A stretch of 64,000 nucleotides of DNA, from the IMG/VR virus record IMGVR_UViG_3300033153_004214, positions 64,001 through 128,000 of that record; one strand, 5' to 3'. This DNA is from a virus. The notes beneath the pieces are model-generated. The model made no database searches. It saw nothing but the letters and a program-made list of their open reading frames with translations, and was not told the origin of the DNA. This document shows, piece after piece, positions 1 through 64,000 of this stretch. Made by a program: the position numbers and the translations under genes. Every line of letters starts with the position of its first letter. Positions within the stretch are counted from its first letter, which is position 1.

Positions 1-1
1 C

Positions 2-151
2 CAGAAGGCGGGTCCTAATAGTCGATGCCCCTGTGGTTCAGGGAAGAAGTTCAAGAAGTGCTGTGGCAGTCGTGCTCGACGACAGCAGCAGATACGTGAG
101 CGTGACCGTAGACGTGCAGCAGAAAAGGAAGGTTCTGCTGCCAGTGAATAG
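2..151 (+). CDS. SEC-C zinc motif protein, C-terminal part
   Basis: Only the last 49 codons are inside the window. They carry CPCGSGKKFKKCCG, the SEC-C zinc-binding motif (CxCxSGxxxxxCC) known from the SecA C-terminus and many small accessory proteins, followed by a basic Arg/Gln/Glu tail and a TAG stop. The same motif recurs in the gene at 6718, so the phage has at least two SEC-C genes. The motif suggests a zinc-stabilised protein or RNA contact; the real role is unknown. The start lies upstream of the window. Confidence 0.75.
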   Translation, partial: QKAGPNSRCPCGSGKKFKKCCGSRARRQQQIRERDRRRAAEKEGSAASE

Positions 152-359
152 GAGGAAAGGCCGTGGTCCGGCCAGTTTAACCCCACCGGAGTGCCTTGAT
201 CCAAAGTACAAGTACAATGTGGTCAAGGATGGTAAGCTGATCGGGTCAACGGACTGTGTCCACAATATGCGTCGTAAGGCTATGTTCAAGAAGGCGCAGT
301 TGTGGTTCATTCAGTCTTGGGGCCATGCTCCATTATTGGTTGAGGACTATGGGAGGTAG
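144..359 (+). CDS. hypothetical protein, start uncertain
   Basis: The open frame has a convincing C-terminal half (PKYKYNVVKDGKLIGSTDC and a basic-aromatic stretch near IQSWG). It begins either at GTG 144, overlapping the stop of the SEC-C gene, or at ATG 33 inside that gene. I prefer GTG 144 because the upstream residues read like an out-of-frame translation of the SEC-C gene. The GGAGGA at 151-156 sits after this GTG and may instead serve another start. No family is recognised. Confidence 0.5.
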   Translation: MNRRKGRGPASLTPPECLDPKYKYNVVKDGKLIGSTDCVHNMRRKAMFKKAQLWFIQSWGHAPLLVEDYGR

Positions 360-361
360 TC

Positions 362-556
362 ATGTTTGCGTTTATGTTGACCGTGATGGTAGCGTTGCAT
401 ACCTTACTGGCACTGGCAGTCATTTATGGTCTGAAGACCCACAGGCTGGAAGATGCTTCAGGGTCTCAGGTTGGTGCAACGTTTCTCTTGATGTTCTTCA
501 TGGTCAATATGATATGTTTCGTTCTGTGCGCAATGGCACTGAACTCACAGGGGTAG
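362..556 (+). CDS. small membrane protein
   Basis: 64 residues with two hydrophobic stretches, about residues 2-20 and 40-58, separated by a short polar loop (KTHRLEDASGSQ). This fits a two-helix inner-membrane protein. GGGAGG lies about 6 bases before the ATG, and the next gene starts 3 bases after the stop, so it is translated as part of the local gene string. Such proteins are common in phage early regions; function unknown. Confidence 0.7.
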   Translation: MFAFMLTVMVALHTLLALAVIYGLKTHRLEDASGSQVGATFLLMFFMVNMICFVLCAMALNSQG

Positions 557-559
557 GAT

Positions 560-1660
560 ATGTCAAGCAAGCATGACCCCTTCGTCAAGGAGGGTGACAT
601 CATTGTTCTCCGGTCCCAGACCGAGACCATCAAGGGTGAAGTTGCAGCGGTGAAGCCCGGCAATGTTGTCTGTATCAACAACGACTATTACAGTCTCAAG
701 TCTGACAATTGGTACATGATCAAGGTTATCGAGCGGGAGCAAGCTTCTTGTGAGATCGTGATCAAGTATCATTGCAAGCAGTGTGGTGCGAAGATACATC
801 CCCAAGAAGGATGGCCCGAGTGTACGTGTGGGCTGTGCTTGACTGCTGAAGAGAAGGAAACATATCTCAAGGCGAACCAGCCCTACGTTCTATGTGGTGC
901 TTGTGGGGGTAGTGGTCGCGTCAAGGGTGGTGCTGCAGATGAGGAACCTAAGGAACTCATGTGTCTTCGATGCAAGGGTCTCGGCTACCTCCTGATCAAG
1001 GATAAGCATGAACTTGATGCGGTAGGATACCTTTTTGGTCCAGCCACTCCTGATGGTGACAATACGATGAGGAGCGTGCTGGACCAACCCATTGGTCCCG
1101 GGGGACCCCAGAGACCTTCGAGAGGAATGTCTCTTGAGATCGTATCGATGATTGAGTCGATACGGCTCAACATTACCGAGGTTGTTGCTGACTGCATTGA
1201 TAGCGACCCGATATCTCTGAAGAAGAGTTGGAATGCGGATAAGCTGTTAAAGTGCCTTACTGCGTGTATGCCAAAGAAGGGACTTACCCGGAAGCCGCAG
1301 ATCAAATTGATAGTTCCTACTAGAGGCCAGATGGTCCAGTATCTATTTGACCGTGTTCATAATGCACTGGATCAGTTTGAGAGCACTACCTGCACCATGG
1401 AAGTGGCTGAGCAAAAGAAGTTGGATAAGCTACAGGGTGAAGTCGAGTATGCCATGAAACGGTGGCTGAAGTTCACCCGGACGTGCAACGGCAAGTCTCC
1501 TCATGAGAAGGTCGATGGCACCTATGCTTTCACGTCCGTCCTTCCTGTTATGGACCCGCATCTTGGAGAGCAGAGAATACAGGTGAATTTCCTTCTTGAT
1601 GAGCCTGAAGTATATGAAGGCTCCGAGGGGGAGGACTGGCATATCGGCGGTGGTCTTTAG
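560..1660 (+). CDS. zinc-finger protein with DnaJ-type CxxCxGxG motif
   Basis: 366 residues. Residues 8-60 look like a small beta domain (EGDIIVLRSQTETIKGEV). Two Cys clusters follow: CKQCGAKI...CTCGLC (about 72-92) and CGACGGSGRVKGG...CLRCKGLG (about 112-145). The latter matches the DnaJ central zinc-finger pattern CxxCxGxG. The C-terminal half is helical and unmatched. No J-domain is present, so it is not a DnaJ. The start follows GGGGTAGGAT with good spacing. A nucleic-acid or protein scaffold role is inferred only. Confidence 0.65.
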   Translation: MSSKHDPFVKEGDIIVLRSQTETIKGEVAAVKPGNVVCINNDYYSLKSDNWYMIKVIEREQASCEIVIKYHCKQCGAKIHPQEGWPECTCGLCLTAEEKETYLKANQPYVLCGACGGSGRVKGGAADEEPKELMCLRCKGLGYLLIKDKHELDAVGYLFGPATPDGDNTMRSVLDQPIGPGGPQRPSRGMSLEIVSMIESIRLNITEVVADCIDSDPISLKKSWNADKLLKCLTACMPKKGLTRKPQIKLIVPTRGQMVQYLFDRVHNALDQFESTTCTMEVAEQKKLDKLQGEVEYAMKRWLKFTRTCNGKSPHEKVDGTYAFTSVLPVMDPHLGEQRIQVNFLLDEPEVYEGSEGEDWHIGGGL

Positions 1661-1668
1661 GAGAGACG

Positions 1669-2184
1669 ATGATGAAGATGCACATCGGCAAGTCAGGCCG
1701 CAAGAAGCTCATGCTTCCTGTCGAGTTCGTTACCGAGACAGCAGCGATTCTTGCCCGCAGCAGGTCATGACACGCGAGGCGGAGATGGTTGGGTCGATTG
1801 ACGATCTCGTGCGGCGTGGTCGGCAGGCATCGGTGTCACCCTGACCACTTAACGGTCTGCTGCCCTTAATAAGAATGTCCTTAGTCAGGCGGAGCTTTTG
1901 ATTGCCGGGCAGATTACCGGGGCACACGACAAGAAGGCTATCTTCAGTTGGATCAAGGACAACGCGGACATGGACAGGCAGAAGGAGTTCATGGCTTCGT
2001 TGGCGAAGCTTCAAATCGGCCAGTTCTGGTTCTGATCTCCTCGCTGGCTGGAGATGCTTGCGCAGGTAGATATCAGGAAGAGGAACACTTTCGACTCTTC
2101 AGCCACGCCCAAGGCGGGGAGACGGCGCAGTGTCCCGAAGAAGGTTCGGACCTGATTCAGTTGACCCCGGAACTGTTCCAGTAA
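1669..2184 (+). pseudogene. interrupted gene, at least four lesions
   Basis: A GGAGAG site precedes ATG 1669. Protein-like sequence then jumps frame repeatedly. Frame one runs 1669-1770 (IGKSGRKKLMLPVEFVTETA). A second frame runs from ATG 1767 (SIDDLVRRGRQASV). A third opens near 1857 (LSQAELLIAGQITGAHDKKA) and meets TGA at 2033, after which the same frame continues coherently to 2155 (PRWLEMLAQVDIRKRN). The last frame ends SDLIQLTPELFQ at TAA 2182-2184. One ancestral gene of about 170 codons with several indels or stops explains this best; a string of tiny overlapping genes is the alternative. Confidence 0.5.
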
Positions 2185-2207
2185 GGAAAGTTTTTTCTAG
2201 GAATAAC

Positions 2208-2235
2208 TTGACTTTGCTCGATAACCCCGTATATT
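2208..2235 (+). promoter_or_regulatory. sigma70-like promoter
   Basis: TTGACT (2208-2213), 16-base spacer, TATATT (2230-2235), with CCCCG before the -10. It sits 43 bases upstream of the coiled-coil gene at 2278 and belongs to the promoter family repeated through the window. Confidence 0.75.
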
Positions 2236-2277
2236 CTTTTCAGGTTGGTACAGCCCATATCAGGAAGGAAGTGGAGC

Positions 2278-2613
2278 ATGTCGAAGCCGTTCAAGCCGGG
2301 CAAGAAGAGCAGCAAGTCGTCGCAGGAGAAGAATGGTCTGGCGAAGGAGGTCGCGGTCGTCGCTGACAAGATCAGCGGTCAGTTGACCGAGATCGTCGAG
2401 AGGCACGTCAGCGAGCGGATCAAGGTCCTGATGAACCAGTTGAAGCAGGTGCGAGAGCGGTTGAGCGTGGCCAAGCTTCGGCTGAAGACCGAGGTCGATG
2501 CGCTGAAGACGGAGAAGCAGATGGCGGTGGCAACGCTCTGTCAGACCAAGCAGCGTCTTGCCACTGTCGAGCAGGAGCGCGATGCTCTCATCAAGAGGCT
2601 CAAGGGGAAGTAG
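2278..2613 (+). CDS. coiled-coil protein
   Basis: 111 residues. The first 20 residues are basic and Ser/Lys-rich, and the rest is one long predicted helix with heptad-like Leu/Val spacing (about residues 30-108: KVLMNQLKQVRERLSVAKLR). ATG 2278 is chosen over the upstream in-frame GTG at 2245 because GGAAGGAAG lies just before it and the promoter's -10 ends at 2235. It has its own promoter, so it may be separately expressed. Likely an oligomeric scaffold or nucleoid-type protein; no family match. Confidence 0.7.
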   Translation: MSKPFKPGKKSSKSSQEKNGLAKEVAVVADKISGQLTEIVERHVSERIKVLMNQLKQVRERLSVAKLRLKTEVDALKTEKQMAVATLCQTKQRLATVEQERDALIKRLKGK

Positions 2614-2626
2614 GAGGGGTCAAAAA

Positions 2627-2649
2627 GAATTTGCATTTTTTGCAAATTC
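2627..2649. promoter_or_regulatory. inverted repeat GAATTTGCA-N5-TGCAAATTC
   Basis: Perfect 9-base arms around five T residues, ending 4 bases before the -35 box of the next promoter. The core TTTGCA-N5-TGCAAA recurs at 7414 and 7592 with the same spacing, which argues for a DNA-binding site rather than a terminator. There is no downstream T tract. Confidence 0.55.
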
Positions 2650-2653
2650 CTAC

Positions 2654-2681
2654 TTGACTCTATGCTACCACCCCGTATACT
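2654..2681 (+). promoter_or_regulatory. sigma70-like promoter
   Basis: TTGACT (2654-2659), 16-base spacer, TATACT (2676-2681) preceded by CCCCG. Drives the gene at 2717. The palindrome at 2627-2649 lies immediately upstream, in an activator-like position. Confidence 0.8.
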
Positions 2682-2716
2682 CCTTGTAGCTGGAACCCAG
2701 AAGAGAGGAGTTGGAA

Positions 2717-3082
2717 ATGATGATGGCAGCGACGAGGACAGGCAACTACACGTTCATGTCGCACTGGTTCCTGATTCGTGATGATGACGGTACCATCCGT
2801 GATGCCACCGAAGACCAGCCGGAAGGTTCCGAGCGTAGCATCGAGGTCGAGTTCGACTTCAGCGCCGAAGAGCCTATGGTCATGCACGACCGTGACGGTG
2901 GCGGTTACCCCGGTTCCCCTGCCGAGTGCGACATCACCAAGGTCAGGGTGCTCTTTGGTGGAGAGCCTGACGAGGAGTGGGTTGATCTTCCCATGGAATT
3001 GGTCAACGAAACCATGGGCGCGACTCTGACCGAGCAGGCATGGGAGTACATGAAGGAGCAGGGTGATGACCCCTACTGCTAA
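2717..3082 (+). CDS. acidic hypothetical protein
   Basis: 121 residues, strongly acidic (Asp/Glu about one in five), with a beta-rich N-terminal part (NYTFMSHWFLIRDDDGTIRD) and a helical C-terminus. ATG 2717 follows GAGGAG at 2705-2710; the in-frame TTG at 2711 is inside that site and is rejected. First gene after a clear promoter. No family is recognised. Confidence 0.65.
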   Translation: MMMAATRTGNYTFMSHWFLIRDDDGTIRDATEDQPEGSERSIEVEFDFSAEEPMVMHDRDGGGYPGSPAECDITKVRVLFGGEPDEEWVDLPMELVNETMGATLTEQAWEYMKEQGDDPYC

Positions 3083-3326
3083 CGTCACGTTCACTCCTGC
3101 GAAGCTCAAGTGTCTCAAGCAGCAGTACGAAGATGCTGTGGAGCAGGGTACAGACGTGTTTGTCTTCGAGGGGCACGAACTCCTTGTTGACTATGCCAAG
3201 TATTTGATCCAGTACCTTGAGGGCCAGTTCGCTGGGCGGGACACGCCTCACGAGGCTGGCATGTGCAGTTGTCTTCAGTGCATGAAGAAGAGGGAGGCGC
3301 TCGTACACAGAAGGGCTATCAGATGA
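3066..3326 (+). CDS. hypothetical protein with C-terminal Cys pair
   Basis: 86 residues, mostly helical (PAKLKCLKQQYEDAVEQG) with MCSCLQCMKK near the C-terminus, possibly half of a metal site. It overlaps the end of the 2717 gene by 17 bases, and its own stop overlaps the next start (ATGA), which is typical of translational coupling. No family is recognised. Confidence 0.6.
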   Translation: MTPTANVTFTPAKLKCLKQQYEDAVEQGTDVFVFEGHELLVDYAKYLIQYLEGQFAGRDTPHEAGMCSCLQCMKKREALVHRRAIR

Positions 3327-3616
3327 CATACCCGCGAGAACGACTTCTGGGGAAGTATGCCATCTTCTGCGACCTTTGTCACAAGCAACTGAATCCAGGC
3401 GACTGGTTCTATAGTCGGAAGAGCAAACGATTCTGCTGTCCGACCTGTGCGCGACGCGCGGCCTTGATCGAGAGCGGGAGCATCTGCGGAATCTGTTATA
3501 GCCGAACTGCGTTATGTCACAACTGCGGCGGTAGCCGCTGTACGGGAAGGACCTGTGGTGACTGTCCAACCTGCAGCTATGAACAGCAAGCGGCGGCGCC
3601 AAGGCGGTGTGGGTGA
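3323..3616 (+). CDS. Cys-rich zinc-finger protein
   Basis: 97 residues with CDLCHKQL, CCPTC, CGIC, CHNCGG and CGDCPTC, enough ligands for two to three zinc sites. ATG 3323 overlaps the previous stop as ATGA. The final residues (QQAAAPRRCG) run into a GC-rich stretch that, in the other frame, is the Ala-rich tail of the repeat family at 3675-5478. The natural C-terminus may therefore have been replaced by recombination. Function unknown. Confidence 0.65.
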   Translation: MTYPRERLLGKYAIFCDLCHKQLNPGDWFYSRKSKRFCCPTCARRAALIESGSICGICYSRTALCHNCGGSRCTGRTCGDCPTCSYEQQAAAPRRCG

Positions 3617-3678
3617 CGATGAAGCGCATCCCACTGGTGAAACTTGCTGAGCAAGCCATCAGAGATGAGGTCGTATGA
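3583..3678 (+). pseudogene. 3' remnant of the Ala-rich repeat gene family
   Basis: This frame ends MKRIPLVKLAEQAIRDEVV, nearly identical to the C-termini of the full copies ending at 4859 (RIPLVRLAKQAIREETA) and 5478 (RIPLVELAERAIRDEVV). Upstream it reads GGAKAVWVT and then hits TGA at 3580-3582. The rest of the copy is missing, fused instead to the zinc-finger gene. A start at ATG 3619 could still make a 19-residue peptide. Confidence 0.65.
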
Positions 3679-3770
3679 AGCTCTATAAATTAACCGATCA
3701 GAAGATGCGGACATACAGGGGTTTCCAGTGGGAACTCGGCCGCTGGTATGAAACGAGCGGAGTGGTATGA
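3675..3770 (+). pseudogene. 5' remnant of the Ala-rich repeat gene family
   Basis: 31 codons start MKLYKLTDQKMRTYRGFQWE, the conserved N-terminus of the family, then stop at TGA 3768 because a 19-base tandem duplication (3744-3781) shifts the frame. The start overlaps the remnant stop as ATGA, the same junction that links the full copies. This suggests an ancestral head-to-tail array. Confidence 0.65.
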
Positions 3771-3781
3771 AACGAGCGGAG
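3744..3781. repeat. 19-base tandem duplication
   Basis: The unit TGGTATGAAACGAGCGGAG occurs twice back to back. The second copy creates a new ATG (3767) that opens the SWIM-like frame, while the first copy ends the N-terminal remnant. Looks like a replication-slippage or recombination scar. Confidence 0.9.
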
Positions 3782-3952
3782 TGGGCCAAGCATCAGCACT
3801 ATCAGCGGGAGGAGCGGGAGTGGATTGTGCAGGGAAGCAACCGAGAGCATTAAGTCCTCAAGATCGGGGAGAAATTTTTGTGTGACTGTTGGCCGTATAA
3901 ACGGAATGGTGACTGTAAGCATATAACTGCCGTTAGGGAAGAGTGTCTTTAG
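3767..3952 (+). pseudogene. SWIM zinc-finger protein with in-frame TAA
   Basis: Codons 1-28 end EWIVQGSNREH, TAA follows at 3851-3853, then the same frame continues VLKIGEKFLCDCW...NGDCKHITAV to TAG 3950. Known SWIM proteins read W.V.GS...Y.V...CxC...CKH, so TAA sits where Tyr is expected. CDC and CKH are the SWIM ligands. Either a nonsense mutation or a base error. A second SWIM protein, split by an intein, lies at 56652. Confidence 0.6.
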
Positions 3953-3966
3953 AGGGAGGTGGAGCG

Positions 3967-4164
3967 ATGTCCGCTAAGAAGCCGAAGAAGGGGCCGCGTG
4001 GTTGCGTGGATTGCCACAATCGTGGCAGATCATACCAGAAGATTGTAGAGGGGGAAAGGGCCAAGGTCCCCGGGATCAAAGGATACTGCTCTGTCAATGG
4101 TGCGTTTGTCCCGCGCAAGGGTGAGGTTTGTGATAGCTTCCGCTGGAAGCGGGGTGCCAAATGA
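3967..4164 (+). CDS. small Cys-containing basic protein
   Basis: 65 residues, Lys/Arg-rich at both ends, with CVDCHNRG, YCSVNG and VCDSF supplying four Cys. GAGGGAGGTGGAG precedes ATG 3967. Its stop overlaps the start of the Ala-rich gene (ATGA). A small zinc-binding protein is likely; the partner is unknown. Confidence 0.6.
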   Translation: MSAKKPKKGPRGCVDCHNRGRSYQKIVEGERAKVPGIKGYCSVNGAFVPRKGEVCDSFRWKRGAK

Positions 4165-4859
4165 AGCTCTACAAGCTGACTGACCAGAAGATGCGGACTC
4201 ATAAGGGCCTCCGGTGGGAGCTTGGCCGATGGTATGAAATGAATGGAGAGGATGACTCGGGCTGGTTATACTTCTACACGAATCCGCTGCTTGCGGTGCT
4301 GCTGAATCCAATTCATGCAGACTTTAAGAATCCAAAGCTCTTTGAGGCCGAGGGTGAGATCGGCAAGCGCAATTACAATATCCGAGTAGGATGCAAGCGC
4401 GGGCGTGTTGTGAAGGAAATCAAGCTACCAAAGATCACAACAGCACAATGTGTACGATGGGCTATTTTGTGCTCGTTGGAAGCTTATGACCAGCCGGAAT
4501 ACAGGCGGTGGGCGGCAGACTGGTTGTTGGGGAAAGACAGAACGACGACGGCGGCGGAGGCGGCGTTGACGGCGGCGGCGGCGGAGGCGGCGTTGACAGC
4601 GGCGGCAGAGGCGGCGGCGGAGGCGGCGGCGTGGATGGCGAGGGCGGCGAAGGTGGAGGCAGAGGCAGCCGCGAGGGCGGCGAAGGCGGCGGAGGCGGCG
4701 GTGAAGGCGGTGGAGGCGGCGGCGTTGGCGGGGTGGGCGGCGAAGGCGGAGGCAGCGGAGGCGGCGGCGGAGGCGGCGGCGTGGGCGGCGAGGGCGGCGG
4801 CAGCGCGCATCCCACTGGTGCGTCTGGCGAAGCAAGCCATCAGGGAGGAGACCGCATGA
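4161..4859 (+). CDS. Ala-rich repeat protein, full-length family member
   Basis: 232 residues. Residues 1-125 are a conserved head (MKLYKLTDQKMRTHKGLRWE...LLAVLLNPIHADF...VRWAILCSLEAYDQPEYRRWAADWL) that loosely resembles phage proteins of the DUF7666 type (KGF..dl.CRGFQ...). Residues 126-215 are almost only Ala with Glu, Trp, Lys and Arg every third to fifth position, a long amphipathic helix. A fixed tail RIPLVRLAKQAIREETA follows. Two or more copies lie in tandem with ATGA junctions. Function unknown. Confidence 0.7.
   Translation: MKLYKLTDQKMRTHKGLRWELGRWYEMNGEDDSGWLYFYTNPLLAVLLNPIHADFKNPKLFEAEGEIGKRNYNIRVGCKRGRVVKEIKLPKITTAQCVRWAILCSLEAYDQPEYRRWAADWLLGKDRTTTAAEAALTAAAAEAALTAAAEAAAEAAAWMARAAKVEAEAAARAAKAAEAAVKAVEAAALAGWAAKAEAAEAAAEAAAWAARAAAARIPLVRLAKQAIREETA
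4548..4803. repeat. GCG/GAG-rich low-complexity tract coding Ala repeats
   Basis: Irregular tandem GCGGCG, GAGGCG and GTGGCG units encode the Ala-rich helix. All six frames stay open here, which is why long Gly-rich and Pro-rich shadow frames appear. The tract is prone to slippage and unequal recombination; a related tract occurs at about 5188-5427. Confidence 0.8.
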
Positions 4860-5478
4860 AGCTCTATAAATTAACCGATCAGAAGATGCGGACATACAGG
4901 GGTTTCCAGTGGGAACTCGGCCGCTGGTATGAAACGAGCGGAGAGGGTGGCCTGTGTGGTCCGGGATGGCTGACCCACGACTCTTTGAGGCCGAGGGGGA
5001 GACAGGCAAGCGCAACGGCGACCTCAAGGTGGGCTGCAAGTGCGGACGCATTGTGAAGGAAATCAAGCTACCAAAGATCACAACAGCACAACGTGTACGA
5101 TGGGCCATTCTGTGTTCGCTAGAGGTCTATGACCAGCCGGAATACAGGCGGTGGGCGGCAGACTGGTTGTTGGGAAAAAACAGGACGGCAGAGGCAGCGT
5201 GGCCGGTGGCGTGGGCGACAGAAGCGGCGGAGGCAGCGTGGACGGCAGAGGCGGCGGCATGGGCGGCGACAGAGGCAGCGGAGGAGGCGGCGTGGGCGGC
5301 GGCTAGGGCGACAGAGGCGGCAGTAGCGATGGCAGCGGAGGAGGTGAAGGCGGCGGCATGGGCGGCGAGAGCGGTGGAGGCGGCAAGGGCGGCGAGAGCG
5401 GTGGAGGTGGCGGCGAGGGCGGGGCGTATTCCATTAGTAGAGCTTGCTGAGCGAGCCATCAGAGATGAGGTCGTATGA
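4856..5478 (+). pseudogene. second Ala-rich repeat copy, out-of-frame internal deletion
   Basis: Starts with the family N-terminus (MKLYKLTDQKMRTYRGFQWE) at ATG 4856, ATGA-coupled to the first copy. Against copy one it lacks about 20 codons (the LLAVLLNPIHADF part) and shifts frame near 4975. The first frame dies at 5056. The family sequence resumes in another frame (PRLFEAEGE...) through the Ala tract to RIPLVELAERAIRDEVV at 5478. ATG 4966 could restart the second part. Broken copy or programmed shift; broken is more likely. Confidence 0.6.
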
Positions 5479-5612
5479 CACTCTTCAAGTTGACTGATCA
5501 GAAGATGCGGACATACAGGGGTTTCCAGTGGGAGCTTGGCCGCTGGTATGAAACGAGCGGGGAAGGCGACTGTAATGGACCTCATCAACTAGGGCATCTC
5601 TTTCACGTTTGA
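5475..5612 (+). pseudogene. truncated third Ala-rich family N-terminus
   Basis: 45 codons: MTLFKLTDQKMRTYRGFQWE and LGRWYETSGEGD match the family head, then the sequence leaves the family and stops at TGA 5610. It is coupled by ATGA to the second copy. Shows that the array once extended further or has been repeatedly cut by recombination at the same point (after ETSGEG). Confidence 0.6.
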
Positions 5613-5727
5613 TACTATTGGCAGCTTCTCGTCTTTGGTCACAGTGGGGACCGACGACGAGAAGGTCATGGAGAAGTTGGAGGGCGGTCACTTCCGTATG
5701 AATGGGATCAGGGCGGTGCGGGTATAG
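5575..5727 (+). pseudogene. short structural-like protein with in-frame TAG
   Basis: ATG 5575 (after GGGGAAGGCG) reads MDLIN, then TAG 5590, then GISFTFDTIGSFSSLVTVG...GGHFRMNGIRAVRV to the stop at 5725. The downstream part is clearly protein-like. CAG to TAG (Gln to stop) would explain it. No family is recognised. Confidence 0.45.
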
Positions 5728-5732
5728 CGCAC

Positions 5733-5761
5733 TTGACTCGATACGGCGTATGATGTATGCT
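5733..5761 (+). promoter_or_regulatory. sigma70-like promoter
   Basis: TTGACT (5733-5738), 17-base spacer containing ATACGGCGTAT, then TATGCT (5756-5761). It is 20 bases upstream of the gene at 5781. Confidence 0.65.
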
Positions 5762-5780
5762 CGTATCGGTTGGAGGCATA

Positions 5781-6179
5781 ATGCCGCTGGGAAAGCGTAG
5801 GACGATCACAGAGAAGACACTCAAGGCCCTGCGTATCCTTAGGGATCACGCAGCCAAGAAGGCGCTGCACCATTTTTACGGTCCTACCGGGATGACAGCC
5901 ACCGCGTTCGCTCAGGAGATGTGGCCCGACTCTCCTGCGTGGAACATGAGCTATGGTGGTGTGAGTACAGATCGTCCATCGGTCCCGGGGACTGGGATCG
6001 TTCTCTCCGCAGGCAGCTATCTCCAGAAGCTCTGGCTGCGGAAGCTGGTGTGCATGGAGAGGCACAACGATATCAAGTTTTGGTATCTGAGTGCGACAGG
6101 AACAAAAGCTCTGCAAGATGCAGACCAGAAGAAAGAAGGGGGACGGACATGTCGGAAGAAGCGAAGAAGGAAAAGCTGA
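5781..6179 (+). CDS. possible small DNA-binding protein
   Basis: 132 residues, basic at both ends (MPLGKRRTITEKTLKALRIL; C-terminal TCRKKRRRKS). The middle (TAFAQEMWPDSPAWN...GSYLQKLWLRKLVCMERHN...YLSATGTKAL) resembles a winged-helix layout with an aromatic wing strand. Preceded by TTGGAGG and its own promoter. The regulator role is inferred from shape and charge only. Confidence 0.55.
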   Translation: MPLGKRRTITEKTLKALRILRDHAAKKALHHFYGPTGMTATAFAQEMWPDSPAWNMSYGGVSTDRPSVPGTGIVLSAGSYLQKLWLRKLVCMERHNDIKFWYLSATGTKALQDADQKKEGGRTCRKKRRRKS

Positions 6180-6709
6180 GCGAGGAGGAGATCGGTCGAA
6201 AGATTGCTGCCGGTCGGCAGCGCCGGAAACAGGCGCAGGAGGCCCGTAAGGAGTACCACCGGAAGCGGTCGATCCTCCGCAAGGAGTTGGCCCTCCGCAA
6301 GGGGATCACCTACAGGTACCTCCGGCCCTGCAAGCGGCTCAAGCACTGCAAGGACGGCAGAACCCGCTCTGTGCAGCCTGCCAAGGGTGGTATTGTTGTG
6401 GCATATCAGGCGCAGGACTCCAATCAGATGAGATTGGCCGTCTCGATCTGCCTGCCTAACGATACATTCGACAAGCTTGAGGGTAAGCGTCGAGCCTACG
6501 AGCGCCTGTTATTCGTGCCGCAGACAGACCCTACCGAGGATGGTCTTGGCGTCATGCACGTCTGTCTGACGGGGCGTGCGGAATTCCGAGACTCGGACTT
6601 CCTGCCTGCGATGATTCGTGCAGTGGTGCGCAACGCAGTGGCGAACCTGCGTAAGGTTTCCGACCGGCGGTGGTTCGCTCGGGAAATCCTGCCGTCTCTT
6701 CACTTCTAG
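6149..6709 (+). CDS. hypothetical protein, basic N-terminal coiled region
   Basis: 186 residues. Residues 1-65 are a highly charged helix (Lys/Arg/Glu), followed by a beta-rich domain with VVAYQAQ, RLAVSICLP and GVMHVCLTGRAEFRD. ATG 6149 lies inside the end of the 5781 gene with GGGGGACGG before it, so the two are probably coupled. No family is recognised. Confidence 0.6.
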   Translation: MSEEAKKEKLSEEEIGRKIAAGRQRRKQAQEARKEYHRKRSILRKELALRKGITYRYLRPCKRLKHCKDGRTRSVQPAKGGIVVAYQAQDSNQMRLAVSICLPNDTFDKLEGKRRAYERLLFVPQTDPTEDGLGVMHVCLTGRAEFRDSDFLPAMIRAVVRNAVANLRKVSDRRWFAREILPSLHF

Positions 6710-6717
6710 GAGGCCGC

Positions 6718-7131
6718 ATGGGCGGGCTGCGCAACTGGAAGTTCACGACGGATACCGGTAACAGTATCGGTGTTGTTGCCACGTCGAAGACACAGGCAAG
6801 GAAGCAGTTCAAGCACATGTTCATGAACTTGGGCAGGGTCGTCAGCATTGAAGACGACGGCCCTGCTCAGCAGCCTCTTCCGAATCCGTGGAAGCAGGAA
6901 GCTGCGAAGAAGCCGGTCAAGGCCATCAAGAAGCAGCAGAAGCAAAGACCGAATGAGAGGTGCGCTTGTGGCTCAGGGAAGAAGTTCAAGAGGTGTTGCG
7001 GAAGCAAAGTTCGCAGAGCACGCCTTGTGCGGCCAGTGCAACCGAGTTCACCCAAACAAGACGAGCAGGACCTGCACGGACTGCGGGAAGACTCTGTGCC
7101 CGAGGTGCCGGGTGAAGGACAAGAACGGTGA
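6718..7131 (+). CDS. SEC-C motif protein
   Basis: 137 residues. N-terminus GGLRNWKFTTDTGNSIGVVA, a central Lys-rich linker, then CACGSGKKFKRCCG (about 98-111), the SEC-C zinc motif. The tail after about residue 115 overlaps the next zinc-ribbon frame and may not be native. AGGAGG is perfectly spaced before ATG 6718. Paralogous to the partial gene at the window start, with the same overlapping downstream layout. Confidence 0.7.
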   Translation: MGGLRNWKFTTDTGNSIGVVATSKTQARKQFKHMFMNLGRVVSIEDDGPAQQPLPNPWKQEAAKKPVKAIKKQQKQRPNERCACGSGKKFKRCCGSKVRRARLVRPVQPSSPKQDEQDLHGLREDSVPEVPGEGQER

Positions 7132-7174
7132 TCTCATTTGTCTGGACTGCGAGCGCCTGTTGCATCTGAATTGA
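6953..7174 (+). CDS. zinc-ribbon protein, start uncertain
   Basis: The C-terminal 50 residues are a clear double CxxC ribbon (CGQCNRVH, CTDCGKTLCPRC, CLDCE). The start is unclear: ATG 6953 or GTG 6968 (GAGAGG just upstream) both lie inside the SEC-C gene. The overlap of about 180 bases is long for this genome, so a missing base that splits one SEC-C/zinc-ribbon fusion is possible. Confidence 0.5.
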   Translation: MRGALVAQGRSSRGVAEAKFAEHALCGQCNRVHPNKTSRTCTDCGKTLCPRCRVKDKNGDLICLDCERLLHLN

Positions 7175-7187
7175 GAGGGAGTCGAGC

Positions 7188-7391
7188 GTGTGGAGCCCTG
7201 CTTCAAGCCGATCAATGACATTGACAGCCACACCTTCAAGACTCAGATCAGTAGAGGTCCCGCTCTGTAGCACGTGTAGGCATGTCTTTGATGGGATCAG
7301 TCCTCAAGTGAATCCAACCATGTGTGATGTTTGTGGCGATGACCACAGTAAGCACGAAGACGAAAAGAAAGAAGAGAAATCTTCAAAATAG
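7188..7391 (+). CDS. zinc-finger protein, probably frameshifted near 7265
   Basis: From 7188 the open frame ends VPLCSTCRHVFDGISP...MCDVCGDDHSKHEDEKKE, a CxxC...CxxC finger with a charged tail. Its first 22 residues look out of frame. GTG 7190, two bases on, reads the more natural MEPCFKPINDIDSHTFKTQI before a stop at 7268. A one-base shift around GCTCTG would join the two. GAGAGGGAG provides the ribosome site for either. Confidence 0.5.
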   Translation: MWSPASSRSMTLTATPSRLRSVEVPLCSTCRHVFDGISPQVNPTMCDVCGDDHSKHEDEKKEEKSSK

Positions 7392-7413
7392 TTGAAAATG
7401 AAGGGGTCGATTT

Positions 7414-7430
7414 TTTGCAGTTTCTGCAAA
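7414..7430. promoter_or_regulatory. dyad TTTGCA-N5-TGCAAA
   Basis: Perfect 6-base arms with a 5-base spacer (GTTTC), the same geometry as 2630-2646. Candidate operator. Confidence 0.55.
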
Positions 7431-7591
7431 CAGAAGAAGAGACGAATACTGGAGAGAAGGATGGTCTACGCTATCAATAACGGCAATGTTGCTAGTAGAG
7501 GAAGAACCATGTCGTTATGCCACGACAAATATGACCATCGAAATGGCTTGAAACATGGTGTTCACAGCATTTTAGCTGCACGAATCGCAAA

Positions 7592-7608
7592 TTTGCTAAT
7601 ATTGCAAA
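7592..7608. promoter_or_regulatory. dyad TTTGCT-N5-TGCAAA
   Basis: One arm differs by one base from the other two sites; spacing identical. An overlapping GCAAATTTGC palindrome (7587-7596) extends the symmetry. Candidate operator paired with 7414. Confidence 0.5.
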
Positions 7609-7688
7609 TAAGTGAAATCACCCATTGAATGTAGGGTGAAAGAACAGGGATTCAGCCTGTGTGGATAGCCGGTTGAAAGGAAATAGTC

Positions 7689-8204
7689 ATGCTCGAAGAC
7701 AAATGCCATGTTCCTGAGGAAGTTCTTGAGGTCTACTCCGTACATCGTGAAATCGGAAGTTCGTTCATTCATCCGAGCGTCGATCAGAAACTCAAGTGCG
7801 AGATATGTGGCCCCGGCGTTCTCATCCGTGGGCTTGACCTTACTGATGAAGAGGTGAAGCTGGTAGAGAAGGCGATGAACCTTGCGTTCACACAGGGTGT
7901 CATCACCCAACGGATGCAGAAGTCTGAGGAGCGGATTGAAAAACTCGAAGCTACCGTCGAGAAGCAGGCGGCATGGGCACTCAGTATTTTGGAGCTTGGC
8001 CAGCCTTGGTTGGATGAGGACGAGAAGGTGCAGGCACTGGAGCCGCAGGTCGATGCGCTCAACAATGGTCAACAGTATGCTGGTGACTCCGGGGAAGCTC
8101 ACCTGCTTATAGACTATCTAGCTGCTACGAAGGCAAAGCGGGTAGCGGGTGACAAGATACTGGAGATCATCAGAAGCACGTTGGCCTTAAAGAATAGTAC
8201 TTGA
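7689..8204 (+). CDS. coiled-coil hypothetical protein
   Basis: 171 residues. A single CEIC pair near residue 37, then mostly helix with a clear coiled segment (QRMQKSEERIEKLEATVEKQ, about 75-95). GAAAGGAAATAGTC precedes the ATG. Located just downstream of the paired TTTGCW dyads, so it is the most likely target of that control. No family is recognised. Confidence 0.65.
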   Translation: MLEDKCHVPEEVLEVYSVHREIGSSFIHPSVDQKLKCEICGPGVLIRGLDLTDEEVKLVEKAMNLAFTQGVITQRMQKSEERIEKLEATVEKQAAWALSILELGQPWLDEDEKVQALEPQVDALNNGQQYAGDSGEAHLLIDYLAATKAKRVAGDKILEIIRSTLALKNST

Positions 8205-8229
8205 CATCTATCCTACCACTCCGTATACT
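8201..8229 (+). promoter_or_regulatory. sigma70-like promoter
   Basis: TTGACA (8201-8206), 17-base spacer, TATACT (8224-8229), preceded by TCCG. Its -35 overlaps the stop of the 7689 gene. Probable driver of 8256 and the DNA ligase. Confidence 0.85.
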
Positions 8230-8255
8230 TCTCGCAGGCAAGGAGGGCTGAATCA

Positions 8256-8492
8256 ATGGTAACGGTGTCTAGCAATTACAGTACTGAGCAAAGGCGTCGA
8301 GAGGCAGAACAAATTCGTGCGCTCTACCGAGAAGCTGCTCAGGCATTGCGTAGGGTAGGGCGAAAATTGCGGACATCACCGGAAGGTCGCTTCTTGTGGG
8401 CTACTAAACACAAGACGGCCATCAGCGGTTTGGCTGCGTCCATTGAGATACTGGCTTCTGATGTACCGCATTTCTCTTCAGACCTTTCGTGA
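8256..8492 (+). CDS. small helical hypothetical protein
   Basis: 78 residues, basic and helical (EQRRREAEQIRALYREAAQA). AAGGAGG lies 9 bases before the ATG and a strong promoter 27 bases upstream. First gene of the ligase transcript. No family is recognised. Confidence 0.65.
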   Translation: MVTVSSNYSTEQRRREAEQIRALYREAAQALRRVGRKLRTSPEGRFLWATKHKTAISGLAASIEILASDVPHFSSDLS

Positions 8493-8502
8493 GGGAGTAG
8501 TC

Positions 8503-9801
8503 ATGGCGAAGAGCACGAAGATCGCAACCATCCTGAAGAAGTTGGAGAAGACCAAGAAGAAGGATGAGCAGATTGAACTGCTGAGAGAACTTCAGAAGGA
8601 TCAGGTTGCGAAAGAGATCATCATAGCTGCCTTGAACCCCTACGTGACCTACGGGGTCAAGCCCAAGAAGCCGGGTCCGATCACCAAGCCTGCTGATATC
8701 GATGAAGCTATCCAGTGGGAATGGGAGTGGATGGCATCCACCCTGCATGCGCTGGCCACGAGGAGGCTCACAGGGAAGGCGGCAAGGGAACAGATCGAGA
8801 AGTCGAGCAGGAAGTGCCGACCGATTCTTGACCGTATCCTGAAGAAGGACCTGAGGTGCGGGGTCCACGCCAAGACAATTAACACAGTCTTCCCGGGGCT
8901 GATTCCCATGTTCGAGGTGGCATTGGCCGACGAGGGCTTCGTGATCATCAATGGGAAGATTGTTCAGAGGGTTCCGGTCGAGCCGAAGTACCCTGTCTGG
9001 GTCGAGCCGAAGTACGACGGGGTCAGATGCATCGCTCTGGTGGATGGCAAGGGGGGCGTCAGGCTCCTATCGAGAAAAGGGAAACCGTTTGATAACTTCC
9101 CGCATATCACTGCTGCGATATCTAAGTATTTGCATTCCAGTGAACCGATGATGCTGGATGGTGAGGTGGATGGTGCCGTGTTCAAGGAAGTCATGAAGGT
9201 TGCCCAGCGGAAAGAAGGAAAGGATGATAGCGAGCTTTCCTATCGTGTCTGGGATTGCATGCACCGGGACCACTTCCTGCAGCAGGTCCAGTTGTACTCA
9301 CTCCAACAGCGGCAGAATCTGTTGGCCGCACTCCTGCAGGATAATGATAGGATCACCCGAGCGCCGGGGCGTATGGTGAACAGTGAAGAGGAGATGCTGG
9401 AACTCTTCCTGCAGATGAGGAAGATGGGGTACGAAGGTCTCATCCTGAAGCCGCTGAACCTGTCTTACTCGTTCAAGAGAGACAGAAGCTGGATCAAGGT
9501 GAAAGAGCGTTTTGCTGACGATTATAAGGTCACTGCCTTCATCGAGGGTGAAGGGAAGTATGCCGGTCAGCTTGGTGCCATCGAGATCGATGTAGATGGT
9601 GTTGAGGTTGATGTCGGTAGTGGCTTCAAGGATGCAGAGCGTGCTGACATCTGGAAGCACAAGAAGAAGTATCTTGGTCGCTGGCTGGAAATCCAATATC
9701 AAGAGAAGACTGATGACGGCTCTCTTCGATTTCCTGTGGTGAGTAGAGATGCTGGTGGGAACATCAAGTGGCGTGTGGACAAGGATATGGATGAGGAGTA
9801 G
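8503..9801 (+). CDS. lig: ATP-dependent DNA ligase
   Basis: 432 residues. The nucleotidyltransferase core shows motif I EPKYDGVR (catalytic Lys near residue 170), LLSRKGK (motif Ia region), motif III LDGEVDG, motif IV YEGLILKPL and motif V WIKVK, followed by an OB-fold with EGKYAGQLGAIEI. It also has an N-terminal helical domain of about 150 residues. It joins nicks in duplex DNA using ATP; in phage it acts in replication and recombination. GAGGGAGTAGTC sets ATG 8503. Length is within the range of small viral ligases with an N-terminal extension. Confidence 0.95.
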   Translation: MAKSTKIATILKKLEKTKKKDEQIELLRELQKDQVAKEIIIAALNPYVTYGVKPKKPGPITKPADIDEAIQWEWEWMASTLHALATRRLTGKAAREQIEKSSRKCRPILDRILKKDLRCGVHAKTINTVFPGLIPMFEVALADEGFVIINGKIVQRVPVEPKYPVWVEPKYDGVRCIALVDGKGGVRLLSRKGKPFDNFPHITAAISKYLHSSEPMMLDGEVDGAVFKEVMKVAQRKEGKDDSELSYRVWDCMHRDHFLQQVQLYSLQQRQNLLAALLQDNDRITRAPGRMVNSEEEMLELFLQMRKMGYEGLILKPLNLSYSFKRDRSWIKVKERFADDYKVTAFIEGEGKYAGQLGAIEIDVDGVEVDVGSGFKDAERADIWKHKKKYLGRWLEIQYQEKTDDGSLRFPVVSRDAGGNIKWRVDKDMDEE

Positions 9802-9804
9802 ATC

Positions 9805-10041
9805 ATGGCTATGGTTGACAAAGACGAGGTGCGGCATGTAGTACGAAAGGCGGAGAGCGCGTGCTCGAAGTCAGCGGACTATCACGAGGTAGCCGATTGG
9901 CTGGACGAAGTCGCTGCCGAGATGAAAATGGAGGCTGAGAAGAGCGTCTTTTCGGCGAGACCTGCGAGGCCGGTCTTGACGATGCAGGACGTTCGCGGTT
10001 TGGCAAAGGACTTGCGCGAGAGAGCGAAGGCAGGCGACTAA
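9805..10041 (+). CDS. small acidic-helical hypothetical protein
   Basis: 78 residues, helical, mixed charge (HEVADWLDEVAAEMKMEAEK). It starts 3 bases after the ligase stop, so it is co-transcribed. No family is recognised. Confidence 0.6.
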   Translation: MAMVDKDEVRHVVRKAESACSKSADYHEVADWLDEVAAEMKMEAEKSVFSARPARPVLTMQDVRGLAKDLRERAKAGD

Positions 10042-10077
10042 TGGCGCGGGCCTAATTTTCATTGGTAGGAGTAGTCA

Positions 10078-10521
10078 GTGTTGTCCCTGATTAAGTTGGA
10101 TATCGAAGCCCTTCGCATTGAGAACATCGTCCACACCTTCGCGTTAGGCTGCAAGACCATTGATGTCAAAGTTGCATGGGGCCTTGACGGTGAGGAGATG
10201 CGACTGCCCTTTAGGGCTGTGAAGCATGTGCTCGAAGAGTGGTCATGGGAAGGACGGTCTCCTCTTGAAGCAGGAGGAGAGGACCCTCACTGGAGCCTGA
10301 TACTGGAGGCTGAACTGTGCTATCCGATCATCGTGACGCAGGAACCTCTGGAAAAGAATCTGACTGTGGTGGATGGCAGGCACCGGGTGGTGAAGGCATG
10401 GCTCCTCGGTGAGAAATTCATAGCTGCGAAGTTCATAGACTATGAAGTCCTTCGGAAGGAAGCTGCTATCTCGGAGGCAGAGATACAGGATCAATTGGCG
10501 CGTATACCAGACTTGGTTTGA
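10078..10521 (+). CDS. ParB/sulfiredoxin-like domain protein
   Basis: 147 residues. The C-terminal part has LTVVDGRHRVVKAWLLGEKF, matching the ParB-type signature (DGxHRxxAA..G). The preceding PIIVTQEPLEKN fits the strand before it. GTG 10078 follows TAGGAGTAGTC. Such domains occur in partition proteins, DNA modification factors and phage nucleases; without a helix-turn-helix domain this is unlikely to be a partition ParB. Role unresolved. Confidence 0.7.
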   Translation: MLSLIKLDIEALRIENIVHTFALGCKTIDVKVAWGLDGEEMRLPFRAVKHVLEEWSWEGRSPLEAGGEDPHWSLILEAELCYPIIVTQEPLEKNLTVVDGRHRVVKAWLLGEKFIAAKFIDYEVLRKEAAISEAEIQDQLARIPDLV

Positions 10522-10588
10522 TGGGGGAAGTGATTGGTGCCGGGGAAGCCGTGGCAGATAGCTATAACCTTTGAGAAAGAGGAGAAAG

Positions 10589-11077
10589 ATGATTCGTGCG
10601 ACTAGCAGGAAAGTGTATCAGAAGATCGTGAATGATATGGCCCCCGGACTCCGCAGGAAGATATGCGAAACCCTTTTGTACGGGAATGCCAATCTGACTT
10701 CTTCTGAGATAGCTCAGCGATTGGGTTGCCCAAGGGATTCTATTTCTCCTCGGATGAAGGAGTTGATTGATCGTGGTTTGGTTGAGGAACGGGGCACTCG
10801 GGATTGCACAGTCACTGGGCAGTCCAAGATCACGTATTGGTTAACTGGTCAACCGGAACAGAAGCCCACGGATACCAAGGTGAAGAAGCCCACCAAGAAG
10901 CAGATCGAGAAGATGTTCCAAAAGATCAAAGCGGTGCGCATGGATACGGCTGGTTCTGGCGGTTTTCTTGGAAGTGCTCAATACTATCTCGGGGTACAGA
11001 GAGCGTTGGGTTGGGTGCTGGGTCGCTATGACGTGACACCTGATGACGTGACGGTGGTGGCAAAAGAAATTTCCTAA
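10589..11077 (+). CDS. winged helix-turn-helix protein
   Basis: 162 residues. Residues about 18-65 form a winged HTH: LTSSEIAQRLGCPRDSISPR followed by MKELIDRGLVEERGTRD, the MarR/ArsR-like recognition helix and wing. The C-terminal half is Lys-rich then a short domain (GSAQYYLGVQRALGWVLGRY). ATG 10589 follows GAGGAGAAAG. Candidate phage regulator, possibly for the TTTGCW dyads; that link is not shown. Confidence 0.7.
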   Translation: MIRATSRKVYQKIVNDMAPGLRRKICETLLYGNANLTSSEIAQRLGCPRDSISPRMKELIDRGLVEERGTRDCTVTGQSKITYWLTGQPEQKPTDTKVKKPTKKQIEKMFQKIKAVRMDTAGSGGFLGSAQYYLGVQRALGWVLGRYDVTPDDVTVVAKEIS

Positions 11078-11085
11078 GAATATAC

Positions 11086-11114
11086 TTGACAGGCTGCATA
11101 CGAGGCGGTAGTAT
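11086..11114 (+). promoter_or_regulatory. sigma70-like promoter
   Basis: TTGACA (11086-11091), 17-base spacer, TAGTAT (11109-11114). It precedes the XRE gene at 11137. Confidence 0.7.
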
Positions 11115-11136
11115 ATACGGGAAAGGAGGCCCACCG

Positions 11137-11385
11137 ATGGCCAAGAAGAAGAGTCTCACGGAAGTGATGGCGAAGAGGATGCGGGAGGTCCGCAAGCAGA
11201 AGGGCATGACCACCACGAAGCTGGCCGAGAAGGTCGGCATCACACAGGCGCAGGTGTCCCGGCTGGAGAACGGGCATCAGGGGTTCAGGTCGGCCACGCT
11301 GGAGAAGATCGCCAAAGCGCTCAAGGTCCCAGCGGTCGTGCTGGTTACGGACGACGAGAAGGTGCTGGCCCTGTTCGGGGCCTAG
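11137..11385 (+). CDS. XRE-family transcriptional regulator
   Basis: 82 residues, a single Cro/C1-type HTH: MAKRMREVRKQKGMTTTKLA then EKVGITQAQVSRLENG and a third helix TLEKIAKALKVPAVVLV. AAAGGAGGC sets ATG 11137; the longer in-frame start overlaps the promoter and is rejected. It is a one-gene transcript with its own promoter and terminator, typical of a phage repressor or Cro-like switch protein. Confidence 0.9.
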   Translation: MAKKKSLTEVMAKRMREVRKQKGMTTTKLAEKVGITQAQVSRLENGHQGFRSATLEKIAKALKVPAVVLVTDDEKVLALFGA

Positions 11386-11403
11386 ATCACCATGCCCGTT
11401 GCC

Positions 11404-11443
11404 GGGGCCTCAGGTCCACATGACTGAGGCCCCATTTTCTTTT
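11404..11443 (+). terminator. intrinsic terminator
   Basis: Perfect 10-base stem GGGGCCTCAG (11404-11413) / CTGAGGCCCC (11424-11433), 10-base loop, then ATTTTCTTTT. Ends the XRE gene transcript. Confidence 0.95.
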
Positions 11444-11453
11444 GGAAACATAC

Positions 11454-11482
11454 TTGACATACGGAGAAGACGATAGTATTAT
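11454..11482 (+). promoter_or_regulatory. sigma70-like promoter
   Basis: TTGACA (11454-11459), 17-base spacer, TATTAT (11477-11482). Starts the transcript of the genes from 11525. Confidence 0.8.
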
Positions 11483-11524
11483 TCTTGCATGATGACCAGT
11501 AGGTGATGAGGAGGGAGCAGTGCG

Positions 11525-11932
11525 ATGAACAAGACTACCGCGCGGGCCTTGCGGCAGCGGGTTAATGCGGTCAGGCGCAAGGCTCTCCCCAAGGTCAAGG
11601 TTCTTCAGGCACGAGCTAATGCGCTTCTCGCTCGCATTGAAAAGCACTGGTTGCAGTTCCAGCCCGGTAGGCACTACAGGGGCGTGCCTGTCCTTCATCG
11701 ACCTCTCACCGAGGCGGATGTCCGTAAGAACATCATGCTCCGCAAGGAGTACGCCGCTCTTCGGCGGGAACTCAATCAGTGGGACTCCTTTGTGCTGAAC
11801 CCCAACTGGGGTATACCATATCGGCTTGCCGTGTTCATTAAGAGCAAAAAGACTCATGATCACACAAAGCTTGAGCAGTCGGTGAGAAAGTTCCTCAAGC
11901 GTTTTGATAAATTCCTCGAAGGAAAAAACTGA
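11525..11932 (+). CDS. basic helical hypothetical protein
   Basis: 135 residues, very basic (VRRKALPKVKVLQARANALL), predicted mostly helical. GAGGAGGGAGC precedes ATG 11525. First gene after a clear promoter. A nucleic-acid role is likely from charge; no family is recognised. Confidence 0.6.
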   Translation: MNKTTARALRQRVNAVRRKALPKVKVLQARANALLARIEKHWLQFQPGRHYRGVPVLHRPLTEADVRKNIMLRKEYAALRRELNQWDSFVLNPNWGIPYRLAVFIKSKKTHDHTKLEQSVRKFLKRFDKFLEGKN

Positions 11933-12126
11933 TGCCCGTCGATCAGACCAAGCCTGTCTGCTGCAGGTGCTCCGGCCAAGAAGACATTCAGGACGTTCAG
12001 ATACGTCATGGCTTCAAGACCTACTCACCTTTCCGCAAGGCCATGTGCGCTCCCTGCCGGAAGTTCTTGGAGCACAGGTGGCGGTACGCGAACCCCAGTA
12101 AGAGGAAGAAGAGAAGGCATGAGTAA
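11932..12126 (+). CDS. zinc-finger microprotein
   Basis: 64 residues: CCRCSGQED ... MCAPCRKFLEHRW gives a CxxC...CxxC site, with a basic tail KRKKRRHE. The TGATG overlap with the previous gene indicates coupling. Function unknown. Confidence 0.65.
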   Translation: MPVDQTKPVCCRCSGQEDIQDVQIRHGFKTYSPFRKAMCAPCRKFLEHRWRYANPSKRKKRRHE

Positions 12127-12322
12127 GCAGGATCACATCAAACAGGCTCGTGCGATGAGTCACTACCAGAGGGCCATGTGGGACAAGGGACCGTGCAGCC
12201 ACTGCGGCAAGATCAGGGTGCTGGTCACTTGTCCTTGTCGATCATGTGACCGGCTTGAAGCGCAACACCAATCTCGATGGTGCGTGTGCAAGAAATGTGC
12301 CCAGTTGCTTATGCCCGTGTAG
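12119..12322 (+). CDS. zinc-finger microprotein
   Basis: 67 residues with CSHCGK, TCPCRSCDR and CVCKKC, three Cys pairs. ATG 12119 overlaps the preceding gene's stop by a few bases. Probably one or two zinc sites; function unknown. Confidence 0.65.
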   Translation: MSKQDHIKQARAMSHYQRAMWDKGPCSHCGKIRVLVTCPCRSCDRLEAQHQSRWCVCKKCAQLLMPV

Positions 12323-12347
12323 TTGTGGGGTAGAAGAGGAATAATCC

Positions 12348-13049
12348 ATGTGTACATCGTATGCAAATCGTGATTATCGTGTCGCTGTCTTCCTCGATGG
12401 CTCCAACATCAATGGCAGCTTCAGACAGTTGTATGGTGAAGGAGCCAATTACGAGAAGGTCCTCGACAAGGTCCTGATGGGCAATAAGCTCCACAGGGCT
12501 ATTGCTTACGCGGTGCGTCTTGGCGACATGGAGCGGTGGCTGAAGTTCATGGGCCACATTGGCTTTGAGGTGAAGGTCAAGGAACCGATCCGGCGCGAGG
12601 ACGGTACCACCAAGGCTGACTGGGACCTCGGCATCTGTCTCGATGTGGTGAATCAGGTCCTCCTTGGTGCAGTCGATGCCATCGTCCTGCTTTCTGGTGA
12701 TGGTGACTTTGCGGACCTGATCAAGTGGTGTCAGTCTCGCGGGGTCATCGTCATCGTGGGTGGAGTGGCTTCGAGCACGGCAATGGCAGTGAAGGAGAAC
12801 GCTGACAAGTTCATCCCGCTGGGGCCGGAGCTTGCGCTGAAACGCCCTACCCCTTCAAACAATGAAGTGTTTCAAGAGGACGTGGGGCCTACTTCTATTC
12901 CGGAGGAGAAGAGTGACGCTCATTGCTTACCTACTGACGATGACCATCGAGGACGCCAAGTTGTATCTGGGGTGCCGAGGATGGAATACTCGGGTAGCAT
13001 GGGTGCGAAAGAGAAGAGTGATGGTCAAGCCTCCTCTGGAATTTCCTGA
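12348..13049 (+). CDS. NYN-domain (PIN-like) putative ribonuclease
   Basis: 233 residues. Residues 12-165 fit the NYN/LabA fold: VAVFLDGSNI (first Asp), KADWDLGICLDVV (second acidic cluster) and LLSGDGDFADLIKWC (third), then GVIVIVGGVASSTA. These acidic residues bind metal for RNA cleavage in the PIN superfamily. The tail after FIPLGPEL is low-complexity and overlaps the next gene by 29 bases, so it may be frame-shifted. A GAAGAGGAATAATCC site precedes the ATG. Possible role in RNA turnover. Confidence 0.8.
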   Translation: MCTSYANRDYRVAVFLDGSNINGSFRQLYGEGANYEKVLDKVLMGNKLHRAIAYAVRLGDMERWLKFMGHIGFEVKVKEPIRREDGTTKADWDLGICLDVVNQVLLGAVDAIVLLSGDGDFADLIKWCQSRGVIVIVGGVASSTAMAVKENADKFIPLGPELALKRPTPSNNEVFQEDVGPTSIPEEKSDAHCLPTDDDHRGRQVVSGVPRMEYSGSMGAKEKSDGQASSGIS

Positions 13050-13191
13050 TCGTTGTCATGACTGTGATGCGCCAGTCTCGAAGAAGATGATCTACGTGAA
13101 CGAGATGGTCAACGAGGGCCGGAAGAAATACTATGTTCTTGTCGGTCTTCTCTGTGGTCCGTGCGCGGACAAGAGGAAGGAGCTTTACTGA
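13021..13191 (+). CDS. zinc-finger microprotein, paralogue of 15404
   Basis: 56 residues: PDRCHDCDAPVSKKMIYVNE then GRKKYYVLVGLLCGPCADKR. Closely similar to the 15404 product and to the truncated 16606 product. GTG 12913 (after GGAGGA) would add about 36 residues in frame, but the paralogues start here. The stop overlaps the next ATG (TGATG). Confidence 0.65.
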   Translation: MVKPPLEFPDRCHDCDAPVSKKMIYVNEMVNEGRKKYYVLVGLLCGPCADKRKELY

Positions 13192-13550
13192 TGGCTGAGC
13201 ACAAGTGCGGCAGGCTTCGCCTTCGTCACGTCGCGGATGAAGGAAACGGTTACAAGACGATCACAGCCGCCTGCGACGAGTGTCATGAGGTCGTTACCTT
13301 CAAGCACTGCCTTCCTAAGGGCATAGCAGAGTTCGCGGTGGACACCGGACAGAATAGGCTGGTTGAGCCTGCTGTTTTCGAGATCAGCCATGAACCTCTT
13401 GAGGAAATGGTCTGGCTGGATGGGACACCTGTTCTTCACCAGCCGGTGCAAGACATGACGAAGTTGGAGGTCATTGATTTCCCCACGGTCGAGGTGTTGT
13501 TCAAGTGGAGGAACGACGTAATGTCTAAGGCAGAGGAGAAGCTTGGCTAG
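13191..13550 (+). CDS. hypothetical protein, paralogue of 16774
   Basis: 119 residues starting EHKCGRLRLRHVADEGNGYK with CDECHEVVTFKHC (possible zinc site) and a conserved VEPAVFEISHEPLEEMVW block. About 65 per cent similar by eye to the 16774 product; both follow the same zinc-finger gene, so a two-gene unit was duplicated. A CTTGG-N5-CCAAG hairpin overlaps the stop. Confidence 0.65.
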   Translation: MAEHKCGRLRLRHVADEGNGYKTITAACDECHEVVTFKHCLPKGIAEFAVDTGQNRLVEPAVFEISHEPLEEMVWLDGTPVLHQPVQDMTKLEVIDFPTVEVLFKWRNDVMSKAEEKLG

Positions 13551-13564
13551 ACCAAGAATGGCTC

Positions 13565-13593
13565 TTGACATCATACACGTATGAGAGTATGTT
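13565..13593 (+). promoter_or_regulatory. sigma70-like promoter
   Basis: TTGACA (13565-13570), 17-base spacer with CATACACGTATG, TATGTT (13588-13593). Upstream of the MazG-like gene. Confidence 0.8.
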
Positions 13594-13618
13594 CCTCTCG
13601 TGAACTAAGGAGGAAGCA

Positions 13619-14260
13619 ATGGCTATCACACAGCACTTTGACCGTGTCAAGAAGTTCATGCAGCTTGCCCAGCAGGAGACCCCTGAGAAGATCACTCCCC
13701 CAGATGCGAAGACGGCAGAGCTTCGTGCTCGTCTCGTGCTGGAGGAAGCCTTCGAGCTTGTCAGTGCTCTGGGTGTCAGGGTTGACGTGAAGAGTGAACT
13801 GCAAGAGGGCAGCGGTTGGAATGGCGCACTCGCGTTCAAGGACCTGCAGTTCGAGGCGGTCTCGGCTCCTGACCTTATTCAGATCGCCAAGGAGTCTGCG
13901 GATGTCTCGGTCGTCAACGTGGGCACGCTGATCGCCTGCGGGATCGAGGACGTTGCAGTGCTGAAAGAGGTGGACGAGAACAACCTCCTGAAGTTCAAGC
14001 ATGTCTGTCCGAAGTGTGGTGTAGAGCAGGATGAAGATGACATGACTCTTGGTGAGGCTGTCGAAAGAGTGGGTGCCCCCGGGAACCCACCGCCTGGTAC
14101 TCGTGTATGCCTCAATCATGATTGCGGCCATACATGGCAGTCGGGCTACCGCCGGGCTGACGGTAAATGGGTCAAGCCCAAGAACCATCCCAAGCCTGAC
14201 ATCCAAGGTGTCTTTAGGAAGCAGGACGACCAGCGGATTGAGAGGGAGAAGAATGGATAA
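13619..14260 (+). CDS. MazG-like/PRA-PH superfamily pyrophosphohydrolase with zinc ribbon
   Basis: 213 residues. AELRARLVLEEAFELVSALG supplies the ExxE pair and IAKESADVSVVNVGTLIACG the ExxD pair of the all-alpha NTP-pyrophosphatase fold, followed by a DENNLLKF-type tail helix. A zinc ribbon is inserted after it (CPKCGVEQ ... CLNHDCGHTW). Known relatives hydrolyse nucleoside triphosphates to monophosphates and may adjust nucleotide or alarmone pools. Strong AAGGAGGAAGC site and own promoter. Confidence 0.75.
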   Translation: MAITQHFDRVKKFMQLAQQETPEKITPPDAKTAELRARLVLEEAFELVSALGVRVDVKSELQEGSGWNGALAFKDLQFEAVSAPDLIQIAKESADVSVVNVGTLIACGIEDVAVLKEVDENNLLKFKHVCPKCGVEQDEDDMTLGEAVERVGAPGNPPPGTRVCLNHDCGHTWQSGYRRADGKWVKPKNHPKPDIQGVFRKQDDQRIEREKNG

Positions 14261-14939
14261 GCCAAGCGGTTTTTCTAGGATGCAGAAGGTGGCTGTAATT
14301 ATTAACCGGCTCAGCTACCATCAAGGGCATACTGTGTCGCTGTCACCGCAGCAAGCGGACATGCTGATGGCATATCTTCTCGATAAGCAGCGGGCGCTTA
14401 CAAATGCGGAGGACAAGCTCGATATCATCGTGCGTGAGTTACAGGGTGATGACCCGGCGGAGATCGCAGCGGATCATGGTGGCTATGGTCTGGACCACTC
14501 TCCTGAGGTGATGGCCGTTCGTAAAGAGGTCGCGCATATGGAAGCCAAGCACGAGAACTTTCGTTTGGACATGGAAGACTGGATGCTGCATGGTAATGGC
14601 TCTAATGACCTCGCTGGTATCCTGAATAAGTATGGCTCTAACTACGAGGTGGAGATGTTCGCACGGGAAGCAGAAGAGATGAGGGAGGCCAAGCGGTGGG
14701 TGGACAAGGTTCATGTCAACATCATACCTGAGGTAGTGTTGACCGGGGAAGATAGTGACTATCAGGTAGAGTGGGCCGGTCACTTCATTGGCCATGTCCA
14801 GAAGACCTGTGACACCAGTGGTAGTGCAACGCGGTGGCGCTTCATGACGTGGGACGGTTACAAAGAGGATGGTTGGGGCACCCGGGACTTCGCACTCCAG
14901 AAGCTGCTTCATGCAGTCGAGGAAAGGGACAGTGGATGA
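14253..14939 (+). CDS. hypothetical protein
   Basis: 228 residues. N-terminal helix-turn pattern (LSPQQADMLMAYLLDKQRAL), a long middle helix, EMREAKRWVDKVHVN near residue 150 and a C-terminal beta part with CDTSGSATRWRFMTWDGYK. The EAKRWVDK string recurs in the 15100 product. ATG 14253 sits inside the end of the MazG-like gene after GGGAGAAG. No family is recognised. Confidence 0.6.
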   Translation: MDKPSGFSRMQKVAVIINRLSYHQGHTVSLSPQQADMLMAYLLDKQRALTNAEDKLDIIVRELQGDDPAEIAADHGGYGLDHSPEVMAVRKEVAHMEAKHENFRLDMEDWMLHGNGSNDLAGILNKYGSNYEVEMFAREAEEMREAKRWVDKVHVNIIPEVVLTGEDSDYQVEWAGHFIGHVQKTCDTSGSATRWRFMTWDGYKEDGWGTRDFALQKLLHAVEERDSG

Positions 14940-15103
14940 ACGCTCACTACAGGCTTTGGATGATTATCTCTGTCATTTGTGTCCTGCGTACTGTCATAAG
15001 CATCTGCACGACAGGGTTAGGCACCGAGGCTGATCTACATTTGACAGGTGCTGTAGCCGCGTTCGCTCTGGCGAGGACCTTTTGGCTGGAGGCTGACGAG
15101 TGA
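14936..15103 (+). CDS. small membrane protein
   Basis: 55 residues with two hydrophobic helices (about 6-26 and 33-50). ATGA coupling to the previous gene and GTGA coupling to the next. Function unknown. Confidence 0.65.
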   Translation: MNAHYRLWMIISVICVLRTVISICTTGLGTEADLHLTGAVAAFALARTFWLEADE

Positions 15104-15414
15104 CGGACAAGAAGACATGGATGGTGGCGCAGGTCCGTGACAAGTATTATGCCATGGATACTGAGACCTACAAGGTTTATGATCCTCATGATCTTTCTAG
15201 GATGACATCGTGGTTCAACAAACAGAGGTTCACTGAGGCTGAGGCCAAGCGGTGGGTAGACAAGATGAACGCGAAGGGGCCTGCGGTCGAGGTCAGTGGT
15301 AAAAAGGATGAAAATGGGCCGTTTGAGGAGCGAGGCCCAGAATTGCTTGATGATACTGCGGAGTTCTATGATCAGCCTTTTGTTCCAGAGAATGGAGAGG
15401 ATGATGGTCAATGA
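15100..15414 (+). CDS. hypothetical protein
   Basis: 104 residues from GTG 15100. KTWMVAQVRDKYYAMDTETY is beta-like; EAEAKRWVDKMNAKGP matches the 14253 product. The C-terminal third is acidic. Overlaps the next gene by 11 bases. Confidence 0.6.
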   Translation: MTDKKTWMVAQVRDKYYAMDTETYKVYDPHDLSRMTSWFNKQRFTEAEAKRWVDKMNAKGPAVEVSGKKDENGPFEERGPELLDDTAEFYDQPFVPENGEDDGQ

Positions 15415-15574
15415 GCCGATCAAGTTTCCTGACCGATGCCGCGACTGTCATGGCCCTCTGTCGCCGTCAATCGCGTATCTGAATGCGGAGGTCAAGGAGG
15501 GTCGGAAGAAGCGATACATCCTCGTGGGACCGCTCTGTGATGACTGCGCAAACAAGAGAAGGGCGAAGCGATGA
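15404..15574 (+). CDS. zinc-finger microprotein, paralogue of 13021
   Basis: 56 residues: PDRCRDCHGPLSPSIAYLNA and GRKKRYILVGPLCDDCANKR. Two CxxC pairs. ATG 15404 preferred over 15401 because GAGAGG then has proper spacing and the paralogue starts there. Confidence 0.65.
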   Translation: MVNEPIKFPDRCRDCHGPLSPSIAYLNAEVKEGRKKRYILVGPLCDDCANKRRAKR

Positions 15575-15756
15575 GCAATGACATACGTGTTCTGGTAGCG
15601 TGGGGCCTGATGGTTGTCGGATTCGGGATCGGTTACGGACTTGGCTATGAATGCGATGCTCCTGAGTGGGCGCGGTGGGGAATGTCTCTCGTCCTCGGTC
15701 ATCTATTTTGGATTCAGGCTTGGCTTGCGACGGAAAACCGGAGGGGAAAGAAGTGA
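15571..15756 (+). CDS. small membrane protein
   Basis: 61 residues with two hydrophobic segments (LVAWGLMVVGFGIGYGLGY and MSLVLGHLFWIQAWLA). ATGA overlap with the gene before. Similar architecture to the 14936 product, again next to a zinc-finger gene. Confidence 0.65.
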   Translation: MSNDIRVLVAWGLMVVGFGIGYGLGYECDAPEWARWGMSLVLGHLFWIQAWLATENRRGKK

Positions 15757-15775
15757 GCCGCGAACAGGAGATCAA

Positions 15776-15907
15776 ATGAAGTGTTGAATTTGCGGTAAGG
15801 TCATCAATCTCGTTGTTTTCGGAGCACTGAAGGACGTGTGCTATGGTTGTCTGACAAAGGACGAAAGAGACGAGCATGCTGTTCGAGAAGAACGTGGGGG
15901 TAGTTGA
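15776..15907 (+). pseudogene. zinc-finger microprotein with in-frame TGA
   Basis: Reads MKC, TGA (15785-15787), then ICGKVINLVVFGALKDVCYG and CLTKDERDEHAVREE to TGA 15905. The stop falls inside what would be CWIC, the first half of a CxxC...CxxC finger, so TGG to TGA is the simplest explanation. GGAG lies just upstream. Either nonsense mutation or base error. Confidence 0.5.
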
Positions 15908-15944
15908 CACGGCGAAGTTACTTCCCACCGAAAGAGTGTGAGAA

Positions 15945-16136
15945 ATGAAGGCCAGATGGCGCAAGTGCGAGAGGTGTGGGCAAGAGTTCTATGACCTGTA
16001 CGGGAAATGGACTCTGTGTCACGATTGTCAGCGATGGGCTAACCAGCGACTTTCTCCCGGCGAAATCATCGTGGCCGTTATAGTTGGAATCGTGGTCGTT
16101 GGGTTGGTCGTTTTCTTGATGGGAGGTCAGCAGTGA
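15945..16136 (+). CDS. zinc-ribbon membrane protein
   Basis: 63 residues. CERCGQEFYDLYGKWTLCHDC is an N-terminal zinc ribbon; residues 40-60 (IIVAVIVGIVVVGLVVFLMG) are one transmembrane helix. The 20286 product has the same plan. GTGA coupling to the next gene. Possibly a membrane-tethered binding module. Confidence 0.7.
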   Translation: MKARWRKCERCGQEFYDLYGKWTLCHDCQRWANQRLSPGEIIVAVIVGIVVVGLVVFLMGGQQ

Positions 16137-16609
16137 CCGACAGGCTAGACCCGGAAGTAAGGGCGATGATCGAGCAGTTGAAGATTCAACTATGCGATAA
16201 CCTTCACGGACATTCATATCTCGACTCTGACTCGGGGGAGCCCTTCTGGTCGAAGAAGATGGTTGAGGATGCCATCACTGCGTCTATCCCACGCACAGGA
16301 GTTGACGAGTTCGAGATGGGCGAGATGTATCAACCCACCTATGAGCAGTACGTCGAGCATACTCGGAAGAATCTCGATACAGCACGTGACCATCTCGAAT
16401 ATGTCGCCGTGTACGACCCGGACGGTTGGCGGTGCGCATTGGAGGAATTTGAAAAGCGGGTACTGTCGTACCGTTACGCTGTCGGGGCTATGTATCGTCA
16501 CGGACCGAACGAGAAAGTGTCGGGGATGGTGATGGGAGACCTGAAAATCCAACCTGTTACTCCGGCAGATTTTGTTGAGATCACTCTCGTACTGGACGGC
16601 ACAAAATGA
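16133..16609 (+). CDS. hypothetical protein
   Basis: 158 residues from GTG 16133, mostly helical, acidic N-terminal half, ending with a short beta stretch (LKIQPVTPADFVEITLVLDG). No family is recognised. Overlaps the next gene by 4 bases. Confidence 0.6.
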   Translation: MTDRLDPEVRAMIEQLKIQLCDNLHGHSYLDSDSGEPFWSKKMVEDAITASIPRTGVDEFEMGEMYQPTYEQYVEHTRKNLDTARDHLEYVAVYDPDGWRCALEEFEKRVLSYRYAVGAMYRHGPNEKVSGMVMGDLKIQPVTPADFVEITLVLDGTK

Positions 16610-16746
16610 CCATCACGAAGGAACTGCGAAGGTCGGCAATCAAGCGCATGAAGGAGGGTCGGAAGAAGTACTACATTATGGTCGGCCCTTTCTGTGCTGA
16701 GTGTTTGACTAAGAGAAAGAAGCTTGACATACCGTCTAAACGATAG
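16606..16746 (+). CDS. truncated paralogue of the GRKKYY zinc-finger proteins
   Basis: 46 residues: MTITKELRRSAIKRM replaces the first CxxC half, then EGRKKYYIMVGPFCAECLTK matches the 13021 and 15404 products. With only one CxxC it cannot form the same zinc site. Part of the duplicated two-gene unit with 16774. Confidence 0.55.
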   Translation: MTITKELRRSAIKRMKEGRKKYYIMVGPFCAECLTKRKKLDIPSKR

Positions 16747-16752
16747 TAAGGT
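16724..16752 (+). promoter_or_regulatory. weak promoter candidate
   Basis: TTGACA (16724-16729), 17-base spacer, TAAGGT (16747-16752). The -35 is coding for the 16606 product and the -10 is poor, so it may be chance. It would serve 16774. Confidence 0.35.
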
Positions 16753-16773
16753 GTTGCGCGAAAGGAAGTATCG

Positions 16774-17121
16774 ATGGTTGAGCACAAGTGCGGCATTCTC
16801 CGGTTACTATCTGTCGCAGACGAGGAAGAAGGCTACAAGACAGTTACAGCCGTCTGCGACGAGTGTCAGAAGGTCATCGCCTTTAAGCACTGCTTCCCTA
16901 TCGGCATATCATGGTTTGTAGTGGATACTGAGCAGGCTAGTTTGGTTGAGCCTGCTGTCTTCGAGATTAGCCATGAACCTCTTGAGAAAATGGTGTGGGC
17001 GGATGGATGTCCGGTTCAGGATATGACAAAGTTGCAGGTCATTGATCTCGACATAGCTGAAATGTTGTATAAGTGGACAAATGAGGTAAAGAAGAGGAAC
17101 AGGATCGATGGCGGGCAATAG
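16774..17121 (+). CDS. hypothetical protein, paralogue of 13191
   Basis: 115 residues: EHKCGILRLLSVADEEEGYK, CDECQKVIAFKHC and VEPAVFEISHEPLEKMVW align with 13191 without gaps except a short deletion before VQDMTKLQVIDL. GAAAGGAAGT precedes the ATG. Possible zinc site C..C-x2-C..C. Confidence 0.65.
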   Translation: MVEHKCGILRLLSVADEEEGYKTVTAVCDECQKVIAFKHCFPIGISWFVVDTEQASLVEPAVFEISHEPLEKMVWADGCPVQDMTKLQVIDLDIAEMLYKWTNEVKKRNRIDGGQ

Positions 17122-17383
17122 GCACAAGATAGTTAGATTTCGGTGCAAGGTATGCGGTCGCTGTATGTATGCTAAGATACTGATGAAGCCTAATTGCCCC
17201 AGATGTGGCAATCGTATGGTACACACCAAACATACGGCTTGCCCCTACAAGAGAAAGAATATCAAGGACAAGAAGGAACCCGACAAGCGCAGGTGTATCG
17301 AGTGCAATGCCATCCTACGCTCTTCCAACCCCAATGATGTATGTGCTCTCTGTCAACGGAACCCCGACTGGAACAGGCGGTAG
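17108..17383 (+). CDS. double zinc-ribbon protein
   Basis: 91 residues, basic, with CKVCGRC...CPRCGNRM and CIECNAILRS...CALCQRN. Overlaps the previous gene by 14 bases. A nucleic-acid role is inferred from the Lys/Arg content. Confidence 0.65.
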   Translation: MAGNRHKIVRFRCKVCGRCMYAKILMKPNCPRCGNRMVHTKHTACPYKRKNIKDKKEPDKRRCIECNAILRSSNPNDVCALCQRNPDWNRR

Positions 17384-17385
17384 GC

Positions 17386-17823
17386 ATGGCACTGATCGAT
17401 AAGGTCAAGGGCATATCTGTTGATAAGACAGCAGCCCTTGTTACGTCACAATCGAAGCAGACTTTCGATGACACTAAGCATCTTGATCCTCGAATGATCC
17501 ATAGTGACACTCCTCTACCGGTGAAGGAGTATCCGAAGAACAACCCACATCCTGACCTGACAGGTCGCAGGTATGGATGGTTGACGGTCGTTGGTCTTCT
17601 GGATCGTGAGAAGGTCTACTCTTCCCCGAGGCGTGCTTCTAAGCGAGGAGCACCGTGGGTGGTTCGATGCGTATGTGGTGCTTATGAGACACGACGCCGG
17701 AAAGCATTGATGAACCCCAAGAATAGGGTGGATCGTTGTCACGTTTGCCAGAAGATAGCGACCATGAAGCGTCATAGAGATTACCTTGATGGCAAGCCGC
17801 AAAAAGAGCAATGGGAGTATTAG
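17386..17823 (+). CDS. zinc-binding hypothetical protein
   Basis: 145 residues. The C-terminal half (LTGRRYGWLTVVGLLDRE, WVVRCVCGAYETRRRKALMN, CHVCQ) resembles the small domain seen beside HNH or AP2 domains in phage endonucleases (GxxxGxLTV...CxCG). No catalytic HNH residues are present. Could be a degenerate homing-endonuclease relative. Confidence 0.5.
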   Translation: MALIDKVKGISVDKTAALVTSQSKQTFDDTKHLDPRMIHSDTPLPVKEYPKNNPHPDLTGRRYGWLTVVGLLDREKVYSSPRRASKRGAPWVVRCVCGAYETRRRKALMNPKNRVDRCHVCQKIATMKRHRDYLDGKPQKEQWEY

Positions 17824-17864
17824 GCAGCAGTGATGGTTAACACATTCTTGTATAAGGACTGTGC

Positions 17865-17893
17865 TTGATAACATATGCATAACCATGTATGTT
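17865..17893 (+). promoter_or_regulatory. sigma70-like promoter
   Basis: TTGATA (17865-17870), 17-base spacer with ACATATGCAT, TATGTT (17888-17893). Upstream of the exported protein gene. Confidence 0.75.
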
Positions 17894-17917
17894 CCTTATG
17901 TAGATAAGGAGGTCGTC

Positions 17918-18964
17918 ATGTCAAAGCTCATTGGGTTCATCCTGCTTCTTGCTGCTGCGACTGCAACGGCAACTGAAGTCACTGTACCGGTAGGGGTCGA
18001 AGACTTGCTCAGCGGCAGGTACAAGGATGTTCGTACCAAAATCAAAGCCGCCACCAAGGAATTTAAGGTACCCGATCCAAAACTCAAAGCGACACTGGCC
18101 GTCACCAGTATTCTGGAGGCCAGAGCTACTTCCATTATCAACAATGCAAAGAAGCTCATTGGCCAGAAGGTGACGTTGGCTACAAACAAGAAGTCTGTTA
18201 AAGGTCGGGTGGCCACCGTTGATGAGCATGGCATTACCATTACTGTGTACTTGGTGATTAACAGACAGGTGGTTGGGGAGAGCAAGCGGAAGCTCGAATG
18301 GAATGATCTCACTCCTGCTGAGATGGAGAAGCTGGCTGGAGATTGGCAACCGCCGGGCGCGGACGGTCATGTTGCTCGTGCTATTCTTGCTCTTAGTTCA
18401 GGAGATATTTCTTCCGCTGGCGTTATTATCAAGCATGCCTCAGATCATGCACTTACTGACTATATCGTTGGAAAGATTAAGACCGCTAAGGTGGCTCTTG
18501 CGAAGGCTGAGGCGCGAGCAAAGATAAATGTAGCATCCAGTCAAAGTTCTGACAGGAGGACCCTCGTTTCGATACGGGTCGCTGATAAGGCGGTGCATCC
18601 AACGGTAGGTGATCTGACGACCAATTCGTTGGTTGGCAACAACCGGCAATACGTGTTTGCGTCAGTGCCTAAAGAACTTGACGGATATAAGTTCTTGCGG
18701 ATGGACTGTCGAGCAAACGGAGATTACGAGTACACGTTGACATATAGGACAAACCTTTTTGCACTTGTTGTAACGAAACCCACTGATGGCAGGGAATTGT
18801 TAGAATCTGGGTGGCAGAAGACTTCAGTCACAATCAGGTCGAATGCTGGTGATTTACTCCTTGTATACCGAAAGATGCACAAGGCAGGAACCTATAGCAT
18901 GAAGAGCACCGGGAATTGGGCATACATGATTTGCGGAAAAGACCTTGATTTTCAATTCAAGTGA
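17918..18964 (+). CDS. exported hypothetical protein
   Basis: 348 residues. MSKLIGFILLLAAATATATE is a classic Sec signal peptide, with likely cleavage near ATA-TE. A helical region (40-100), an SH3-like strand set (GQKVTLATNKKSVKGRVATV) and a C-terminal beta domain (KFLRMDCRANGDYEYTLTYR) follow. AAGGAGGTC fixes ATG 17918. An exported protein in a phage early-type region suggests envelope modification or superinfection exclusion; no family is recognised. Confidence 0.7.
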   Translation: MSKLIGFILLLAAATATATEVTVPVGVEDLLSGRYKDVRTKIKAATKEFKVPDPKLKATLAVTSILEARATSIINNAKKLIGQKVTLATNKKSVKGRVATVDEHGITITVYLVINRQVVGESKRKLEWNDLTPAEMEKLAGDWQPPGADGHVARAILALSSGDISSAGVIIKHASDHALTDYIVGKIKTAKVALAKAEARAKINVASSQSSDRRTLVSIRVADKAVHPTVGDLTTNSLVGNNRQYVFASVPKELDGYKFLRMDCRANGDYEYTLTYRTNLFALVVTKPTDGRELLESGWQKTSVTIRSNAGDLLLVYRKMHKAGTYSMKSTGNWAYMICGKDLDFQFK

Positions 18965-19044
18965 TCACATTGGTTACTGCTCTCATGCTGGGTGGCACCA
19001 CCTGCGCGGAGTGCAAGGGTTCAGGAAAGAAGAAGACAACATGA
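18961..19044 (+). CDS. 27-residue peptide with CxxCxGxG motif
   Basis: GTG 18961 overlaps the TGA of the exported gene. MITLVTALMLGGTTCAECKG then SGKKKTT: a hydrophobic start and a DnaJ-type CAECKGSGKK end. May be a tiny membrane-linked zinc-dimerising peptide, or the start of a gene broken by a frameshift with 18992. Confidence 0.4.
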   Translation: MITLVTALMLGGTTCAECKGSGKKKTT

Positions 19045-19255
19045 GGTATTCAAGACTAATCTGCACAACCCGGTCTCATGTCTTGGCCGAAACGACAGCA
19101 ATGTCTGTAGGGTTGATGACGAGGACCGTGAATGTTTCTACTGGCATAACCAGCCAGCACCAAGGTGGTGCCCGTTTTGGAAAGAGTTCGCTGTCCTCTT
19201 GAGCACCAACAGTGAAGAAGATCGGATACTAGCGAACAAGGAAAAGAAGGCATGA
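18992..19255 (+). CDS. Cys-rich protein, start probably lost by one base
   Basis: The convincing part is FKTNLHNPVSCLGRNDSNVC...ECFYWHNQPAPRWCPFWKEF to the stop at 19253. No good start exists in this frame after GTG 18992. ATG 19041 is one base out of frame: adding a G (ATGGAGGTA for ATGAGGTA) would give MEVFKTNLHNP. Zinc binding by four Cys is likely. Confidence 0.5.
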   Translation: MAPPARSARVQERRRQHEVFKTNLHNPVSCLGRNDSNVCRVDDEDRECFYWHNQPAPRWCPFWKEFAVLLSTNSEEDRILANKEKKA

Positions 19256-19869
19256 GTCTTGTACTCTGGTCAGGCGGATGTGACTCCACACTATTGTTGC
19301 ATCAGGTGGCTTCCGAGAAGGCCACCAGGGACGACCCGGTGCGTGCCCTGTCGATAGTCCATGATCAGGTGCCCGCCAACAAGGAACAGGCTCAGGCTCG
19401 CAAGAATATCCTCAAGGAGTTCAAGCGCCGGGGCCTTCACGTTGTCCATTCCACTGTTCGAGTCAAGACGACAGGACTCTTCTCGGTTAAGGGTGGTGGC
19501 AACACGCAGGCAGTGCTCTGGCTCGGGTTGGCAGTGCCTTACTTGTTCAAAGACGAGGACCTCTACGCTGGCTACATTCGTGGCGACGACTACTGGCACT
19601 ACGAGGGCTGGCTGCAGGAAGCCTTTAAGAATCTCAAGCACGCCAAGTATCTAAAGGGCAGGCTGCGCACCCCGCTAGAGTGGCTGACGAAGGGCGAGGT
19701 GATCAAGGAGTTAAAGCAGAAGAAGCTTCTGCGCCTGACGTGGTACTGTGAGAACCCCAAGAAGAATGGGAAGCCTTGCGGCAAGTGTCACTCCTGCAAG
19801 GTTCACCGCACCGGGGTCTGGCAGTTGAAGCAGGGAATGTTTGATCGGAAGGTATTGTCCAGTGGCTGA
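19252..19869 (+). CDS. queC: QueC-like 7-cyano-7-deazaguanine synthase
   Basis: 205 residues. SLVLWSGGCDSTLLLHQVAS is the PP-loop (SGGxDST) that activates with ATP. The end has CENPKKNGKPCGKCHSC, the QueC four-Cys zinc site. QueC makes preQ0 from carboxy-deazaguanine; phage copies usually feed 7-deazaguanine DNA modification that blocks restriction enzymes. No QueD, QueE, FolE or DpdA is in the window. It is somewhat short and divergent, so another PP-loop substrate is possible. ATGA-coupled to 18992. Confidence 0.75.
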   Translation: MSLVLWSGGCDSTLLLHQVASEKATRDDPVRALSIVHDQVPANKEQAQARKNILKEFKRRGLHVVHSTVRVKTTGLFSVKGGGNTQAVLWLGLAVPYLFKDEDLYAGYIRGDDYWHYEGWLQEAFKNLKHAKYLKGRLRTPLEWLTKGEVIKELKQKKLLRLTWYCENPKKNGKPCGKCHSCKVHRTGVWQLKQGMFDRKVLSSG

Positions 19870-20280
19870 GAGTAGGTTTCCGCCGGTCGGTGTTGCTGCT
19901 ATTTTAATCAAGGATGACAAGGTCTTGGTTTCGAAGAGGCTAGCCGGTAAGCTGCAGGGGCAGTACGCTGCGCCCGGGGTCACCTTGAATGGATGGAGAC
20001 CTTTGAGGAAGCCACGGTCAAGGAACTCAAGGAAGAGACCGGTATCAAGACCACGGTGGATAACTGCGAGGTGGTTGGTGTCGATCAAGGCTTCGCGGAG
20101 GATGAAGACTTCTGCTGGGTCATCGTCTTTGTTTATGTCAAAGCGTGGGCTGGTGATCCTCAGAGATCGGAGCCGGAGAAGCAGGGGCCGTGGGAGTGGG
20201 TGTCATTGACTGATCTCCCTGAGAAAATGCTTGGACCTCTGCGGAAGATGTATGTGAAGTTTTTGGGCGACTTGGGGTAA
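19862..20280 (+). pseudogene. Nudix hydrolase, frameshifted
   Basis: Part one from GTG 19862 reads PPVGVAAILIKDDKVLVSKR and GQYAAPGVTLN. Part two from 19993 reads METFEEATVKELKEETGI, completing the Nudix box (E-x7-xELxEExG). The frames differ by one base at AATGGATGG (19989-19997), so the intact enzyme needs one or two bases inserted or removed there. The active-site Glu residues are intact. It would hydrolyse a nucleoside diphosphate derivative. ATG 19993 alone would lack the first strands. Confidence 0.7.
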
Positions 20281-20285
20281 TCGTT

Positions 20286-20489
20286 ATGAAGTGGTACGAG
20301 TGCAGCAAGTGCGGCTGCTACTTTCAAGACACCGTCAAGCTGCCTAAGCCTCCTTGCTGCAGAGAATGCCGGGACCTCCCACCAAAATTGATAGAATTGC
20401 CTCCGGCTGAGTTGGCCATGGTTCTTGTCGGTGCAGGCATCTTCGCCATTGTGTTTTATTTCTTGTATATCTTTCTCCGACGTATGTAA
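20286..20489 (+). CDS. zinc-ribbon membrane protein
   Basis: 67 residues: CSKCGCYF...CCRECRDLPP then one transmembrane helix (AMVLVGAGIFAIVFYFLYIF). Same plan as 15945. Function unknown. Confidence 0.7.
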   Translation: MKWYECSKCGCYFQDTVKLPKPPCCRECRDLPPKLIELPPAELAMVLVGAGIFAIVFYFLYIFLRRM

Positions 20490-20495
20490 AAGAAC

Positions 20496-20524
20496 TTGAC
20501 AGATATGCTACCCCACGGTATGTT
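20496..20524 (+). promoter_or_regulatory. sigma70-like promoter
   Basis: TTGACA (20496-20501), 17-base spacer, TATGTT (20519-20524). It overlaps the upstream in-frame ATG of the next gene and so decides its start. Confidence 0.8.
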
Positions 20525-20547
20525 TGTATGAGCATAAGGAGAAACTT

Positions 20548-21021
20548 TTGAGCAAGCAGAAGAGCGTGGTTGACCAGATTGTCAACCGGTGCAAGCACTT
20601 CAATGGCTTCCGAGGTTATTTCGCCAAAGACCCGAAAGCTCAGGCGTGCAAGTGCGGCATCAAGGTCCGTGCGCTCGTGGGCGGCGATGACTTTGGATGG
20701 ATTCCGAGAGCACCGTGCCTCGCGGACCATGAGACTGACGTGGTCTGCTCGAAGCGTGAGTTTCCCACCAGAGAAGAAGCAGAGGCCGAGGCGCGGGAGA
20801 GTGAAGCCCATACCAAAGCCACACTTTTGGCTATGAAGCGGTGCATCGAGGATAGCGATGACCGTGGCTTCAGCGTCTTCGATTCTGACAACAGGCCCGA
20901 CGTGGCCGGGGAGATTCAGTGCCCGGCCTGCGGTGGTACACTCAAGTATTCGCGGTCTGGATACAATGGACATATTTGGGGTAAGTGCGAGACTGAAGGC
21001 TGTCTTCAGTGGATGCAGTAG
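20548..21021 (+). CDS. zinc-finger protein from a TTG start
   Basis: 157 residues. CKHFNGFRG, ACKCGIKV, and a C-terminal CPACGGTLKYSRSG...CETEGC ribbon. TTG 20548 has AAGGAG 6 bases upstream and lies downstream of the promoter, whereas the longer ATG 20524 overlaps the -10. Function unknown. Confidence 0.65.
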   Translation: MSKQKSVVDQIVNRCKHFNGFRGYFAKDPKAQACKCGIKVRALVGGDDFGWIPRAPCLADHETDVVCSKREFPTREEAEAEARESEAHTKATLLAMKRCIEDSDDRGFSVFDSDNRPDVAGEIQCPACGGTLKYSRSGYNGHIWGKCETEGCLQWMQ

Positions 21022-21030
21022 GGAGCAACC

Positions 21031-21369
21031 GTGGCGATTATTCCTGTGGATGCGGACCATATCCGTGCCAAGTGTGTCGAAGGAAACTTGCAGATTGATT
21101 GGTATGCTGATCCACAGGATTCACCTGAGTGGTGGAACAAAGACCTTGGCTTTTCTACCACGGTTGATCAGGAGTATGGCACACGGGTAGCTATGGTGAT
21201 CAATGAGCTTGTTGAACGTCTGGTTGAATCAGAACGTCTTCGTGCGGCTGAAAATCGTCAAACCGCAGAGCAGGTTACTCGGGCACGTAAGGCAGAGAAA
21301 GTTCAGGAAGCGGCTGAGGCTCGTGCGGTTGAGTTGAAGAAGGAAGTTAAGAAGTTGACCAAGGAGTGA
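21031..21369 (+). CDS. coiled-coil hypothetical protein
   Basis: 112 residues from GTG 21031. Residues 55-110 are a long charged helix (VERLVESERLRAAENRQTAE). Upstream part has WYADPQDSPEWWNKDLGF. No family is recognised. Confidence 0.6.
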   Translation: MAIIPVDADHIRAKCVEGNLQIDWYADPQDSPEWWNKDLGFSTTVDQEYGTRVAMVINELVERLVESERLRAAENRQTAEQVTRARKAEKVQEAAEARAVELKKEVKKLTKE

Positions 21370-21371
21370 TT

Positions 21372-21572
21372 ATGCCTGATCTGTCAGACTGTTACTTGTA
21401 CGTCAAGCCGGAGGTCACGGGTGAGCGTTGGGATCGTTCGATCATTGCTCACCTCACGGTTGGTGGCATAGCTCTCTGCGGCTATGATGGCGACGAGCAG
21501 TGGGACTGCCACATCACGCAGGTGCGCGTCTGTGAAAAGTGCCGGGCGGAATTGAAGAAGCAGGGTGGCTGA
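21372..21572 (+). CDS. small hypothetical protein with Cys pair
   Basis: 66 residues, beta-like middle (IIAHLTVGGIALCGYDGDEQ) and CEKCRAELKK at the end. AAGGAG at 21360-21365 serves ATG 21372. Confidence 0.6.
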   Translation: MPDLSDCYLYVKPEVTGERWDRSIIAHLTVGGIALCGYDGDEQWDCHITQVRVCEKCRAELKKQGG

Positions 21573-21594
21573 TGACAGCCGAGGAACTAGCATA

Positions 21595-21972
21595 ATGGCA
21601 TACGATCCAGAACTGGACGAGACGATCTTTGAGGACCACGTTGAGTCTGACCACCCCAGCGGTCAGCAGTGGATCGAGTTCAAGGTCTGTCGGTACAACG
21701 CTGGCGACCCCAAGCTCCAGTTGACCCGTGCCAGTGGCAATGGCATGCACGCCAAGCTTGGTCGCATGACTAAGGGTGAGATTGAGCGCATCCGTGACAA
21801 GATGACAGAGCTTCTCGCCATGGACCTCGATGAGATCGAGACCCCACGGCTGCAGGACAAGAGAGCCAAGGAGGCTGACGACCGGCGACCGCCGCCTCAG
21901 GGTGGCAGTGACGACTTCGATCCTGACGGCCACCATGCAGAGTTGCCACCTGACTCGGAGATTCCTTTCTAG
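21595..21972 (+). CDS. PC4/p15-like single-strand DNA-binding protein candidate
   Basis: 125 residues. WIEFKVCRYNAGDPKLQLTR then MHAKLGRMTKGEIERIRDKM fits the PC4 (transcriptional coactivator p15) pattern of strands then a helix, known in phage such as T5 as a ssDNA-binding fold. The end is an acidic tail finishing PPDSEIPF, close to the DDDIPF tip by which bacterial SSB recruits partners. Both signals point to a phage SSB. The beta positions are inferred by eye. Confidence 0.55.
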   Translation: MAYDPELDETIFEDHVESDHPSGQQWIEFKVCRYNAGDPKLQLTRASGNGMHAKLGRMTKGEIERIRDKMTELLAMDLDEIETPRLQDKRAKEADDRRPPPQGGSDDFDPDGHHAELPPDSEIPF

Positions 21973-21980
21973 GAACAGTT

Positions 21981-22211
21981 ATGTCGATGCAGGACTATCA
22001 CAATTTCAAGCGCATTCCTCTGGTCACGATGGCAGAATGGGATATGTTGACTAAGTTTCGTCGCTTCATCTTCTCGGATAAGGGAAGAGCCAAGCGTGCG
22101 AAGCTCCTGCTCGACAGGGCGGTTCGATACCTCCGTTCCTCGCGTCCATTCTTCACAACACCGTCAAGGAGGTCTTTGAAGTCCAGTAGGAGGAGGAGAT
22201 ATGCGAGTTAA
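21981..22211 (+). CDS. hypothetical protein, C-terminus probably shifted
   Basis: The first 50 residues (KRIPLVTMAEWDMLTKFRRF) read well. The Ser/Arg-rich end covers the ribosome site of the next gene, while another frame ends naturally LHNTVKEVFEVQ at TAG 22187-22189, just before AGGAGGAGG. A single-base shift near 22130 would reconcile them. Confidence 0.5.
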   Translation: MSMQDYHNFKRIPLVTMAEWDMLTKFRRFIFSDKGRAKRAKLLLDRAVRYLRSSRPFFTTPSRRSLKSSRRRRYAS

Positions 22212-22422
22212 AATAGATAAGTCTGATCCTGATAACCCCAGTCGAGTGTCTGGTCGAATTTATTTCGATGAGCCACCACTCCATCTGCTTGGCAAGACGG
22301 CTGCGGAACTCAGGGCTATCGGTCTCGACATTCCTGAGGAGATACCCGGGTGCTCCAAGGCCAAGCAGGCACCTGATGGTGGCTGGCAGTTTGATTGGGT
22401 CACAGTGGAGTTCGTTCTTTAG
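22201..22422 (+). CDS. small hypothetical protein
   Basis: 73 residues, beta-like (SRVSGRIYFDEPPLHLLGKT ... WQFDWVTVEFVL). Very strong AGGAGGAGGAG site. No family is recognised. Confidence 0.65.
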   Translation: MRVKIDKSDPDNPSRVSGRIYFDEPPLHLLGKTAAELRAIGLDIPEEIPGCSKAKQAPDGGWQFDWVTVEFVL

Positions 22423-22431
22423 GGAGAAGCC

Positions 22432-22515
22432 ATGTGGAGTCTTAGAGGTCTCATGGATACGTGCTCTGAGAGTCAGATTGACATGGCTTGCGTCAAAAGC
22501 GTCCAGTTCAACTAG
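22432..22515 (+). CDS. 27-residue peptide
   Basis: MWSLRGLMDTCSESQIDMAC then VKSVQFN. GGGAGAAGCC precedes the ATG and it starts 9 bases after the previous stop. Possibly translated; function unknown. Confidence 0.4.
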   Translation: MWSLRGLMDTCSESQIDMACVKSVQFN

Positions 22516-22558
22516 GACATGATCTGCGACCGGGATGGAGACAATCAGGAACTCAAGG

Positions 22559-22882
22559 ATGGGTGACTGGATTGAGAAAGCCAAGGAGCGCATGAAGCGG
22601 ACACGCTTGCCATCGATAGAGGACTGTGATGATGTCCGACGAGCAATCGTTGAGATCGAGCGACTGAAGGGGGCGCTTGAGCAGGCGTTTCCTACCGAAG
22701 CCGACCTTGATTGGTTGATGACTGCTTTCCAGCGCGAGCACCCGAATCCCGACATCTGGATGCGGCAGCACGCGGAGGACCTGGGGGCCAGGGCCATTGC
22801 GAAGGTGATCGTGAGCGTGTGGGAGGCCGGGCGTATCAAGACCGAGAAGGTTCAGAAGGCCCTTAAGAAAAAAAGCACTTGA
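22559..22882 (+). CDS. helical hypothetical protein
   Basis: 107 residues from ATG 22559 (an in-frame ATG at 22535 would add 8). Helical, with ARAIAKVIVSVWEAGRIKTE near the end and a Lys-rich tail. The stop lies within the next promoter's -35. No family is recognised. Confidence 0.6.
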   Translation: MGDWIEKAKERMKRTRLPSIEDCDDVRRAIVEIERLKGALEQAFPTEADLDWLMTAFQREHPNPDIWMRQHAEDLGARAIAKVIVSVWEAGRIKTEKVQKALKKKST

Positions 22883-22906
22883 CACGGCCATACGAAGTAG
22901 TAGAGT
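22879..22906 (+). promoter_or_regulatory. sigma70-like promoter
   Basis: TTGACA (22879-22884), 16-base spacer with CATACG, TAGAGT (22901-22906). Upstream of 22928. Confidence 0.65.
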
Positions 22907-22927
22907 ACGGTCGTGAACGGAGGACCC

Positions 22928-24199
22928 ATGCTGAACGCTGATGACGCTGAGCGGGCGCAGGCCGATGCCGTCCGCAGGGCGAATGAAGAGGAAGCACCGA
23001 TGCCTGTCGATGAAGAGGCGAAGGACTACCGCAGGGCCATGGATGTCTTGATCGATCTCCGCGAGTGCCTCCACCGTCTGCGGGTGAACGGCACAAGGGA
23101 TGAGGTTGAGATCGCGGATGTCTATGCGAAGTTGCACACCGCCATAGATGACTTCGAGGAAAAGCTCGCTGCGTTCCTCGGTGCTCAGCCTCCCTACGCC
23201 ACCGAGGTCATCATGGACCGTGATCGTGACAAGAAGGAATGGACGGTTGAGCCGGTTAATGTCGAAGAGAATCCTCACTGCAAGCCATGGCGTGTGGCAG
23301 GTCCTACCCATATCTCCTACATGTTCGACCACGAGGAACATGCCAATCGTCTCTGTCAGCGGTTGAACATTGCACATGAGATGGGCTGGCAGGCAGGGTT
23401 CAGCGAAGCCCACAAGCTGGTGCGGCTGGGTGAGCGGCAGAATGAGAGCCTTCGCAGTCAGGTGAAGCTTCTTGGTGACGACATCATGAAGTTGGGCATT
23501 GGCCTGCCCCGGCTTGATGAGGACCATCCCAATGGCATGGGTGCTTGTGAAGCTGCTGCCATCGGCCTGAAGGAACTCAAGGAGAAGTGTAATCAGTTGG
23601 AGGACCAGTCGAGTTGGGCTAATAGGCAGGTTGCTAAAGCAGCAGAGCTTCTCTTTGAGGTTCGTACCGTCAGGGTGCCTGTGGCTATGCGGGATGGCTA
23701 TGATTCGGCCATCAGGTTGGTTAAGGAGACTTTCGCTCCGATCATGGCTGAACTGTTGACTCGTGAGGCTGGAACGGACCCGAGTCGGGAAGAGGAGTTC
23801 AAAGCCCGTAACGAGGTGGTTGATATCCTCGTCCGCGAGGTGGACAAGATATTGTCACGCCCCACCAAGGAGCGCCCCGGTCTCACGATCCCAGAGGAAC
23901 TCTGGAACTTCGCGGAGAAGATCACTGAGGCACAGGATGGCAATACCATCGAGGCGGCTTCGGGTATTCACACAACCAAGGTCCCTGAAACCAACGTCGA
24001 GTTGGTGCCTCTGCGCGAGCATCCTACTCTGGTCCCTTATGATCAGACAATCTATTGCAGGTGCGGGTGGCGGGGTACCAAGGAGGACTTGGTCGAAAGC
24101 ATTACGTTAGCGTGCCCACGGTGCGGCATTGCGGATTATCTGCTTGTTGAAAAACAGATCGAGGAGTCGAAGGATGATGGAGGTCGATCTGTGATATAA
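22928..24199 (+). CDS. large helical protein with C-terminal zinc ribbon
   Basis: 423 residues, mostly helical with coiled segments (LKELKEKCNQLEDQSSWANR), and a final ribbon CRCGWRGTKEDLVES...CPRCG. CGGAGGA sets ATG 22928. Its length makes it the largest protein of the left half apart from the ligase. No family is recognised. The structured non-coding gap follows directly. Confidence 0.65.
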   Translation: MLNADDAERAQADAVRRANEEEAPMPVDEEAKDYRRAMDVLIDLRECLHRLRVNGTRDEVEIADVYAKLHTAIDDFEEKLAAFLGAQPPYATEVIMDRDRDKKEWTVEPVNVEENPHCKPWRVAGPTHISYMFDHEEHANRLCQRLNIAHEMGWQAGFSEAHKLVRLGERQNESLRSQVKLLGDDIMKLGIGLPRLDEDHPNGMGACEAAAIGLKELKEKCNQLEDQSSWANRQVAKAAELLFEVRTVRVPVAMRDGYDSAIRLVKETFAPIMAELLTREAGTDPSREEEFKARNEVVDILVREVDKILSRPTKERPGLTIPEELWNFAEKITEAQDGNTIEAASGIHTTKVPETNVELVPLREHPTLVPYDQTIYCRCGWRGTKEDLVESITLACPRCGIADYLLVEKQIEESKDDGGRSVI

Positions 24200-24209
24200 A
24201 CAGTAAGAC

Positions 24210-24395
24210 GCTTCAGGCTAACGGGTTGGCAAGTATGGCACGAGAGTGCAGAGCAATCCCTAGCTGGAGGAAATAGACGCTTGCCGAGAATCCAGTGTGC
24301 GCCCTGAGTTGGGAGGCCTGAAGCAAAATGGAATTGATGCTTCCATCGTCTAGTCTGGTTTAGGATACTGGATTCGCTGGTGTTTGATAGGGATT
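24210..24395 (+). ncRNA. candidate pseudoknotted structured RNA
   Basis: The 236-base gap between 24199 and 24436 pairs extensively with itself: 24210-24218 with 24316-24324 (9 perfect pairs), 24228-24233 with 24280-24285 (6), 24238-24241 with 24246-24249 closing a GAGA tetraloop, 24288-24298 with 24365-24375 (11, one G-U), 24328-24333 with 24341-24346 (6), and 24255-24262 with 24388-24395 (8). The fourth crosses the first, a pseudoknot. The order matches P3, P4-P6, P8, P7 of a group I core, but no conserved P7/guanosine-site sequence is seen. Part (24346-24373) also resembles a tRNA-Glu D-arm. No promoter of the local type was found. Confidence 0.55.
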
Positions 24396-24435
24396 AAGAA
24401 GGACGAAGGCGAGTCAGTGCAGGAGAGGAAGAAGA

Positions 24436-24669
24436 ATGCCTAGCTGCGGATGGCGATCCAACCATTCGTGCCCGCGTGAAGAGCCTTGCTACGATCACTT
24501 CGAAACTGACAGCGATGCTTCGAAGTATCTGGAGTCGAGAGGCTACTCCATTCATCGCTTCGTGATCCGACCTTCTCGAAACGTTGAGATCACGGAGAAG
24601 GACAAGTCGGCCATCTGCTTTCTGCTCAATGAGTGGAACTGGGCCTATGCGGGACCTGATTTTGAGTGA
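24436..24669 (+). CDS. small hypothetical protein
   Basis: 77 residues, Cys near the start (CGWRSNHSCPREEPC) and SAICFLLNEWNWAYAGPDFE at the end. GGAGAGGAAGAAG precedes the ATG. No family is recognised. Confidence 0.6.
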   Translation: MPSCGWRSNHSCPREEPCYDHFETDSDASKYLESRGYSIHRFVIRPSRNVEITEKDKSAICFLLNEWNWAYAGPDFE

Positions 24670-25003
24670 GTTCTTGATCCGTATCGACAAAAGCACCCTC
24701 CGCCGGAACCCCCATGTCGGGGAGACTCGTCGTTTCATCCCCGGGCCAGTTGTCACGAATGAAGATGGTAGTCAAACATGCGAGCGTATTGAGGTCAGTG
24801 GTCCTGCACCCCTGTGGCTCTATGGGTTTGAGGATACCGAGGTTGAGTGTGGGGAGTGCCACAAGCGATTCAGCTTTAGGCTGCTTCTTGACTGTGAAGA
24901 CTGTGAGGGAAACCGTTTCGAGGTTTGCCCGAAATGTGGTGAGAAAGACTGCTGTGACATTACCTTTGAGACCCCGGCGGAGGCGTTCAAGAGAAAGGAC
25001 TGA
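24662..25003 (+). CDS. zinc-finger protein, TTG start uncertain
   Basis: About 113 residues. CGECHKRFSFRLLLDCEDC then CPKCGEKDCCD give three or more Cys pairs. No ATG lies at the right place; TTG 24662 or TTG 24674 overlap or follow the previous stop. The frame is convincing, the start is not. Confidence 0.6.
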   Translation: MSEFLIRIDKSTLRRNPHVGETRRFIPGPVVTNEDGSQTCERIEVSGPAPLWLYGFEDTEVECGECHKRFSFRLLLDCEDCEGNRFEVCPKCGEKDCCDITFETPAEAFKRKD

Positions 25004-25005
25004 TC

Positions 25006-25224
25006 ATGTCCATGCTTTGGGAAGATGCTCGGTCGAGTAACATATCTAAGGTCGGTTACGACGAAGAGACAGGACAGTTGCATGTGATGTTCCACTCCGG
25101 GGCAGTCTACCAGTACGATAATATCCCCAAGGAGGTCTACGAGACCTTCAAGGAGAATCACTTCAGTGGTCGCTGCCTGAACGCCATGATCAAGGGCCGG
25201 TACGACTACAGTAGGATTCACTAG
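25006..25224 (+). CDS. KTSC-domain protein
   Basis: 72 residues: SSNISKVGYDEETGQLHVMF, GAVYQYDNIPKEVYETF and GRCLNAMIKGRYDYSRI match the KTSC pattern (SSnI..igYd....L.v.F..G..Y.Y.nVP..vy). This small domain is common in phage and next to lysyl-tRNA synthetase-like proteins; its role is not known. Confidence 0.85.
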   Translation: MSMLWEDARSSNISKVGYDEETGQLHVMFHSGAVYQYDNIPKEVYETFKENHFSGRCLNAMIKGRYDYSRIH

Positions 25225-25228
25225 CTTC

Positions 25229-25834
25229 GTGAACGAGTTCAAGCACACCGCTATTGGTGCTCTTCTCAATCGGCACGCAGGGGAGGACGCTTGGGTCTTT
25301 GGTAAGGGACCCAGTCTTGATGGTTTTGATATGGGTGTGGCAGGCGTATTGCGTATCTGTATCAATGAGAGTGCTGCAGTTGTACCGGCCCCAAGCTATT
25401 TCTTTGCACATGACTGTGTTCCCATTGAACGGGTAGCGGTGCAATGGCCGGAGGGTTGTAAGGCTGTCCTAGAGGATGGCATGGTTAAGCATGCAGTGGA
25501 CAGTGGCATTCCGCAGGAGGCGGTGTACCAGTACTCCAAGCGTGACAAGGACAAGTCGGTGCTCTTCCTTTCTCCTAAGGAGATTGCGGAGCAGAATATA
25601 CTTCATGGCATGAATGGGACCGTTCACTCGGCCCTGCACTTTTGCAAGTTGGTTGGAGTTCGTTGTGTCCATATGGTGGGCTTCGATGGTACTGGTGGTT
25701 ACGCTGCTTGTGTGAATGTGGATTCCAGCGAGGGCCGTAATCACAAGCAGATTAATCGGTACACGATGAAGATGCTTAAGCTGTTGAGGATACCGATGAC
25801 CGTTTGGCCTTGGGGGGCCTCTCATGAAGCTTAA
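25229..25834 (+). CDS. MptE/DUF115-like Rossmann protein
   Basis: 201 residues. AWVFGKGPSLDGFDM near the N-terminus matches the xGxGPSL loop of MptE-like and sialyl/GT42-related proteins; FAHDCVPIERV and NGTVHSALHFCKLVGVRCVH with MVGFDGTGGY fit later fold elements. Could be a phosphotransferase or glycosyltransferase relative. GTG 25229 follows the KTSC stop. Stop coupled to the next ATG. Confidence 0.6.
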   Translation: MNEFKHTAIGALLNRHAGEDAWVFGKGPSLDGFDMGVAGVLRICINESAAVVPAPSYFFAHDCVPIERVAVQWPEGCKAVLEDGMVKHAVDSGIPQEAVYQYSKRDKDKSVLFLSPKEIAEQNILHGMNGTVHSALHFCKLVGVRCVHMVGFDGTGGYAACVNVDSSEGRNHKQINRYTMKMLKLLRIPMTVWPWGASHEA

Positions 25835-26045
25835 GCTTGGCGATACAGCCTACATCATCTATCGGGGTCGCCGGTACAAGGGTATCGTTGAGGTGATCCG
25901 CTGGGGCGACACAGAGCGCGTAGGAGACCCGCAGGAGGTCTGGGTGTTGGTTCCAGAGCTTGATCTTCAACGACCGTTCCACAGGCCCTTTAATGAGGTC
26001 TACAGGACCTCTCGCGCAGCAAAGGATGCTCTTCTTTTAGTTTGA
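25824..26045 (+). CDS. small beta-rich hypothetical protein
   Basis: 73 residues: KLKLGDTAYIIYRGRRYKGI and VWVLVPELDLQRPFHRPF suggest an SH3-like barrel. Overlaps the previous gene by 11 bases. No family is recognised. Confidence 0.6.
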   Translation: MKLKLGDTAYIIYRGRRYKGIVEVIRWGDTERVGDPQEVWVLVPELDLQRPFHRPFNEVYRTSRAAKDALLLV

Positions 26046-26069
26046 CACTTTGGCACACTGTGATACTAT
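26042..26069 (+). promoter_or_regulatory. sigma70-like promoter
   Basis: TTGACA (26042-26047), 16-base spacer, TACTAT (26064-26069). Predicted start near 26076 falls exactly at the first arm of the inverted repeat. Confidence 0.65.
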
Positions 26070-26076
26070 ATTTCCA

Positions 26077-26565
26077 CGCACGCAGGCAGGTAACGCACGC
26101 AGGTACGAAGGAGGTGTGTCGTGGGTAAAACACTTAAGGTTGTATGTCCCATTGTCGAAGAAGGTGATTCCGCCGCACCCGTATCAGGTGCCGAAGTATT
26201 CATCTTTGATGTCAAAGAGATGACTGTCTTCCAATCGAACACCCATTGCTTTGTTGTGGTGGGTAAGAAAGGGGAGGCTCGGTGCGTGGCTGTCGCTTCT
26301 ACATCCGATGTTCAGTCGAAGAGCATCAAAGAGGTAATAGGGATCGGTGTCCCTGCCTTTCGCACGTTCCTCTCCGTCGATGCCAATGAGATTGAGAGAC
26401 TGCAGAAGGCTGGCCAGCCGCTGCCTTGCAGGTACTTTGCTCTCAAGCTTGACAACGGGGAGTCGGACTTCCTCGCAGTGGATAGTGGTCATCGTGTCTA
26501 TCTGGAAAATGAGCAGGGCGACACGATGAAGCGATTGGCCTAGTAATCACGCCTGCCTGCGTGCG
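26077..26565. repeat. 14-base inverted repeat flanking one gene
   Basis: CGCACGCAGGCAGG (26077-26090) and its exact complement CCTGCCTGCGTGCG (26552-26565) bracket the gene 26121-26543. CGCACGCAGG also recurs as a direct repeat at 26094-26103. The left arm is at the predicted RNA start and the right arm is followed by CTTTCCTTCTT, so the two ends of the message could pair. No transposase is present. Confidence 0.75.
26121..26543 (+). CDS. hypothetical protein flanked by inverted repeats
   Basis: 140 residues from GTG 26121 after AAGGAGGTGTGTC. Beta-rich: EVFIFDVKEMTVFQSNTHCF, VGKKGEARCVAVAS, RYFALKLDNGESDFLAVDSG. No family is recognised. Single-gene transcript with its own promoter and 14-base complementary sequences at both ends of the message. 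Confidence 0.65.
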   Translation: MGKTLKVVCPIVEEGDSAAPVSGAEVFIFDVKEMTVFQSNTHCFVVVGKKGEARCVAVASTSDVQSKSIKEVIGIGVPAFRTFLSVDANEIERLQKAGQPLPCRYFALKLDNGESDFLAVDSGHRVYLENEQGDTMKRLA

Positions 26566-26574
26566 CTTTCCTTC

Positions 26575-26603
26575 TTGACTTAATACCAACCATCCCGTAT
26601 ATT
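26575..26603 (+). promoter_or_regulatory. sigma70-like promoter
   Basis: TTGACT (26575-26580), 17-base spacer, TATATT (26598-26603), preceded by TCCCG. Confidence 0.85.
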
Positions 26604-26625
26604 GCTGATGTTGCGGGAGGTTGTT

Positions 26626-26697
26626 ATGGAGTCCGGTCTCAGGGAAACCCGTCCGATCCCGTTCGTCGCATGGGACGGAGAAGGCAAGAAGAAGTAG
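26626..26697 (+). CDS. 23-residue peptide
   Basis: MESGLRETRPIPFVAWDGEG then KKK, two TAG stops. GGGAGG precedes ATG 26626 and a strong promoter lies 23 bases upstream. FVAWDGEG resembles the first strand of a DnaQ-type exonuclease (xxDGEG), so this may be a truncated fragment. Probably expressed. Confidence 0.45.
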   Translation: MESGLRETRPIPFVAWDGEGKKK

Positions 26698-26776
26698 TAG
26701 TTCGCCCAGCAGATAGCGTGCGTGACCGGGATTGTCTGCCCGGCACCCCCTTCTGCATCAGAAAGGAGGTTACGCC

Positions 26777-26797
26777 ATGGGGAGTGGGAGAAGCTGA
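26777..26797 (+). other. 6-codon mini-ORF behind a perfect ribosome site
   Basis: AAAGGAGGT (26762-26770) then ATG GGG AGT GGG AGA AGC TGA (MGSGRS). A strong site in front of almost no coding sequence, within an RNA that then runs into the terminator at 26832. May be a leader peptide, a ribosome-binding decoy, or a relic. Confidence 0.4.
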
Positions 26798-26831
26798 ACC
26801 CACACACACATGAAAGCGTGACAACTTCGGG

Positions 26832-26868
26832 GATAGGGCCAGCGCGGTATTGGCTGGCCCTATCTTTT
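26832..26868 (+). terminator. intrinsic terminator
   Basis: 12-base stem GATAGGGCCAGC (26832-26843) / GCTGGCCCTATC (26853-26864), 9-base loop, TTTT. Ends the short transcript from 26603. Confidence 0.95.
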
Positions 26869-26870
26869 GC

Positions 26871-26900
26871 TTGCCAAGAGAAGGTTGTCAGCCGTATATT
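26871..26900 (+). promoter_or_regulatory. promoter with TTGCCA -35
   Basis: TTGCCA (26871-26876), 18-base spacer, TATATT (26895-26900) preceded by GCCG. Directly after the terminator, so the downstream structural block starts here. Confidence 0.65.
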
Positions 26901-26920
26901 CCTGTAACAGGGGGACGGTT

Positions 26921-27049
26921 GTGGAGCAGAACATTGATCTCCTTCTGGAGCCGCTTATGCACACAGTGAAGCATGTTGTTATCAGCCTCGCGGCACTGGC
27001 GTTTGCGGGGGTGGTAATTTGGCTCGTTCTTAACATGGAGGCCCTATGA
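26921..27049 (+). CDS. small membrane protein
   Basis: 42 residues from GTG 26921 (GGGGGACGG before it): a polar start and one transmembrane helix (VVISLAALAFAGVVIWLVLN). ATGA coupling to the next gene. Could be a small holin-like or packaging-associated peptide; not known. Confidence 0.55.
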   Translation: MEQNIDLLLEPLMHTVKHVVISLAALAFAGVVIWLVLNMEAL

Positions 27050-27270
27050 CCCTCAAAGAAGAACTGGAGCAGTTCCTACAGGACAATCTGTTCATGGAAC
27101 CGGACTTGCTGCTCAAGGAGTTCCGGTCGAAGTTCGGGCAGCACGCCATGATGTTCAAGGACATCCCCGACAAGCCGGAGGCGACCAAGGTGGACACCTA
27201 TCTGGTTGTCAACGGCACTGAGGTCTTCGCGGTGTGCCGGGGCGTGAGGGCCGAACTCCAAAGGCGGTAG
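27046..27270 (+). CDS. small hypothetical protein
   Basis: 74 residues: LKEELEQFLQDNLFMEPDLL then a basic helix and a beta end (VDTYLVVNGTEVFAVCRG). Leads into the large structural gene. No family is recognised. Confidence 0.6.
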   Translation: MTLKEELEQFLQDNLFMEPDLLLKEFRSKFGQHAMMFKDIPDKPEATKVDTYLVVNGTEVFAVCRGVRAELQRR

Positions 27271-27278
27271 CAGAGGAC

Positions 27279-29402
27279 ATGACCGTGGCAGGTACTCCTC
27301 GCATTCTATCGCTGCACAACGAGCTTCCTGAGGTCGGCGTTGCCGAAATTGAGTATCCAGATGGCTCGGTCTACAAGTACGAGTTCGACGGTGGCAACGT
27401 CCCAATACTGAGGCAAAAGGCTCGTCATGAACCCGGTCTCGCCGCCAATATCATCAAGAAGATTGCCTACGAAACGAGGAAGACCAAAGAAGGAACGAAG
27501 GTTGTCCGTCAGCTACCGAAGGACAGGCTCCCACCCAAGCTGGGCTACGAGCAGACGAGGCTCTTTCCTGAGTCGATGACCTTCGAGGATATGATCAACG
27601 AGGCTGTAAGGATCACCGGGCCGACACTACCTCCTGTTGATCCACGACAGATGCGTTTGTTCCCTGAGGGTGATCCTCTTGAAGGATGGTACACTGGTTC
27701 TGTTTTTACTAACTACGACTCATGGGACGTAGTTGATAATGAGGACGATTTCGAGTCGGCTGTTTTACAGGTCGCATCTGTTGTAGAAAATATTGAAATA
27801 GAAATGGAGCAGTACACAGCCGAGTGGACACACCCGGAGATTGGCGAGTGGGTAGGGCTGGATGAAACCTATTCGAGTGTTGCTGATGCAGAGAGGGCTG
27901 CTCAGGAAGCAGCGTATGAATGGATTTCTGCGCGGACATCGGAACTAGAGTTGGAACGAGAAGAAGCAGAGGGTGATGAAGAAGCGTTAGCAGAAATCGA
28001 TGATGATCCTGATGAGGATGATATTGAAGTTCGTACAGACATCGCTAATACTGATGCCTACGTTAGTGGTCAAGTAACTTTCTATTCAGAAGAGTTCGAT
28101 GACACTGTAGCTACCTTCGATGTGTATGGTAATGGTGACTCATATTTGGTTAGTATCGATAATGAAGACTGGCTCTTAGCCATGCAGCAGTTAGGCTATA
28201 ACATCAAAGTGGGTTCCCACGAGGGTATGCCTGAGCGGAGACTAAGCGCCCATGTCACGGAGGCAGTACAGGTCCTTGGTCCTTCTCTACCATCGGAGGA
28301 CCCGAGGCAGTCTACCCTGTTCGCAACCAAGTTGGATGCTTCACTAGAGACAATCGTTGATCACCTTCTTCAAGCTGGGTTCAAGAGCCACCAGATGACA
28401 GCAGAAAACGGTGTGGCCAACGAAGATTGGATACCGGTTAGCCCGGGGATATTCCGCTATGTGTACGCAGATGAAGATGATGATCCAAATGGATGGCTGG
28501 ATGGTCCCTATGGTCGTGGTGGTATTTTCCTTGATGTGGGGGATGTAGGAGAGGAAGGAGTCAAGTTCATAGCAAACCTTGGTGCATCGTCATGGACACC
28601 AGACTGCCCGGAACAGAAGGATGCGGAACTGGCAGTGCGTGCCTTGCGTCGTGCAGGCTATGAGGTTAATGAACGGCCCAGTAGGAGTCGGATTCCTAGT
28701 TACCTTGCAAGTCCACCTACTAGCAGACGAGCGGAGTCCCTGCAGAGCTTCGAAGACATGGTTGCATTCTTGCGGCTGCAGGAGTCTAAGAATCCGGCGG
28801 CGAAGCAAATCCTCCTGTTGGAGGATGCACCTATTCGTGTCCAGACAGTCAATCGACATCTTGATACCTTTGGTAGACCAGCCGAACATGTCTACCAGAT
28901 AGTGGCGATCTCGCCTGATGTGAAGCTGGGTGTCGATGACACTGTGGTTGGTTACATTGACTATACGTACTTGCCTAGTGATGACCTCATCCACATCAAC
29001 ATGATCGAGGTCATGGAGGAGTACCGGCGACAAGGCATCGGTACAAAGATGATTCAAGCTTTGAAGCAGGAGTGGCCTGACCAGAAGATCAATTGGGGTA
29101 TGTTGGTGGGCCATGGTGCTGAGTTCAAGAGATCACTGGGTGAAGACCAGCAGACTCATGGCTATGCATGTGTTATGGGTGATATCCCCGATGTGAAGAT
29201 ATCACTAGATAACATGCGTGAGCAGATTGATCCCAAGGACCTTGTGGACGAAGACCTCGGTGATCCGAAGAAGGAGGGTCCTTGGGAGCAGGTGAAGATC
29301 GATAAGATCAAGGGCTACCACAGCGACGAGATCAAGGAGGTTGGCTCAACACACGTACTGACTGGTTCAAGGAAGTTGACAGTGGTAGCCATGATTCAGT
29401 AG
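27279..29402 (+). CDS. giant modular protein A, GNAT-like domain, putative internal head protein
   Basis: 707 residues. TFEDMINEAVRITGPTLPPV (about 103-122) and TEAVQVLGPSLPSEDPRQST (about 327-346) are two of nine (x)EAVxIxGPTP modules in the region. An acidic middle precedes the second. Residues about 590-625 read MIEVMEEYRRQGIGTKMIQA, the acetyl-CoA loop of a GNAT acetyltransferase. The frame ends at 29402, but protein-like sequence continues in the -1 frame (GGWLNTRTDWFKEVDSGSHD) into the next gene, so A and B may be one protein of about 1,200 residues. ATG 27279 follows GCAGAGG. Confidence 0.65.
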   Translation: MTVAGTPRILSLHNELPEVGVAEIEYPDGSVYKYEFDGGNVPILRQKARHEPGLAANIIKKIAYETRKTKEGTKVVRQLPKDRLPPKLGYEQTRLFPESMTFEDMINEAVRITGPTLPPVDPRQMRLFPEGDPLEGWYTGSVFTNYDSWDVVDNEDDFESAVLQVASVVENIEIEMEQYTAEWTHPEIGEWVGLDETYSSVADAERAAQEAAYEWISARTSELELEREEAEGDEEALAEIDDDPDEDDIEVRTDIANTDAYVSGQVTFYSEEFDDTVATFDVYGNGDSYLVSIDNEDWLLAMQQLGYNIKVGSHEGMPERRLSAHVTEAVQVLGPSLPSEDPRQSTLFATKLDASLETIVDHLLQAGFKSHQMTAENGVANEDWIPVSPGIFRYVYADEDDDPNGWLDGPYGRGGIFLDVGDVGEEGVKFIANLGASSWTPDCPEQKDAELAVRALRRAGYEVNERPSRSRIPSYLASPPTSRRAESLQSFEDMVAFLRLQESKNPAAKQILLLEDAPIRVQTVNRHLDTFGRPAEHVYQIVAISPDVKLGVDDTVVGYIDYTYLPSDDLIHINMIEVMEEYRRQGIGTKMIQALKQEWPDQKINWGMLVGHGAEFKRSLGEDQQTHGYACVMGDIPDVKISLDNMREQIDPKDLVDEDLGDPKKEGPWEQVKIDKIKGYHSDEIKEVGSTHVLTGSRKLTVVAMIQ

Positions 29403-29449
29403 CTCGATCTATCGCCGGAGTAGACAATGCCATCGAAGCTCGTAAGCAG

Positions 29450-30865
29450 ATGTTTGCTGATGGCTGGGTGCGTGTTGTTCAAAATGGCATCGAACTAGAC
29501 CCCAAGACAGCAAACTTGCGGAGTGTGAAGCATTTCGTTGATGTGATGAATGCGACTGAACTTTGGTTGGACTTTGTTGACGCTGGCAATCGATGCGTCT
29601 CCGTGAAGTTGGATCGTGAAGAGATGCTTGATCTGGATTCATGGGGTCAAGCCATGCTTCGTGCGGCGCGAGGAAAGAAGCAGGAATCCTTGACTGAGGC
29701 TGAAGAGTCCATGGGTCAGCAGTTCACTGATGCCATGGAGGACCTCATCGGTGAGGGCGCAGTCGGTTTCATGGGTCCTTTCATCATCGTCAATGACAAG
29801 GGCAACAAGACGGCGACCACGCTGGAGATGAGCTTCCATCCTGAGGGCTGGGGCGATCTTCCTCTCATGAACCTTGGCTTCATCGGTGTGGCCCCTGAAA
29901 ATCGCAGGAAGGGCAATGCAGGTAGAGTGTTGAACCTGTTGACCAGTGTTGCTGATAAGAAGGGTTGGCGCATGGGTCTTGATGTCCAGCCCACCAAGAT
30001 GAGGGGTGACCGTCGCGTTCCAATGACCAAGCGACAGCTTACTGTTTGGTATAAGAGGTTTGGGTTCAAGCCGGGCAAGTACGGCAACATGGTGCGGAAC
30101 CCTGTTGAGTACACAGTTCCTACGGAGCCGAAGCCGAATGCAGGGGTCAGGGTGATCGCCAATGATCCTACCGCTGAGAAGCCGTTGAAGCTGGATGATA
30201 AGACGCGAGAGATTGATATGGATGAGTCACTGATTGAAGGTAAACGTGTGTGTGCTTGGTGTAAGAAGGTCATGGGAACTAATAAAGAAATACCAGATGG
30301 GGAGGTATCACATGGTATCTGTAAGGCGTGTGTTGATAAGCTGAATAAGGAACTAGATGGATTAAAGAAGCCAAAGGACAAGTCGTTGGCTGAAGCAGCC
30401 GGTCCTCGTGAGGTGAACTGGCGCTACTCCGATGATGCACTTGGAATAGTGCCGTACCAGATGGGCTTGAGGGGCTATCAAGCGTACACAGTTAAGATGA
30501 CTATCGATGAGTTCCTTGCGCTCAACCCATCGCCTGACGCGAGCAAGGAGAGTCGTGCCTTCCTTGTAAGTGCGATGGAGAAGGGCGCTGCGATAGCTCC
30601 TCCCTTCATATATGTTGACTGGGAGGATGGCCACTGGAAAGTTTGGCAACATGAAGGTCGTACACGATCTACCATGGCTAAGCAGTTCACTGGTTCTGGC
30701 GATACTCTTATCCCGGTGACAATCTTCCCATACAATGAGAACTCCAAGTTGCATCTGGACAGGATGACTCCAGAGCAGAAGGAGCAGATGTACACGTTCC
30801 ACGCTGACAAAGCTGTGGTCAACCCAAACTTTGTGGTAGTCGCAAAGCCCAACCAACCTGTATAA
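29450..30865 (+). CDS. giant modular protein B, GNAT-like and ParB-like regions
   Basis: 471 residues from ATG 29450, though coherent sequence extends upstream to about 29306 without a start codon. MNLGFIGVAPENRRKGNAGR and KRQLTVWYKRFGFKPGKYGN are GNAT motifs. A CAWCKKVM...GICKAC zinc site is followed by SLAEAAGPREVNWR, an LxE-Ala site. The C-terminal part has IYVDWEDGHWKVWQHEGRTR and TLIPVTIF, a HEGRxR pattern seen in ParB-like folds. Possible packaged acetyltransferase. Confidence 0.6.
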   Translation: MFADGWVRVVQNGIELDPKTANLRSVKHFVDVMNATELWLDFVDAGNRCVSVKLDREEMLDLDSWGQAMLRAARGKKQESLTEAEESMGQQFTDAMEDLIGEGAVGFMGPFIIVNDKGNKTATTLEMSFHPEGWGDLPLMNLGFIGVAPENRRKGNAGRVLNLLTSVADKKGWRMGLDVQPTKMRGDRRVPMTKRQLTVWYKRFGFKPGKYGNMVRNPVEYTVPTEPKPNAGVRVIANDPTAEKPLKLDDKTREIDMDESLIEGKRVCAWCKKVMGTNKEIPDGEVSHGICKACVDKLNKELDGLKKPKDKSLAEAAGPREVNWRYSDDALGIVPYQMGLRGYQAYTVKMTIDEFLALNPSPDASKESRAFLVSAMEKGAAIAPPFIYVDWEDGHWKVWQHEGRTRSTMAKQFTGSGDTLIPVTIFPYNENSKLHLDRMTPEQKEQMYTFHADKAVVNPNFVVVAKPNQPV

Positions 30866-30887
30866 TGGTGTGGGGATGGAGAACCAG

Positions 30888-33800
30888 ATGGCAGATGATA
30901 GAACACTCGACTCCGAAGCTGCAAAAATGCTCACGCAGTATGAGGACGAGCCGACCTCGATCTGGCTCTACACTGACATGTCAGTCAAGGATCGTATGGC
31001 ATGGGCCTACCTCGCGGCAGACGCATTCAAGAGTGTCCCTTTCAAGAAGGACATGGTTAGGGCCTTTGTCGAGGCGATGACCAAGGTCACTGATCCTCCC
31101 GAGACTTTCTGGGAGCAGATCAAGGACAAGGACGATGCTCGGGCCAATTATCTTGGTCAGTTGGACTGGGACATCGAGACAGTCCCTCTTGACGAGATAG
31201 GTGTCTATCCTCGTTTCTCAAGCTACCCTAATGAGTGGTGTAAAGGTAACGTGGCTGAGACAGCTAAGCGCATTACGGAGGATGAGAGCCACCCGGACAA
31301 GAAGGCGAAGCTCCTTCAGATGTCTGAGAAATATCAGACAATCTTGAAATTCCTGCCGCCTATTCTAGTTCCGGGTGGCATCCTTCGAGGCGAACAGCCG
31401 GGTTACGAGTTGACGAAGTACACCTGCGATGACGGCAACCATCGGCTCGTGGTTGCTGCCCTTGCGGGTGAGAAGGAAGCTGTCTGCTTCGTGGGGAAAG
31501 CGAAGGAGCACAAGGAAGTTCCTGTCGCTGAACTGGAGCCGCAGAAGGCTGAGTCCTTGAAGCTGGGGCAGTCCTTGTCTGAAGCTGTTAGGATTAGTGG
31601 TCCAACTCCTGTATCTAGAGACCCACGACAAGCCAGTCTTTTGCCTCCTATTGATGCTATTATGTTGATGCATACTATCGGTGACAGACTTATGATCATT
31701 TCAGGCGATACACGTGATGGGGATGGCTGTACATGGAGTGGGCAACAGAGTATTCACGGGGGCATACTAAGAAATAAGTATGAGATTCTATTTCGTGACC
31801 CTGATACAGGCGGTTGGTTTATTGCGGAATTTTTCTCTTCTACCGACTCAGCAGCAGATGCCGAAGTTATTCTTCTACGAGTGCATAATAGTAATAACCC
31901 TAATGACGCTGAACTTATTCGTAATGTAGCTACTGAGTTTACCAAAGAAGGTTACATGGTAGGTCAAGCTGGTCCGAACTTGTTTGTCTACGATCCAAAT
32001 AGGGTTGACAGACCGCACGACTGGGGTCGCAGGCAAACGGAAGCAGTACAGATTCGAGGGCCATCTGCTGCCCGTACTGATCCTAGACAATTAGTTCTTT
32101 TTACTCAGCAGAAGAGGACGCTTGATACTGTGCTTGATCTTCTTCGTAGGGCCGGTTGGCTTGTTAACGATTCCCAATGGGGTGATCCTCGCAGCATAGC
32201 TCGGATGTACACGGTAAGTACCCCGAGTGATTATCCTATCAGGTTCTCAATATACACAGATAGAATCTTTTCCGGTCTTGTCGTTCTCGCGCACGTCATT
32301 CCTTTCCAACTGGTTGGAAAGGTAAGTGAAAACATCCGCAAGGCCATGCAGGTATTGGAGAATGCTGGCTTTGAGGTGACAGAAGAGATCAACAATAGGC
32401 TCTGGGATATCAAGCTTCCTGATGAGCCAATGCCGGAGCCGAAAGCTGTTGGCGAATCTACTTTTTCTTTGAAACTTGGGCAGTCCTTGTCTGAAAAGAA
32501 GAAGTTCAAGAAGATCAAGGGTGCTCCAAGCATCTTGGTAGTGGGTCTTTTGCCCGGCCAAGCGGAGCGAGTGCGCCAGAAGTTCCGTAATAAGGCCAAT
32601 CTTGCTTTTGTGGTCGAGAAGGATGTCAGTGCTCCTATCCCGCCGAGGGCTGACTGGGCTGTTGGTCTGACTTCATTCATCAGTCATAAGCAGGATGGCA
32701 AGGTAGCTGGTGTCTACGGGAAACGGTATCTTCGTGTGATCGGTGGCGTCTCTTCTGTTATAGCCAAGATTAATAACATTCTTGCTGGTAAGCCGTATGA
32801 GAGTCTTCCATCGCCAGCTACACTACGCGAAGCCGTGAATATCGCCGGGCCAAGTAGATCGCAGGAGCAACCGGGCCAACAACGGTTCTTCGGTAGTTCA
32901 TTCGATGACATGCTTGACCTACTGGCTGACAACAATTGGCAGATAGAACGTGACCCTGACCTAGAAAGATTGACTTTTGTTACCCGGGGGTATTCAGTGT
33001 TTCCACGCATAATGTATGGAAGCACAGTACGCAAGAGGAATCCTGTATCCATTTATCTCTATGCTCGGCAGTCACCGGGTCACCCGGTGACTGCTACAGT
33101 GATGAGTACAGGTGGATTTGTCAGTGAACACAATCTGCTTGAGATCATAAAACTGTTGAAGAATAGTCATTTTGATGCTACATTAATGACAAGCCCAACC
33201 TCCACGTTGCAGCCAGCATGGAGTGTGAAGCTTCCAACTGAACCGGTACCGACTGTCCAGACCGAGGCGGTCTACATTCAGGGGCCGACACCGGAGCGGC
33301 GAGATGTGCCGGGGCAGATGATGATCAGCCCTGTGTTTATTGGAGGGTTGGAAGTAGAAAAGCTCACTCGCCAAATCGAGTCAATAGGTTTGGTCAAGGT
33401 TCCTGAAGCATCCAGTGCAGACACCATTGTCTTCACAGATCGTGAAACTGGTGGTATTGTCAAACTCGTTATACAGAGTTCTGTCGGGGGTAATGAAGTT
33501 GTCGGTCTTATGCCTAATTTTGATCCTCATACAGTAGTCTCAGAGATACCGGAGGACGAATTTCCTGACATCAGGCGTGACCATGAATTGTATATGCGAG
33601 TAGCTACTGCCCTTCAGGCAATGGAGGATGTGGAAACTCGTTCGGTTCAAGCTGATGAGCTTTTAGGTGAAGCTATTCAGATCGCTGGTCCCACTCCCAA
33701 AAAATTAGATACTCCCGGACAAATGCGGTTAGGGTATGTTGGTGGTGGCCCAAGCATTGCATCAGGAGAATACCTCGTTAATCTGTTGAGGGGTGTTGGG

Positions 33801-35048
33801 TACCAACAGGTAGAATATCCTGTTGAGATTCCACAGCCGACTACTGAGTTCGACTGGAAGCGGTACAAGTTGCTTCAAGGTATCTATGTCCCAGAAGTTT
33901 ATAGTGGTGGAGCGCCAGTGGCGAGCAGTGAATGGCACAAGCAAACCTTGCCAGAGGCTATAGAGGTTCTTAATAGCCTCATGCAGAATGAACAGGTCAC
34001 TACAGGTAAAGTCAAGTTCTACCATGGGGAGCCTCGGCCAAACGCCCCCACAGCCGAGTTCGATGCTGAAGGTAATTTGACAGCGGCTGAAAGCGCATGG
34101 TTCAATGATATGAATAAGTATGGTTTCATAGCCCAGTTTGGAAAGCCGATTCAGCGAAAGCTTGCTGCGGCGCACCCAACAAGGGTTCGTGAGATTGATG
34201 AGATACGCCATAGCCGTCATGGTCAGGAGTATTGGGTTCTCATGTCACCGGGACCCAAAAGCAGGCGTGGTTATGTTTTCCTTGAGCATCAATACGCAGA
34301 TCAGTGGAGTGGGGAAGGTTCCGATCCACTTGATGCTGTATCGATACGTCCTGTGGCCGGTCCTAGCGATGCAGGACGTAAAAGGGACCAGCAGGCATAT
34401 GTTGATGCTTTGAACTTGATCTATAAGTCAGGTATCACACCTCTGTATGTTGATCCAGAAAAGATTGGCATAAGAGATCAGCCTGTTGCAAATTCGTCTG
34501 CATGCTTCTTTAGTGAGCCTCCAACAGAAGCCACTCGTGAACAAGTGATGACAAGAGTCTCTAAGTATGATCCCCATATTGGGGACGAGATGCTTGAGAT
34601 CACACCTCTGGGTGAAGCGGTTCAGATTGCAGGACCTAGTGGTGCAACAGAGACACCCGGACATTTGAATCTGTTCCTTGGCAGGAATTTCTACCGGATT
34701 AAGAATGAGCTACTCAAGCGGGGCTACAAAGACGAGGGTCGGTTGGGACTTGTAGATTCTTCCGCTATTCTGTCGGCTAAGGTAAGATTGCCGAATAACG
34801 AGTCAGTAGATGGCTACATGTCTCTGATTAGCTATGAAGATGATCAGGAAAATATCGGGCACACCTTCTTGTTCCCATATCATGCTCCAGACAAGACCAT
34901 TGTTGACTTCTCTGATAAGTTGGCCACCAGATATACTGGTGAGCTTCTGGATATGCTGGGTTACGAGATAGCTCTGTTTGGTGCTGGCTTTCGTGTAGAT
35001 GCTGCTCCTGAAGAGTTTACCAGAGCAGTGGAGAGTAGCCTTGGGTAA
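30888..35048 (+). CDS. giant modular protein C, six GPTP modules, ParB-like N-terminus
   Basis: About 1,386 residues. The N-terminal part has VPLDEIGVYPRFSSYPNEWC and CDDGNHRLVVAALAGEKEAV, a ParB-like nuclease-fold signature. Then come six modules: SEAVRISGPTP, TEAVQIRGPS, REAVNIAGPS, TEAVYIQGPTP, GEAIQIAGPTP and GEAVQIAGPS. Most are followed by an amphipathic helix such as TLDTVLDLLRRAGW. Between modules 2 and 3 lies a LVVGLLPGQAERVRQKFRNK domain like DUF2325. ATG 30888 is preferred (GGAG at 30878). Inferred polyprotein, cut at LxE-Ala sites. Confidence 0.65.
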   Translation: MADDRTLDSEAAKMLTQYEDEPTSIWLYTDMSVKDRMAWAYLAADAFKSVPFKKDMVRAFVEAMTKVTDPPETFWEQIKDKDDARANYLGQLDWDIETVPLDEIGVYPRFSSYPNEWCKGNVAETAKRITEDESHPDKKAKLLQMSEKYQTILKFLPPILVPGGILRGEQPGYELTKYTCDDGNHRLVVAALAGEKEAVCFVGKAKEHKEVPVAELEPQKAESLKLGQSLSEAVRISGPTPVSRDPRQASLLPPIDAIMLMHTIGDRLMIISGDTRDGDGCTWSGQQSIHGGILRNKYEILFRDPDTGGWFIAEFFSSTDSAADAEVILLRVHNSNNPNDAELIRNVATEFTKEGYMVGQAGPNLFVYDPNRVDRPHDWGRRQTEAVQIRGPSAARTDPRQLVLFTQQKRTLDTVLDLLRRAGWLVNDSQWGDPRSIARMYTVSTPSDYPIRFSIYTDRIFSGLVVLAHVIPFQLVGKVSENIRKAMQVLENAGFEVTEEINNRLWDIKLPDEPMPEPKAVGESTFSLKLGQSLSEKKKFKKIKGAPSILVVGLLPGQAERVRQKFRNKANLAFVVEKDVSAPIPPRADWAVGLTSFISHKQDGKVAGVYGKRYLRVIGGVSSVIAKINNILAGKPYESLPSPATLREAVNIAGPSRSQEQPGQQRFFGSSFDDMLDLLADNNWQIERDPDLERLTFVTRGYSVFPRIMYGSTVRKRNPVSIYLYARQSPGHPVTATVMSTGGFVSEHNLLEIIKLLKNSHFDATLMTSPTSTLQPAWSVKLPTEPVPTVQTEAVYIQGPTPERRDVPGQMMISPVFIGGLEVEKLTRQIESIGLVKVPEASSADTIVFTDRETGGIVKLVIQSSVGGNEVVGLMPNFDPHTVVSEIPEDEFPDIRRDHELYMRVATALQAMEDVETRSVQADELLGEAIQIAGPTPKKLDTPGQMRLGYVGGGPSIASGEYLVNLLRGVGYQQVEYPVEIPQPTTEFDWKRYKLLQGIYVPEVYSGGAPVASSEWHKQTLPEAIEVLNSLMQNEQVTTGKVKFYHGEPRPNAPTAEFDAEGNLTAAESAWFNDMNKYGFIAQFGKPIQRKLAAAHPTRVREIDEIRHSRHGQEYWVLMSPGPKSRRGYVFLEHQYADQWSGEGSDPLDAVSIRPVAGPSDAGRKRDQQAYVDALNLIYKSGITPLYVDPEKIGIRDQPVANSSACFFSEPPTEATREQVMTRVSKYDPHIGDEMLEITPLGEAVQIAGPSGATETPGHLNLFLGRNFYRIKNELLKRGYKDEGRLGLVDSSAILSAKVRLPNNESVDGYMSLISYEDDQENIGHTFLFPYHAPDKTIVDFSDKLATRYTGELLDMLGYEIALFGAGFRVDAAPEEFTRAVESSLG

Positions 35049-35571
35049 GATCATAGTCAATCTGCTCGAATCCTGCCTGCCACCATCTTCGTTTGAGGAT
35101 GCGGTGGACGCTTCTGTCTCAGGGGACCAAGGTCTTGCTGCGGCCTTCGTTCAGGGTCTTGGTGAGGCTGTTCGCATTTCTGGACCCACTCCTACACCGG
35201 AGACCTCCGGGCAGCAGAAGTTGTTCAATGTGAATGCTACAATAGAAGAGATATCCGATTTGTTGGCGAAGCGTTTCAACCGGGACATATCAGGTGGTGG
35301 GGTCCTGAAATTGTCGAAATTCCATGACCCTGAAACTGCCGGGCAGTTTTTACTGCGGCTTAACTATCAACAACCGTATTACAGGTACCCAAAATTGGAA
35401 CCAGTCGCTGGTATGTATGATCCTGCGGCGGCGCGAAGAATAGATCAGAATGCATTCGCAGATGCACTTCAGTACTTGAGTGACAACAAGATTCCATGGC
35501 ATCTTGTCAGGGGCGAGAACTATGCGATCATAGGAGAAGAAAAGCCATACATGGAGCAGCCACCAAGGTAG
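35041..35571 (+). CDS. small GPTP-module protein
   Basis: 176 residues from TTG 35041, overlapping the previous stop. SSFEDAVDASVSGDQ and LGEAVRISGPTPTPETSGQQ put both recurring motifs in one short protein, then TIEEISDLLAKRFNRD and a helix-beta domain ending WHLVRGENYAIIGEEKPYM. It looks like one module of the giant proteins on its own. Confidence 0.6.
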   Translation: MGKIIVNLLESCLPPSSFEDAVDASVSGDQGLAAAFVQGLGEAVRISGPTPTPETSGQQKLFNVNATIEEISDLLAKRFNRDISGGGVLKLSKFHDPETAGQFLLRLNYQQPYYRYPKLEPVAGMYDPAAARRIDQNAFADALQYLSDNKIPWHLVRGENYAIIGEEKPYMEQPPR

Positions 35572-35583
35572 CTTATTTTTGCA

Positions 35584-35611
35584 TTGTAGAAAGCAGTGGC
35601 GTTCGTATATT
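35584..35611 (+). promoter_or_regulatory. promoter with TTGTAG -35
   Basis: TTGTAG (35584-35589), 16-base spacer, TATATT (35606-35611) preceded by TTCG. Fits the -10 part of the local consensus; the -35 is weak. Precedes the acidic core protein gene. Confidence 0.55.
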
Positions 35612-35645
35612 GTTGTGACTGGGGAAGAACTTCGGAGGGCACGAT

Positions 35646-38600
35646 ATGAAGCTGGACAAGGCAGCGGTTGCGGCGAAGATCGCGAAGTACTACCAGACCC
35701 AACTGACACAGGGTCCTGTGGATGTGGTGGTGTCCGCGTTCGAGGAAAGACCAGAAGGTGGTCATCTCGCCAAGGCGGAAGTCGCCTTCAAGACCGATGT
35801 CGAGTCGGGTAACGCCGATAAGATCGCATTGACCATCGGCTGCAGTGACGAGGGGGTCCTCGATTGGAGTAGCGCCGTTATCGATGCGACCGGCGATGAA
35901 AAGCCCGCGCCCTCTCTCGCCGCAGCGAGCGTCGATCCTGAGGCATTCAAGGACAGGAAACCTCCTGAGAACGATGAGGTGCCGACCCCTATGCCTGCTG
36001 ATGCTGCGAAGCCTGAGAAGGAGATGCCAAAGCCTGACTCAGGTGTCGAGTTTGTCACTGACGAGAAAACCGGTGGCGAAGCAACTCCAGCTGACAAGGA
36101 TCACCCAGCTGCTGCGCTCGCCATGGAGTCGAAGAAGCAAAAGCGGCGTGAGGCTCGCGCGAGGGTCAAGCCAGCCGATGAGCTTGGCTGGCCGACCGGC
36201 GATGCACTCCTCGTGGACGAGAAGACGATGCCTCGCGTGCGGATCAACGAGGATGGCACTGCGGTTGATGGTGAAGGCCAGACAGCGGAAGAGGATGGCT
36301 TCAGCATTGATGAACTCCTTGCAGACGAAGAAGCATCAGGTGAGATCGACTTCGAGTCGCTGCCTGAGTCGCAGCAGACGCAGCTTGCCGCAGCCGCGAT
36401 GGCTGGTGCAGCAGCCTCTGCCGGGGTAGAGGCTCCTGCAAGTATTGTTCACCCCCTCGAAGAGTCCATGGCTCCGGCTGCTCAGGTCACCGAAGATGAT
36501 GATGATGACGACGACAAGTACGACATGGATGGTGAACTGAACGCTGGTGAGCCGAAACCAGCGGAAGAGACAGCCGCCACAGGTGCTGTAGATACTTTCA
36601 TCAACAATCTGGCTGCGGACTTTGCGGACCAGAATGAGGAGACGATGCTCAAGTCCGTGGAAGCCTTCTGCTCATCTCTTGGTATCGATTGCACCGAAGA
36701 CATACTTAGCAGGGCGCGGGCGGCTATTGGCGGTGGGGCCAGTGACGCTGAAGATGTGGTCGCTGCTGAGACAAGTATCGTTACTATTGATCCAGTCATT
36801 GGTCTGGCCAACCTCGTTGGTGGTGTAGACGATGAGTTGGCTGAACCCGATGAGGAGACTGACGAAGAGGAAGACCTCATTTTCGATGAGATCGAGGACG
36901 AAGACGTTGAAGATGATATGGAGGCCGCTGCTGAGGAAGGCTGTCCTGCTCCCGGCAGTAAGATTAAGAGTAAAGGACAAGGGCGCGGTCTCGCACGTGG
37001 GCGGGGTAAAGGTCCGATAGGTGTTCCAAAGAATGAGGCTATAATAGGAAGAGGACGAGGGCTGGCCAGAGGCAGGGGTAGAGGCCCACTGGGTCGTCCT
37101 GCGCTCAATATCAGTGACGAGGACGTTGAAGACAACAAGGCCGCAGCTACTGCGGCTGGTTGCCCCGCTCCCGGTAGCAAAATCAGAAGCAAAGGCAAGG
37201 GCAGAGGTCTCGCACGAGGTAGGGGTAAAGGCCCTGTTGGTGTGCCTGTCAAAGAAGACAAGTCCAGCGGTTCTTCAGAGGAGGAAACCGCGCACGTGGA
37301 GGAGAGTGTCATGCGGAACTCTATGGTTGTCCGTCTTGGTGAGACCGCGAGTGTGAGGGGTATCGCTGAGGCGATCCACGAGCGGTTCCCTGAACTGAAG
37401 TACGTTATCCTTGAAGCAGAGGATGGCGAGGGGAGGCAGTTGCTGTTCAACGTCGATCCCGAATGGGACCTCGACGCCACAGTGAATCAGGTCAACGAGG
37501 CGCTGCAGGCCAAGGTGCTTCTGGCCGATGCGACGGCTGGTCCTGAACTGACCGAGGACGAGGTCGCGTCCTACAGCTTCGGTCTTGCTGGCGGTTCGCA
37601 GGGCATCGGCATGGACAAGGAAGGCTATCAGGGTCAGAAGAACCCGACCACGCAGAAGGACCCGAACTATGGCGAGAAGAACACCTCGCCCGGCCCCAAG
37701 AACCTCAGCGGCACGCCTGAAGGTGAGCAGGGTGGAGCGCAGGCTGCGGGTACCCAGCCTACCAAGGGTGATAAGAAGAAGCAGCAGAAGGTTGGCCCTT
37801 CCACGAATGATAGCGGCACTGACGGTTCGCCCGGCCCCAAAAAGCTCGCCAAGGTCAAGAAGGACGAGTATGGTGGTTCGGGCAACAAGTCCGGTGCCAA
37901 GAAGGCCAAGGAGTCCTTCGAGGACGCGATGACCACGTTCCTCACTGAGACCGTTGTTACGCATCTCAAGGAGCAGAACCCGTTCGCTGTCGAGGCGGAA
38001 GAGGAAGAAGAAGCCGACAGCGTCGATGCTGATGTCGCTGCGGAGATGGGTGCCGAGGAAGCCGACTACGGTGCCGAGTTCGCGGAGGCTCCTGACCTTG
38101 ACCCTGTGATTATCTCGATGGTGCAGGCGCAGGCCGACCACAGCCTTGAAGCCGCTCACGAGGTTGCCGAAGCCTACTTCTCAGAACAGGGCATGGAGTA
38201 CAGCGATGACATGCGCTCGAAAGTGGAAGAAATCTTCAAGTCCTTCAGTGAGCCTGCAGTTGCTGCTGAGGAGGAGGAAGCCGAGGAAGAGGTCGTGGTC
38301 GATGAGCCTGAGGCTGAGGGTGGCGAGGCCGTCGAGGTGGAGACCGAGGCTCGGGGCATGGAGTACGAGTCGATTGCCCGTAAGGTCCTTGGTGACGAAC
38401 TCTACGAGAAGATGATCTCGGCCAAGAAGCGCCTCAAGCAGGAGACCATGGAGGCCGTCGCGGATGACGAGAAGCTGACGCAGCGCATCCGCGAGCGTGT
38501 CGAGAAGGTCCTGAATGAGGAGTCGGGTGCCGGGTCCGTCATCACGCAGAAGGACCATAGTGGCCATCCTGACTCATGGCAGCGTGTTCAGATGAAGGCG

Positions 38601-39215
38601 GGAACCCGCACCAAGACCGGTAAGATCAAGCCCAATGTGAAGTTCAAGGGCAAGGTCCGCGTGGTCTGGGATGACGGGCATGAAGAGTTCATCGAGCCGA
38701 GCAAGCTTAACAACGTCGCTGGCAAGAAGAAGGCCGGTGGTGAGCAGGCGAAGGTGGGTGGCGATAAGGCCCCTCAGATGTCCACAAAGGAATGGGGAGG
38801 TAAGAAGGGGCTGGAGTCGATCCAGCGCGAGAGCGAGCAGCGTAGGCGTCTCGACACTGCCGTGGAGCACCTTGTACACGGCGGCAAGTTCCCTGAGAGC
38901 GAACTCATCGAGGTGCTCATCGAGCGGGCTGACGAATTCAAGGCTCCTCTCAAGGGTCTCGAAGAAGATGCTGAGGAGACCGAGGAAGAGGAGACCAAGC
39001 TCGAAGAGTCGAAGAAGGATGAGAAGGCTCCTGTCACCGAAGACGAAGACGGTGAAGAGGAGGGTGAGCTTTCCGAGGAGGAACTCGAAGAGATGGCTGA
39101 GGCCCTCCTTGATGACGAGGAGTTCACCATCATCTCTGAGGACATGGATGGGGGCGAAGAAGAGTTCAGCGTGACCCTTACCGAAGACGAGATGTCGGAA
39201 GTCGAGGACGAGTAG
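35646..39215 (+). CDS. acidic prohead-core-like protein with RG-rich repeats
   Basis: 1,189 residues, with runs of Asp and Glu (DDDDDDDKYDMDGE; EAEEEEEADSVD). A globular N-terminus of about 90 residues comes first. At about 430-535 lie GCPAPGSKIKSKGQGRGLAR and two further RGLARGRGKGP-type repeats, basic islands in an acidic chain. ESFEDAMTTFLTETVV (about 757) matches the recurring FExxVxxxL motif. Acidic scaffolds of T4-like proheads (gp22, gp67) are cut into small acidic peptides inside the head; this protein fits that role by composition and place. GGAGGGCACGAT precedes ATG 35646. Confidence 0.6.
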   Translation: MKLDKAAVAAKIAKYYQTQLTQGPVDVVVSAFEERPEGGHLAKAEVAFKTDVESGNADKIALTIGCSDEGVLDWSSAVIDATGDEKPAPSLAAASVDPEAFKDRKPPENDEVPTPMPADAAKPEKEMPKPDSGVEFVTDEKTGGEATPADKDHPAAALAMESKKQKRREARARVKPADELGWPTGDALLVDEKTMPRVRINEDGTAVDGEGQTAEEDGFSIDELLADEEASGEIDFESLPESQQTQLAAAAMAGAAASAGVEAPASIVHPLEESMAPAAQVTEDDDDDDDKYDMDGELNAGEPKPAEETAATGAVDTFINNLAADFADQNEETMLKSVEAFCSSLGIDCTEDILSRARAAIGGGASDAEDVVAAETSIVTIDPVIGLANLVGGVDDELAEPDEETDEEEDLIFDEIEDEDVEDDMEAAAEEGCPAPGSKIKSKGQGRGLARGRGKGPIGVPKNEAIIGRGRGLARGRGRGPLGRPALNISDEDVEDNKAAATAAGCPAPGSKIRSKGKGRGLARGRGKGPVGVPVKEDKSSGSSEEETAHVEESVMRNSMVVRLGETASVRGIAEAIHERFPELKYVILEAEDGEGRQLLFNVDPEWDLDATVNQVNEALQAKVLLADATAGPELTEDEVASYSFGLAGGSQGIGMDKEGYQGQKNPTTQKDPNYGEKNTSPGPKNLSGTPEGEQGGAQAAGTQPTKGDKKKQQKVGPSTNDSGTDGSPGPKKLAKVKKDEYGGSGNKSGAKKAKESFEDAMTTFLTETVVTHLKEQNPFAVEAEEEEEADSVDADVAAEMGAEEADYGAEFAEAPDLDPVIISMVQAQADHSLEAAHEVAEAYFSEQGMEYSDDMRSKVEEIFKSFSEPAVAAEEEEAEEEVVVDEPEAEGGEAVEVETEARGMEYESIARKVLGDELYEKMISAKKRLKQETMEAVADDEKLTQRIRERVEKVLNEESGAGSVITQKDHSGHPDSWQRVQMKAGTRTKTGKIKPNVKFKGKVRVVWDDGHEEFIEPSKLNNVAGKKKAGGEQAKVGGDKAPQMSTKEWGGKKGLESIQRESEQRRRLDTAVEHLVHGGKFPESELIEVLIERADEFKAPLKGLEEDAEETEEEETKLEESKKDEKAPVTEDEDGEEEGELSEEELEEMAEALLDDEEFTIISEDMDGGEEEFSVTLTEDEMSEVEDE

Positions 39216-39228
39216 TCAACTATTAATT

Positions 39229-39257
39229 CTGTATCAATTAGTATTTATTTGATACAG
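39229..39257 (+). promoter_or_regulatory. hairpin abutting a ribosome site
   Basis: CTGTATCAA (39229-39237) pairs perfectly with TTGATACAG (39249-39257), 11-base AT-rich loop, immediately before GGGGAGAAG and ATG 39268. No T tract, so not a terminator; it may protect or expose the ribosome site or stabilise the message end. Confidence 0.55.
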
Positions 39258-39267
39258 GGGAGAAGAC

Positions 39268-41019
39268 ATGAAAGATCACGTGGATAGCCCAGAGGTCGAT
39301 GTCCTCATCGAGGGCAAGCGTCGGTTCGATGAGGTCATAGCTGACATTCCCATCGACCAGTCTTCTCGTGTCTACATGGTCCGCGTCAAGGATGGGATGG
39401 TTGACGATCAGGGCTGGATCACCGTTGACGAGGCTCGCAGGAAGAACGCTCTTGACCGTCGCAGATATGGCAAGACCATCAACCGCTACTTCAACAACAA
39501 GGACTTCGCAGGAGCCTACATCGATGACTCTACCGGTGCCGGTGAAGCAATGGGTCCTGAGATGCCCGGTGGGGAAATGGCTGGACCTCCTGATGTTGGT
39601 GGTACGCCCGATCTTCCTGAGGACCCGGCTCTTGCCGGTGGCCCTCAGGGCGGTGGCGAAGCACCTCCGCCAATGGAGCCGTTCGATCCCAGTATGCCAC
39701 CACCTCCTGAAGAGGCAGGGCTTCCGGGTACGGACGAGTTTCCTGAGCCGATGCCGGGTGGTGTGCTCGATACGATGGGGGAGGAGCCGGGTCTTGGTGA
39801 CGAGTTCAGCGACGACCTTGATGACGAGTTTAGCGACGACCTTGGTGACGAAGAGGACCTCTTTGGCGCGGGTGACGAACTAGGCGATATTATCTCCGGC
39901 GAGGAAGTAGAAGAAGAAGAGCCTTTCGAATTAGAAGTTCCTCGCCGCATCAGACTCGTTCCTGTCAAGGAATCAAAGGAGTCTTTTGAAAATCTCGTGG
40001 AGGACACGCTCCTTGAGATGTCGAACAGCACGGCTGCAGAGACATGGGCGCAGGGTGGCAGACTTCCACCGGGTCGGTTGGTTGGCGACCGGAGAAGGGC
40101 TGCACTTGCGTTCACTGACAACCGTGCGTATTCCTACGGTCTCCCTATCGCGCAGATCGATAGGGAGAACAATGTAGCTCGTGTTCACTCCGGCACGAGG
40201 CCAAGTGGGTACCGATACTCCATGACGACCACCAGCCACATCGAGATTGTGAATAATGCGCTCCACATGGCTGGGATCGAAACAGAGACGGCTGAGTTCG
40301 AGCATCCTGAGGGTGAGCATTTCGCTATGCCTAGCATGAGCATGGACATAGGAGGTTTGCGCTCCTATCAGGATGTGGAGGCTCCTGAGCTTCCGGTCGC
40401 GCAGCGACGTGAGATGCCACGGTACCGGCGTCCTCGCAGCCTGCAGTTGGGTCTACCGATTGGAGAATCACAGAAGGAAGCCTTCAAGGACGCTTGGATC
40501 ACGACTGAGCAGATGGAGAACATCTGCTCTGACTGTGCCAAGCAGATGAAGGAATCGAAGATCACCCGCGTTCGCGCCGATGTGTTCCTCCTTGGCGAGA
40601 AGAGTGAGCGGGACACCAAGGCATCCGGGGGTGACGGTTGGCCCAAGAAGGTGAAGAAGGGCCGCTTCACTGAGTGGTGCCGCAGGAACGGCTTCGAGGG
40701 CGGTGCCAGTGTGGCATGTGCCAAGAAGGCCATGGATTCGGACGACGCCTCCGTGCGTGGAATGGCCTCTTTCTATATGAACACTGTCAAGCCGGGCGGC
40801 AAGACTGCCAGCGCGGTGGGTGACAAGGAGGAGTCGATGCAGATCAAGGACACGAGCGAAGAGGGCGTCATGGAGGCCCTGATGGATGGGGACATCTCTG
40901 CTGCAGAGGCTGCGGAGATGTTGGAGAAGTGCAAGGTTCCACCCCAGTTCAAGTCGAAGCTGGACAACAAGGCGGCGAAGGTCAAGCGTGCCAAGAAGAA
41001 TGCAACCGACAAGAAGTAG
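39268..41019 (+). CDS. acidic structural-type protein with Cys-containing domain
   Basis: 583 residues. N-terminal 85 residues basic and globular, then a Pro/Gly/Asp/Glu-rich disordered stretch (GDEFSDDLDDEFSDDLGDEE), then KESFENLVEDTLLEMS (recurring motif), a beta domain, and near 440-510 an SDCAKQMKESKI ... GRFTEWCRRNGFEGGASVAC region known from phage proteins that end ..A.FYMN..K. The C-terminal 60 residues are helical and Lys-rich. Probably another head-core component. Confidence 0.6.
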   Translation: MKDHVDSPEVDVLIEGKRRFDEVIADIPIDQSSRVYMVRVKDGMVDDQGWITVDEARRKNALDRRRYGKTINRYFNNKDFAGAYIDDSTGAGEAMGPEMPGGEMAGPPDVGGTPDLPEDPALAGGPQGGGEAPPPMEPFDPSMPPPPEEAGLPGTDEFPEPMPGGVLDTMGEEPGLGDEFSDDLDDEFSDDLGDEEDLFGAGDELGDIISGEEVEEEEPFELEVPRRIRLVPVKESKESFENLVEDTLLEMSNSTAAETWAQGGRLPPGRLVGDRRRAALAFTDNRAYSYGLPIAQIDRENNVARVHSGTRPSGYRYSMTTTSHIEIVNNALHMAGIETETAEFEHPEGEHFAMPSMSMDIGGLRSYQDVEAPELPVAQRREMPRYRRPRSLQLGLPIGESQKEAFKDAWITTEQMENICSDCAKQMKESKITRVRADVFLLGEKSERDTKASGGDGWPKKVKKGRFTEWCRRNGFEGGASVACAKKAMDSDDASVRGMASFYMNTVKPGGKTASAVGDKEESMQIKDTSEEGVMEALMDGDISAAEAAEMLEKCKVPPQFKSKLDNKAAKVKRAKKNATDKK

Positions 41020-41052
41020 TACCCCCTCACCCGCCTGTTAGGGGAACCGGGC

Positions 41053-44000
41053 ATGAGCAAACAGAATCCGCTGGACTTCGAGACCATGGTGGATCAGGTT
41101 CTCGAAGCTAAGGCCCAGAAAGGCCAGATCACCAAGGCGGCAAAGCAGTTTGGTCTCAGGCCCAAGCAGATCAAGGACGCTCTCGCCTCGATAGACCCCT
41201 CCGGTCGATCTTCCTACGGCGACTGGCTCATCAAGATGTGGATGAAGGGGGATATCGATCCCACGAAGGATGCCGACCGCATCAAAGAAGTAATGCGGGC
41301 ATGGCATGAACTGAAGAAGCGGGCCTTCCTGCCAGATAAGTTTGCTGTTCTGACCTCTAGGAAGTACCCGGACTTTGAAACTTTGGTCAAGGTTGTCAGG
41401 GAGTACATGCTTCGTCTTCCCAAAGAGTTTCAAGTACAAGGAGAAGAAGAGGAACGAGTAGCGCCCGGCAGGGAGTTCATTGCTACTCACTATACTGACT
41501 ACGAGGAAGCGAAAGATTATCTCAACAGGCCAGTGTGGAGTCGAAGGGACCATCCGCCTGCTGCTCGACCACGTTACCTGGGTGGAACAATTCATTCAGA
41601 CCGTGAGGGTTCATGGTGCATTCGTAACCCGGAGTATTTTTCTTCTGAACTCGATGAAGAAGGTGGTTTCATCGGCGTGATGAAGTATGAGCCTGACATG
41701 GTGAAACCGAATGTAGTACCGGACCCGATTGATACTATTCGTCGTTATGAAGCTGGTGAACTTGGGTCTGAGGATGTGCCTTATTGGGTGGAAGATGAAG
41801 ACCTTCGCCAGTACGCTGTTGATAAGCATGGTGGTGGTTATCTCGTAAAGGATGAGCTTCCCTATACGACGATCTACCTTGCTCAGATCGTAAGAGGGCA
41901 TGTTGTACTTTGGGACAACAATGACAAACCGTATGCCGCTACCGAGGACATAAGCTCCTCTCCTGCGAGCAGCCCGGAACCAGCGGAACCATTCATGGCG
42001 TCTTTTGGTTCGGTGTCGGAGCAACTTAATGCAATGCGAGGTGCCGTTGCTGATGCTTCTCCAGAGGTGAGGCAGGCAGTCGAAAACTTTATTAACATGG
42101 TGTATGTCTCGCCAGAAGTTGAAGAGCGCATGGCTGAGTATTCCGATGTGCTTGATGGTCGAAAAGTCAATCTTGATGATCTCATGAAGCAAAGGGCTGG
42201 TGTCAACAAAGTCACACGGGTAGCTAACCTCCGTGATTTCACGCAGAGGTTCTCAGAGGTACCGGGTGTTGAGGTGTTTGGTGATGAGGATGATCCTACT
42301 ATTCTGGTTCATGTGAACGTTCAAGATCAGGGTGTCTGGGACTACCTCGCGCGGATCGCTACAGGTGAGTCCATGGCTCCTGACATTGAAAAAGAAGTGA
42401 TGCGGGAGATAATGCTCAGTAAGTTTATCAATGAGTACCTTAATCCAAATAAACCAGATACTTACTTTGGTCAGCACGCTTACGATAAGTTCCATAGGAT
42501 TGAACAAGAACAGGGTGCTGTACCCGGGCAGGTGACAATAGTTAAGGCTAATAAAGAGTGGGGCCAACTACCCGGCATTGAAAGTGAACAGAAATGGAAG
42601 GCGATATTCGAGCGTGCCATGCAGAGGCTTGGTGCGACATGGAATTTTAATCCAAAGGATAACACCCTGACTCTTGAGGGTGCGACGTTCAAGGACATCA
42701 TCGATGAATTGGAGATAGAGGACTTATGGTACGTCTACGATCCACAAGCAGAGGTTCCTCGTATCCAGATAAAGCGACAGCAGCAGCAGCAGTTGCTTCC
42801 TCCTTTCCAGTATAAGTATAAGAATGAGGAACCGCCACAGTACCAGTTGGCCACGGCTCTTGAGAACACTCAGTTCGAGCGCCTCGTCGAAAAGAAAGTC
42901 AGGAAGGACAAGTCAAAGGCTGCTGGTAAGAAGGCTGCTGGTAAGAAGGGTGCTGAGAAGAAGGACTCTAAGAAGAAGAAAGCTGACAAGCGCACTGAAG
43001 AAGAGAAGGACCGTCAGTCCAATATCTATCAGTGGTTCGCTGGCCTTCCAATGCGGCCCATGCCTGAGAAGGCCGACTTTAAGAGGTCCTTGGAGTTCTT
43101 CGGTAAGCACGCCTTCTCGAACAAGGTGAAGGTTGCGGAGGTCAACAAGAAGAAGAAGTTTGCCAAGCTGGTCTCCGAGCAGACTTCTGATGTGAACCCG
43201 GATGATGTGGCGTTCCTGCGACGGCATCTGCTTGCTCGTGGTTTTCGGGTCAAGCCCGTGAAACCTTGGCCCGGCGGTGAGTACGTTCGGATGAAGCTCT
43301 TCCGTATCGGGCAGGACTTGCTCGCGCCCATCGCCCCTGAGGCGACACCATTCCTCCCTCCCGAGGCTGGGGAGCATTTCAAGCATCTCGTGCCGCAGGA
43401 AAGCTTTGAAGGCGCTGTGGAGCGGCTGATGGAGAAGGTCCCAATGTTCAAGGGGGAACCACGTATTGGGCCTCGCGCAGGCGATTCGTTTGTGGACGCG
43501 GTGGACTTAGAACTGCAGCACATGACAGGCATGACATTGGGCACATGGATAGATTGGCTTGGGCAGCAGGGTGTTACGCCGAAAGCCGTTATGCTTGGAT
43601 TGGATTACGCCTTCAGGCAGGGCTATTCGTCTGCGGAGACTGCTACCTATCTGGTTTCAAGAGCGACAAAGGGTTTTGGTTCTTCTACTACGATGCCTTT
43701 TGGGGAGAACAAGCCTCAATTCGACAGGCTTGTGGAGAAGGCTCTTGGGCTGGCGGCGCAAGAAGGCATTGGCGTCAATGATGTAGACCCTGAAGAGCTT
43801 CGCATGGGTATCAAGGTCGAGAAGGAGCATGGTGGAAGTGAGAGTGACTGGATCAGGATCGCACTCGACCACCTTACGGAAGACCCCAAGTACTACTCCA
43901 AGGGTAAGGCGAAGGGCTTCTTCCACGAACTCACTGGTGAGGACAGCCACGAGCGAGTTCGTGGGCCGGAGGTCGAAGAGGAGACTGACATGGGCGACCC

Positions 44001-45123
44001 TGCAAACTTCTCCGAGGAGTCATGGACGGAGTCGTTGCTCGACGAGGCAGGACCCACTGGCTCGGACTTGATGTACCGCCACTTCAACCCGGACTGTTGG
44101 AAGTGTGGGAAGAAGCTGGACCACAAGGATATGGCTTCTGGCAAATGCCAGCAGTGTTTTTCAGACATCTCTGGCGAGCCTCGGTTCCCACACCGTAAGC
44201 CTAAGTGGAACCCAAAAGCTTCTGGGAAAGGTCGGCGCATTGATGTCACAACGAGGCCCAAGACTGCGTGGGAGAGCAGCATGAAAGACTTTGAAGGGCT
44301 GGTTGAGGAGAGTCAGTGCAATGACCTGATTGAGTCGCTCTCCAAAGCGCAGCGTGTCTTGGTGATTGAGGAACTGCTGGAGTTCCGGCAGGAGCGACCG
44401 GGCCAGCAGTACGGGACGGGACCCAGGCAGAGGCAAATGCCAACGATCACGCCACCCGCTCGTGGGCCAAATGCGCAGCAACAGCAGCAACCGCAGCAAC
44501 AGCAGGGACAACTCAACGACAGAGAGCGGACAGTCCTTGGATGGTACATGGCTGCTTCGGGTAAGGGTGGCAGCGTGGACGCTTATCCGCCGCAAGAACA
44601 GGTGGAGTGGTTCAACGACGCTGGTCGCCTCAAGGGAATCGTCAGTGCTCTAGCCCAAGAGCGTTGGTTCCCGAAGGTGATGAGCATCCTGTTTCCTGAT
44701 GACAGGGCGCGGTATGCGTTCCTCGCTGACAAGGTCAGGGGCATCAGCCGAGGTGCTAACAAGGCAGTTGCCCCGGGCGGTGAGCGACCACCTGCCCGTG
44801 GTGCTTTCCAAGCGCCCCGGCGAGAGAGTGTTGAGAAGAAGTCTGGCAAGCTCTATGAGTTCTCGACTCCTGAGCGCCAGTCTGCTATCCTGTGGGCACG
44901 CGGCGTTCCGGTGAGCCGGAACAACCCCAAGACACCGATGTGGTTCCAAGAGAACGAAGCCTACGCTCTCTGGGACAAGATCGCGGAGGTTGACCGTGAG
45001 ACGAAGTCGGCTAAGGTTCTGTCGCCCAAGGTCACCTCAGCGTTGACAGGGCGGCAGATCAAGATAGTGGAGAACGCTCTCCGCTGCACGCAGTTCGCGG
45101 TGGAGTTTGTTGAGGGCTGGTAA
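41053..45123 (+). CDS. giant modular protein D, multiple FExLVE motifs
   Basis: 1,356 residues. Recurring motif at DFETMVDQVLEAK (start), DFETLVKVV, QFERLVEKKV, ESFEGAVERLMEK, QFDRLVEKALGLA and DFEGLVEES. Between them lie an ATHYTDYEEAKDYLNRP domain, a long Lys/Ala linker (KSAAGKKAAGKKGAEKK-like), a CWKCGKKLD...CQQC zinc finger near residue 1015, and a Gln-rich stretch. Each motif starts a new domain, suggesting a bead-on-string internal head protein. Preceded by GGGGAACCGGGC. Confidence 0.6.
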   Translation: MSKQNPLDFETMVDQVLEAKAQKGQITKAAKQFGLRPKQIKDALASIDPSGRSSYGDWLIKMWMKGDIDPTKDADRIKEVMRAWHELKKRAFLPDKFAVLTSRKYPDFETLVKVVREYMLRLPKEFQVQGEEEERVAPGREFIATHYTDYEEAKDYLNRPVWSRRDHPPAARPRYLGGTIHSDREGSWCIRNPEYFSSELDEEGGFIGVMKYEPDMVKPNVVPDPIDTIRRYEAGELGSEDVPYWVEDEDLRQYAVDKHGGGYLVKDELPYTTIYLAQIVRGHVVLWDNNDKPYAATEDISSSPASSPEPAEPFMASFGSVSEQLNAMRGAVADASPEVRQAVENFINMVYVSPEVEERMAEYSDVLDGRKVNLDDLMKQRAGVNKVTRVANLRDFTQRFSEVPGVEVFGDEDDPTILVHVNVQDQGVWDYLARIATGESMAPDIEKEVMREIMLSKFINEYLNPNKPDTYFGQHAYDKFHRIEQEQGAVPGQVTIVKANKEWGQLPGIESEQKWKAIFERAMQRLGATWNFNPKDNTLTLEGATFKDIIDELEIEDLWYVYDPQAEVPRIQIKRQQQQQLLPPFQYKYKNEEPPQYQLATALENTQFERLVEKKVRKDKSKAAGKKAAGKKGAEKKDSKKKKADKRTEEEKDRQSNIYQWFAGLPMRPMPEKADFKRSLEFFGKHAFSNKVKVAEVNKKKKFAKLVSEQTSDVNPDDVAFLRRHLLARGFRVKPVKPWPGGEYVRMKLFRIGQDLLAPIAPEATPFLPPEAGEHFKHLVPQESFEGAVERLMEKVPMFKGEPRIGPRAGDSFVDAVDLELQHMTGMTLGTWIDWLGQQGVTPKAVMLGLDYAFRQGYSSAETATYLVSRATKGFGSSTTMPFGENKPQFDRLVEKALGLAAQEGIGVNDVDPEELRMGIKVEKEHGGSESDWIRIALDHLTEDPKYYSKGKAKGFFHELTGEDSHERVRGPEVEEETDMGDPANFSEESWTESLLDEAGPTGSDLMYRHFNPDCWKCGKKLDHKDMASGKCQQCFSDISGEPRFPHRKPKWNPKASGKGRRIDVTTRPKTAWESSMKDFEGLVEESQCNDLIESLSKAQRVLVIEELLEFRQERPGQQYGTGPRQRQMPTITPPARGPNAQQQQQPQQQQGQLNDRERTVLGWYMAASGKGGSVDAYPPQEQVEWFNDAGRLKGIVSALAQERWFPKVMSILFPDDRARYAFLADKVRGISRGANKAVAPGGERPPARGAFQAPRRESVEKKSGKLYEFSTPERQSAILWARGVPVSRNNPKTPMWFQENEAYALWDKIAEVDRETKSAKVLSPKVTSALTGRQIKIVENALRCTQFAVEFVEGW

Positions 45124-45290
45124 TGCGACTGAGCTTTGACCAGTTGATTACGGAAGCACTCCTTTTAGAGAAAAAGTCGGTGGTTGACGGCAAGAAGTGG
45201 TACCACTGCCATACGCACAGGGTCATGGCCATTAGGCCAACGTTGAAGGGTGCGATAAGCGCCTTCGATTTCATCAAGACCACGTCGTAG
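45123..45290 (+). CDS. small protein with T4 internal-protein-like N-terminus
   Basis: 55 residues: MRLSFDQLITEALLLEKKSV then a short basic body. T4 internal head proteins I-III begin MKTYQEFI(N/A)EA and carry the capsid-targeting signal cut after (I/L)xE; this start is closely parallel (SFDQLITEA). TAATG overlap with the giant gene before it. Strong candidate for a packaged peptide. Confidence 0.6.
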   Translation: MRLSFDQLITEALLLEKKSVVDGKKWYHCHTHRVMAIRPTLKGAISAFDFIKTTS

Positions 45291-45303
45291 GAGGAGGTGC
45301 ATT

Positions 45304-45660
45304 TTGTTCGACTTCCAAAGTAGTATATTCGATGTACCGGGCGCACAGTCGGTGATCTTCACAGTTATCGATGATCTTGGCACTCCTCGGGTCGCAGCCT
45401 TGATGAACAGGAGTGCCTTCACCCTGACCTGCCAGTATCAATATTCGGATGACGGTGGCGGAACATGGAAGGACCTTGGCATCGCGTTCGACCTTGCGCC
45501 ATTTGGTTCCGGTGGTGAGGAGCTTGACGTGCGCGTCATCACACAGCTTGGTCGCATCCGTCTTCTCGCGTCGGGCGGTGCGAGTGCCAAGGAACTCAGC
45601 GTTGGTGTTATGCGGTCGAGCATCAACCCGAGCGCGGTATTCCCGATTATTGCCATCTAG
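45304..45660 (+). CDS. beta-rich structural-type protein
   Basis: 118 residues from TTG 45304 behind TAGGAGGAGG. Beta-strand pattern (AQSVIFTVIDDLGTPRVAAL, FTLTCQYQYSDDGGGTW, RIRLLASGGASAKELSVGVM). Resembles small head-decoration or tail proteins in style, with no specific match. Confidence 0.6.
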   Translation: MFDFQSSIFDVPGAQSVIFTVIDDLGTPRVAALMNRSAFTLTCQYQYSDDGGGTWKDLGIAFDLAPFGSGGEELDVRVITQLGRIRLLASGGASAKELSVGVMRSSINPSAVFPIIAI

Positions 45661-45668
45661 GAGAAGTG

Positions 45669-46190
45669 ATGAATAGGGCTGAGGCAGTCTCTAAGTTGAT
45701 AGAGAGGATGCTTGACTTCACAGAACCTCTTTCATCGCAGCCGGAGGCCCATATACAACCGGGGATTTCGTATACTCCGGTTGAGTTCGGCATCAAGCAT
45801 GACTACGCAACTGAGCAACTGATTCGTGACACAATGGCTCGGCACAGTGTGGTTATTGTCGAGATCGATGACATCCCTCGGGAGCCTTCCAAGAATGTTC
45901 CGAAGGAACTACGTCAATTGGTGCGGAAGTTCAAAGGAGGCCCTGACGAGCAAAACCTTATATGGCATGTCAAGGCTCTTGTACCAGACGAGCCTAATGA
46001 CGAATTGGTCTACGATATTCAGGACGTGCTTGAAGAAACGTTCGGCCTGATGTATTTCGCAGTGAAGCACGATGCAGAGTGGGGTATTGATCGAAACCAG
46101 CGTGAGTCTCTCAACTTTTCTGACCTAGTTGACGGTCTCATGCGCGGGGATAAGTTGATTGAGGAGCGCAAGCGTGGGCGATCTCGCTAA
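45669..46190 (+). CDS. hypothetical protein of the structural block
   Basis: 173 residues. IERMLDFTEPLSSQ start, a beta middle (SVVIVEIDDIPREP), and ESLNFSDLVDGLMRGDKLIE near the end, a further copy of the FxxLVxxL motif. TAGGAGAAGTG precedes ATG 45669. Overlaps the next gene by 17 bases. Confidence 0.6.
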   Translation: MNRAEAVSKLIERMLDFTEPLSSQPEAHIQPGISYTPVEFGIKHDYATEQLIRDTMARHSVVIVEIDDIPREPSKNVPKELRQLVRKFKGGPDEQNLIWHVKALVPDEPNDELVYDIQDVLEETFGLMYFAVKHDAEWGIDRNQRESLNFSDLVDGLMRGDKLIEERKRGRSR

Positions 46191-47328
46191 CAAGGTTTGT
46201 GAGGGCATCGCCAACGGAATGTCTCCTGAGGCTGCTGCCAATACGTTGATCTCTCCCTCCCGATGGGAACATAACCTCTTTGCGCCCGCCCGTGATCTCC
46301 AAACGGCCTATAAGGCTTTCCTCAGAGGAGACATCTCTGTAGGAGAGCTTTATTTCCTTGCCATGGATGTGGCTTCCGGTGCTGATGCTGTGGCAGACCT
46401 TGCGTCCCGCGTCAGCCAAGGCTACGGCAAGGGTGCGAGCATTGACGACGTTCCTTCTGTCAACATCGAACCAGAAGACTTGCTGGAACCTGACGTGGTT
46501 ATTGAAGCGTTGACAGAGACACGAGTCCATGATCTGTCCCCTGCGCAGCAGGCGGAGCTTGAGAAAGCCTATCAGGAGCGACCACCAGAGGATGTGCAGG
46601 ACTTTTGGAAGCGGTTTGTGACTCCAAACATCGAAAAGTACAGGGAGCCTGAACCAGCTGAAGAGGTCGAGGGACCCAATGTTCTTCAGTACGCTCTTCA
46701 GTTTCCGGGCATGGTCGATAAGCTCATGCGGCAAGGTTACCCCCGTGGGCAGGCGGAACGCATCGCGTCGAAGTGGGCCAGAAGCTGGACGCCTGAAGCA
46801 GCATTTGCTGCCAAGGATATGGCTGCGGAACGACCACCGAAAGTTCATAGATCACCGAAGTCTCGTGCCTACCGGGTACCAGAAACCCCGGTCGAGATCG
46901 AAGACGATCCTCATTATATCCGCAACCACATGATAGAAATTGCCAACAAGGGTGATGACATCACTCCTGAAGATGTGCGTTATCTACATAAAGTTGCAGG
47001 CAAGTATGGTACACATGACGTTGGTGGAGACGCCTTCAACCTTCTGAATGCACTAGGAGACCTTGGTCTTCTTGGTCCTGAGAAACCAAATGTTCGTCAG
47101 ATAGGTACTCGTACCAAAGACTTCTCGGTGATGAGTCCCGAAGATGCAGTGGCTGTCTTGCGAGGCCAGCAAAAGGAACCCAATCAGGACCTATCCCGTG
47201 CGAAAGAAGCATTGAGGAAACTAGGATACCCTGTCAGACGGGCGGAACAGGCTCTACAACAGGCTGCTGCTGAGGGTGCCATAGGCGAGACTGATCTCAT
47301 AACAAAAGCACTCACACATCTAGCTTAA
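46174..47328 (+). CDS. hypothetical protein of the structural block
   Basis: 384 residues from GTG 46174 (GAGGAG 7 bases upstream). Mostly helical; repeated short helices such as GMSPEAAANTLI, QGYPRGQAERIASKWA and RKLGYPVRRAEQALQQAAAE look like UBA-type three-helix units. Last gene before the GroES transcript. No family is recognised. Confidence 0.6.
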   Translation: MGDLANKVCEGIANGMSPEAAANTLISPSRWEHNLFAPARDLQTAYKAFLRGDISVGELYFLAMDVASGADAVADLASRVSQGYGKGASIDDVPSVNIEPEDLLEPDVVIEALTETRVHDLSPAQQAELEKAYQERPPEDVQDFWKRFVTPNIEKYREPEPAEEVEGPNVLQYALQFPGMVDKLMRQGYPRGQAERIASKWARSWTPEAAFAAKDMAAERPPKVHRSPKSRAYRVPETPVEIEDDPHYIRNHMIEIANKGDDITPEDVRYLHKVAGKYGTHDVGGDAFNLLNALGDLGLLGPEKPNVRQIGTRTKDFSVMSPEDAVAVLRGQQKEPNQDLSRAKEALRKLGYPVRRAEQALQQAAAEGAIGETDLITKALTHLA

Positions 47329-47331
47329 CCC

Positions 47332-47360
47332 TTGACATCATACGTTTCATCCTGTATTAT
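47332..47360 (+). promoter_or_regulatory. sigma70-like promoter
   Basis: TTGACA (47332-47337), 17-base spacer with CATACG, TATTAT (47355-47360). Directly upstream of a strong hairpin and not of a gene. Confidence 0.8.
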
Positions 47361-47366
47361 TCTACA

Positions 47367-47436
47367 CTCTTCTGGGGCGGTGGTCGGGTGGGCCAAGGAA
47401 GCGGTCTACTACCCTACCCGGCCACCGCATTTCATT
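47367..47436 (+). ncRNA. candidate small RNA: long hairpin with own promoter
   Basis: Predicted start near 47367. 47377-47389 pairs with 47416-47428 (13 pairs, one G-U), extended by GGG 47390-47392 with CCC 47412-47414; ATTTCATTTC follows. It could be a 70-base RNA ending at its own terminator, or a terminator for the structural block with an unrelated promoter before it. The next promoter (47453) starts the GroES gene. Confidence 0.5.
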
Positions 47437-47452
47437 TCTGACAAAAAAGTGT

Positions 47453-47481
47453 TTGACTCATACGGCCAATACAGATATATT
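47453..47481 (+). promoter_or_regulatory. sigma70-like promoter
   Basis: TTGACT (47453-47458), 17-base spacer, TATATT (47476-47481). Upstream of the GroES-like gene. Confidence 0.8.
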
Positions 47482-47535
47482 TCAGGGGTGAGACATATTG
47501 TGAGACGTATATTACAGTAGGAAAGGGGACGGAAC

Positions 47536-48000
47536 GTGCCACAGGACATTCGCAGCTATTCTTTGGAGGAGGCCGAGGCCCTGCCGGTCTTTATGGAGCC
47601 GCAGCATGACCAGCTTGTTGTGGCACCAGTCAGGTTTGACGAGAGTATCATCAAGCTGCCCGAGACGGTAGGTGCGGACTCGCAGCTAGTGTACCTCGTG
47701 ATTGCGGCAGGGCCGGGTCGCATGCGGGCGGATGGCGAACGCATGCCCATGGACTTCGAGGTTGGTGATCTGCTCCACATGTCCGGTCGCCAGCTATTGA
47801 CTGCTTTCTCTTTCAGGGGCTACGTCACCTACATCGTCACCTGCCAGAGTGTAGCGGCAAAGGTGGACAAGGAGAAGCTCTTCGACGTGGTCAAGAGAGC
47901 GAAGGCCGGGGAGTTTCAACCGAAGAAAGATGAAGACAAGCTGGAGAAGAAGTTCGGGAAGGGCGAAGACAAGCCGAAGGTCGAGATCGCAACTAGCTAG
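47536..48000 (+). CDS. GroES-like co-chaperonin
   Basis: 154 residues from GTG 47536 after AGGAAAGGGGACGG. QHDQLVVAPVRFDESIIKLP, QLVYLVIAAGPGRMRADGER, MDFEVGDLLHMSGRQLLTAF and GYVTYIVTCQSVAAKVD follow the Cpn10 order (core strand, GxG turn, VGD turn, final strand). The C-terminal 50 residues are an extra Lys/Glu tail. Phage T4 gp31 shows how such proteins cap host GroEL to fold the large capsid protein. It sits right after the head-type block. Confidence 0.85.
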   Translation: MPQDIRSYSLEEAEALPVFMEPQHDQLVVAPVRFDESIIKLPETVGADSQLVYLVIAAGPGRMRADGERMPMDFEVGDLLHMSGRQLLTAFSFRGYVTYIVTCQSVAAKVDKEKLFDVVKRAKAGEFQPKKDEDKLEKKFGKGEDKPKVEIATS

Positions 48001-48013
48001 GCAGTTCCGATCC

Positions 48014-48066
48014 TGTCCATGGTCGGTGCTGCTTGCCATGAAAGGTAAGGAGACCGACCATGGACG
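48014..48066 (+). promoter_or_regulatory. hairpin sequestering ribosome site and start codon
   Basis: 48014-48027 pairs with 48053-48066 (13 Watson-Crick plus one G-U) and contains the ATG at 48060. An inner helix 48032-48037 with 48044-48049 (one G-U) covers part of the AAGGAG site at 48047-48052. As RNA, both the ribosome site and the start would be paired. Candidate thermosensor, protein-binding site or ribosome-opened switch. Confidence 0.7.
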
Positions 48067-48260
48067 CGGCAACCCTCAGAAGTGAATCCCGGAACCTTCG
48101 CTTGATGATCATCAAGGAGGTCATGCTCGACACACTTGGGCTTGACAGTGCTGCGGCTATCGCTGCAGACAATGGGGATACCCTTGTCCTTCGGGGCAAG
48201 AAGGGTGCCGTGCGGGTCCGTGCGTCGGGTGGCAAGTTGTATGCAGAGAAGGTGGCGTGA
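48060..48260 (+). CDS. small protein behind the hairpin
   Basis: 66 residues: NLRLMIIKEVMLDTLGLDSA and NGDTLVLRGKKGAVRVRASG, a helix followed by a beta hairpin. ATG 48060 is inside the strong hairpin. It is 60 bases after the GroES stop, so probably on the same RNA. No family is recognised. Confidence 0.6.
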   Translation: MDAATLRSESRNLRLMIIKEVMLDTLGLDSAAAIAADNGDTLVLRGKKGAVRVRASGGKLYAEKVA

Positions 48261-48603
48261 TGGACGTAGTTGAACGAGAGTGTAAGCACCACGGTTTGAC
48301 TCGCTATGCACGTGAGAAGTGCAGTGGTTACTATCGTTGCGTCAAGTGCAGGAATGCAAAGACTACTAGATACCGAAAAGATCGCATTGATAAGTTAAAG
48401 CGCCATTTTGGTGGTAAGTGTGCATTGTGCGGGTATGACCGGTGCTTAGATGCGTTGGACTTCCACCACGAGGACCCTGATGAGAAGGAGTTTAGCTTCC
48501 GCGAAAAACGGTATCTTGCTTGGGACAAGTTGGTGGCTGAGGCGAAAAGTGTAAGCTTGTCTGCGCGAACTGCTATAGAGAGATACATTCATCGAGTGGC
48601 TGA
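48260..48603 (+). pseudogene. HNH endonuclease, one base missing
   Basis: Frame one: SGYYRCVKCRNAKTTRYRKD, GKCALCGYDRCLDALDFHHE and AWDKLVAEAK. After GCGAAAAGTG (48543) the other frame continues KCKLVCANCYREIHSSSG to TGA 48601. The canonical HNH end is KCxLVCANCHxExH, so one A is missing from a run of A residues. Zinc Cys pairs and the DFHH catalytic segment are intact. Read unshifted, the frame would run to 48679. Free-standing phage HNH enzymes are often homing endonucleases, here beside tRNA-like DNA. Confidence 0.75.
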
Positions 48604-48634
48604 CCAGCTTCACGTCGCTCTTTGGCAACGTAGA

Positions 48635-48714
48635 CCGGGAGTACTCGGATGGGAGCAACTAGAACTAGGTCGCGCCTGATAATAGGGTAGGTTCAATTTC
48701 TGCTTCCCGGTTCA
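48635..48714 (+). tRNA. degenerate tRNA-like element
   Basis: Acceptor CCGGGAG (48635-48641) pairs with TTCCCGG (48704-48710); T-arm GTAGG-TTCAATT-TCTGC (48687-48703) is good; D-arm CTC-N6-GAG lacks G10. The total is 76 bases, but the anticodon arm does not form (CCTGATAATAGG is the nearest hairpin) and no CCA is encoded. Probably a pseudo-tRNA or a tRNA damaged by indels; no anticodon is assigned. Confidence 0.35.
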
Positions 48715-48749
48715 TTCTTTGACAAGAAGAACTGAAAGGACATCCTCAC

Positions 48750-49319
48750 GTGACAGCAGGGCGCAAGGTCAACTCACAGAGCCGCGACTGGTGCACGCCG
48801 CCGAAGTATGTTAAGGCTGTGCGAAAGGTCTTCAGCGGGCACATTGCTCTAGACCCATGCTCCAACAAGTGGTCCATTGTGAAGGCTGATAGGGAGTACC
48901 GTCTCCCAAAGGAGGATGGGCTTAAAGTTCCATGGGATGGCCTAACAATCTATGTCAATCCTCCGTATGGTTCAGATCGTGAGCGCGGCACAACAATCAA
49001 GGACTGGCTTCGTAGGTGTGCACTTGCGTTTGAGTCTGGTAATGCTCAAGTTTTGGCCCTCGTCCCCGTTGCCACCAATACGCGCCATTGGAAGGACTAT
49101 GTGTGGGGATGCGCAACCGCCGTGTGCTTTCTCTATGACACGAGGCTTCGGTTTCTCGTAAATGGCAAGGATGGGGGAAAAGGTGCACCAATGGCATGCG
49201 CCATGATCTACTGGGGTGCGCACTTCGACAGGTTTCAGGATGTCTTTATGCAGCATGGTGCGGTGGTGGACATCCACGGTCTACAAGGAAAGGCAATAGG
49301 CCCGCATTTTACAACCTGA
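48750..49319 (+). CDS. phage-type DNA adenine methyltransferase (Dam)
   Basis: 189 residues from GTG 48750. SRDWCTPPKYVKAVRKVFSG, IALDPCSNKWS and IYVNPPYGSD are the substrate-strand, SAM-site and catalytic (NPPY) motifs of the phage Dam family (N6-adenine). GKGAPMACAMIYWG fits the last strand. No partner restriction gene; the usual role is self-marking of phage DNA. A second member lies at 51532. Confidence 0.85.
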   Translation: MTAGRKVNSQSRDWCTPPKYVKAVRKVFSGHIALDPCSNKWSIVKADREYRLPKEDGLKVPWDGLTIYVNPPYGSDRERGTTIKDWLRRCALAFESGNAQVLALVPVATNTRHWKDYVWGCATAVCFLYDTRLRFLVNGKDGGKGAPMACAMIYWGAHFDRFQDVFMQHGAVVDIHGLQGKAIGPHFTT

Positions 49320-49612
49320 TGCTTTTCTTGCTTCACCTTGTTGAAGAAAAATTTGAGAATTTTCTCTGTTTGTTCGGGTGTGATAGTAGCTGATGGCGCG
49401 GACAATGCAAAACGATGTAAGGGGTGTTCGTCCTGCCACCCGGCTCCTTGCTCTTTGACACGATGGGGGGCCACATGTGCATGCCAGCCTGATCAGTTGG
49501 CACGAGAATTAATTCAGGCCCCCGCCACTGTGGAGACCAGCAGGTATTCGGTGGTGAGCCAATTTCTGTAGGGGTTATACCCCAAGCCGTAACGCCTGCT
49601 GGTTTCTGTTGT
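49320..49612. other. 293-base gap before tRNA-Pro
   Basis: No convincing gene. Contains an AT-rich hairpin (49346-49364, GAAAAATT..AATTTTC) that recurs in similar form at 49917-49937, a TTCGGGTG...CACCCGG pairing (from about 49373) around a TGCAAAA loop that looks like a failed tRNA-Cys, and GC-rich hairpins up to the tRNA. A 77-codon Cys-rich frame (49338-49571) has no ribosome site. Confidence 0.4.
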
Positions 49613-49691
49613 CGGGGTGTAGCGCAGCTTGGTTTAGCGCGTCTGGTTTGGGACCAGAAGGTCATCAGTTCGAATCTGATCACCCCGACCA
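49613..49691 (+). tRNA. tRNA-Pro (anticodon TGG)
   Basis: Acceptor CGGGGTG / CACCCCG, D-arm GCGC...GCGC, anticodon stem TCTGG-TTTGGGA-CCAGA with TGG, T-arm ATCAG-TTCGAAT-CTGAT, discriminator A and encoded CCA (49689-49691). All stems pair fully. Reads CCA and, by wobble, other Pro codons. Confidence 0.97.
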
Positions 49692-49948
49692 TTTTTAGCT
49701 GCTATTTCTGCGCAATGGTTTGTTATTGCATGCTCACTCGTGCTACTGGGGTCTTGGCGGGATCGATAGCTGCTACAGTCTTGCAAATGACGGTGATAGC
49801 ATCGGTAACTGCTGTTTTCGCTATTGTAACGGCGCTACACTTGAAGTGGGTGCTCAGATGGCTCAAAATTCATCTCCTAGCCGCTGTAAACATGCTAGTG
49901 ACGGCCATGCCTCATCGAAAAAAAATTTCAGAATTTTCTTGAATCTTT
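49692..49948. other. 257-base gap with tRNA-like fragments
   Basis: A Cys-rich 110-codon frame (49720-50052) crosses it but lacks a ribosome site and runs into the HNH fragment out of frame. A GTC-TTGCAAAT-GAC hairpin and GGGTGCTCAGATGGCTC (D-arm-like) suggest tRNA debris. The A-rich hairpin at 49917-49937 repeats the one at 49346. Confidence 0.35.
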
Positions 49949-50152
49949 GTGAAGCATGGCGATCCGCCACCGTATTCCCGCGATATACCGCCCGGCGATA
50001 TGTTCGTTTGGGCGTGCTTGGAGAAAATCAAACAGGAGATAGCAAAGTGTGAGGTGCATTGCGCAAACTGTCATCGTATGCGGACCACGAAAAGGGATGG
50101 TGGCGAAGTTGATTCGAGTCCTACCACTCCCGCCACAATAGAAGGGAAGTAA
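49949..50152 (+). pseudogene. HNH endonuclease C-terminal fragment fused to a tRNA 3' end
   Basis: GTG 49949 reads DMFVWACLEKIKQEIAKCEV then HCANCHRMRTTKRDGG, the second half of an HNH domain; the first half (CxxC...DFHH) is absent. The last 13 codons translate TTCGAGTCCTAC-CACTCCCG-CCA, which is the T-loop, acceptor strand and CCA of a tRNA. An insertion-deletion between an HNH gene and a tRNA explains both. Confidence 0.6.
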
Positions 50153-50153
50153 G

Positions 50154-50414
50154 ATGTCCAATGACAAGCCTGCCATTCCGTATGACCTCGCCCGCCGCGC
50201 CGTGATCCCGTTTGGGAAGTACAAAGGTCAGACCCTCGACATGATCAGTACGCACGTGGACGGCTCTCCTGACCCCGAAGGTCTCAAGTACCTTGACTGG
50301 CTGGTCGGGGAATACAAGTGGTTCAAGGAGCACTGCTCCGATCTCTACGATCATGTCGTAGCGTTCCTCGAAGATTCGGCTGTCAAGGCCGACCTCGAAG
50401 AAGTCCTCGCCTGA
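50154..50414 (+). CDS. DUF3820-like protein
   Basis: 86 residues: AVIPFGKYKGQTLDMISTHV and GLKYLDWLVGEYKWFKE match the (I/M)PFGKYKG...YLxWL pattern of DUF3820, a small fold also found fused to exonuclease X. GAAGGGAAGTAAG precedes the ATG. Probably a nucleic-acid-associated accessory. Confidence 0.75.
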   Translation: MSNDKPAIPYDLARRAVIPFGKYKGQTLDMISTHVDGSPDPEGLKYLDWLVGEYKWFKEHCSDLYDHVVAFLEDSAVKADLEEVLA

Positions 50415-50422
50415 AACACTAA

Positions 50423-50496
50423 CGCGGCATAGCTCACATTGGCTAGAGCAATGGTTTTATAAACCATGGGTTCTTGTTCGATTCCGAGTGCCGCCT
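50423..50496 (+). tRNA. tRNA-Ile-like (anticodon TAT)
   Basis: Anticodon stem ATGGT-TTTATAA-ACCAT is perfect with TAT at its centre, reading the rare Ile codon ATA. D-arm GCTC...GAGC and acceptor GCGGCA/TGCCGC are good, but position 1-72 is C-C and the T-stem has four bases on one side (CTTG) and five on the other (CCGAG), as if one base were missing. No CCA encoded. Functional if that base is an error. Confidence 0.7.
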
Positions 50497-50519
50497 TCAG
50501 ATTTTCTTTCACAAATCAC

Positions 50520-50548
50520 TTGACTCCATACTCGTCTCACCGTATGTT
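50520..50548 (+). promoter_or_regulatory. sigma70-like promoter
   Basis: TTGACT (50520-50525), 17-base spacer with CATAC, TATGTT (50543-50548). Drives the cold-shock gene, whose leader has a GGGAG-N5-CTCCC hairpin (50570-50584). Confidence 0.8.
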
Positions 50549-50603
50549 TCCTACGTGAACGTTAGGTCTGGGAGCATGACTCCCGTAGGAAAGGACGGTC
50601 GCA

Positions 50604-50816
50604 ATGCCGGGACGCAAGACGGGACAGGTGAAGTGGTTCAACGAGCAGAAGGGCTTCGGATTCATCACACCGGACGACGGGTCTTCGGACGTGTTTGTCC
50701 ACTACAGCGCCATTGAGGCCGAGGGCTTCAAGACGCTTCAGGAGGGCCAGCAGGTCGAGTTCGGGGTCGAGCACGGGGACAAGGGTCCTCGCGCCACCAA
50801 GGTCGTGACGAAGTAG
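50604..50816 (+). CDS. cold-shock-domain protein
   Basis: 70 residues: [20 protein letters not shown] (RNP1 KGFGFI), [20 protein letters not shown] (RNP2 VFVHY) and [17 protein letters not shown], a complete CspA-type OB-fold that binds single-stranded nucleic acid and melts RNA structure. Own promoter and a 50-base structured leader, as in cellular csp genes. AGGAAAGGA precedes the ATG. Confidence 0.97.
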
Positions 50817-50823
50817 ATGTGAT

Positions 50824-50897
50824 GGGGCAGAGCCGGGGTGTAAGCAGCCTCCGAGACCGCACCTCCTGGGGACACATAACGCCTCGGTTTCTGCCCC
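50824..50897 (+). terminator. branched hairpin between csp and tmRNA
   Basis: GGGGCAGA (50824-50831) pairs with TCTGCCCC (50890-50897); inside, CCGAG (50851-50855) pairs with CTCGG (50883-50887). Ends with GCTATGTTCTTT. May terminate the csp message and/or form the leader of the tmRNA precursor; as a terminator the T tract is weak. Confidence 0.5.
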
Positions 50898-50919
50898 GCT
50901 ATGTTCTTTGACAACCAGT

Positions 50920-51319
50920 GGGGCCGATATAGATTCGACGTGTTGGTCGAGTTGTGTTGCTGCGCTCCGAGGATACCCGGTTGGCCTCGTTAATCATCCG
51001 GGGAAACGATCAACTGCCAAGGATGACAAGAAGGTCATCAAGGTAGACTTCACGCTGCGTAAGGGCACCAGCGTTCGCGTTGCTGCCTAGCCTAGCCGAA
51101 GTCTCCGTCACTGAGTAGCCGCCAGTGGCTAACCCCGCTCCTGCACAAGTCCCGGTGCAGCAGAAGGCAACAGGGACGGACGGCACCCAGAGGGTGTTGA
51201 CTTCAGGGAAAGCGACCTGAGAGGCTTGCCTTGTGTGCCGGATACAGAACACTTGGCTACGAGCGTAGACGCGCATGATGAACCCGGCACGGACGGGGGT
51301 GCAAATCCCCCCGGCTCCA
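50920..51319 (+). ncRNA. ssrA: tmRNA (transfer-messenger RNA)
   Basis: 5' GGGGCCG (50920-50926) pairs with 3' CGGCTCC (51312-51318), one G-U; AGATTCGAC follows as in cellular tmRNA. The T-arm is GGGGG-TGCAAAT-CCCCC (51295-51311). The PK1 pseudoknot forms: CGAGG 50968-50972 with CCTCG 50985-50989, CCCGG 50976-50980 with CCGGG 50998-51002. The tag frame runs to TAG 51088 and ends SVRVAA; starting at GCC 51016 it would be 24 residues and Lys-rich. CCA is not encoded. It rescues stalled ribosomes and marks products for proteolysis. SmpB is not in the window. Confidence 0.93.
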
Positions 51320-51388
51320 GATAACTCCACTTTATCGTTGCCTTGTATTTCCACCTGCGCTATGGGGGATTACGAAAGGAGCGACAAA

Positions 51389-51628
51389 GTGATCACAATA
51401 ACATGTGTGACGTGTGGCAAGAAGAAGAAGCAGATTCCTAAAAAGGAATTTCTGCGGCAACTTCAAATACGTGTCGAACGCTGCCCGCATTCGGGAGTGA
51501 TGGCACAAAAGGATGGGCGGGAGGTAGAGGGATGGTTGATAAAGCATTGCTATCTTCAGAGAAGATGGATTGGGAAACGCCGGATGACCGCTTTGCGGAG
51601 TGGAACGAGGAGTTTCGATTCACGATAG
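51389..51628 (+). CDS. small zinc-knuckle-like protein, C-terminus uncertain
   Basis: GTG 51389 behind AAAGGAGCGAC. TITCVTCGKKKKQIPKKEFL and VERCPHSGVMAQKDGREVEG are the credible part. The frame then overlaps the Dam gene by 97 bases, which is unusual here, so the true end may be near 51530. Two Cys pairs at most. Confidence 0.5.
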   Translation: MITITCVTCGKKKKQIPKKEFLRQLQIRVERCPHSGVMAQKDGREVEGWLIKHCYLQRRWIGKRRMTALRSGTRSFDSR

Positions 51629-51960
51629 ACGTATGCGCTCGCGCTGATAACACGAAGTGCAGCAGGTTTTTCTCCCCGAACGACGATGCGCTCTCGATGA
51701 GTTGGGGCCATGGAGAGCGGTGTTGGATGAATCCACCTTATGGCCGTGAGATTGTCAAGTGGATGAAAAAGGCGCACGACGAAGCGTTTTTGGGAGGAAA
51801 TCTGATCGTTTGTCTTGTACCGGCTCGAACAGATACCGGTTGGTGGCATGACTATGCAATGAGGGGTGATATCCGATTTCTGCGTGGACGGATTAAGTTT
51901 GTTGGAGCGAAGAGCGGAGCGCCGTTTCCAAGTGCGCTCGTAATCTTTGATGGACGATAG
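51532..51960 (+). CDS. phage-type DNA adenine methyltransferase (Dam), second copy
   Basis: 142 residues. DWETPDDRFAEWNEEFRFTI, DVCARADNTKCSRFFSPNDD and CWMNPPYGREIVKWMKKAHD are the DxxTP, SAM-site and NPPY motifs; FPSALVIF is the last strand. Shorter than the 48750 enzyme and more like the classic phage Dam. GGGAGGTAGAGGG sets ATG 51532. Two divergent copies suggest two target sites. Confidence 0.9.
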   Translation: MVDKALLSSEKMDWETPDDRFAEWNEEFRFTIDVCARADNTKCSRFFSPNDDALSMSWGHGERCWMNPPYGREIVKWMKKAHDEAFLGGNLIVCLVPARTDTGWWHDYAMRGDIRFLRGRIKFVGAKSGAPFPSALVIFDGR

Positions 51961-52045
51961 GGAAAGTAATTGGGGGCACTCAAGAATGCCCGAAGGTATC
52001 AGGAGCCACTGTTACACGCACTCCACTTCTTTGAGAGGAAGACAA

Positions 52046-53194
52046 GTGATCGAGAAGATTGGTGTGGTGGGCTGCGGTTTCGTTGGTGGCGCAGTGATGT
52101 CCGGGTTCAAGAAGCGTGGGTACGAAGTCGTCGGTTATGACCCGGGCATCTGGGAAGATGTTTCCTTCCTTGCGCTCAAGGCTGCTGACTGCATTTTCGT
52201 CTGTGTCCCCACACCTGAACTTTTCAACGGTAGCTGTGATGTTTCTCGCGTATTGAGCACCTTGAACAAGCTCAGCCGACTAAAGTACTCAGGACTTGTG
52301 GTCATCAAGTCCACAGTTGATCCAAAGTCGGTCAGGTTTCTGGTCGAGAAGTTCTCCGATCTTCGTATCGCTACGAACCCAGAGTTCCTGACGGCACGCA
52401 ATGCTCAGGCAGACTTCGACAAGCCCACGCACATTGTCATTGGGGTCTCGAACAGGGATGATGCCGAGGTGCTCTTCAAGCTGTACCACAAAAACTGGCC
52501 CAATACTCCCACTGGTGTTTACAGCCCTGAAGCTGCGATGATGATGAAGTATATGACCAATTCATGGTTCGCCACCAAGGTCACCCTGATGAATGAGTTC
52601 TACCTCGTGTGGCAAGCCTTAGGTTACGGGGATTGGGAAAGCGTCGTGGAGGCTTTCAGTCTTGACCCCCGTGTAGGTCCGACTCACCTGCAGGTCCCGG
52701 GGCCTGATGGCAAGTTTGGCTTTGGCGGTGCATGCTTCCCCAAGGATACAGCAGCTATGCAACAGTTGCAACAGAAGATGGGCACGAGTGCCGAGGTACT
52801 CGATGCAGTGCTGTCAGTGAATGAAAAGATTCGTGGTGCCAACCCGGATGAGCCGGGTTGCGGAGAGAAAGGACGGGACGAGATGGATGAGCAGAAGGAT
52901 GCTGCCCCTGAGCAGCCCAAGGACGAGGCTGTACCCGCCGCCGATGAAGCCGTGACCAAGAACGCCGCCCCCACCGACGAGAACACGACCGATGCCCCCG
53001 CCGATGCCAACGCTGCCCCCGAGGCAGTTGAGGATAAGGCCGATGCGCCCGGCAACGGGTCCGTTGACGGCGAAGGGGCTGCGCCCGTCGAGGAATCGGT
53101 CGAGAAGGCCGACGCCCCGGCAGACGATGCCGCGCCCGTCGAGGAGTCCGCTCCCGCGAGCGATGACGCTGCCGACGCCGAGAAGTCCGAGTAG
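52046..53194 (+). CDS. UDP-glucose/GDP-mannose dehydrogenase-type enzyme fused to acidic tail
   Basis: 382 residues from GTG 52046. IGVVGCGFVGGAVMSGFKKR (NAD site), FVCVPTPE, VIKSTVDPKS, NPEFLTARNAQADFDKPTHI, MKYMTNSWFATKVTLMNEFY and GFGGACFPKDTAAM (catalytic Cys) match UDP-sugar 6-dehydrogenases. The usual C-terminal UDP-binding domain is missing. After NEKIRGANPDEPG comes a Glu/Ala/Pro/Asp-rich tail of about 100 residues. ATG 52883, with GGAGAGAAAGGACGGG upstream, may be a separate start, so a lost stop could have joined two genes. Confidence 0.8.
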   Translation: MIEKIGVVGCGFVGGAVMSGFKKRGYEVVGYDPGIWEDVSFLALKAADCIFVCVPTPELFNGSCDVSRVLSTLNKLSRLKYSGLVVIKSTVDPKSVRFLVEKFSDLRIATNPEFLTARNAQADFDKPTHIVIGVSNRDDAEVLFKLYHKNWPNTPTGVYSPEAAMMMKYMTNSWFATKVTLMNEFYLVWQALGYGDWESVVEAFSLDPRVGPTHLQVPGPDGKFGFGGACFPKDTAAMQQLQQKMGTSAEVLDAVLSVNEKIRGANPDEPGCGEKGRDEMDEQKDAAPEQPKDEAVPAADEAVTKNAAPTDENTTDAPADANAAPEAVEDKADAPGNGSVDGEGAAPVEESVEKADAPADDAAPVEESAPASDDAADAEKSE

Positions 53195-53259
53195 GCTTCC
53201 GCTGGCTTAAACGTTCAGCGGATGGTGGAGGGCAGCAGGATGAACTGTCGCCCCCAAAC

Positions 53260-53296
53260 GGTGGGGGAGGGAGCGCCTCCCCCACCTTTGCTTCTT
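53260..53296 (+). terminator. intrinsic terminator
   Basis: Perfect 11-base stem GGTGGGGGAGG (53260-53270) / CCTCCCCCACC (53276-53286), 5-base loop, TTTGCTTCTT. A weaker CCGCTG/CAGCGG hairpin (53199-53221) precedes it. Confidence 0.9.
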
Positions 53297-53306
53297 GGAG
53301 ACGACC

Positions 53307-53669
53307 GTGGATGAAAAATGGTTAAAGATTGAGTTACTCCATACTGGTGATGAACTCGACTTCATGTCTCCAGACGGCATACTTCACTGCGTAGTGATTC
53401 AGAAGCAGGGTATGCAGGTGCAAGTACAGGACATGAAGCGACCTGTCTTTAAGAAGTGGCTCTCTGCCAGTCAGGTCGAGTTTGAATGTGTGACCAAGCA
53501 GGAATTGGAGACACGGAGCGAGTCGATAATCGATGATGAGGATGAGGAGTTCAAGGGCAACGAACTCACAGGCTTCAAGGGGAGCGAGTTCAAGGCTCCT
53601 TGGTTTCATAATGATGATGACGACGATGACGATCCTGCTGACTGGTGGAAGAAAGGCAAGAAAGACTAG
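53307..53669 (+). CDS. hypothetical protein with acidic C-terminus
   Basis: 120 residues from GTG 53307. Beta-rich start (WLKIELLHTGDELDFMSPDG, HCVVIQKQGMQVQVQDMKRP) like an SH3 or KOW barrel, then an acidic Asp run and Lys tail. No family is recognised. Confidence 0.6.
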   Translation: MDEKWLKIELLHTGDELDFMSPDGILHCVVIQKQGMQVQVQDMKRPVFKKWLSASQVEFECVTKQELETRSESIIDDEDEEFKGNELTGFKGSEFKAPWFHNDDDDDDDPADWWKKGKKD

Positions 53670-53678
53670 GGGGACAGC

Positions 53679-54191
53679 ATGTCGAAAGAGAAGAAGGACC
53701 CTTACGCGGTCGAGAGGAAACCTCCGATCATCAGCCACATCGCCGGGCGCAGGCTGCGGAACGAGTCTGCCTTCGGCCAGCGGCACAGACCGGGTGGTCC
53801 TATCGCCGCGCGATCCCGTAAGTTCAAGGGCATTGAGCCGCCGTCGCCAGTCAAGCCTGAGGACCGAGAGCGGCGGGCCAGCAAGCCGACCAATATGACC
53901 TTGAAGGCTGCGGGGTCCCCGGACTTCGAGTATGAGGAGCCGACTGAGCGAGTGGACATCGATGAACTTCCTGACGGCACCAAGCTCAAGTTCGACGGTG
54001 ATCCTCGCATTCACGAGTACGCGGTGATCTTGGACAAGAACGACAAGGTGCTTGGCAAGGTGCGCCGGGTCACCTACGATACAGACAAGATGAAGACGGA
54101 ATGGGAAGCGACAGACGGGGAGTGGTCCGAGATTTTCCCGTCGCGGCTGGTTGCCGCACGTGCGCTCTTCGGCAGGCTCAAGGAAGAATAG
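53679..54191 (+). CDS. basic hypothetical protein
   Basis: 170 residues. Disordered basic first half (AGRRLRNESAFGQRHRPGGP), then a beta domain (RIHEYAVILDKNDKVLGKVR, YDTDKMKTEWEATDGEW). GGGGGACAGC precedes the ATG. No family is recognised. Confidence 0.6.
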   Translation: MSKEKKDPYAVERKPPIISHIAGRRLRNESAFGQRHRPGGPIAARSRKFKGIEPPSPVKPEDRERRASKPTNMTLKAAGSPDFEYEEPTERVDIDELPDGTKLKFDGDPRIHEYAVILDKNDKVLGKVRRVTYDTDKMKTEWEATDGEWSEIFPSRLVAARALFGRLKEE

Positions 54192-54200
54192 GGGGACGGA

Positions 54201-54731
54201 ATGCCGGAAGACATGGATGGTGCCGTTGGGCCTACAGGTAACTGTGCTGGCAACGGTGAACCGGACGGTACGAATATGGAGTTCGAGGAGATGAGTGAAG
54301 GGGCACCCGAAGACGAAGATCAATTCATCATGCCCAGCACCTCGTCACTGCGGCAGGGGAACATTGATGAGATTCAGGTGTCTCCGGGTAACGATGCCCT
54401 CATGGATTGTCTCCTGCAGAAGCGGGTTAAGAATTCACAGTTCTGTGGGCATCCAAGGTGCATTGGGGAGGCCCATCTCTGTGTTGATCTTCGGTGCGCT
54501 GAACGGTGCCCTCTGGTTGAACATCCGGTCTTCGTGACTGCCAAGGTGCCTGAGATGCTGGAGAACACGAAGTATGGCGCAGTGGGCATCCCTCAAGAGA
54601 AGCTCATGCACTGCGGCAAGTGTAACTGTAATTTGCAGGTGACCATCCAGCAGCTTCACATGGCCGAGCAGGTGACCTGTCCGTCCTGTGGCCACGTCAA
54701 CAAGTCACGCCTCGGGGAGCAGGGGTTATAG
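54201..54731 (+). CDS. Cys-rich zinc protein
   Basis: 176 residues. Acidic disordered first 60 residues, then FCGHPRCIGEAHLCVDLRCA and a final ribbon CGKCNCNLQ...CPSCGHVNK. Two or three zinc sites. Ends 7 bases before a tRNA-like gene. Confidence 0.65.
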   Translation: MPEDMDGAVGPTGNCAGNGEPDGTNMEFEEMSEGAPEDEDQFIMPSTSSLRQGNIDEIQVSPGNDALMDCLLQKRVKNSQFCGHPRCIGEAHLCVDLRCAERCPLVEHPVFVTAKVPEMLENTKYGAVGIPQEKLMHCGKCNCNLQVTIQQLHMAEQVTCPSCGHVNKSRLGEQGL

Positions 54732-54738
54732 ACTAGGT

Positions 54739-54842
54739 GTTGAGGTGGCGGAACTGGCAGACGCAGGGCGCACAAGGCCCTGTGAGAGTGAAAGCTAGTA
54801 AGTAGCCCTTACGTACAGGTTCGACTCCTGCCCTCAGCACCA
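54739..54842 (+). tRNA. tRNA-Leu-like, unusual anticodon and long variable arm
   Basis: Acceptor GTTGAGG/CCTCAGC, D-arm GTGGCGGAACTGGCAGACGC as in Leu tRNAs, T-loop TTCGACT with CCTGC, encoded ACCA. The anticodon hairpin is CAGGGC-GCACAAG-GCCCTG: a 7-base loop without U33. Canonical numbering from the D-arm gives CAA (Leu), stem centring gives ACA. The variable region is about 33 bases, 15-20 longer than normal. Total 104 bases. Confidence 0.65.
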
Positions 54843-54853
54843 AAGGAGTAGCC

Positions 54854-54985
54854 ATGGTGATCTGGCCTCTTTGGCTGGTGTACTGGGTGCTTCTTTTCAG
54901 TATGGCTGAAGGTGGCATCGTCGCTACCGGATTCGCCTACTACCTCCTCTATTGCAACCTAGAATTCCCCAAAGATTCTTTCTAG
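54854..54985 (+). CDS. small membrane protein
   Basis: 43 residues: MVIWPLWLVYWVLLFSMAEG and GIVATGFAYYLLYCNLEF form two hydrophobic helices. AAAGGAG precedes ATG 54854, overlapping the tRNA 3' end region. Function unknown. Confidence 0.65.
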   Translation: MVIWPLWLVYWVLLFSMAEGGIVATGFAYYLLYCNLEFPKDSF

Positions 54986-54991
54986 TTCCTC

Positions 54992-55020
54992 TTGACAGCA
55001 TACGGACTTTGTCGTATATT
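54992..55020 (+). promoter_or_regulatory. sigma70-like promoter
   Basis: TTGACA (54992-54997), 17-base spacer with CATACG, TATATT (55015-55020). Near-perfect member of the family; drives the peptidase. Confidence 0.9.
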
Positions 55021-55043
55021 ACTTACATGAAAAGGAGACTGTT

Positions 55044-55859
55044 ATGAACCTCAAGTGCTCGATTTGTATAACCGACCTGATGGCGGACCTGCAGGGCCTG
55101 TGTGACATCACCAAAGGAGACAGGGACCCTGATGCCGCCCGCTGTGAGTACATCATCAAGATGCTGCTCGACTATAGTATCCCCTTTCGCGTGGAGATGT
55201 ACAAGAACTACACCCCAATCAACATCATCGTTGAATTTGGCAAGAACCCTCATCTATTCGTAGTTGGGGGTCACTATGATGTCATTGGGAATACCTCCGG
55301 TGCCAACGACAACGGTATGGGTATTATGGCTCTGATCTCCTTGGCTAGAAATCTCATACAGGCCAACTACGAAGGTGATCTTACCATTGTTTTCTTCGAC
55401 AACGAAGAGAATCTCGCTGGCAAGGGTTGCTATAAGGACATGGGTTCTGTTTGCTACATCAAGAAGGCTACAGAGGAGGAGCGGCATGCCAACAAGACCC
55501 TGATCCTTGATGTCATCGGTGTTGGTGACACGCCCTACATCTCGACCCGGGGGACGCTCTATGAGGACGAGAAGGTCTTCGAGCACCTGACCACGTGGAC
55601 CAAGAGCATTCCGCCTAGCGACAACCTGTGTTTCATGGAGGCTGGGTGGCCGGTGTGGCTGCTCTGTTCGGCATGGGAGCATGAGGTCCGGGGCGGCTAC
55701 CCCGAGACCTACAATCGATTCCACTCGCCGGAGGACACACCGGATCAGGACGGTATGAATCCGAAGATGGTGCTGGATATCGTAGACCGTGTTGCCAATT
55801 TGGTCCGGGCTTGGAATCACGAGTACACGGAGCCGGTCGAGATCAAGCGAATCTCCTAG
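55044..55859 (+). CDS. M28-family zinc aminopeptidase-like protein
   Basis: 271 residues. LFVVGGHYDVIGNTSGANDN holds the metal ligands His and Asp, GDLTIVFFDNEENLAGKGCY the catalytic Glu pair, and NRFHSPEDTPD the last His. The order H-x-D, D, EE, D, H fits M28 co-catalytic zinc peptidases. No signal peptide is seen, so it acts inside the cell. Unusual in phage; it could trim peptides or act on a host peptide signal. Strong AAGGAGACTGTT site and own promoter. Confidence 0.8.
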   Translation: MNLKCSICITDLMADLQGLCDITKGDRDPDAARCEYIIKMLLDYSIPFRVEMYKNYTPINIIVEFGKNPHLFVVGGHYDVIGNTSGANDNGMGIMALISLARNLIQANYEGDLTIVFFDNEENLAGKGCYKDMGSVCYIKKATEEERHANKTLILDVIGVGDTPYISTRGTLYEDEKVFEHLTTWTKSIPPSDNLCFMEAGWPVWLLCSAWEHEVRGGYPETYNRFHSPEDTPDQDGMNPKMVLDIVDRVANLVRAWNHEYTEPVEIKRIS

Positions 55860-55875
55860 TCGGCCCTTTTCTGAC

Positions 55876-55903
55876 TTGATCTTTCTCACGTGGCCCGTAT
55901 ATT
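55876..55903 (+). promoter_or_regulatory. promoter with TTGATC -35
   Basis: TTGATC (55876-55881), 16-base spacer, TATATT (55898-55903) preceded by GCCCG. Start of the sugar-transferase run. Confidence 0.7.
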
Positions 55904-55923
55904 GCTATGGGTGAGGAGGCGTT

Positions 55924-56649
55924 ATGCCACGTGAGAAGTGCGGCGTGATCAGCATGGGGGCGGGCAAGAAGTACAATTCTGAGTTCAATCATATCCAAGA
56001 GCTTCGGATGATGGTCAAGATGCTCCGAAAGGTTCATCCTGACCTGCCCATTATGGTGTGGACCGCCCCTGTCAGGGAGGTGCCCGGGGCTGTCGTTCGT
56101 TCCATATCTAACCTTGTGGGTGCAGGGTGGTGGAAGAAGTACGAGAACGCCAAAGACGTTCCTTGGGGCGGCAAGTTCCGAGTCATCAATGGCTTCAAAC
56201 TCCTAGCTCTCAAGGATGCTCTTAAAGCATTCGAGACAGTCCTCTGGCTGGATGGTGAAGTCAGGGTCATGAAGAAGCTTAATCCGATCCTCGACCCAAA
56301 AGAAGACTTTGATATCGCCATGGCCCGCGACTACGGGAACAAAGGTCTTTGTGACTGGTGGAATGGTGGCGTGATCGTTGTTCGCAACACGCCGGGTGGC
56401 CATGCGGTCCTCGACGACGCATGGAAACGGTGGGTCGCTGAGAAGAGACTATCTGAACAAGCCATGATCAGTCGATCCATCAAGCAACTCCGTAAGGACA
56501 GGGTGATCAAGTTTCGTGAGTTGAACAACCGTATCTGGAATGTGCGACCGGGCCTTGCGTCGAGTATGCCTATACCGGAGAGGAAGCACGCTGCGATCCT
56601 TCATACCCGGGGTCATCCCTTTACGGGAGACGAGAGAATCTGGAGCTAA
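55924..56649 (+). CDS. nucleotide-diphospho-sugar transferase-like glycosyltransferase
   Basis: 241 residues. FETVLWLDGEVRVMKKLNPI is the sugar-nucleotide binding strand with a DxE in place of DxD, FDIAMARDYG and CDWWNGGVIVVRNTPGGHAV the acceptor and product strands seen in GT8/GT77-like enzymes. GTGAGGAGGCGTT precedes ATG 55924. First gene of the transcript that runs to the window end. Confidence 0.75.
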   Translation: MPREKCGVISMGAGKKYNSEFNHIQELRMMVKMLRKVHPDLPIMVWTAPVREVPGAVVRSISNLVGAGWWKKYENAKDVPWGGKFRVINGFKLLALKDALKAFETVLWLDGEVRVMKKLNPILDPKEDFDIAMARDYGNKGLCDWWNGGVIVVRNTPGGHAVLDDAWKRWVAEKRLSEQAMISRSIKQLRKDRVIKFRELNNRIWNVRPGLASSMPIPERKHAAILHTRGHPFTGDERIWS

Positions 56650-56651
56650 CC

Positions 56652-57827
56652 ATGAATCGACTTCAGGAAGCACGACGGCGAATCCTAGAGATGACGGGCC
56701 GAGACCTCTGGGGTGGTATTGACTGGGATTTCATTTCGATGGCACAGCACTTTAATGCTGTGCAGGACCTTGGCACCCGGTTCTCTGGCGTTGATGGTGA
56801 CATGGTTCACTTCGACACACAGTCCGAGAGCACGCCGGGGCACGAATGGCATCAGTGGATTCGGATGACTGAGCTACCGGATGTCATTGAAGACCCGGAC
56901 ATGACCATACAGGACAAGGTCAGGCTGGCGCTACAGGGTGATCTTCAAGTCCACTGCAACTGCTTTACCGGGGATGTGAAGGTTCGTTTGTTGGACGGTC
57001 GAGAGCTATCCTTTGAGGAGATTTGGGAAGAGTTTGGTTCCAAAAAGTCATTACGGGTCTGCTCTTCTGATGAAAATGGTAACTTTGTTCCCAAGAAGGC
57101 CACCTGTATCAAAACGCGAAAGGTCAAGAAGCTCATTCGAGTGACCTTGGACAATGATGAGTCCTTCACCTGCACTCCAGATCACAAGATCAGGATGCGT
57201 GATGGTTCTTACCGGAGGGCAGACGGGTTGAATCTAAAGGATAGTCTGCTATCCTTGTTTAAGGTTGGGGTTATAGACAACCATAAGGTTGTTTCAGTAG
57301 AGCAGCTATCAGTGTCCAAGCCAGTCCAAGTCTATTGTCTCAATGTGGCTGGGACTCATAACTTTGCACTGGTTGCTGGGGTCTACGTGCACAACTGTCC
57401 TGCGTTCAAGTATTGGGGCTACCAGTACATCACTACGCAGCTTGGGGCGGCTGTGACCCCCGAGCATCGACCACCCAACGTAAGAAACCCGCAGCGCAAG
57501 GGAGACGTGTGCAAGCACCTCGCTTTGGTGCTCAGGGTTCTTCCCTTTTGGTGGAACAACATCGCTGGGGAACTTGCCAAGCAAGGGTACGACCGATTCA
57601 CTCAGCCCAAGGTTCAGCAGCAAGGTGAGCAGGAGCGGGCACAAGCTGACCAGATACAGCAGGACGATGACCAGCAGAAGGACTTCAACCAGCAGACTAG
57701 ACAGGCTTTCTTACGGGACCTGTGGGGTAGAACTGGGCGACGAGAACGGGGAGAGGAATCTCTCAAGAGGGGACGGCGTTGCAAAACGTTCGAGGAGCTA
57801 GTGGAAGAACAACTGAACTCTGTATAG
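56652..57827 (+). CDS. SWIM zinc-finger protein interrupted by a mini-intein
   Basis: 391 residues before splicing, 246 after. Removing residues 104-248 joins LQVHCN to CPAFKYWGYQYI, restoring CxCP...KGDVCKHLALVL, the SWIM zinc site (C-x-C-xn-C-x-H). N-terminal 100 residues are helical and include FISMAQHFNAVQDLGTRFSG; after the finger comes a Gln-rich region and the end TFEELVEEQLNSV, another FExLVE copy, linking it to the head-block proteins. The extein depends on splicing to form its zinc site. Confidence 0.85.
   Translation: MNRLQEARRRILEMTGRDLWGGIDWDFISMAQHFNAVQDLGTRFSGVDGDMVHFDTQSESTPGHEWHQWIRMTELPDVIEDPDMTIQDKVRLALQGDLQVHCNCFTGDVKVRLLDGRELSFEEIWEEFGSKKSLRVCSSDENGNFVPKKATCIKTRKVKKLIRVTLDNDESFTCTPDHKIRMRDGSYRRADGLNLKDSLLSLFKVGVIDNHKVVSVEQLSVSKPVQVYCLNVAGTHNFALVAGVYVHNCPAFKYWGYQYITTQLGAAVTPEHRPPNVRNPQRKGDVCKHLALVLRVLPFWWNNIAGELAKQGYDRFTQPKVQQQGEQERAQADQIQQDDDQQKDFNQQTRQAFLRDLWGRTGRRERGEESLKRGRRCKTFEELVEEQLNSV
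56961..57395 (+). other. mini-intein (Hint domain, no homing endonuclease)
   Basis: 145 residues. First residue Cys (CFTGDVKVRLLDGRELS, block A), SFTCTPDHKIRMRDG (block B with Thr and His), then VYCLNVAGTHNFALVAGVYV (block F) and final HN followed by Cys+1 (block G). All residues for standard splicing are present. No LAGLIDADG or HNH insert fits between B and F, so it cannot home by itself. Confidence 0.9.
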
Positions 57828-58663
57828 CAGTTCGTTGTCACAAGTACCCTGACTTCGTACTGGATACAGTCGATTCGATCTTTCACTATGCCGCAACATT
57901 TCCTCACGTCATGCTGGCCATCGACTGCGGTGGTGGTGGAGACATCCAAGCGCAGTCGAAGGTTGCGGCTGTTGTTAAGAAAGCATACCCGCAGGTTTCG
58001 ATCTTCAAGGCACGGCAGCAGTTTGGCTGGGGTGCCGGGATGTATGGTCTCCTCTGCGACACCATCAAGTGGGCGCGGCAGAATCTTCGGTTCAAGCATT
58101 TCCTGACACTCGACTACGACGCGCTCTTCATTGGCGAAGGCCCGGACGCTCGTATGTTGCAGGATGCGGCGATCCCAAATACCGGGTTGATCGCGTCGAA
58201 CAACGGACCCAGTAAGCACTGGTCTGCTACCTTCCGCCGAAAGAAGGTCAAGGTCGAAGCGATCACAGGAGGTAGGACACCGGACCCTGCCCTGTGGAAG
58301 CCCGGCGACAGTGTTCTTGGAAGCATTATGCTTTTGACAGGTCCCTGTCTCACGGCCATGGAGAAGCAGGGACTGTTTGGAGGTGCTTATCGGAACGTCC
58401 GCAAGACAGCCAACATCTCTGATGATGCTTGGCTACGCTTCCTTGTTGGGCTTGCTGGGTTCAAGACGATCAACAACCGGTCCTATGCTTACAACTACTG
58501 GTCTAAGCCAGCCAACTATGAGACTGTGCTGAAGGAGAAGCCTGACTATCTACTTTGGCACCCAACGAAGATGGCTTCCGGGGGCAGGCCGATCAATGAA
58601 GTAGTCGAGCGGGCGTGTCGGAACTGGTTCCGCAAGCGGCGCGGAAAGAAGCCATTGAAATAG
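57779..58663 (+). CDS. glycosyltransferase-like protein
   Basis: 294 residues from TTG 57779 (GAGGGGACGG before it), overlapping the SWIM gene by 49 bases. HVMLAIDCGGGGDIQAQSKV, FGWGAGMYGLLCDTIKWARQ and HFLTLDYDALFIGEG (a DxD-like DYD) suggest a GT-A fold; LFGGAYRNVRKTANISDDAW would be the acceptor side. Sits in the glycosyltransferase run. Confidence 0.65.
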   Translation: MQNVRGASGRTTELCIAVRCHKYPDFVLDTVDSIFHYAATFPHVMLAIDCGGGGDIQAQSKVAAVVKKAYPQVSIFKARQQFGWGAGMYGLLCDTIKWARQNLRFKHFLTLDYDALFIGEGPDARMLQDAAIPNTGLIASNNGPSKHWSATFRRKKVKVEAITGGRTPDPALWKPGDSVLGSIMLLTGPCLTAMEKQGLFGGAYRNVRKTANISDDAWLRFLVGLAGFKTINNRSYAYNYWSKPANYETVLKEKPDYLLWHPTKMASGGRPINEVVERACRNWFRKRRGKKPLK

Positions 58664-58671
58664 GAGGCGTT

Positions 58672-59400
58672 GTGGACATCTTGATGCCAGCATTCAATGC
58701 AGCTAAGACCTTGTCCCGTGCTGTAATATCAGTGGCTAATCAGTCGTCCCCAGACTGGCGTCTTCAAATCCTTGTGGACCCGGCGTCCAAGGACGCAACC
58801 CTGAGCGTGGCGAACCGATTGAAGACACGTATCAACGGTCGAATCTTTGTCAACATAGGGCAGAAGGCAGGTCTTCCTGTCATGTACCGAGAGATCATTG
58901 ATAGGGCTGAACCGAAGGATGATATTTGTGGTTTCCTCGACTCAGATGACATTCTCTACCCCAAGGCTGTTGAGAGGGTACTGAAAGTCTACAAGAAGAA
59001 ACCGGATGCTGGTTGTGTCTGGACCCAGTTCCATTTTTTACCACAACGTGTCCGTGGGTGGTCGTCTCCGTTACCGGAGCGCAGGAGCTTCAAAGCTGCG
59101 TTCATGAACGAGTGGTGGGGTGCCCAGCATTTCAGGACGTTCAGGAAGAGTATCTATGACAAGGCGACCTTTGAGATTCCTTTGAACCTACCATTCGCGG
59201 TTGATCATAGCTTGGCGCTCCGGCTGGCGTCCGCTGATCCCAAGGGATATTTCCTCAATGAAATTCTTTATGGGTACTACATGGGGTTAGGCTCGATCTC
59301 GAAGAAACACAAGGTAGCGCAACGCAGGTGCTACAAGCAGGGTCTTAGGATGTTCAAGGCCCACATGCGCAAGCTACGGGCTGTTAGGGGAAAGCGATGA
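58672..59400 (+). CDS. family 2 glycosyltransferase
   Basis: 242 residues from GTG 58672 behind TAGGAGG. VDILMPAFNAAKTLSRAVIS, LQILVDPASKDATLSVANRL and ICGFLDSDDILYPKAVERVL are the GT2 nucleotide-sugar and DxD (DSDD) motifs. ATGA-type coupling with the next gene. Adds a sugar to a growing glycan or glycosylated target, substrate unknown. Confidence 0.9.
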   Translation: MDILMPAFNAAKTLSRAVISVANQSSPDWRLQILVDPASKDATLSVANRLKTRINGRIFVNIGQKAGLPVMYREIIDRAEPKDDICGFLDSDDILYPKAVERVLKVYKKKPDAGCVWTQFHFLPQRVRGWSSPLPERRSFKAAFMNEWWGAQHFRTFRKSIYDKATFEIPLNLPFAVDHSLALRLASADPKGYFLNEILYGYYMGLGSISKKHKVAQRRCYKQGLRMFKAHMRKLRAVRGKR

Positions 59401-60299
59401 AGATTCTCGTTGTTCAGCCCTACGGGTTTGGTAACTCAGTGCTGGCTACTCCAATGCTGGAAGCTCTGCGCAGCCTGCCGCAGAAGCATGTCATCCACTG
59501 CGCCTATGACGTGAAACGGTGGGCGGCAGGGATCATCCTGAAGGACATCCCGTTTGTGCAGAAGGTATTCGGCATGAATGATCCTCAGACGGTCAAGGAG
59601 AAGTACGATCTTGTCATTGCGGGTAGCTATCAACCGAGTTTTAAGGCCAAGTACAAGGTTCCACGCATCCTTCTGCCGATGCCAAAGCGACCACCGGGTA
59701 CAAACCAGCAGGCGTACCAGACTGTCTTCAAGAAGCATGAGGTAGAGTACCTGCTTGACGCCGCGAGGCATCTTGGCTTCGTTGGAGACACTCCCTATCC
59801 CTTTATCAGCAAGGCTGAGGAAGTGAAGTTTGTTGATGAGAAGAAGCGTGTGGTCTTTGGTATTGGTTATTACAAGGGAGACGCATGGAGCCGAAAGAAG
59901 CATTGGGGTAACGATCAGTTTGCAAAGCTTGCAGACGATATTGCCATACTCGGTGGTGAGGTATACATTATCGGAGGCCCCCGGGACGTGGTCGATGCCA
60001 AGGCAATTGCCAGCATAGCTGATTCCAGTCCTCGGATCATGTGCGGGAAGTTTGGGCTTCACATGACATTTGGGCTGATCAAGTCTTGTGACTGCTTTAT
60101 AGGGAATGACACTGGCTTCGCTCACGCGGCTGCTGCATTGGGTATACCAACGATGGGCATCTTCAAGTATGGGGTTTCAAGTGCGGTGAAGAATGCACCT
60201 ATGGGACCAAAGGCTACTCATGTTGTAGTTCGGAACGTTGACACCGGTTACGCAAAGATTCAGAAATGGCTACAAGAGGTTGTCTTGTTGGGGGCCTAA
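59397..60299 (+). CDS. family 9 glycosyltransferase (heptosyltransferase-like)
   Basis: 300 residues. KILVVQPYGFGNSVLATPML (N-terminal GDxxLxTP-like start), KKHWGNDQFAKLADDIAILG, EVYIIGGPRDVVDAKAIASI and CDCFIGNDTGFAHAAAALGI (the D(S/T)GxxHxAAA motif) identify GT9. In bacteria these transfer ADP-heptose to lipopolysaccharide. Start overlaps the previous stop. Confidence 0.9.
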   Translation: MKILVVQPYGFGNSVLATPMLEALRSLPQKHVIHCAYDVKRWAAGIILKDIPFVQKVFGMNDPQTVKEKYDLVIAGSYQPSFKAKYKVPRILLPMPKRPPGTNQQAYQTVFKKHEVEYLLDAARHLGFVGDTPYPFISKAEEVKFVDEKKRVVFGIGYYKGDAWSRKKHWGNDQFAKLADDIAILGGEVYIIGGPRDVVDAKAIASIADSSPRIMCGKFGLHMTFGLIKSCDCFIGNDTGFAHAAAALGIPTMGIFKYGVSSAVKNAPMGPKATHVVVRNVDTGYAKIQKWLQEVVLLGA

Positions 60300-61111
60300 T
60301 GATCGGTATAGGCATATTGAGCTACAACAGACTTGACGATCTAATGCGTTGTGTTAGATCGATTAAGTTCAGGACCAAGGGTCTTCCCATCGAGATTATG
60401 GTCTTCGACAATTCTGACAAGACCGACATGCCAAGGGAATACATCCAGAAGGCACACCCTGAGGTTATTCTTTTGACAGACCCTAATGAGCGGAATATTG
60501 GTTGTACCCGTAGTCGGAATATCATGTACCAGACCTTCAAAGAACGACACCCAAATTCAGACTGGCTGGTCATTATGGATCAGGATGTGGAAGTCCACCA
60601 TGGCTGGCTTCATATGATGCTCCGAACTGCTTGGAAGTACCCACAGGCTGGTATAGTGGCATGGCCAGTAGCCAATATGCGGCCAAGTTATGTGGACATG
60701 AAGAATGGTTGTATTACTGCAGCAGCGTCCCTGTGTCATCTACATCGCATGCAGGCACTGAATGATGTTGATGGTGTTTGGCGAGGCCCATGGGACCCTC
60801 GGTTCTTCTTTTTCCGGTTTGACTCCTTGATGTGTGATCGGATGAACCTACTGGGTTGGCGAACTCACATTATTCTAGACCTGTATAAACAGGGAGTTCC
60901 GTGGGAGAAGCAGCCCGGTCTGATTACACATCATCACCCCCACCAAGGAGTGAAAAGTAATCCAAACTACTTGAAGATAACGAGGGCCTCGGATAGACTG
61001 TATAGACGGATACAGAGGGAAGAAGGCTGGCGTCCTTTCGATCCTCGGAAGGACCCATATTTGATGGGAGAAAGCAATGGCTCCGGGCCACGACTCGTAC
61101 AGCCCAGATAA
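60299..61111 (+). CDS. family 2 glycosyltransferase
   Basis: 270 residues. IGIGILSYNRLDDLMRCVRS, IEIMVFDNSDK, NIGCTRSRNIMYQTF and WLVIMDQDVEVHHGW (DQD for DxD) are GT2 features; WDPRFFFFRFDSLMCDRM fits the acceptor (ED-like) part. TAATG overlap with the previous gene. Confidence 0.85.
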   Translation: MIGIGILSYNRLDDLMRCVRSIKFRTKGLPIEIMVFDNSDKTDMPREYIQKAHPEVILLTDPNERNIGCTRSRNIMYQTFKERHPNSDWLVIMDQDVEVHHGWLHMMLRTAWKYPQAGIVAWPVANMRPSYVDMKNGCITAAASLCHLHRMQALNDVDGVWRGPWDPRFFFFRFDSLMCDRMNLLGWRTHIILDLYKQGVPWEKQPGLITHHHPHQGVKSNPNYLKITRASDRLYRRIQREEGWRPFDPRKDPYLMGESNGSGPRLVQPR

Positions 61112-61739
61112 ATCCGTCGCGGACCACACTATGTACTGGCAGAAGCGTGCCGAAGAACAAGGCAAGCGTTGTGTGGTTCATTGCTCCCACAGTCAAGAGG
61201 ATGCTGATAGGGAGGAGCATATCTTATCCAACCACTTTGGCCTTGCGTTGCGCGGGCTGAAGATAGGCGGCTTCCCTCCTGATGCGCAGGTGCTGGACTT
61301 TGGGTGCGGGTGGGGTCGCTGGACACGTTTTATTGCTGACGTGATTGACGCTCATGTAACCGGTGTTGACATCGCACCGGCTCACATTGAAAAGGCTAAT
61401 CCCTCGATGAGCACATCCTTCGTTTTGCGGGAAGACCCGCTCTCACCGCTGCCCTTCAAAGATCATAGCCTTGATCTGATCTTCACTTGCACTGTCCTTC
61501 AGCATCAGGTCCGGTCTGACATCTTGGACTATACCTTGGACGAGTTCGACCGTGTTCTCAAGAAGACAGGCTCTCTTATGATGTTTGAGGCGACGGCTAA
61601 CATCCCGCCCAAGAAGCATATCCATTTTCGTACCCTTGAGGATTACCAGAAGCTCATCCCATGGGCATTTCTTAGGTCCGGGTGGAAGCATGTTATCCGG
61701 GGTGAAGAGCATAGCATCATATTGGGAGGACGAAAATGA
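61077..61739 (+). CDS. SAM-dependent methyltransferase
   Basis: 220 residues. AQVLDFGCGWGRWTRFIADV (motif I, SAM site), VTGVDIAPAHIEKANP (motif II), LDLIFTCTVLQHQVRSD (motif IV) and LKKTGSLMMFEATANIPPKK match class I small-molecule methyltransferases (Methyltransf_11 type). Within a glycosyltransferase run it may O-methylate a sugar. Overlaps the previous gene by 35 bases. Confidence 0.88.
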   Translation: MAPGHDSYSPDKSVADHTMYWQKRAEEQGKRCVVHCSHSQEDADREEHILSNHFGLALRGLKIGGFPPDAQVLDFGCGWGRWTRFIADVIDAHVTGVDIAPAHIEKANPSMSTSFVLREDPLSPLPFKDHSLDLIFTCTVLQHQVRSDILDYTLDEFDRVLKKTGSLMMFEATANIPPKKHIHFRTLEDYQKLIPWAFLRSGWKHVIRGEEHSIILGGRK

Positions 61740-62521
61740 CAGGCAAGCTGCCCTTCAGAGATGCGCTTCCAAGGAAGCCGAAGATCACGATCCACACCAG
61801 TTGCAAAGGCCGGGCGAAATATGTCAAAGTGACGTTGCCTTCTTCGCTGGCGGCTGCGAAGGCGGATGGCAATTGTGAAGTCCTCCTCATAAGCTACTCT
61901 TCGCCTGACGGACTGGGTGATATGGTCAAGAAAATGTGGATGAAGGAGATCAAATCAGGTCTCCTGACTTACTATTACATCGGTAGCCAGAAGTACTTTG
62001 CCTTTTCTCATTCGCGGAACCTTGGTGTCCGTTTGGCAACCGGTGACATTGTTATCAATGTTGACGCAGACATTGCGATAGGTCCCAACTATCTTCGAGA
62101 GATTCGCCGTCTCTACAGAGAGAATGTTTTGCAGGCGGTTCATCTCCGTGGTATGGCCGGATGGATGGCTATGGTCAAACAACATGTGGAACAACTTGGC
62201 GGCTACGACGAGCGCATGGACGATGGCTACGGCAGGGAAGACACTGATCTTTTGCGCCGGGCCGAGGCTGCTGGCCTCACGGTGACTATGCTGGAGCCGC
62301 CCCGGGGTTGGCGGAGACTCAACCACCATCCTGACATCAAGGATAAGTACGCTAAGTCGAAGCACGAGCGTGGGGCCACATGGCGGCACACCGAGAAGGA
62401 GCATGATCGAATGTCGCATGACGCTCTTCGGCGTGGCATACTTGTGGCCAATCAGGAGAAGACATGGGGTTTCGCATCCGCCATGTTCAAGAACTTTGAC
62501 GAGGTGGTCAATGTCGGTTAA
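61736..62521 (+). CDS. family 2-like glycosyltransferase with galactosyltransferase-type C-terminus
   Basis: 261 residues. ITIHTSCKGRAKYVKVTLPS, HSRNLGVRLATGDIVINVDA then DIAIGPNYLREI (DAD), and LGGYDERMDDGYGREDTDLL (the GxDE...GxEDxD acceptor motif of Glyco_transf_7C). ATGA-coupled. Probably transfers a hexose or hexosamine. Confidence 0.87.
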   Translation: MTGKLPFRDALPRKPKITIHTSCKGRAKYVKVTLPSSLAAAKADGNCEVLLISYSSPDGLGDMVKKMWMKEIKSGLLTYYYIGSQKYFAFSHSRNLGVRLATGDIVINVDADIAIGPNYLREIRRLYRENVLQAVHLRGMAGWMAMVKQHVEQLGGYDERMDDGYGREDTDLLRRAEAAGLTVTMLEPPRGWRRLNHHPDIKDKYAKSKHERGATWRHTEKEHDRMSHDALRRGILVANQEKTWGFASAMFKNFDEVVNVG

Positions 62522-63398
62522 GTATAACGCTACTCGCGCCGGGTACAACAATAACTGGGGTGATTGCATTGCGCCCCAACTCTTTGAGTGGCTGTCCGGG
62601 GAGAAGCCTAAGGTCCTTCCCAGTCTCCATGGGTTACCCGGTATCAAGGATCGTGTGCTTCTCATGGTCGGTAGTGTGATGAAGATGGCCGATGCCAAGT
62701 CAGGTGTTTGGGGCATAGGATACATCAATAGTAAGTACACGTTCCGAGAGCGAGGGTTCCCTGTCTACGCGGTGCGCGGACCCCTGACTCGTAATCGACT
62801 TGTGCAGCAGGGTGTCAAGTGTCCTGAGGTCTACGGGGATCCGGCTCTTCTCTTCCCCAAGTTCTACAAGCCGGATGTCCCAGTAAAGTTCGACCTTGGT
62901 GTGATCCCTCACTACATCGACAAGGGCCGACCATGGCTCCAGCCATGCAGGAAGGAGCCGGGTGTCCGGGTCATCAATATCCAGCAAGGGGTCTTCTCCT
63001 TCGTTCAGGAGGTCCTGTCGTGCGCGAGGATCGCGTCAAGCTCTCTTCATGGTCTCATTGTTGCGGACGCCTACGGAATCCCGTCACGATGGCTTAGATT
63101 GTCTGACGACGTGGCTGGCAAGGGGTTCAAGTTCCGTGACTACTATGGTTCCATTGGGTCAAAGGTTCTGCACCCTATGGATGTCCCGGGTAGTCGCCCC
63201 ATTCGAGAAGTCATAAGTGAGTGTGCGCTCAACCCTGTTGACCCAACGGTAATTGAGAAGCTACTGGCAGCATGTCCGATCAGAAAGGAAGACCTAGATG
63301 AAGCTTGTACTGATCAGCCCACCCCAACCGTACCTTCTGGCACACCACACACAGGTGCCTCTGGGTCTTCTTTATCTGAGTGCAGTCCTGAAGCGTGA
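62511..63398 (+). CDS. polysaccharide pyruvyltransferase family protein
   Basis: 295 residues from ATG 62511. NNNWGDCIAPQLFEWLSGEK, MVGSVMKMADAKSGVWGIGY, VYAVRGPLTRNRLVQQGVKC, YGDPALLFPKFY and IASSSLHGLIVADAYGIPSR are the PS_pyruv_trans signature blocks (xNxGD, RGxxS-like, GDP, SxRxH-like, ADAYGxP). Known members add pyruvate ketals to exopolysaccharide. The last 33 codons overlap the next gene and are probably not native. Confidence 0.85.
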   Translation: MSVKYNATRAGYNNNWGDCIAPQLFEWLSGEKPKVLPSLHGLPGIKDRVLLMVGSVMKMADAKSGVWGIGYINSKYTFRERGFPVYAVRGPLTRNRLVQQGVKCPEVYGDPALLFPKFYKPDVPVKFDLGVIPHYIDKGRPWLQPCRKEPGVRVINIQQGVFSFVQEVLSCARIASSSLHGLIVADAYGIPSRWLRLSDDVAGKGFKFRDYYGSIGSKVLHPMDVPGSRPIREVISECALNPVDPTVIEKLLAACPIRKEDLDEACTDQPTPTVPSGTPHTGASGSSLSECSPEA

Positions 63399-64000
63399 AC
63401 GACCGCAGGTGGACGTGGTGGTCGCGGACTGTTCAGGCATGTCGATTACAGAAGCCGCTGAGGGTCTTCCTGAGGCAGATGTATTCGGGTATTCCTGCAC
63501 CACGCTCGACTACCTCACCATGAAGGACCTTCGGAGTCGGCTTGAAACACGTTTCCCCAAGGCCATGCACATCATTGGTGGCCCCCATGTAACGGCGCTC
63601 CCGACAGAAACTCTTCTGGACGGGTTCGATGTCGCTTTCATTCGTGAGGCTGAGAAGACGATTCTCAACTTTGTGGATGATTGGGAACGCAAGATCACCA
63701 AGGAGGTCTATGACCCGCAACAGTGGCTTGACCTTGAGTGGCTACCACGGCCAGACCGTGCCGCGCTCGACTGGACAGGTGGCCGCGTGCTCGCCAACTC
63801 CAAGGATGACAAGAGCGCGAACATCATGGCTTCGCGTGGTTGTCCCTTCGACTGCGCCTTCTGCGCGAGCCAGGTCATGTGGAAGAGGAAGGTCCGCTGG
63901 CGGGAGCCTGCTGACGTGGTAGCTGAGATCGCAGAGTGTCAGAAGGAGTTTGGTACCGAGGTCTTCCGTTTCTCCGATGATAACATGACCACAAGCAGGA
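63298..64000 (+). CDS. radical-SAM protein with B12-binding-type N-terminus, partial
   Basis: Runs off the window end; 234 codons visible. KLVLISPPQPYLLAHHTQVP and GLLYLSAVLKRERPQVDVVV, GYSCTTLDYLTMKDL and HIIGGPHVTALPTETLLDGF form the cobalamin-binding-like domain; SRGCPFDCAFCASQVMW is the CxxxCxxC iron-sulphur motif. Members include methyltransferases and sugar- or lipid-modifying enzymes, fitting the glycan cluster. Confidence 0.92.
   Translation, partial: MKLVLISPPQPYLLAHHTQVPLGLLYLSAVLKRERPQVDVVVADCSGMSITEAAEGLPEADVFGYSCTTLDYLTMKDLRSRLETRFPKAMHIIGGPHVTALPTETLLDGFDVAFIREAEKTILNFVDDWERKITKEVYDPQQWLDLEWLPRPDRAALDWTGGRVLANSKDDKSANIMASRGCPFDCAFCASQVMWKRKVRWREPADVVAEIAECQKEFGTEVFRFSDDNMTTSR

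Follow-up and report, generated by a model that had tools for sequence, protein, structure and literature searches.

The 236-base gap at 24200-24435 probably marks the place where a tRNA-Glu locus of a contractile-tail phage has decayed. To judge by its sequence, the stretch 24339-24374 is a tRNA gene fragment in which acceptor strand, D-arm and anticodon strand stand in tRNA register (Table 1). The gap belongs to the window, the whole 64,000-nucleotide stretch of DNA analysed here, which covers bases 64001-128000 of the 145,011-base record IMGVR_UViG_3300033153_004214; positions are those of the window unless another record is named. The preliminary description had noticed that one segment resembles a tRNA-Glu D-arm, which is correct, and the resemblance proved to be larger, taking in a whole 5' half.

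Table 1. Features of the gap and of the two ORFs that flank it
Feature	Position	Strand	Details
Upstream ORF	22913-24199	+	428 aa, no assigned function
P3-like helix	24210-24219/24315-24324	+	10 pairs, one G-U
P4-P6-like hairpin helix	24226-24234/24279-24287	+	9 pairs, within 24226-24287
Complement of anticodon-stem strand 24365-24375 (P7-like 5' strand)	24288-24298	+	11 pairs
P7-like helix	24288-24298/24365-24375	+	11 pairs, beginning with 9 consecutive Watson-Crick pairs
Further helix	24328-24333/24341-24346	+	6 pairs
tRNA gene 5' half	24339-24374	+	nearest tRNA-Glu; ends at U33
Acceptor strand	24339-24345	+	7 bases
T8 C9	24346-24347	+
D-arm	24348-24366	+	4-pair D-stem, 11-base loop
A26	24367	+
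5' strand of anticodon stem	24368-24372	+	5 bases
U32 U33	24373-24374	+
Downstream ORF	24436-24669	+	77 aa, relative of phage Pam3 gp59 (PF23986, E 2e-7)

A tRNA 5' half in the gap

When the gap was compared by blastn with 50,697 phage records, the top matches were Streptomyces phage tRNA-Glu genes with the tRNA start in register (E 0.07). Outside the window's own record, the 18-base D-arm string occurs exactly in eight viral contigs and a 20-base form of it in two genome contigs. At nine of ten foreign loci the string lies at the D-arm of a complete tRNA, and at the tenth, L023, at that of another half. Each of the nine complete tRNAs, as delimited by ARAGORN, begins nine bases before the string; their isotypes are Glu (3), Pro (3, two of these loci being near-identical contigs), Asp, Gly and Val (1 each). 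With a looser form of the string, L023 was retrieved along with three Streptomyces phage records that have tRNA-Glu at the site.

Against 152 tRNAs from foreign loci, some of them present twice, the half scored 24.0 for Glu, 21.5 for Val, 20.0 for Gly and 19.0 for Asp, the top scores being partly selected since several of these loci had been fetched via the D-arm string; the best tRNA-Glu score free of this selection is 21.0 (L023). As a control, 150 random 36-mers of the window scored at most 13.5 against the same set. A profile built from 14 tRNA-Glu 5' halves ranked 24339-24374 first in the record (E 1.1e-5, 22.7 bits), with the runner-up at 5.7 bits. The same positions still ranked first when the profile was restricted to the nine members that had not been selected by the string (E 0.021), and again when L023 was removed as well (E 0.11); these two values count against reading the half as a relic. 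Because the anticodon is missing, the assignment to Glu leans on sequence likeness. Phage tRNA-Glu genes whose D-loop is 11 bases long (L032, L033, L035; Streptomyces phages Comrade, Gilson and others) agree with the half in register from the acceptor start through T8 C9, D-stem and D-loop to the anticodon-stem strand; the window differs in holding the 5' half alone, with anticodon, T-arm and 3' acceptor strand missing.

The profile matches stop at U33. Downstream of 24374 we saw no 3' strand of the anticodon stem, T-arm or acceptor strand, and a matching 3' half was not found anywhere in the 145-kb record. Neither RF00005 nor ARAGORN called a complete tRNA in the gap, and ARAGORN, run with introns and a lowered limit, gave no tRNA beginning at 24339. 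The Rfam tRNA model stayed silent on the half even when the stretch was cut so that the half counts as truncated, which is evidence against a strong structural signal.

The half is most likely a relic of a tRNA gene, an element of a kind already described. According to PMC9897764, tRNA gene fragments are pervasive in prokaryotic genomes; they are likewise partial tRNA genes with no tRNA function. The fragments treated there derive from integration or from CRISPR spacers, whereas no tyrosine integrase was found in the record with the window's half. Such a half might otherwise be an attachment site, copied by the phage from a host tRNA-Glu at which it integrates, and tRNA genes are frequent integration targets according to PMC9897764. 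We consider this extremely unlikely: PF00589 was unmatched in the record at E 0.1, in a search for integrases of the tyrosine type only, and a 24-base form of the string occurs in no searched genome contig, the 20-base form lying only in Gly and Val tRNAs. Read as a relic, the half is of small importance.

Helices of the gap and the upstream complement

The 10-, 11-, 9- and 6-pair pairings on which the preliminary description based a dedicated pseudoknotted RNA gene are found in the gap, and the pseudoknot can be drawn, as the P3-like helix interleaves with the P7-like one. When the two best helices were summed, they were matched by 18 of 1000 dinucleotide shuffles and by 34 of 541 windows of equal size from this phage; for the four best helices the counts were 3 of 1000 and 24 of 541, some of the 541 windows overlapping the gap itself. 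Taken jointly, the helix set is only modestly above chance.

The 11-pair helix by itself, given the tRNA half, is beyond chance. Its 5' strand sits 66 bases upstream of its partner in the half. When 24200-24338 was shuffled 2000 times, nine consecutive Watson-Crick pairs arose twice and eleven pairs including G-U never; none of 635 other windows had the nine. Within this strand, AATCCAGTG equals the 3' anticodon strand of a complete tRNA-Glu of L023. By reading, the bases after 24298 are spaced like a tRNA 3' half; the T-loop consensus is absent there, and two of the seven acceptor pairs fail. A GAAGC spaced to pair with the acceptor strand at 24339 appeared in 145 of 2000 shuffles, which is not significant, and the longest partner for this GAAGC (24320-24324) is the GCTTC at 24210. 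A profile of tRNA-Glu 3' halves did not recognise the region of the complement. The sequence weakly suggests that the complement may be what remains of a second, neighbouring tRNA-Glu copy; 24210-24219 could be part of the acceptor stem of a decayed copy.

As for folding, the minimum free energy of the whole gap has a z-score of -0.28, with 74 of 200 shuffles at least as stable. The sub-stretch 24286-24378, picked post hoc, folds at z -3.2; four further sub-stretches gave z-scores from -1.2 to -1.9, the last for 24205-24330. In the nested ensemble, pair probabilities are 0.83-0.99 for the P3-like helix and 0.01 for the P7-like helix, in a model that is unable to hold both together, and 0.34-0.97 for the P4-P6-like hairpin. 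Positions 24320-24324 of the P3-like 3' strand have an alternative partner at 24339-24343. The ribosome-binding stretch before 24436 is predicted to be partly paired, with a probability of 0.01-0.90 depending on the base.

The z-score of 24286-24378 and the improbable complement could reflect a structure that has been kept. A functional structured RNA or leader would be a hairpin-rich element with a co-opted tRNA half, regulating the 77-aa gene or acting autonomously, and formed either by the P3-like stem with the 24226/24287 hairpin or by a hairpin of 24286-24378. The z-scores of -3.2 and of -1.9 (24205-24330), the complement that chance hardly explains and the stability of the P3-like stem in the ensemble speak in its favour. 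We nevertheless judge it unlikely, as the whole-gap fold is not above chance, the best-folding stretch was chosen after the fact, no promoter-like or terminator-like site was seen on scanning 23900-24700, no Rfam family matched, and no whole-gap homologue exists among the sequences searched, hence no covariation. The proposal of a dedicated pseudoknotted RNA gene is likewise unsupported, given the whole-gap fold, the lack of promoter-like or terminator-like sites and homology that was found for the tRNA half only. What survives of it is an RNA-gene origin of the stretch, which follows from 24339-24374 being a tRNA 5' half; a group I-like core is not supported either. The Rfam covariance search proposed in the preliminary description gave nothing above cut-off in the gap. 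Its only match in 24100-24520 at E 10 was malK-I, rejected with 16.3 bits against a cut-off of 60.3 and with 100 of its 141 bases inside the upstream ORF. FTX_1 and sR3 were also discarded, both far under their cut-offs.

A group I intron or related ribozyme had been suggested by the P3-P4/6-P8-P7 order of four helices, and this topological order is the one likeness to group I introns that we see. At E 10, the RF00028 model matched nowhere in the record, nor did any group I family match in 24100-24520. The joining segments of the gap, with 16 (24299-24314) and 18 bases (24347-24364), are longer than is usual for J7/3 and J8/7 of group I introns. By reading, we found no convincing guanosine site, whose absence the preliminary description had also noted, no P1 with U-G at a splice site and no flanking exons, nor was an interrupted protein gene seen. 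Since the P7-like 3' strand belongs to the tRNA half, where it is the anticodon-stem strand, the helix order seems to have arisen by coincidence from tRNA parts, and we give the ribozyme practically no chance.

Tandem copies, the L023 locus, and possible permuted or split arrangements

How helices can interleave in tRNA DNA is illustrated by tandem tRNA-Glu pairs, which are present in five of the fetched loci (L024, L025, L026, L032 and L033). When the five were scanned, the best twelve helices included inter-copy ones in every case; in L033, the acceptor stem of the first copy interleaves, in the order seen in the gap, with a helix that joins the T-arm regions of both copies. Interleaving can therefore arise without a pseudoknotted RNA.

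The other known half is that of L023 (IMGVR_UViG_3300027896_000041), which carries a tRNA-Glu 5' half with no 3' half downstream. The two halves share 27 of 27 bases at 24343-24369. In the viral contigs, no exact match turned up for a 27-base stretch of the window's half. On the minus strand of L023, positions 8124-8220 hold a T-arm and a 3'-acceptor-like strand with the tRNA-Glu 5' half immediately after them, and then comes an HNH endonuclease gene (PHROG, E 1.2e-11; no HNH family of Pfam at E 0.1). The loci are thus alike in the identical bases, in the missing downstream 3' half and in the T-arm-like or 3'-like stretch upstream, and they differ in that in L023 the HNH gene abuts the half and the upstream T-arm is intact, whereas the window's gap has neither an adjoining HNH gene nor a T-loop.

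In the explanation that we prefer, decay of a tRNA-Glu locus, the 5' half is what is left of a tRNA gene, most like tRNA-Glu, that is broken at the anticodon loop. The break could have been caused by recombination or by the insertion at this loop of a homing endonuclease that was later lost; this phage carries HNH genes, but as none adjoins the gap, the homing step is one that we infer. The upstream complement would be the leftover of a neighbouring tRNA-Glu copy, and pairing between strands of one tandem copy and the next would give interleaved helices that look like a pseudoknot. No working tRNA would come from the stretch; at most, read-through transcription would make it the leader of the 77-aa gene, with hairpins formed in it. 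Further points count against this explanation: the 5' half is better preserved than a long-dead relic would have to be, the upstream complement is improbable by chance, 24286-24378 folds at z -3.2, the Rfam tRNA model is silent on the half, and the second copy was missed by the 3'-half profile. If the explanation is correct, a phage's tRNA gene fragments can pass for a knotted ribozyme when strands pair across copies.

The order of the parts also admits a circularly permuted tRNA-Glu-like gene, with the 3' part (24288-24325) before the 5' part (24339-24375) and a 13-base linker between them. The transcript of such a gene would either be cut and rejoined in the anticodon loop to mature or serve uncut as a tRNA-like RNA. 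Several observations fit: the anticodon stem has five of five pairs and extends to 11, its nine consecutive Watson-Crick pairs arising in 2 of 2000 shuffles; the segment lengths, by reading, suit a tRNA 3' half; the L023 half is also preceded by a T-arm and an acceptor-like strand, so that L023 may be a second example, differently decayed, of the arrangement; and 24286-24378, a stretch picked post hoc, folds at z -3.2. Other observations do not fit. By reading, the T-loop consensus is missing, with no TTCRA loop, and the acceptor has only five of seven pairs, while fitting GAAGC spacing is common in shuffles (145 of 2000, as above). For the permuted cloverleaf, the energy is -19.0 kcal/mol, compared with -34.0 kcal/mol for the best fold, and the acceptor pair probability is 0.05, and none of 99 joined junction variants was called a tRNA by ARAGORN at a lowered score limit. 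In contrast, four of four real phage tRNA-Glu sequences permuted in the same way kept the acceptor and T-arm helices in their best fold; the anticodon stem was whole in two of the four. By reading, the 7-base loops that join both parts contain no Glu anticodon. The record has no RtcB or RNA_ligase match at E 1, which argues against both permuted and trans-split genes. We therefore regard a permuted gene as very unlikely.

By reading, the 24288-24298/24365-24375 helix crosses the anticodon loop without bulges. A phage-encoded permuted mimic of tRNA-Glu, with a continuous anticodon helix in place of the loop and perhaps acting as a decoy for tRNA-processing or tRNA-cleaving enzymes, would have such a form, and it is equally improbable. 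The tables of a 2014 review (PMC3978253) list permuted tRNA genes for unicellular algae and archaea, and its main text does not contain the word phage. The gap resembles these genes, as that source presents them, in the 3'-like part coming first, the break in the anticodon loop and the short linker, and differs from them in lacking an intact T-arm, a full acceptor stem, a Glu anticodon on joining and, by reading, a bulge-helix-bulge where the parts meet. Among the literature titles, which cover the field in part and do not amount to a claim of absence, none reported a permuted tRNA gene in a phage. Since the review tabulates algae and archaea, it would be surprising, if RNA were found, for a phage to have a tRNA-like molecule of permuted order.

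A split tRNA, with its 3' half encoded elsewhere and joined in trans, would agree with the 5' half stopping cleanly at the anticodon loop, but it is hardly credible, as the record, which may be incomplete, holds no matching 3' half and no match to the ligases named above.

Surroundings of the gap

Decay of a tRNA-Glu locus would leave the gap at most as the leader of the 77-aa ORF. The sole ORF of at least 60 aa that reaches into it is a reverse-strand frame, 24394-24756. The compactness of the genome, which had been invoked in favour of an RNA gene, is a weak argument: under a mechanical gene model, 21 gaps of at least 150 bases remain in the window, some of which contain tmRNA or may conceal short genes, the model being crude and dropping overlapping ORFs such as 24436-24669.

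No homologue of the gap beyond the tRNA half was found in the collections searched. Compared with ten virus records (L013-L016 and L018-L023; L017 and later loci were left out), the gap matched two tRNA-Glu sites of L023 and one 14-base stretch in another record, and the 428-aa protein matched none of these ten. In the viral contigs, no relative was found for the 428-aa protein, an 1189-aa neighbour or the 77-aa protein, in a search with few peptide patterns that detects close relatives only. With tblastn against phages, four proteins (1392, 139, 201 and 428 aa) gave no match. The terminase was found at ten loci in the viral contigs: one with 99% identity, whose 4,209-base contig lacks the gap, and nine with 28-32% identity. 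Among isolated phages, the terminase has 1103 distant matches, the best with 30% identity over 93% coverage. Since the record also carries genes for tail sheath, baseplate, portal and DNA polymerase, we assign it to a contractile-tail bacteriophage.

Other tRNA-related features lie in the window. A T-arm-like string at 22118 is inside an ORF and was dropped as a chance occurrence. Two HNH endonuclease pieces (48257-48679 and 49949-50152, +) correspond to overlapping parts of phrog_2255 (positions 54-155 and 139-180) and have another ORF and a tRNA-Pro between them; T-arm-like strings follow at 48687 and, by reading, near 50110. The pieces could be the parts of a split homing endonuclease that lies in a tRNA region. 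At 54739-54839 (+), a 101-base tRNA-like match reached 25.6 bits against an Rfam cut-off of 29 and drew no ARAGORN call; to judge by reading, it looks like a tRNA-Leu whose anticodon loop is odd and whose CCA is encoded. A phage tmRNA was identified at 50920-51319 (+; 108.6 bits), and its predicted tag is unusually long, with 24 residues ending in VAA. Lastly, a QueC-like queuosine-biosynthesis ORF at 19252-19869 (+; phrog_1550, E 1.1e-27) hints that the phage might modify its DNA with 7-deazaguanine.

Follow-up and report, generated by a model that had tools for sequence, protein, structure and literature searches.

Among the closest described counterparts of the locus reported here is the capsid-targeting sequence (CTS) of the T4 internal proteins IPI, IPII and IPIII, an N-terminal peptide present once per protein, whose mutagenesis is reviewed in PMC9026906, passages of which are used here in support. 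These passages also describe the removal of a C-terminal piece from Alt by the protease gp21 and suggest that the propeptides of gp21 itself may act in targeting, and they describe no repeated tag between domains. In the giant phages SPN3US and phiKZ the prohead protease processes several internal head proteins behind an xxE, and the paralogues gp53 and gp54 have an identical N-terminus (PMC5694885); propeptides are N-terminal except for that of the protease, two being of 20-24 residues and the others of 111-254 (PMC10052503), and no chain of separately tagged units is mentioned in the passages of either paper. According to parts of PMC9024508, a 30-residue N-terminal stretch of P1 DarB is enough to load a reporter into heads, and, unlike with a repeated tag, BLAST yields no consensus for the P1 Dar N-termini. 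Polyvalent proteins, long multidomain chains that include GNATs, are predicted to be packaged and injected and have been likened to RNA-virus polyproteins; their release is proposed to occur via embedded peptidase domains, the passages of PMC5512222 containing no inter-domain tags. That T4 Alt is processed at its C-terminus and that packaged multidomain phage proteins are like polyproteins is, in the passages cited, already in print; targeting peptides repeated between domains are not announced in titles and abstract openings of the open-access PMC literature, among the matches listed.

We analysed a window of 64,000 nucleotides, positions 64,001 to 128,000 of the IMG/VR virus record IMGVR_UViG_3300033153_004214, in which a short FExLV-like peptide (the FE motif) recurs in a cluster of long open reading frames. 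With the CTS of IPI, IPII and IPIII this peptide has in common its shortness, at two sites the same residue positions, unrelated cargo and a T4-type protease and head; it differs in that copies here are also internal (seven in ORF G) and C-terminal, and in that units are chained. We consider it probable, at roughly 65%, that the FE peptides are capsid-targeting tags acting like the T4 CTS, with gp21-type cutting of the chains into separate proteins.

The phage head and the open reading frames of the cluster

The phage head is of the T4 type, with a gp21 (S77) protease. A profile search found Peptidase_S77 (8e-12; the S77/gp21 protease), Gp23 (1e-39; capsid) and Portal_T4 (2e-46; gp20) all in the same record; these profiles (PF03420, PF07068 and PF07230) score above their own cut-offs. 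The capsid protein, whose alignment against 84,980 genomes gave two weak matches, contains a single (L/I)xE↓(A/G) site (arrows mark putative cuts). This site is not conserved in relatives, so the capsid protein was dropped as evidence for cleavage specificity, and the specificity of the protease in this record is unconfirmed. The open reading frames concerned are the following:

27279..29402, + strand: ORF A, 707 aa, a pair of modules with EAVxIxGP heads, followed by a GNAT acetyltransferase domain
29450..30865, + strand: ORF B, 471 aa, (L/I)xE↓(A/G) sites after residues 83, 102, 263 and 315
30888..35048, + strand: ORF C, 1386 aa, six tandem modules with heads [LQ]xE↓A[VI]x[IV]xGP
35041..35571, + strand: ORF D, 176 aa, a solo module
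35646..39215, + strand: ORF E, 1189 aa, an acidic protein containing repeats of the RGLARGRGKGP type
39268..41019, + strand: ORF F, 583 aa
41053..45123, + strand: ORF G, 1356 aa, with DUF5661 about ten residues past the FE site at 43717
45123..45290, + strand: 55-aa ORF, starting MRLSFDQLITE↓A, with the layout of a T4 internal protein
45669..46190, + strand: ORF I, 173 aa
56652..57827, + strand: intein-containing protein, 391 aa, with a C-terminal copy (end KTFEELVEEQLNSV)

Searches of the cluster chains against Pfam and PHROG identified the GNAT domain of ORF A (Acetyltransf_1, 5.8e-8, residues 567-613 of a 722-aa reading from 27234) and DUF5661 in ORF G (PF18905, 9.3e-11, residues 900-950), no chain having a second known domain; ORFs B and E had no match at E 0.01. 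Of the domain families listed for polyvalent proteins, which include two GNAT families, only GNAT, taken broadly, was matched in the cluster (Pfam, PHROGs). The ATG of the 55-aa ORF overlaps the stop codon of ORF G. A SWIM-like label for the protein at 56652, taken from its Cys/His pattern, was set aside.

No relatives were found of ORF G among phages and in IMG/VR, of ORF F in IMG/VR, of ORFs G and C in 10 related contigs or of ORF G in 13 more, nor did the EAVxIxGP DNA pattern reveal any in IMG/VR. BLAST of 12 cluster-related proteins against the genes of related contigs (G025 not among them) matched the DUF5661 of ORF G to G014 (E 9e-5) and, weakly, the GNAT domain to G011 (E 0.02); it also found ORF H in four contigs and the 56652 protein in G003, plus matches inside its intein. 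The G003 homologue (end IGFRDLVETLLGGASEAS) keeps the C-terminal F(E/R)(E/D)LVE behind a different preceding stretch and, used as query, matched none of 50,697 phage records; in IMG/VR its one match was G003.

Distribution of the FE motif and its coupling to [LIV]xE

The initial annotation had listed 14 FE peptides, every one of which proved to be in frame and in its place; 13 are in ORFs of at least 173 aa, the exception being SFDQLITEA. Our working pattern, F[ED].[MAL][VIM], matches at seven sites in ORF G. The pattern adds two cluster sites, DFESAV (27.75 kb) and IFERAM (42.61 kb), and misses NFSDLV. The sites are:

27579, + strand: TFEDMINEA, ORF A
28746..28772, + strand: SFEDMVAFL, ORF A, upstream of the GNAT domain
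35089, + strand: SFEDAVDAS, near the N-terminus of ORF D
37914, + strand: SFEDAMTTFLTE↓T, ORF E
39982, + strand: SFENLVEDTLLE↓M, ORF F
41074, 41371, 42607, 42871, 43402, 43717 and 44287, + strand: the seven sites of ORF G
45132, + strand: SFDQLITEA, near the N-terminus of the 55-aa ORF (45123-45290)
46113, + strand: NFSDLVDGL, a weaker copy, ORF I
57786, + strand: TFEELV, beyond the cluster, at the C-terminal end of the 391-aa protein

Only in the 55-aa ORF, ORF D and ORF G does a copy lie at most 25 residues from the called start; the remaining copies are internal and one is C-terminal. ORFs B and C contained no FE motif in the pattern search. An E[SN] element upstream of the motif, present at 10 of 14 sites and at 12 of 208 other F, was spotted before counting and is not taken as evidence.

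In the cluster (6,598 aa at 27.2-47.3 kb) the pattern was seen 14 times, against 1.37 expected from a natural background (p 2.7e-10), which was also used because shuffled sequences underestimate natural rates. This background holds 65 matches in 312,677 aa from 17 sets, namely T4, 15 contigs related by capsid protein (with near-duplicates among them) and the remainder of this phage's genome; its top rates are those of G003 (5.6 per 10,000 aa) and T4 (4.2), the T4 rate giving about 2.8 expected in the cluster. With ORF G left out, 7 matches compare with 1.09 expected on the same background (p 1.4e-4). A hold-out with the pattern derived from ORFs A-F, not blind since all copies were known beforehand, gave 8 matches in the five other cluster ORFs against a shuffle mean of 0.30, none of 5000 shuffles reaching 8; the D alternative never occurs in ORFs A-F, and dropping it leaves 6 of the 8. 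In a motif-free count of gapped triples, FE..V and F..LV were at the top of the cluster behind QQQ-type runs (acidic ORF E excluded), each by itself doing no more than roughly match the most extreme of 20 shuffles, and a scan for short peptides common to proteins of the phage genome did not place the FE motif at the top. The rest of the genome (137 proteins, 33,843 aa) shows no clear enrichment (7 matches vs 4.7 shuffled), a point in favour of the reading in the initial annotation.

The FE sites are coupled to a second element, as [LIV]xE stands at +5..+11 of 11 of the 14 cluster sites. Outside the cluster only 13 of the 65 matches to the pattern have it (p 6e-5), and of the 208 other F residues in the cluster proteins 25 do (p 1e-7). 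The bare [ILV]xE[AG] count of the cluster is not raised (24 vs 19.4 shuffled). Judged from sequence, the FE tag appears to be one of the two parts of a cassette. These counts bear on an explanation that we regard as unlikely, in which paralogous, helix-rich ORFs repeat the FE peptides simply as amphipathic helices of an ordinary kind or as the helix that opens each member of a repeated domain family: although natural proteins exceed shuffles in FExLV-like matches (21 vs 7.7 in T4) and diverged modules are common to ORFs A, C and D, matches are roughly tenfold commoner in the cluster than in the natural background, and 52 of the 65 background matches have no [LIV]xE nearby.

These diverged modules, nine in all (two in ORF A, six in ORF C, one in ORF D), are headed by a second repeat, xxE↓A[VI]x[IV]xGP, at the following junctions:

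27579..27605, + strand: first junction of ORF A, TFEDMINE↓A, E being residue 108; FE motif merged with IxE↓A
28254..28322, + strand: second junction of ORF A, VTE↓AVQVLGPSLPSEDPRQSTLF, E being residue 328
31581..34676, + strand: junctions of ORF C, E being residues 232, 385, 648, 793, 928 and 1243 (31581, 32040, 32829, 33264, 33669 and 34614)
residue 42, + strand: junction of ORF D, LGE↓AVRISGP

P3 is L or I at six of the nine junctions, V at one (VTE) and Q at two (QTE in both). A low-confidence model of one module (pLDDT 58, nine sequences) has no predicted structure at the junction, where the shallow alignment may contribute to the low pLDDT besides disorder, and had no PDB match with E below 0.001.

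In the T4 record ipII and ipIII start MKTYQEFIAE↓A (position 4 aromatic, positions 7 and 8 hydrophobic, position 10 the glutamate of the cut), and the spacing of MRLSFDQLITE↓A and TFEDMINE↓A is equal to this; F, [MAL] and [VIM] are kept in all pattern copies by definition of the pattern. The resemblance to the T4 CTS proposed in the initial annotation stands as geometry, with equal spacing at two sites; a glutamate at the T4 cut position is present in only 3 of the 14 cluster copies, and most copies are not N-terminal. It is a likeness of geometry rather than a demonstrated homology. The 11 copies without this glutamate speak for a different explanation, to which we give slightly less credence than to ordinary helices, namely that the motif docks not to the core but to some other partner, for instance the portal, a factor bound to DNA or, after ejection, a protein of the host, and that the chains stay uncut. 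The QxxLF end of the junction repeat, which we take to resemble sliding-clamp binding peptides, was counted on the same side, whereas the [LIV]xE coupling of the FE sites argues against such docking.

Tags in related contigs

Related contigs contain a tag of other letters, IExAIDxLLxE, in N-terminal, internal and C-terminal copies. Tag plus cut-site pattern was found 9 times in G010 (0.03 in shuffles), 5 times in G011 (0.14) and 6 times in G025 (0.05). Six proteins of G010 have a common N-terminus and remainders that cannot be aligned, which speaks against ordinary helices; 12 of its 16 N-terminal pairs fall within the tag group (20 shuffles gave on average 0.9 pairs of any kind and at most 3), and internal copies lie inside a 1068-aa chain. 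G011 has 13 tag copies in 11 proteins (6 N-terminal, 7 internal), and all five called genes between its terminase and portal carry the tag, a location that argues against docking outside the core. The N-terminal pair count is weak in G011 (7 in the tag group, 23 in total; shuffles mean 7.6, maximum 14) and in G025 (3 vs a shuffle maximum of 2), where the tag is again at N-terminal, internal and C-terminal positions; matches to three G025 genes (terminase, 28187 and 30593) were omitted as probable chance.

The 976-aa chain of G025 consists of three units, each of which aligns, from the tag onward, with a tag-headed 313-aa neighbour, so that tags coincide with unit borders. In G011 and G025 an AAA unit stands alone behind a tag, and in G010 it is fused behind one (56-65% identity), much as ORF C has six modules and ORF D one here; the AAA unit of a 395-kb contig has no clear tag. 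That tag and unit travel together in solo and fused genes is a further argument against docking with uncut chains.

A repeated tag was not found in the portions examined of G012, G013, G015 and G018, all except G015 being pieces of less than 64 kb. A matrix built from 23 copies of three relatives and applied to our record did not recover its sites, 5 of the top 20 hits falling in the cluster (3.3 expected), and the N-termini of this genome showed no tag-like family. FExLV and IExAID are alike in arrangement, homology of the two letter sets being left undemonstrated. The exact peptide DPIEQAIDM gave six IMG/VR matches on four G011 stretches and one elsewhere, outside tag genes, which was taken as chance.

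Proposed mechanism and what it would mean

If the FE peptides are targeting tags, each would bind the core during prohead assembly, so that a tagged protein or a whole linked chain would be trapped inside. A gp21-type protease would then cut at two kinds of site, behind an [LIV]xE that adjoins or overlaps a tag and at E↓AVxIxGP, freeing single small proteins from the polyproteins, and the products would remain with the DNA, perhaps to enter the host by ejection; core binding, cleavage, virion presence and ejection are the steps that we infer. The capsid-targeting reading of the initial annotation gains from the T4-type head and the tag layout of the relatives, and needs amending in that the FE tag would be only half of a cassette, the FE motif is missing from ORFs B and C, the second of which carries another repeat at its junctions. 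Least probable is that the chains are scaffold or core proteins like T4 gp22, gp67 and gp68, fragmented and mostly lost rather than cargo, since tagged proteins have folded enzyme-like domains (GNAT, AAA ATPase, DUF5661) and unit borders are tags in G025, even though ORF E is long and acidic, LxE/IxE sites occur in the T4 record and gp21 cuts T4 core proteins into multiple fragments (passages of PMC9026906).

More tentatively, and at somewhat less than even odds, a T4-related environmental phage group may package polyproteins with one address-and-cut cassette per domain. A chain would be captured by several tags and cut in the prohead, many proteins being delivered with the genome; the portable cassette would let domains be gained, fused or split, and FExLV and IExAID would both have arisen. 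If this is true, a search for address-and-cut peptides would show from sequence which proteins lie inside a phage head, including cargo within long proteins without known function, and many candidates for delivery at infection could be named, such as acetyltransferases and AAA ATPases. Duplication and fusion would be suggested as the route by which such protein sets grow, and the tags, placed at either terminus or in chains, could be used to fill phage heads with chosen proteins. As regards T4-like N-terminal peptides, G016 alone exceeds the shuffle maximum (4 vs 0.5, maximum 3).

The FE motif in the gene cluster

The initial annotation had likened 14 FExLVExxL-like peptides to the capsid-targeting sequence (CTS) of T4 and proposed that they mark proteins for packaging into the head. 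All of them read in frame at their stated positions in the window (positions 64001-128000 of the 145,011-base virus record). ORFs ranging from 173 to 1356 aa contain 13 of the peptides, and SFDQLITEA is close to the beginning of a short ORF (55 aa, MRLSFDQLITEALLLEKK...) with an ATG overlapping the stop codon that ends the 1356-aa gene. The pattern F[ED].[MAL][VIM], the FE motif, was derived from ORFs A-F (27.2-41.0 kb) of the cluster at 27.2-47.3 kb and counted in the five other cluster ORFs, where eight matches were found against a shuffle mean of 0.30 (0/5000 shuffles reached 8), in a hold-out that was not blind, as all copies had been seen beforehand and the D alternative is absent from A-F. 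Without this alternative, six of the eight matches were kept.

The record's other 137 proteins (33,843 aa) contain 7 matches, against 4.7 by shuffling. Shuffles underestimate real proteins, T4 having 21 matches against 7.7 when shuffled, and a natural background was therefore taken from 17 sets (T4, 15 capsid-related contigs, some of them near-duplicates, and the rest of this genome), which hold 65 matches in 312,677 aa. Against this background the cluster has 14 matches in 6,598 aa where 1.37 are expected (p 2.7e-10), and 7 against 1.09 (p 1.4e-4) when ORF G is left out. On both the shuffle and natural-background counts, therefore, the motif is not equally frequent in other proteins of this genome, which was the sequence half of the refutation that the initial annotation had proposed. 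The FE motif is real.

Glutamate followed by S or N, no more than nine residues ahead of the motif, was seen at 10 of 14 sites (window 27279-45290), compared with 12 among the 208 other F residues, an element that was spotted first and counted afterwards.

Candidate cut sites and junction repeats

T4 gp21 cleaves after L/I-x-E (PMC9026906). In the cluster, [LIV]xE with its glutamate at +5 to +11 from the F accompanies 11 of the 14 FE sites, compared with 13 of 65 background matches (Fisher p 5.6e-5); it accompanies 25 of the 208 other F found in the same proteins (p 1.2e-7). Excluding E at +5, which is the LVE of the motif itself, leaves 9 of 14 sites against 21 of 208; [ILV]xE[AG] counted by itself shows no enrichment in the cluster (24 vs 19.4 by shuffling).

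In T4 IPIII, residues 4 and 7 are important to targeting, 8 and 10 to processing, and an aspartate at 10 stops cutting with targeting unaffected (PMC9026906). TFEDMINE|A and FDQLITE|A of this phage (bar, proposed cut) reproduce the IPIII spacing and DFEGLVEE|S also has the glutamate, whereas the 11 remaining cluster copies lack it at that position; if these are tags, they would target while staying uncut there.

A second repeat, of 21 residues (xxE-A[VI]x[IV]xGP[TS]...PxQxxLF-like), is present in nine copies, each heading a module of roughly 135 residues or longer (six modules in ORF C, two in ORF A and one in ORF D). Identity is 38-62% over the 21 residues among the pairs that BLAST aligns there, all nine copies keep the E, A, G and P, and the modules behind have often diverged past recognition. 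P3 of the nine junctions is L or I in six, V in one and Q in two. A low-confidence model from the nine paralogues has the junction stretch unstructured (residues 1-39 mostly pLDDT below 50), followed by a domain of modest confidence, and such a conserved interdomain peptide fits a candidate cut site. Several EAVxIxGP junctions (window 30888-35571, 27279-29402) finish in QxxLF, similar to sliding-clamp binding peptides.

A T4-type head is encoded in the part of the record beyond the window: Peptidase_S77 (503 aa; E 8e-12), the capsid protein Gp23 (E 1e-39) and Portal_T4 (E 2e-46) each exceed their Pfam cut-offs, and the record also matches tape measure and baseplate wedge. The capsid protein leaves the cut specificity unsettled, because its sole (L/I)xE|(A/G) site is not conserved in relatives.

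Relatives with a tag in other letters

Relatives were collected from IMG/VR via the capsid protein, and twelve contigs were examined whole or nearly, plus G025, reached via an AAA unit. Three of them (G010, G011 and G025) have the same architecture in different letters, with an IExAIDxLLxE-like tag.

Matches to the relatives' tag patterns, observed against shuffled (200 shuffles each); both patterns were composed after the copies had been seen
Contig; loose tag; tag with cut glutamate
G010; 17 vs 2.0 (maximum 5); 9 vs 0.03 (maximum 1)
G011; 19 vs 5.0 (maximum 13); 5 vs 0.14 (maximum 2)
G025; 11 vs 1.4 (maximum 6); 6 vs 0.05 (maximum 1)
This phage; 10 vs 4.4; 0 vs 0.1
G003, G006, G014; 7 each vs 1.1-1.9; –

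In G010 (54 kb), variants of the N-terminus MAxNEIxKAVDxLVxE head six proteins that do not align beyond this shared start; 12 of the 16 N-terminal pairs above threshold fall among these six, against a mean of 0.9 pairs in all (maximum 3) in 20 shuffles. Internal copies lie at residues 555 and 904 of a 1068-aa chain and in proteins of 691 and 945 aa. G011 (135 kb) has 13 copies on 11 proteins, six N-terminal and seven internal (two each in two proteins), and all five genes called between terminase and portal carry the tag. Its N-terminal pair count is weak by itself (7 inside the tag group); in a motif-free scan for shared short peptides, copies of the tag take the top four places by connectivity (degrees 8, 7, 7, 7), with 40 sites of degree 3 or more against 13 in one shuffle. 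G025 (36 kb) has the tag at the N-terminus of six proteins, three times in a 976-aa chain (once N-terminally) and at two C-termini, one of them on a protein that also starts MSIRTIVDQLITE|A. Its tag genes likewise sit between portal (Portal_T4) and terminase, the latter 68% identical to that of G011 over 618 residues. No such repeated tag was found in the sequence examined of G012, G013, G015 and G018, all but G015 being pieces under 64 kb.

Tagged units occur both solo and fused. A solo 313-aa protein of G025 aligns three times to the 976-aa chain, placing its tag on residues 9, 339 and 625, the chain's three tags. In G011 and G025 the AAA unit is a gene of its own, placed after a tag (65% identical), and in G010 it forms the start of the fused chain of 1068 aa (56-58% identity); the 395-kb contig IMGVR_UViG_3300032132_000001 has it without a clear tag. 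GNAT is found in motif-bearing proteins of this phage and G011.

Other repeats were noted in passing. A second N-terminus, MxxIRExIKxIL-like, starts otherwise differing proteins (G011 47455, 63234, 64978; G014 5347; G025 20506), and in G016 a MxxFKxxLxE-like start, closer to the T4 CTS, is on four proteins (4 vs 0.5 shuffled, maximum 3). C...C-rich repeats occur in relatives' proteins (G013, G010 41045), and outside its cluster this phage has C...CQ among its most over-represented triples.

Reading of the motif and neighbouring features

Capsid targeting is the best-supported reading of the FE motif, with a probability of about two in three judged from sequence. Against it, a matrix of the relatives' tag (23 copies; G010, G011, G025) does not single out the cluster (5 of its top 20 matches, 3.3 expected), though its single best match is in ORF E. 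Forms that look like bridges, FIETMIDRMLTE (G025) and EIDTLVDQLLE (G014), were picked by eye, and tag-like N-termini do not form a family in this genome. For FExLV and the relatives' letter sets, convergence on one mechanism and homology are equally possible.

Under capsid targeting, what would be new relative to T4 is the position and number of tags, within and at the end of chains, and their pairing with putative cut sites, both in tandem and in solo copies of one unit. Published work already describes C-terminal processing of T4 Alt (PMC9026906) and likens packaged multidomain proteins to polyproteins (PMC5512222).

A C-terminal copy closes the 391-aa intein-bearing protein (window 56652-57827), which finishes in KTFEELVEEQLNSV. 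Its intein splicing domain (Pfam 4.7e-11) is absent from the G003 homologue (48% identity over 96 N-terminal residues), which terminates in IGFRDLVETLLGGASEAS after a stretch that differs. FRDLV in the G003 end falls outside F[ED].[MAL][VIM], its likeness to the end of the 391-aa protein being judged by eye.

Other features of the record:
Window 49613-51319: tRNA-Pro, tRNA-Ile and, on a phage record, a tmRNA gene encoding the tag AKDDKKVIKVDFTLRKGTSVRVAA
Window 55044-55859: M28-family peptidase (Pfam 1.6e-17)
Record 54785-57769: terminase-like protein of 994 aa (623 in G011), also matching primase and helicase-loader PHROGs

The terminase-like protein contains the stretch YLLGVLLGDGDISG, reminiscent of an intein or homing nuclease. 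G003 links the homologues of record genes 139134 and 4870 in one run, and the two ends of the 145-kb record are thus probably neighbours.
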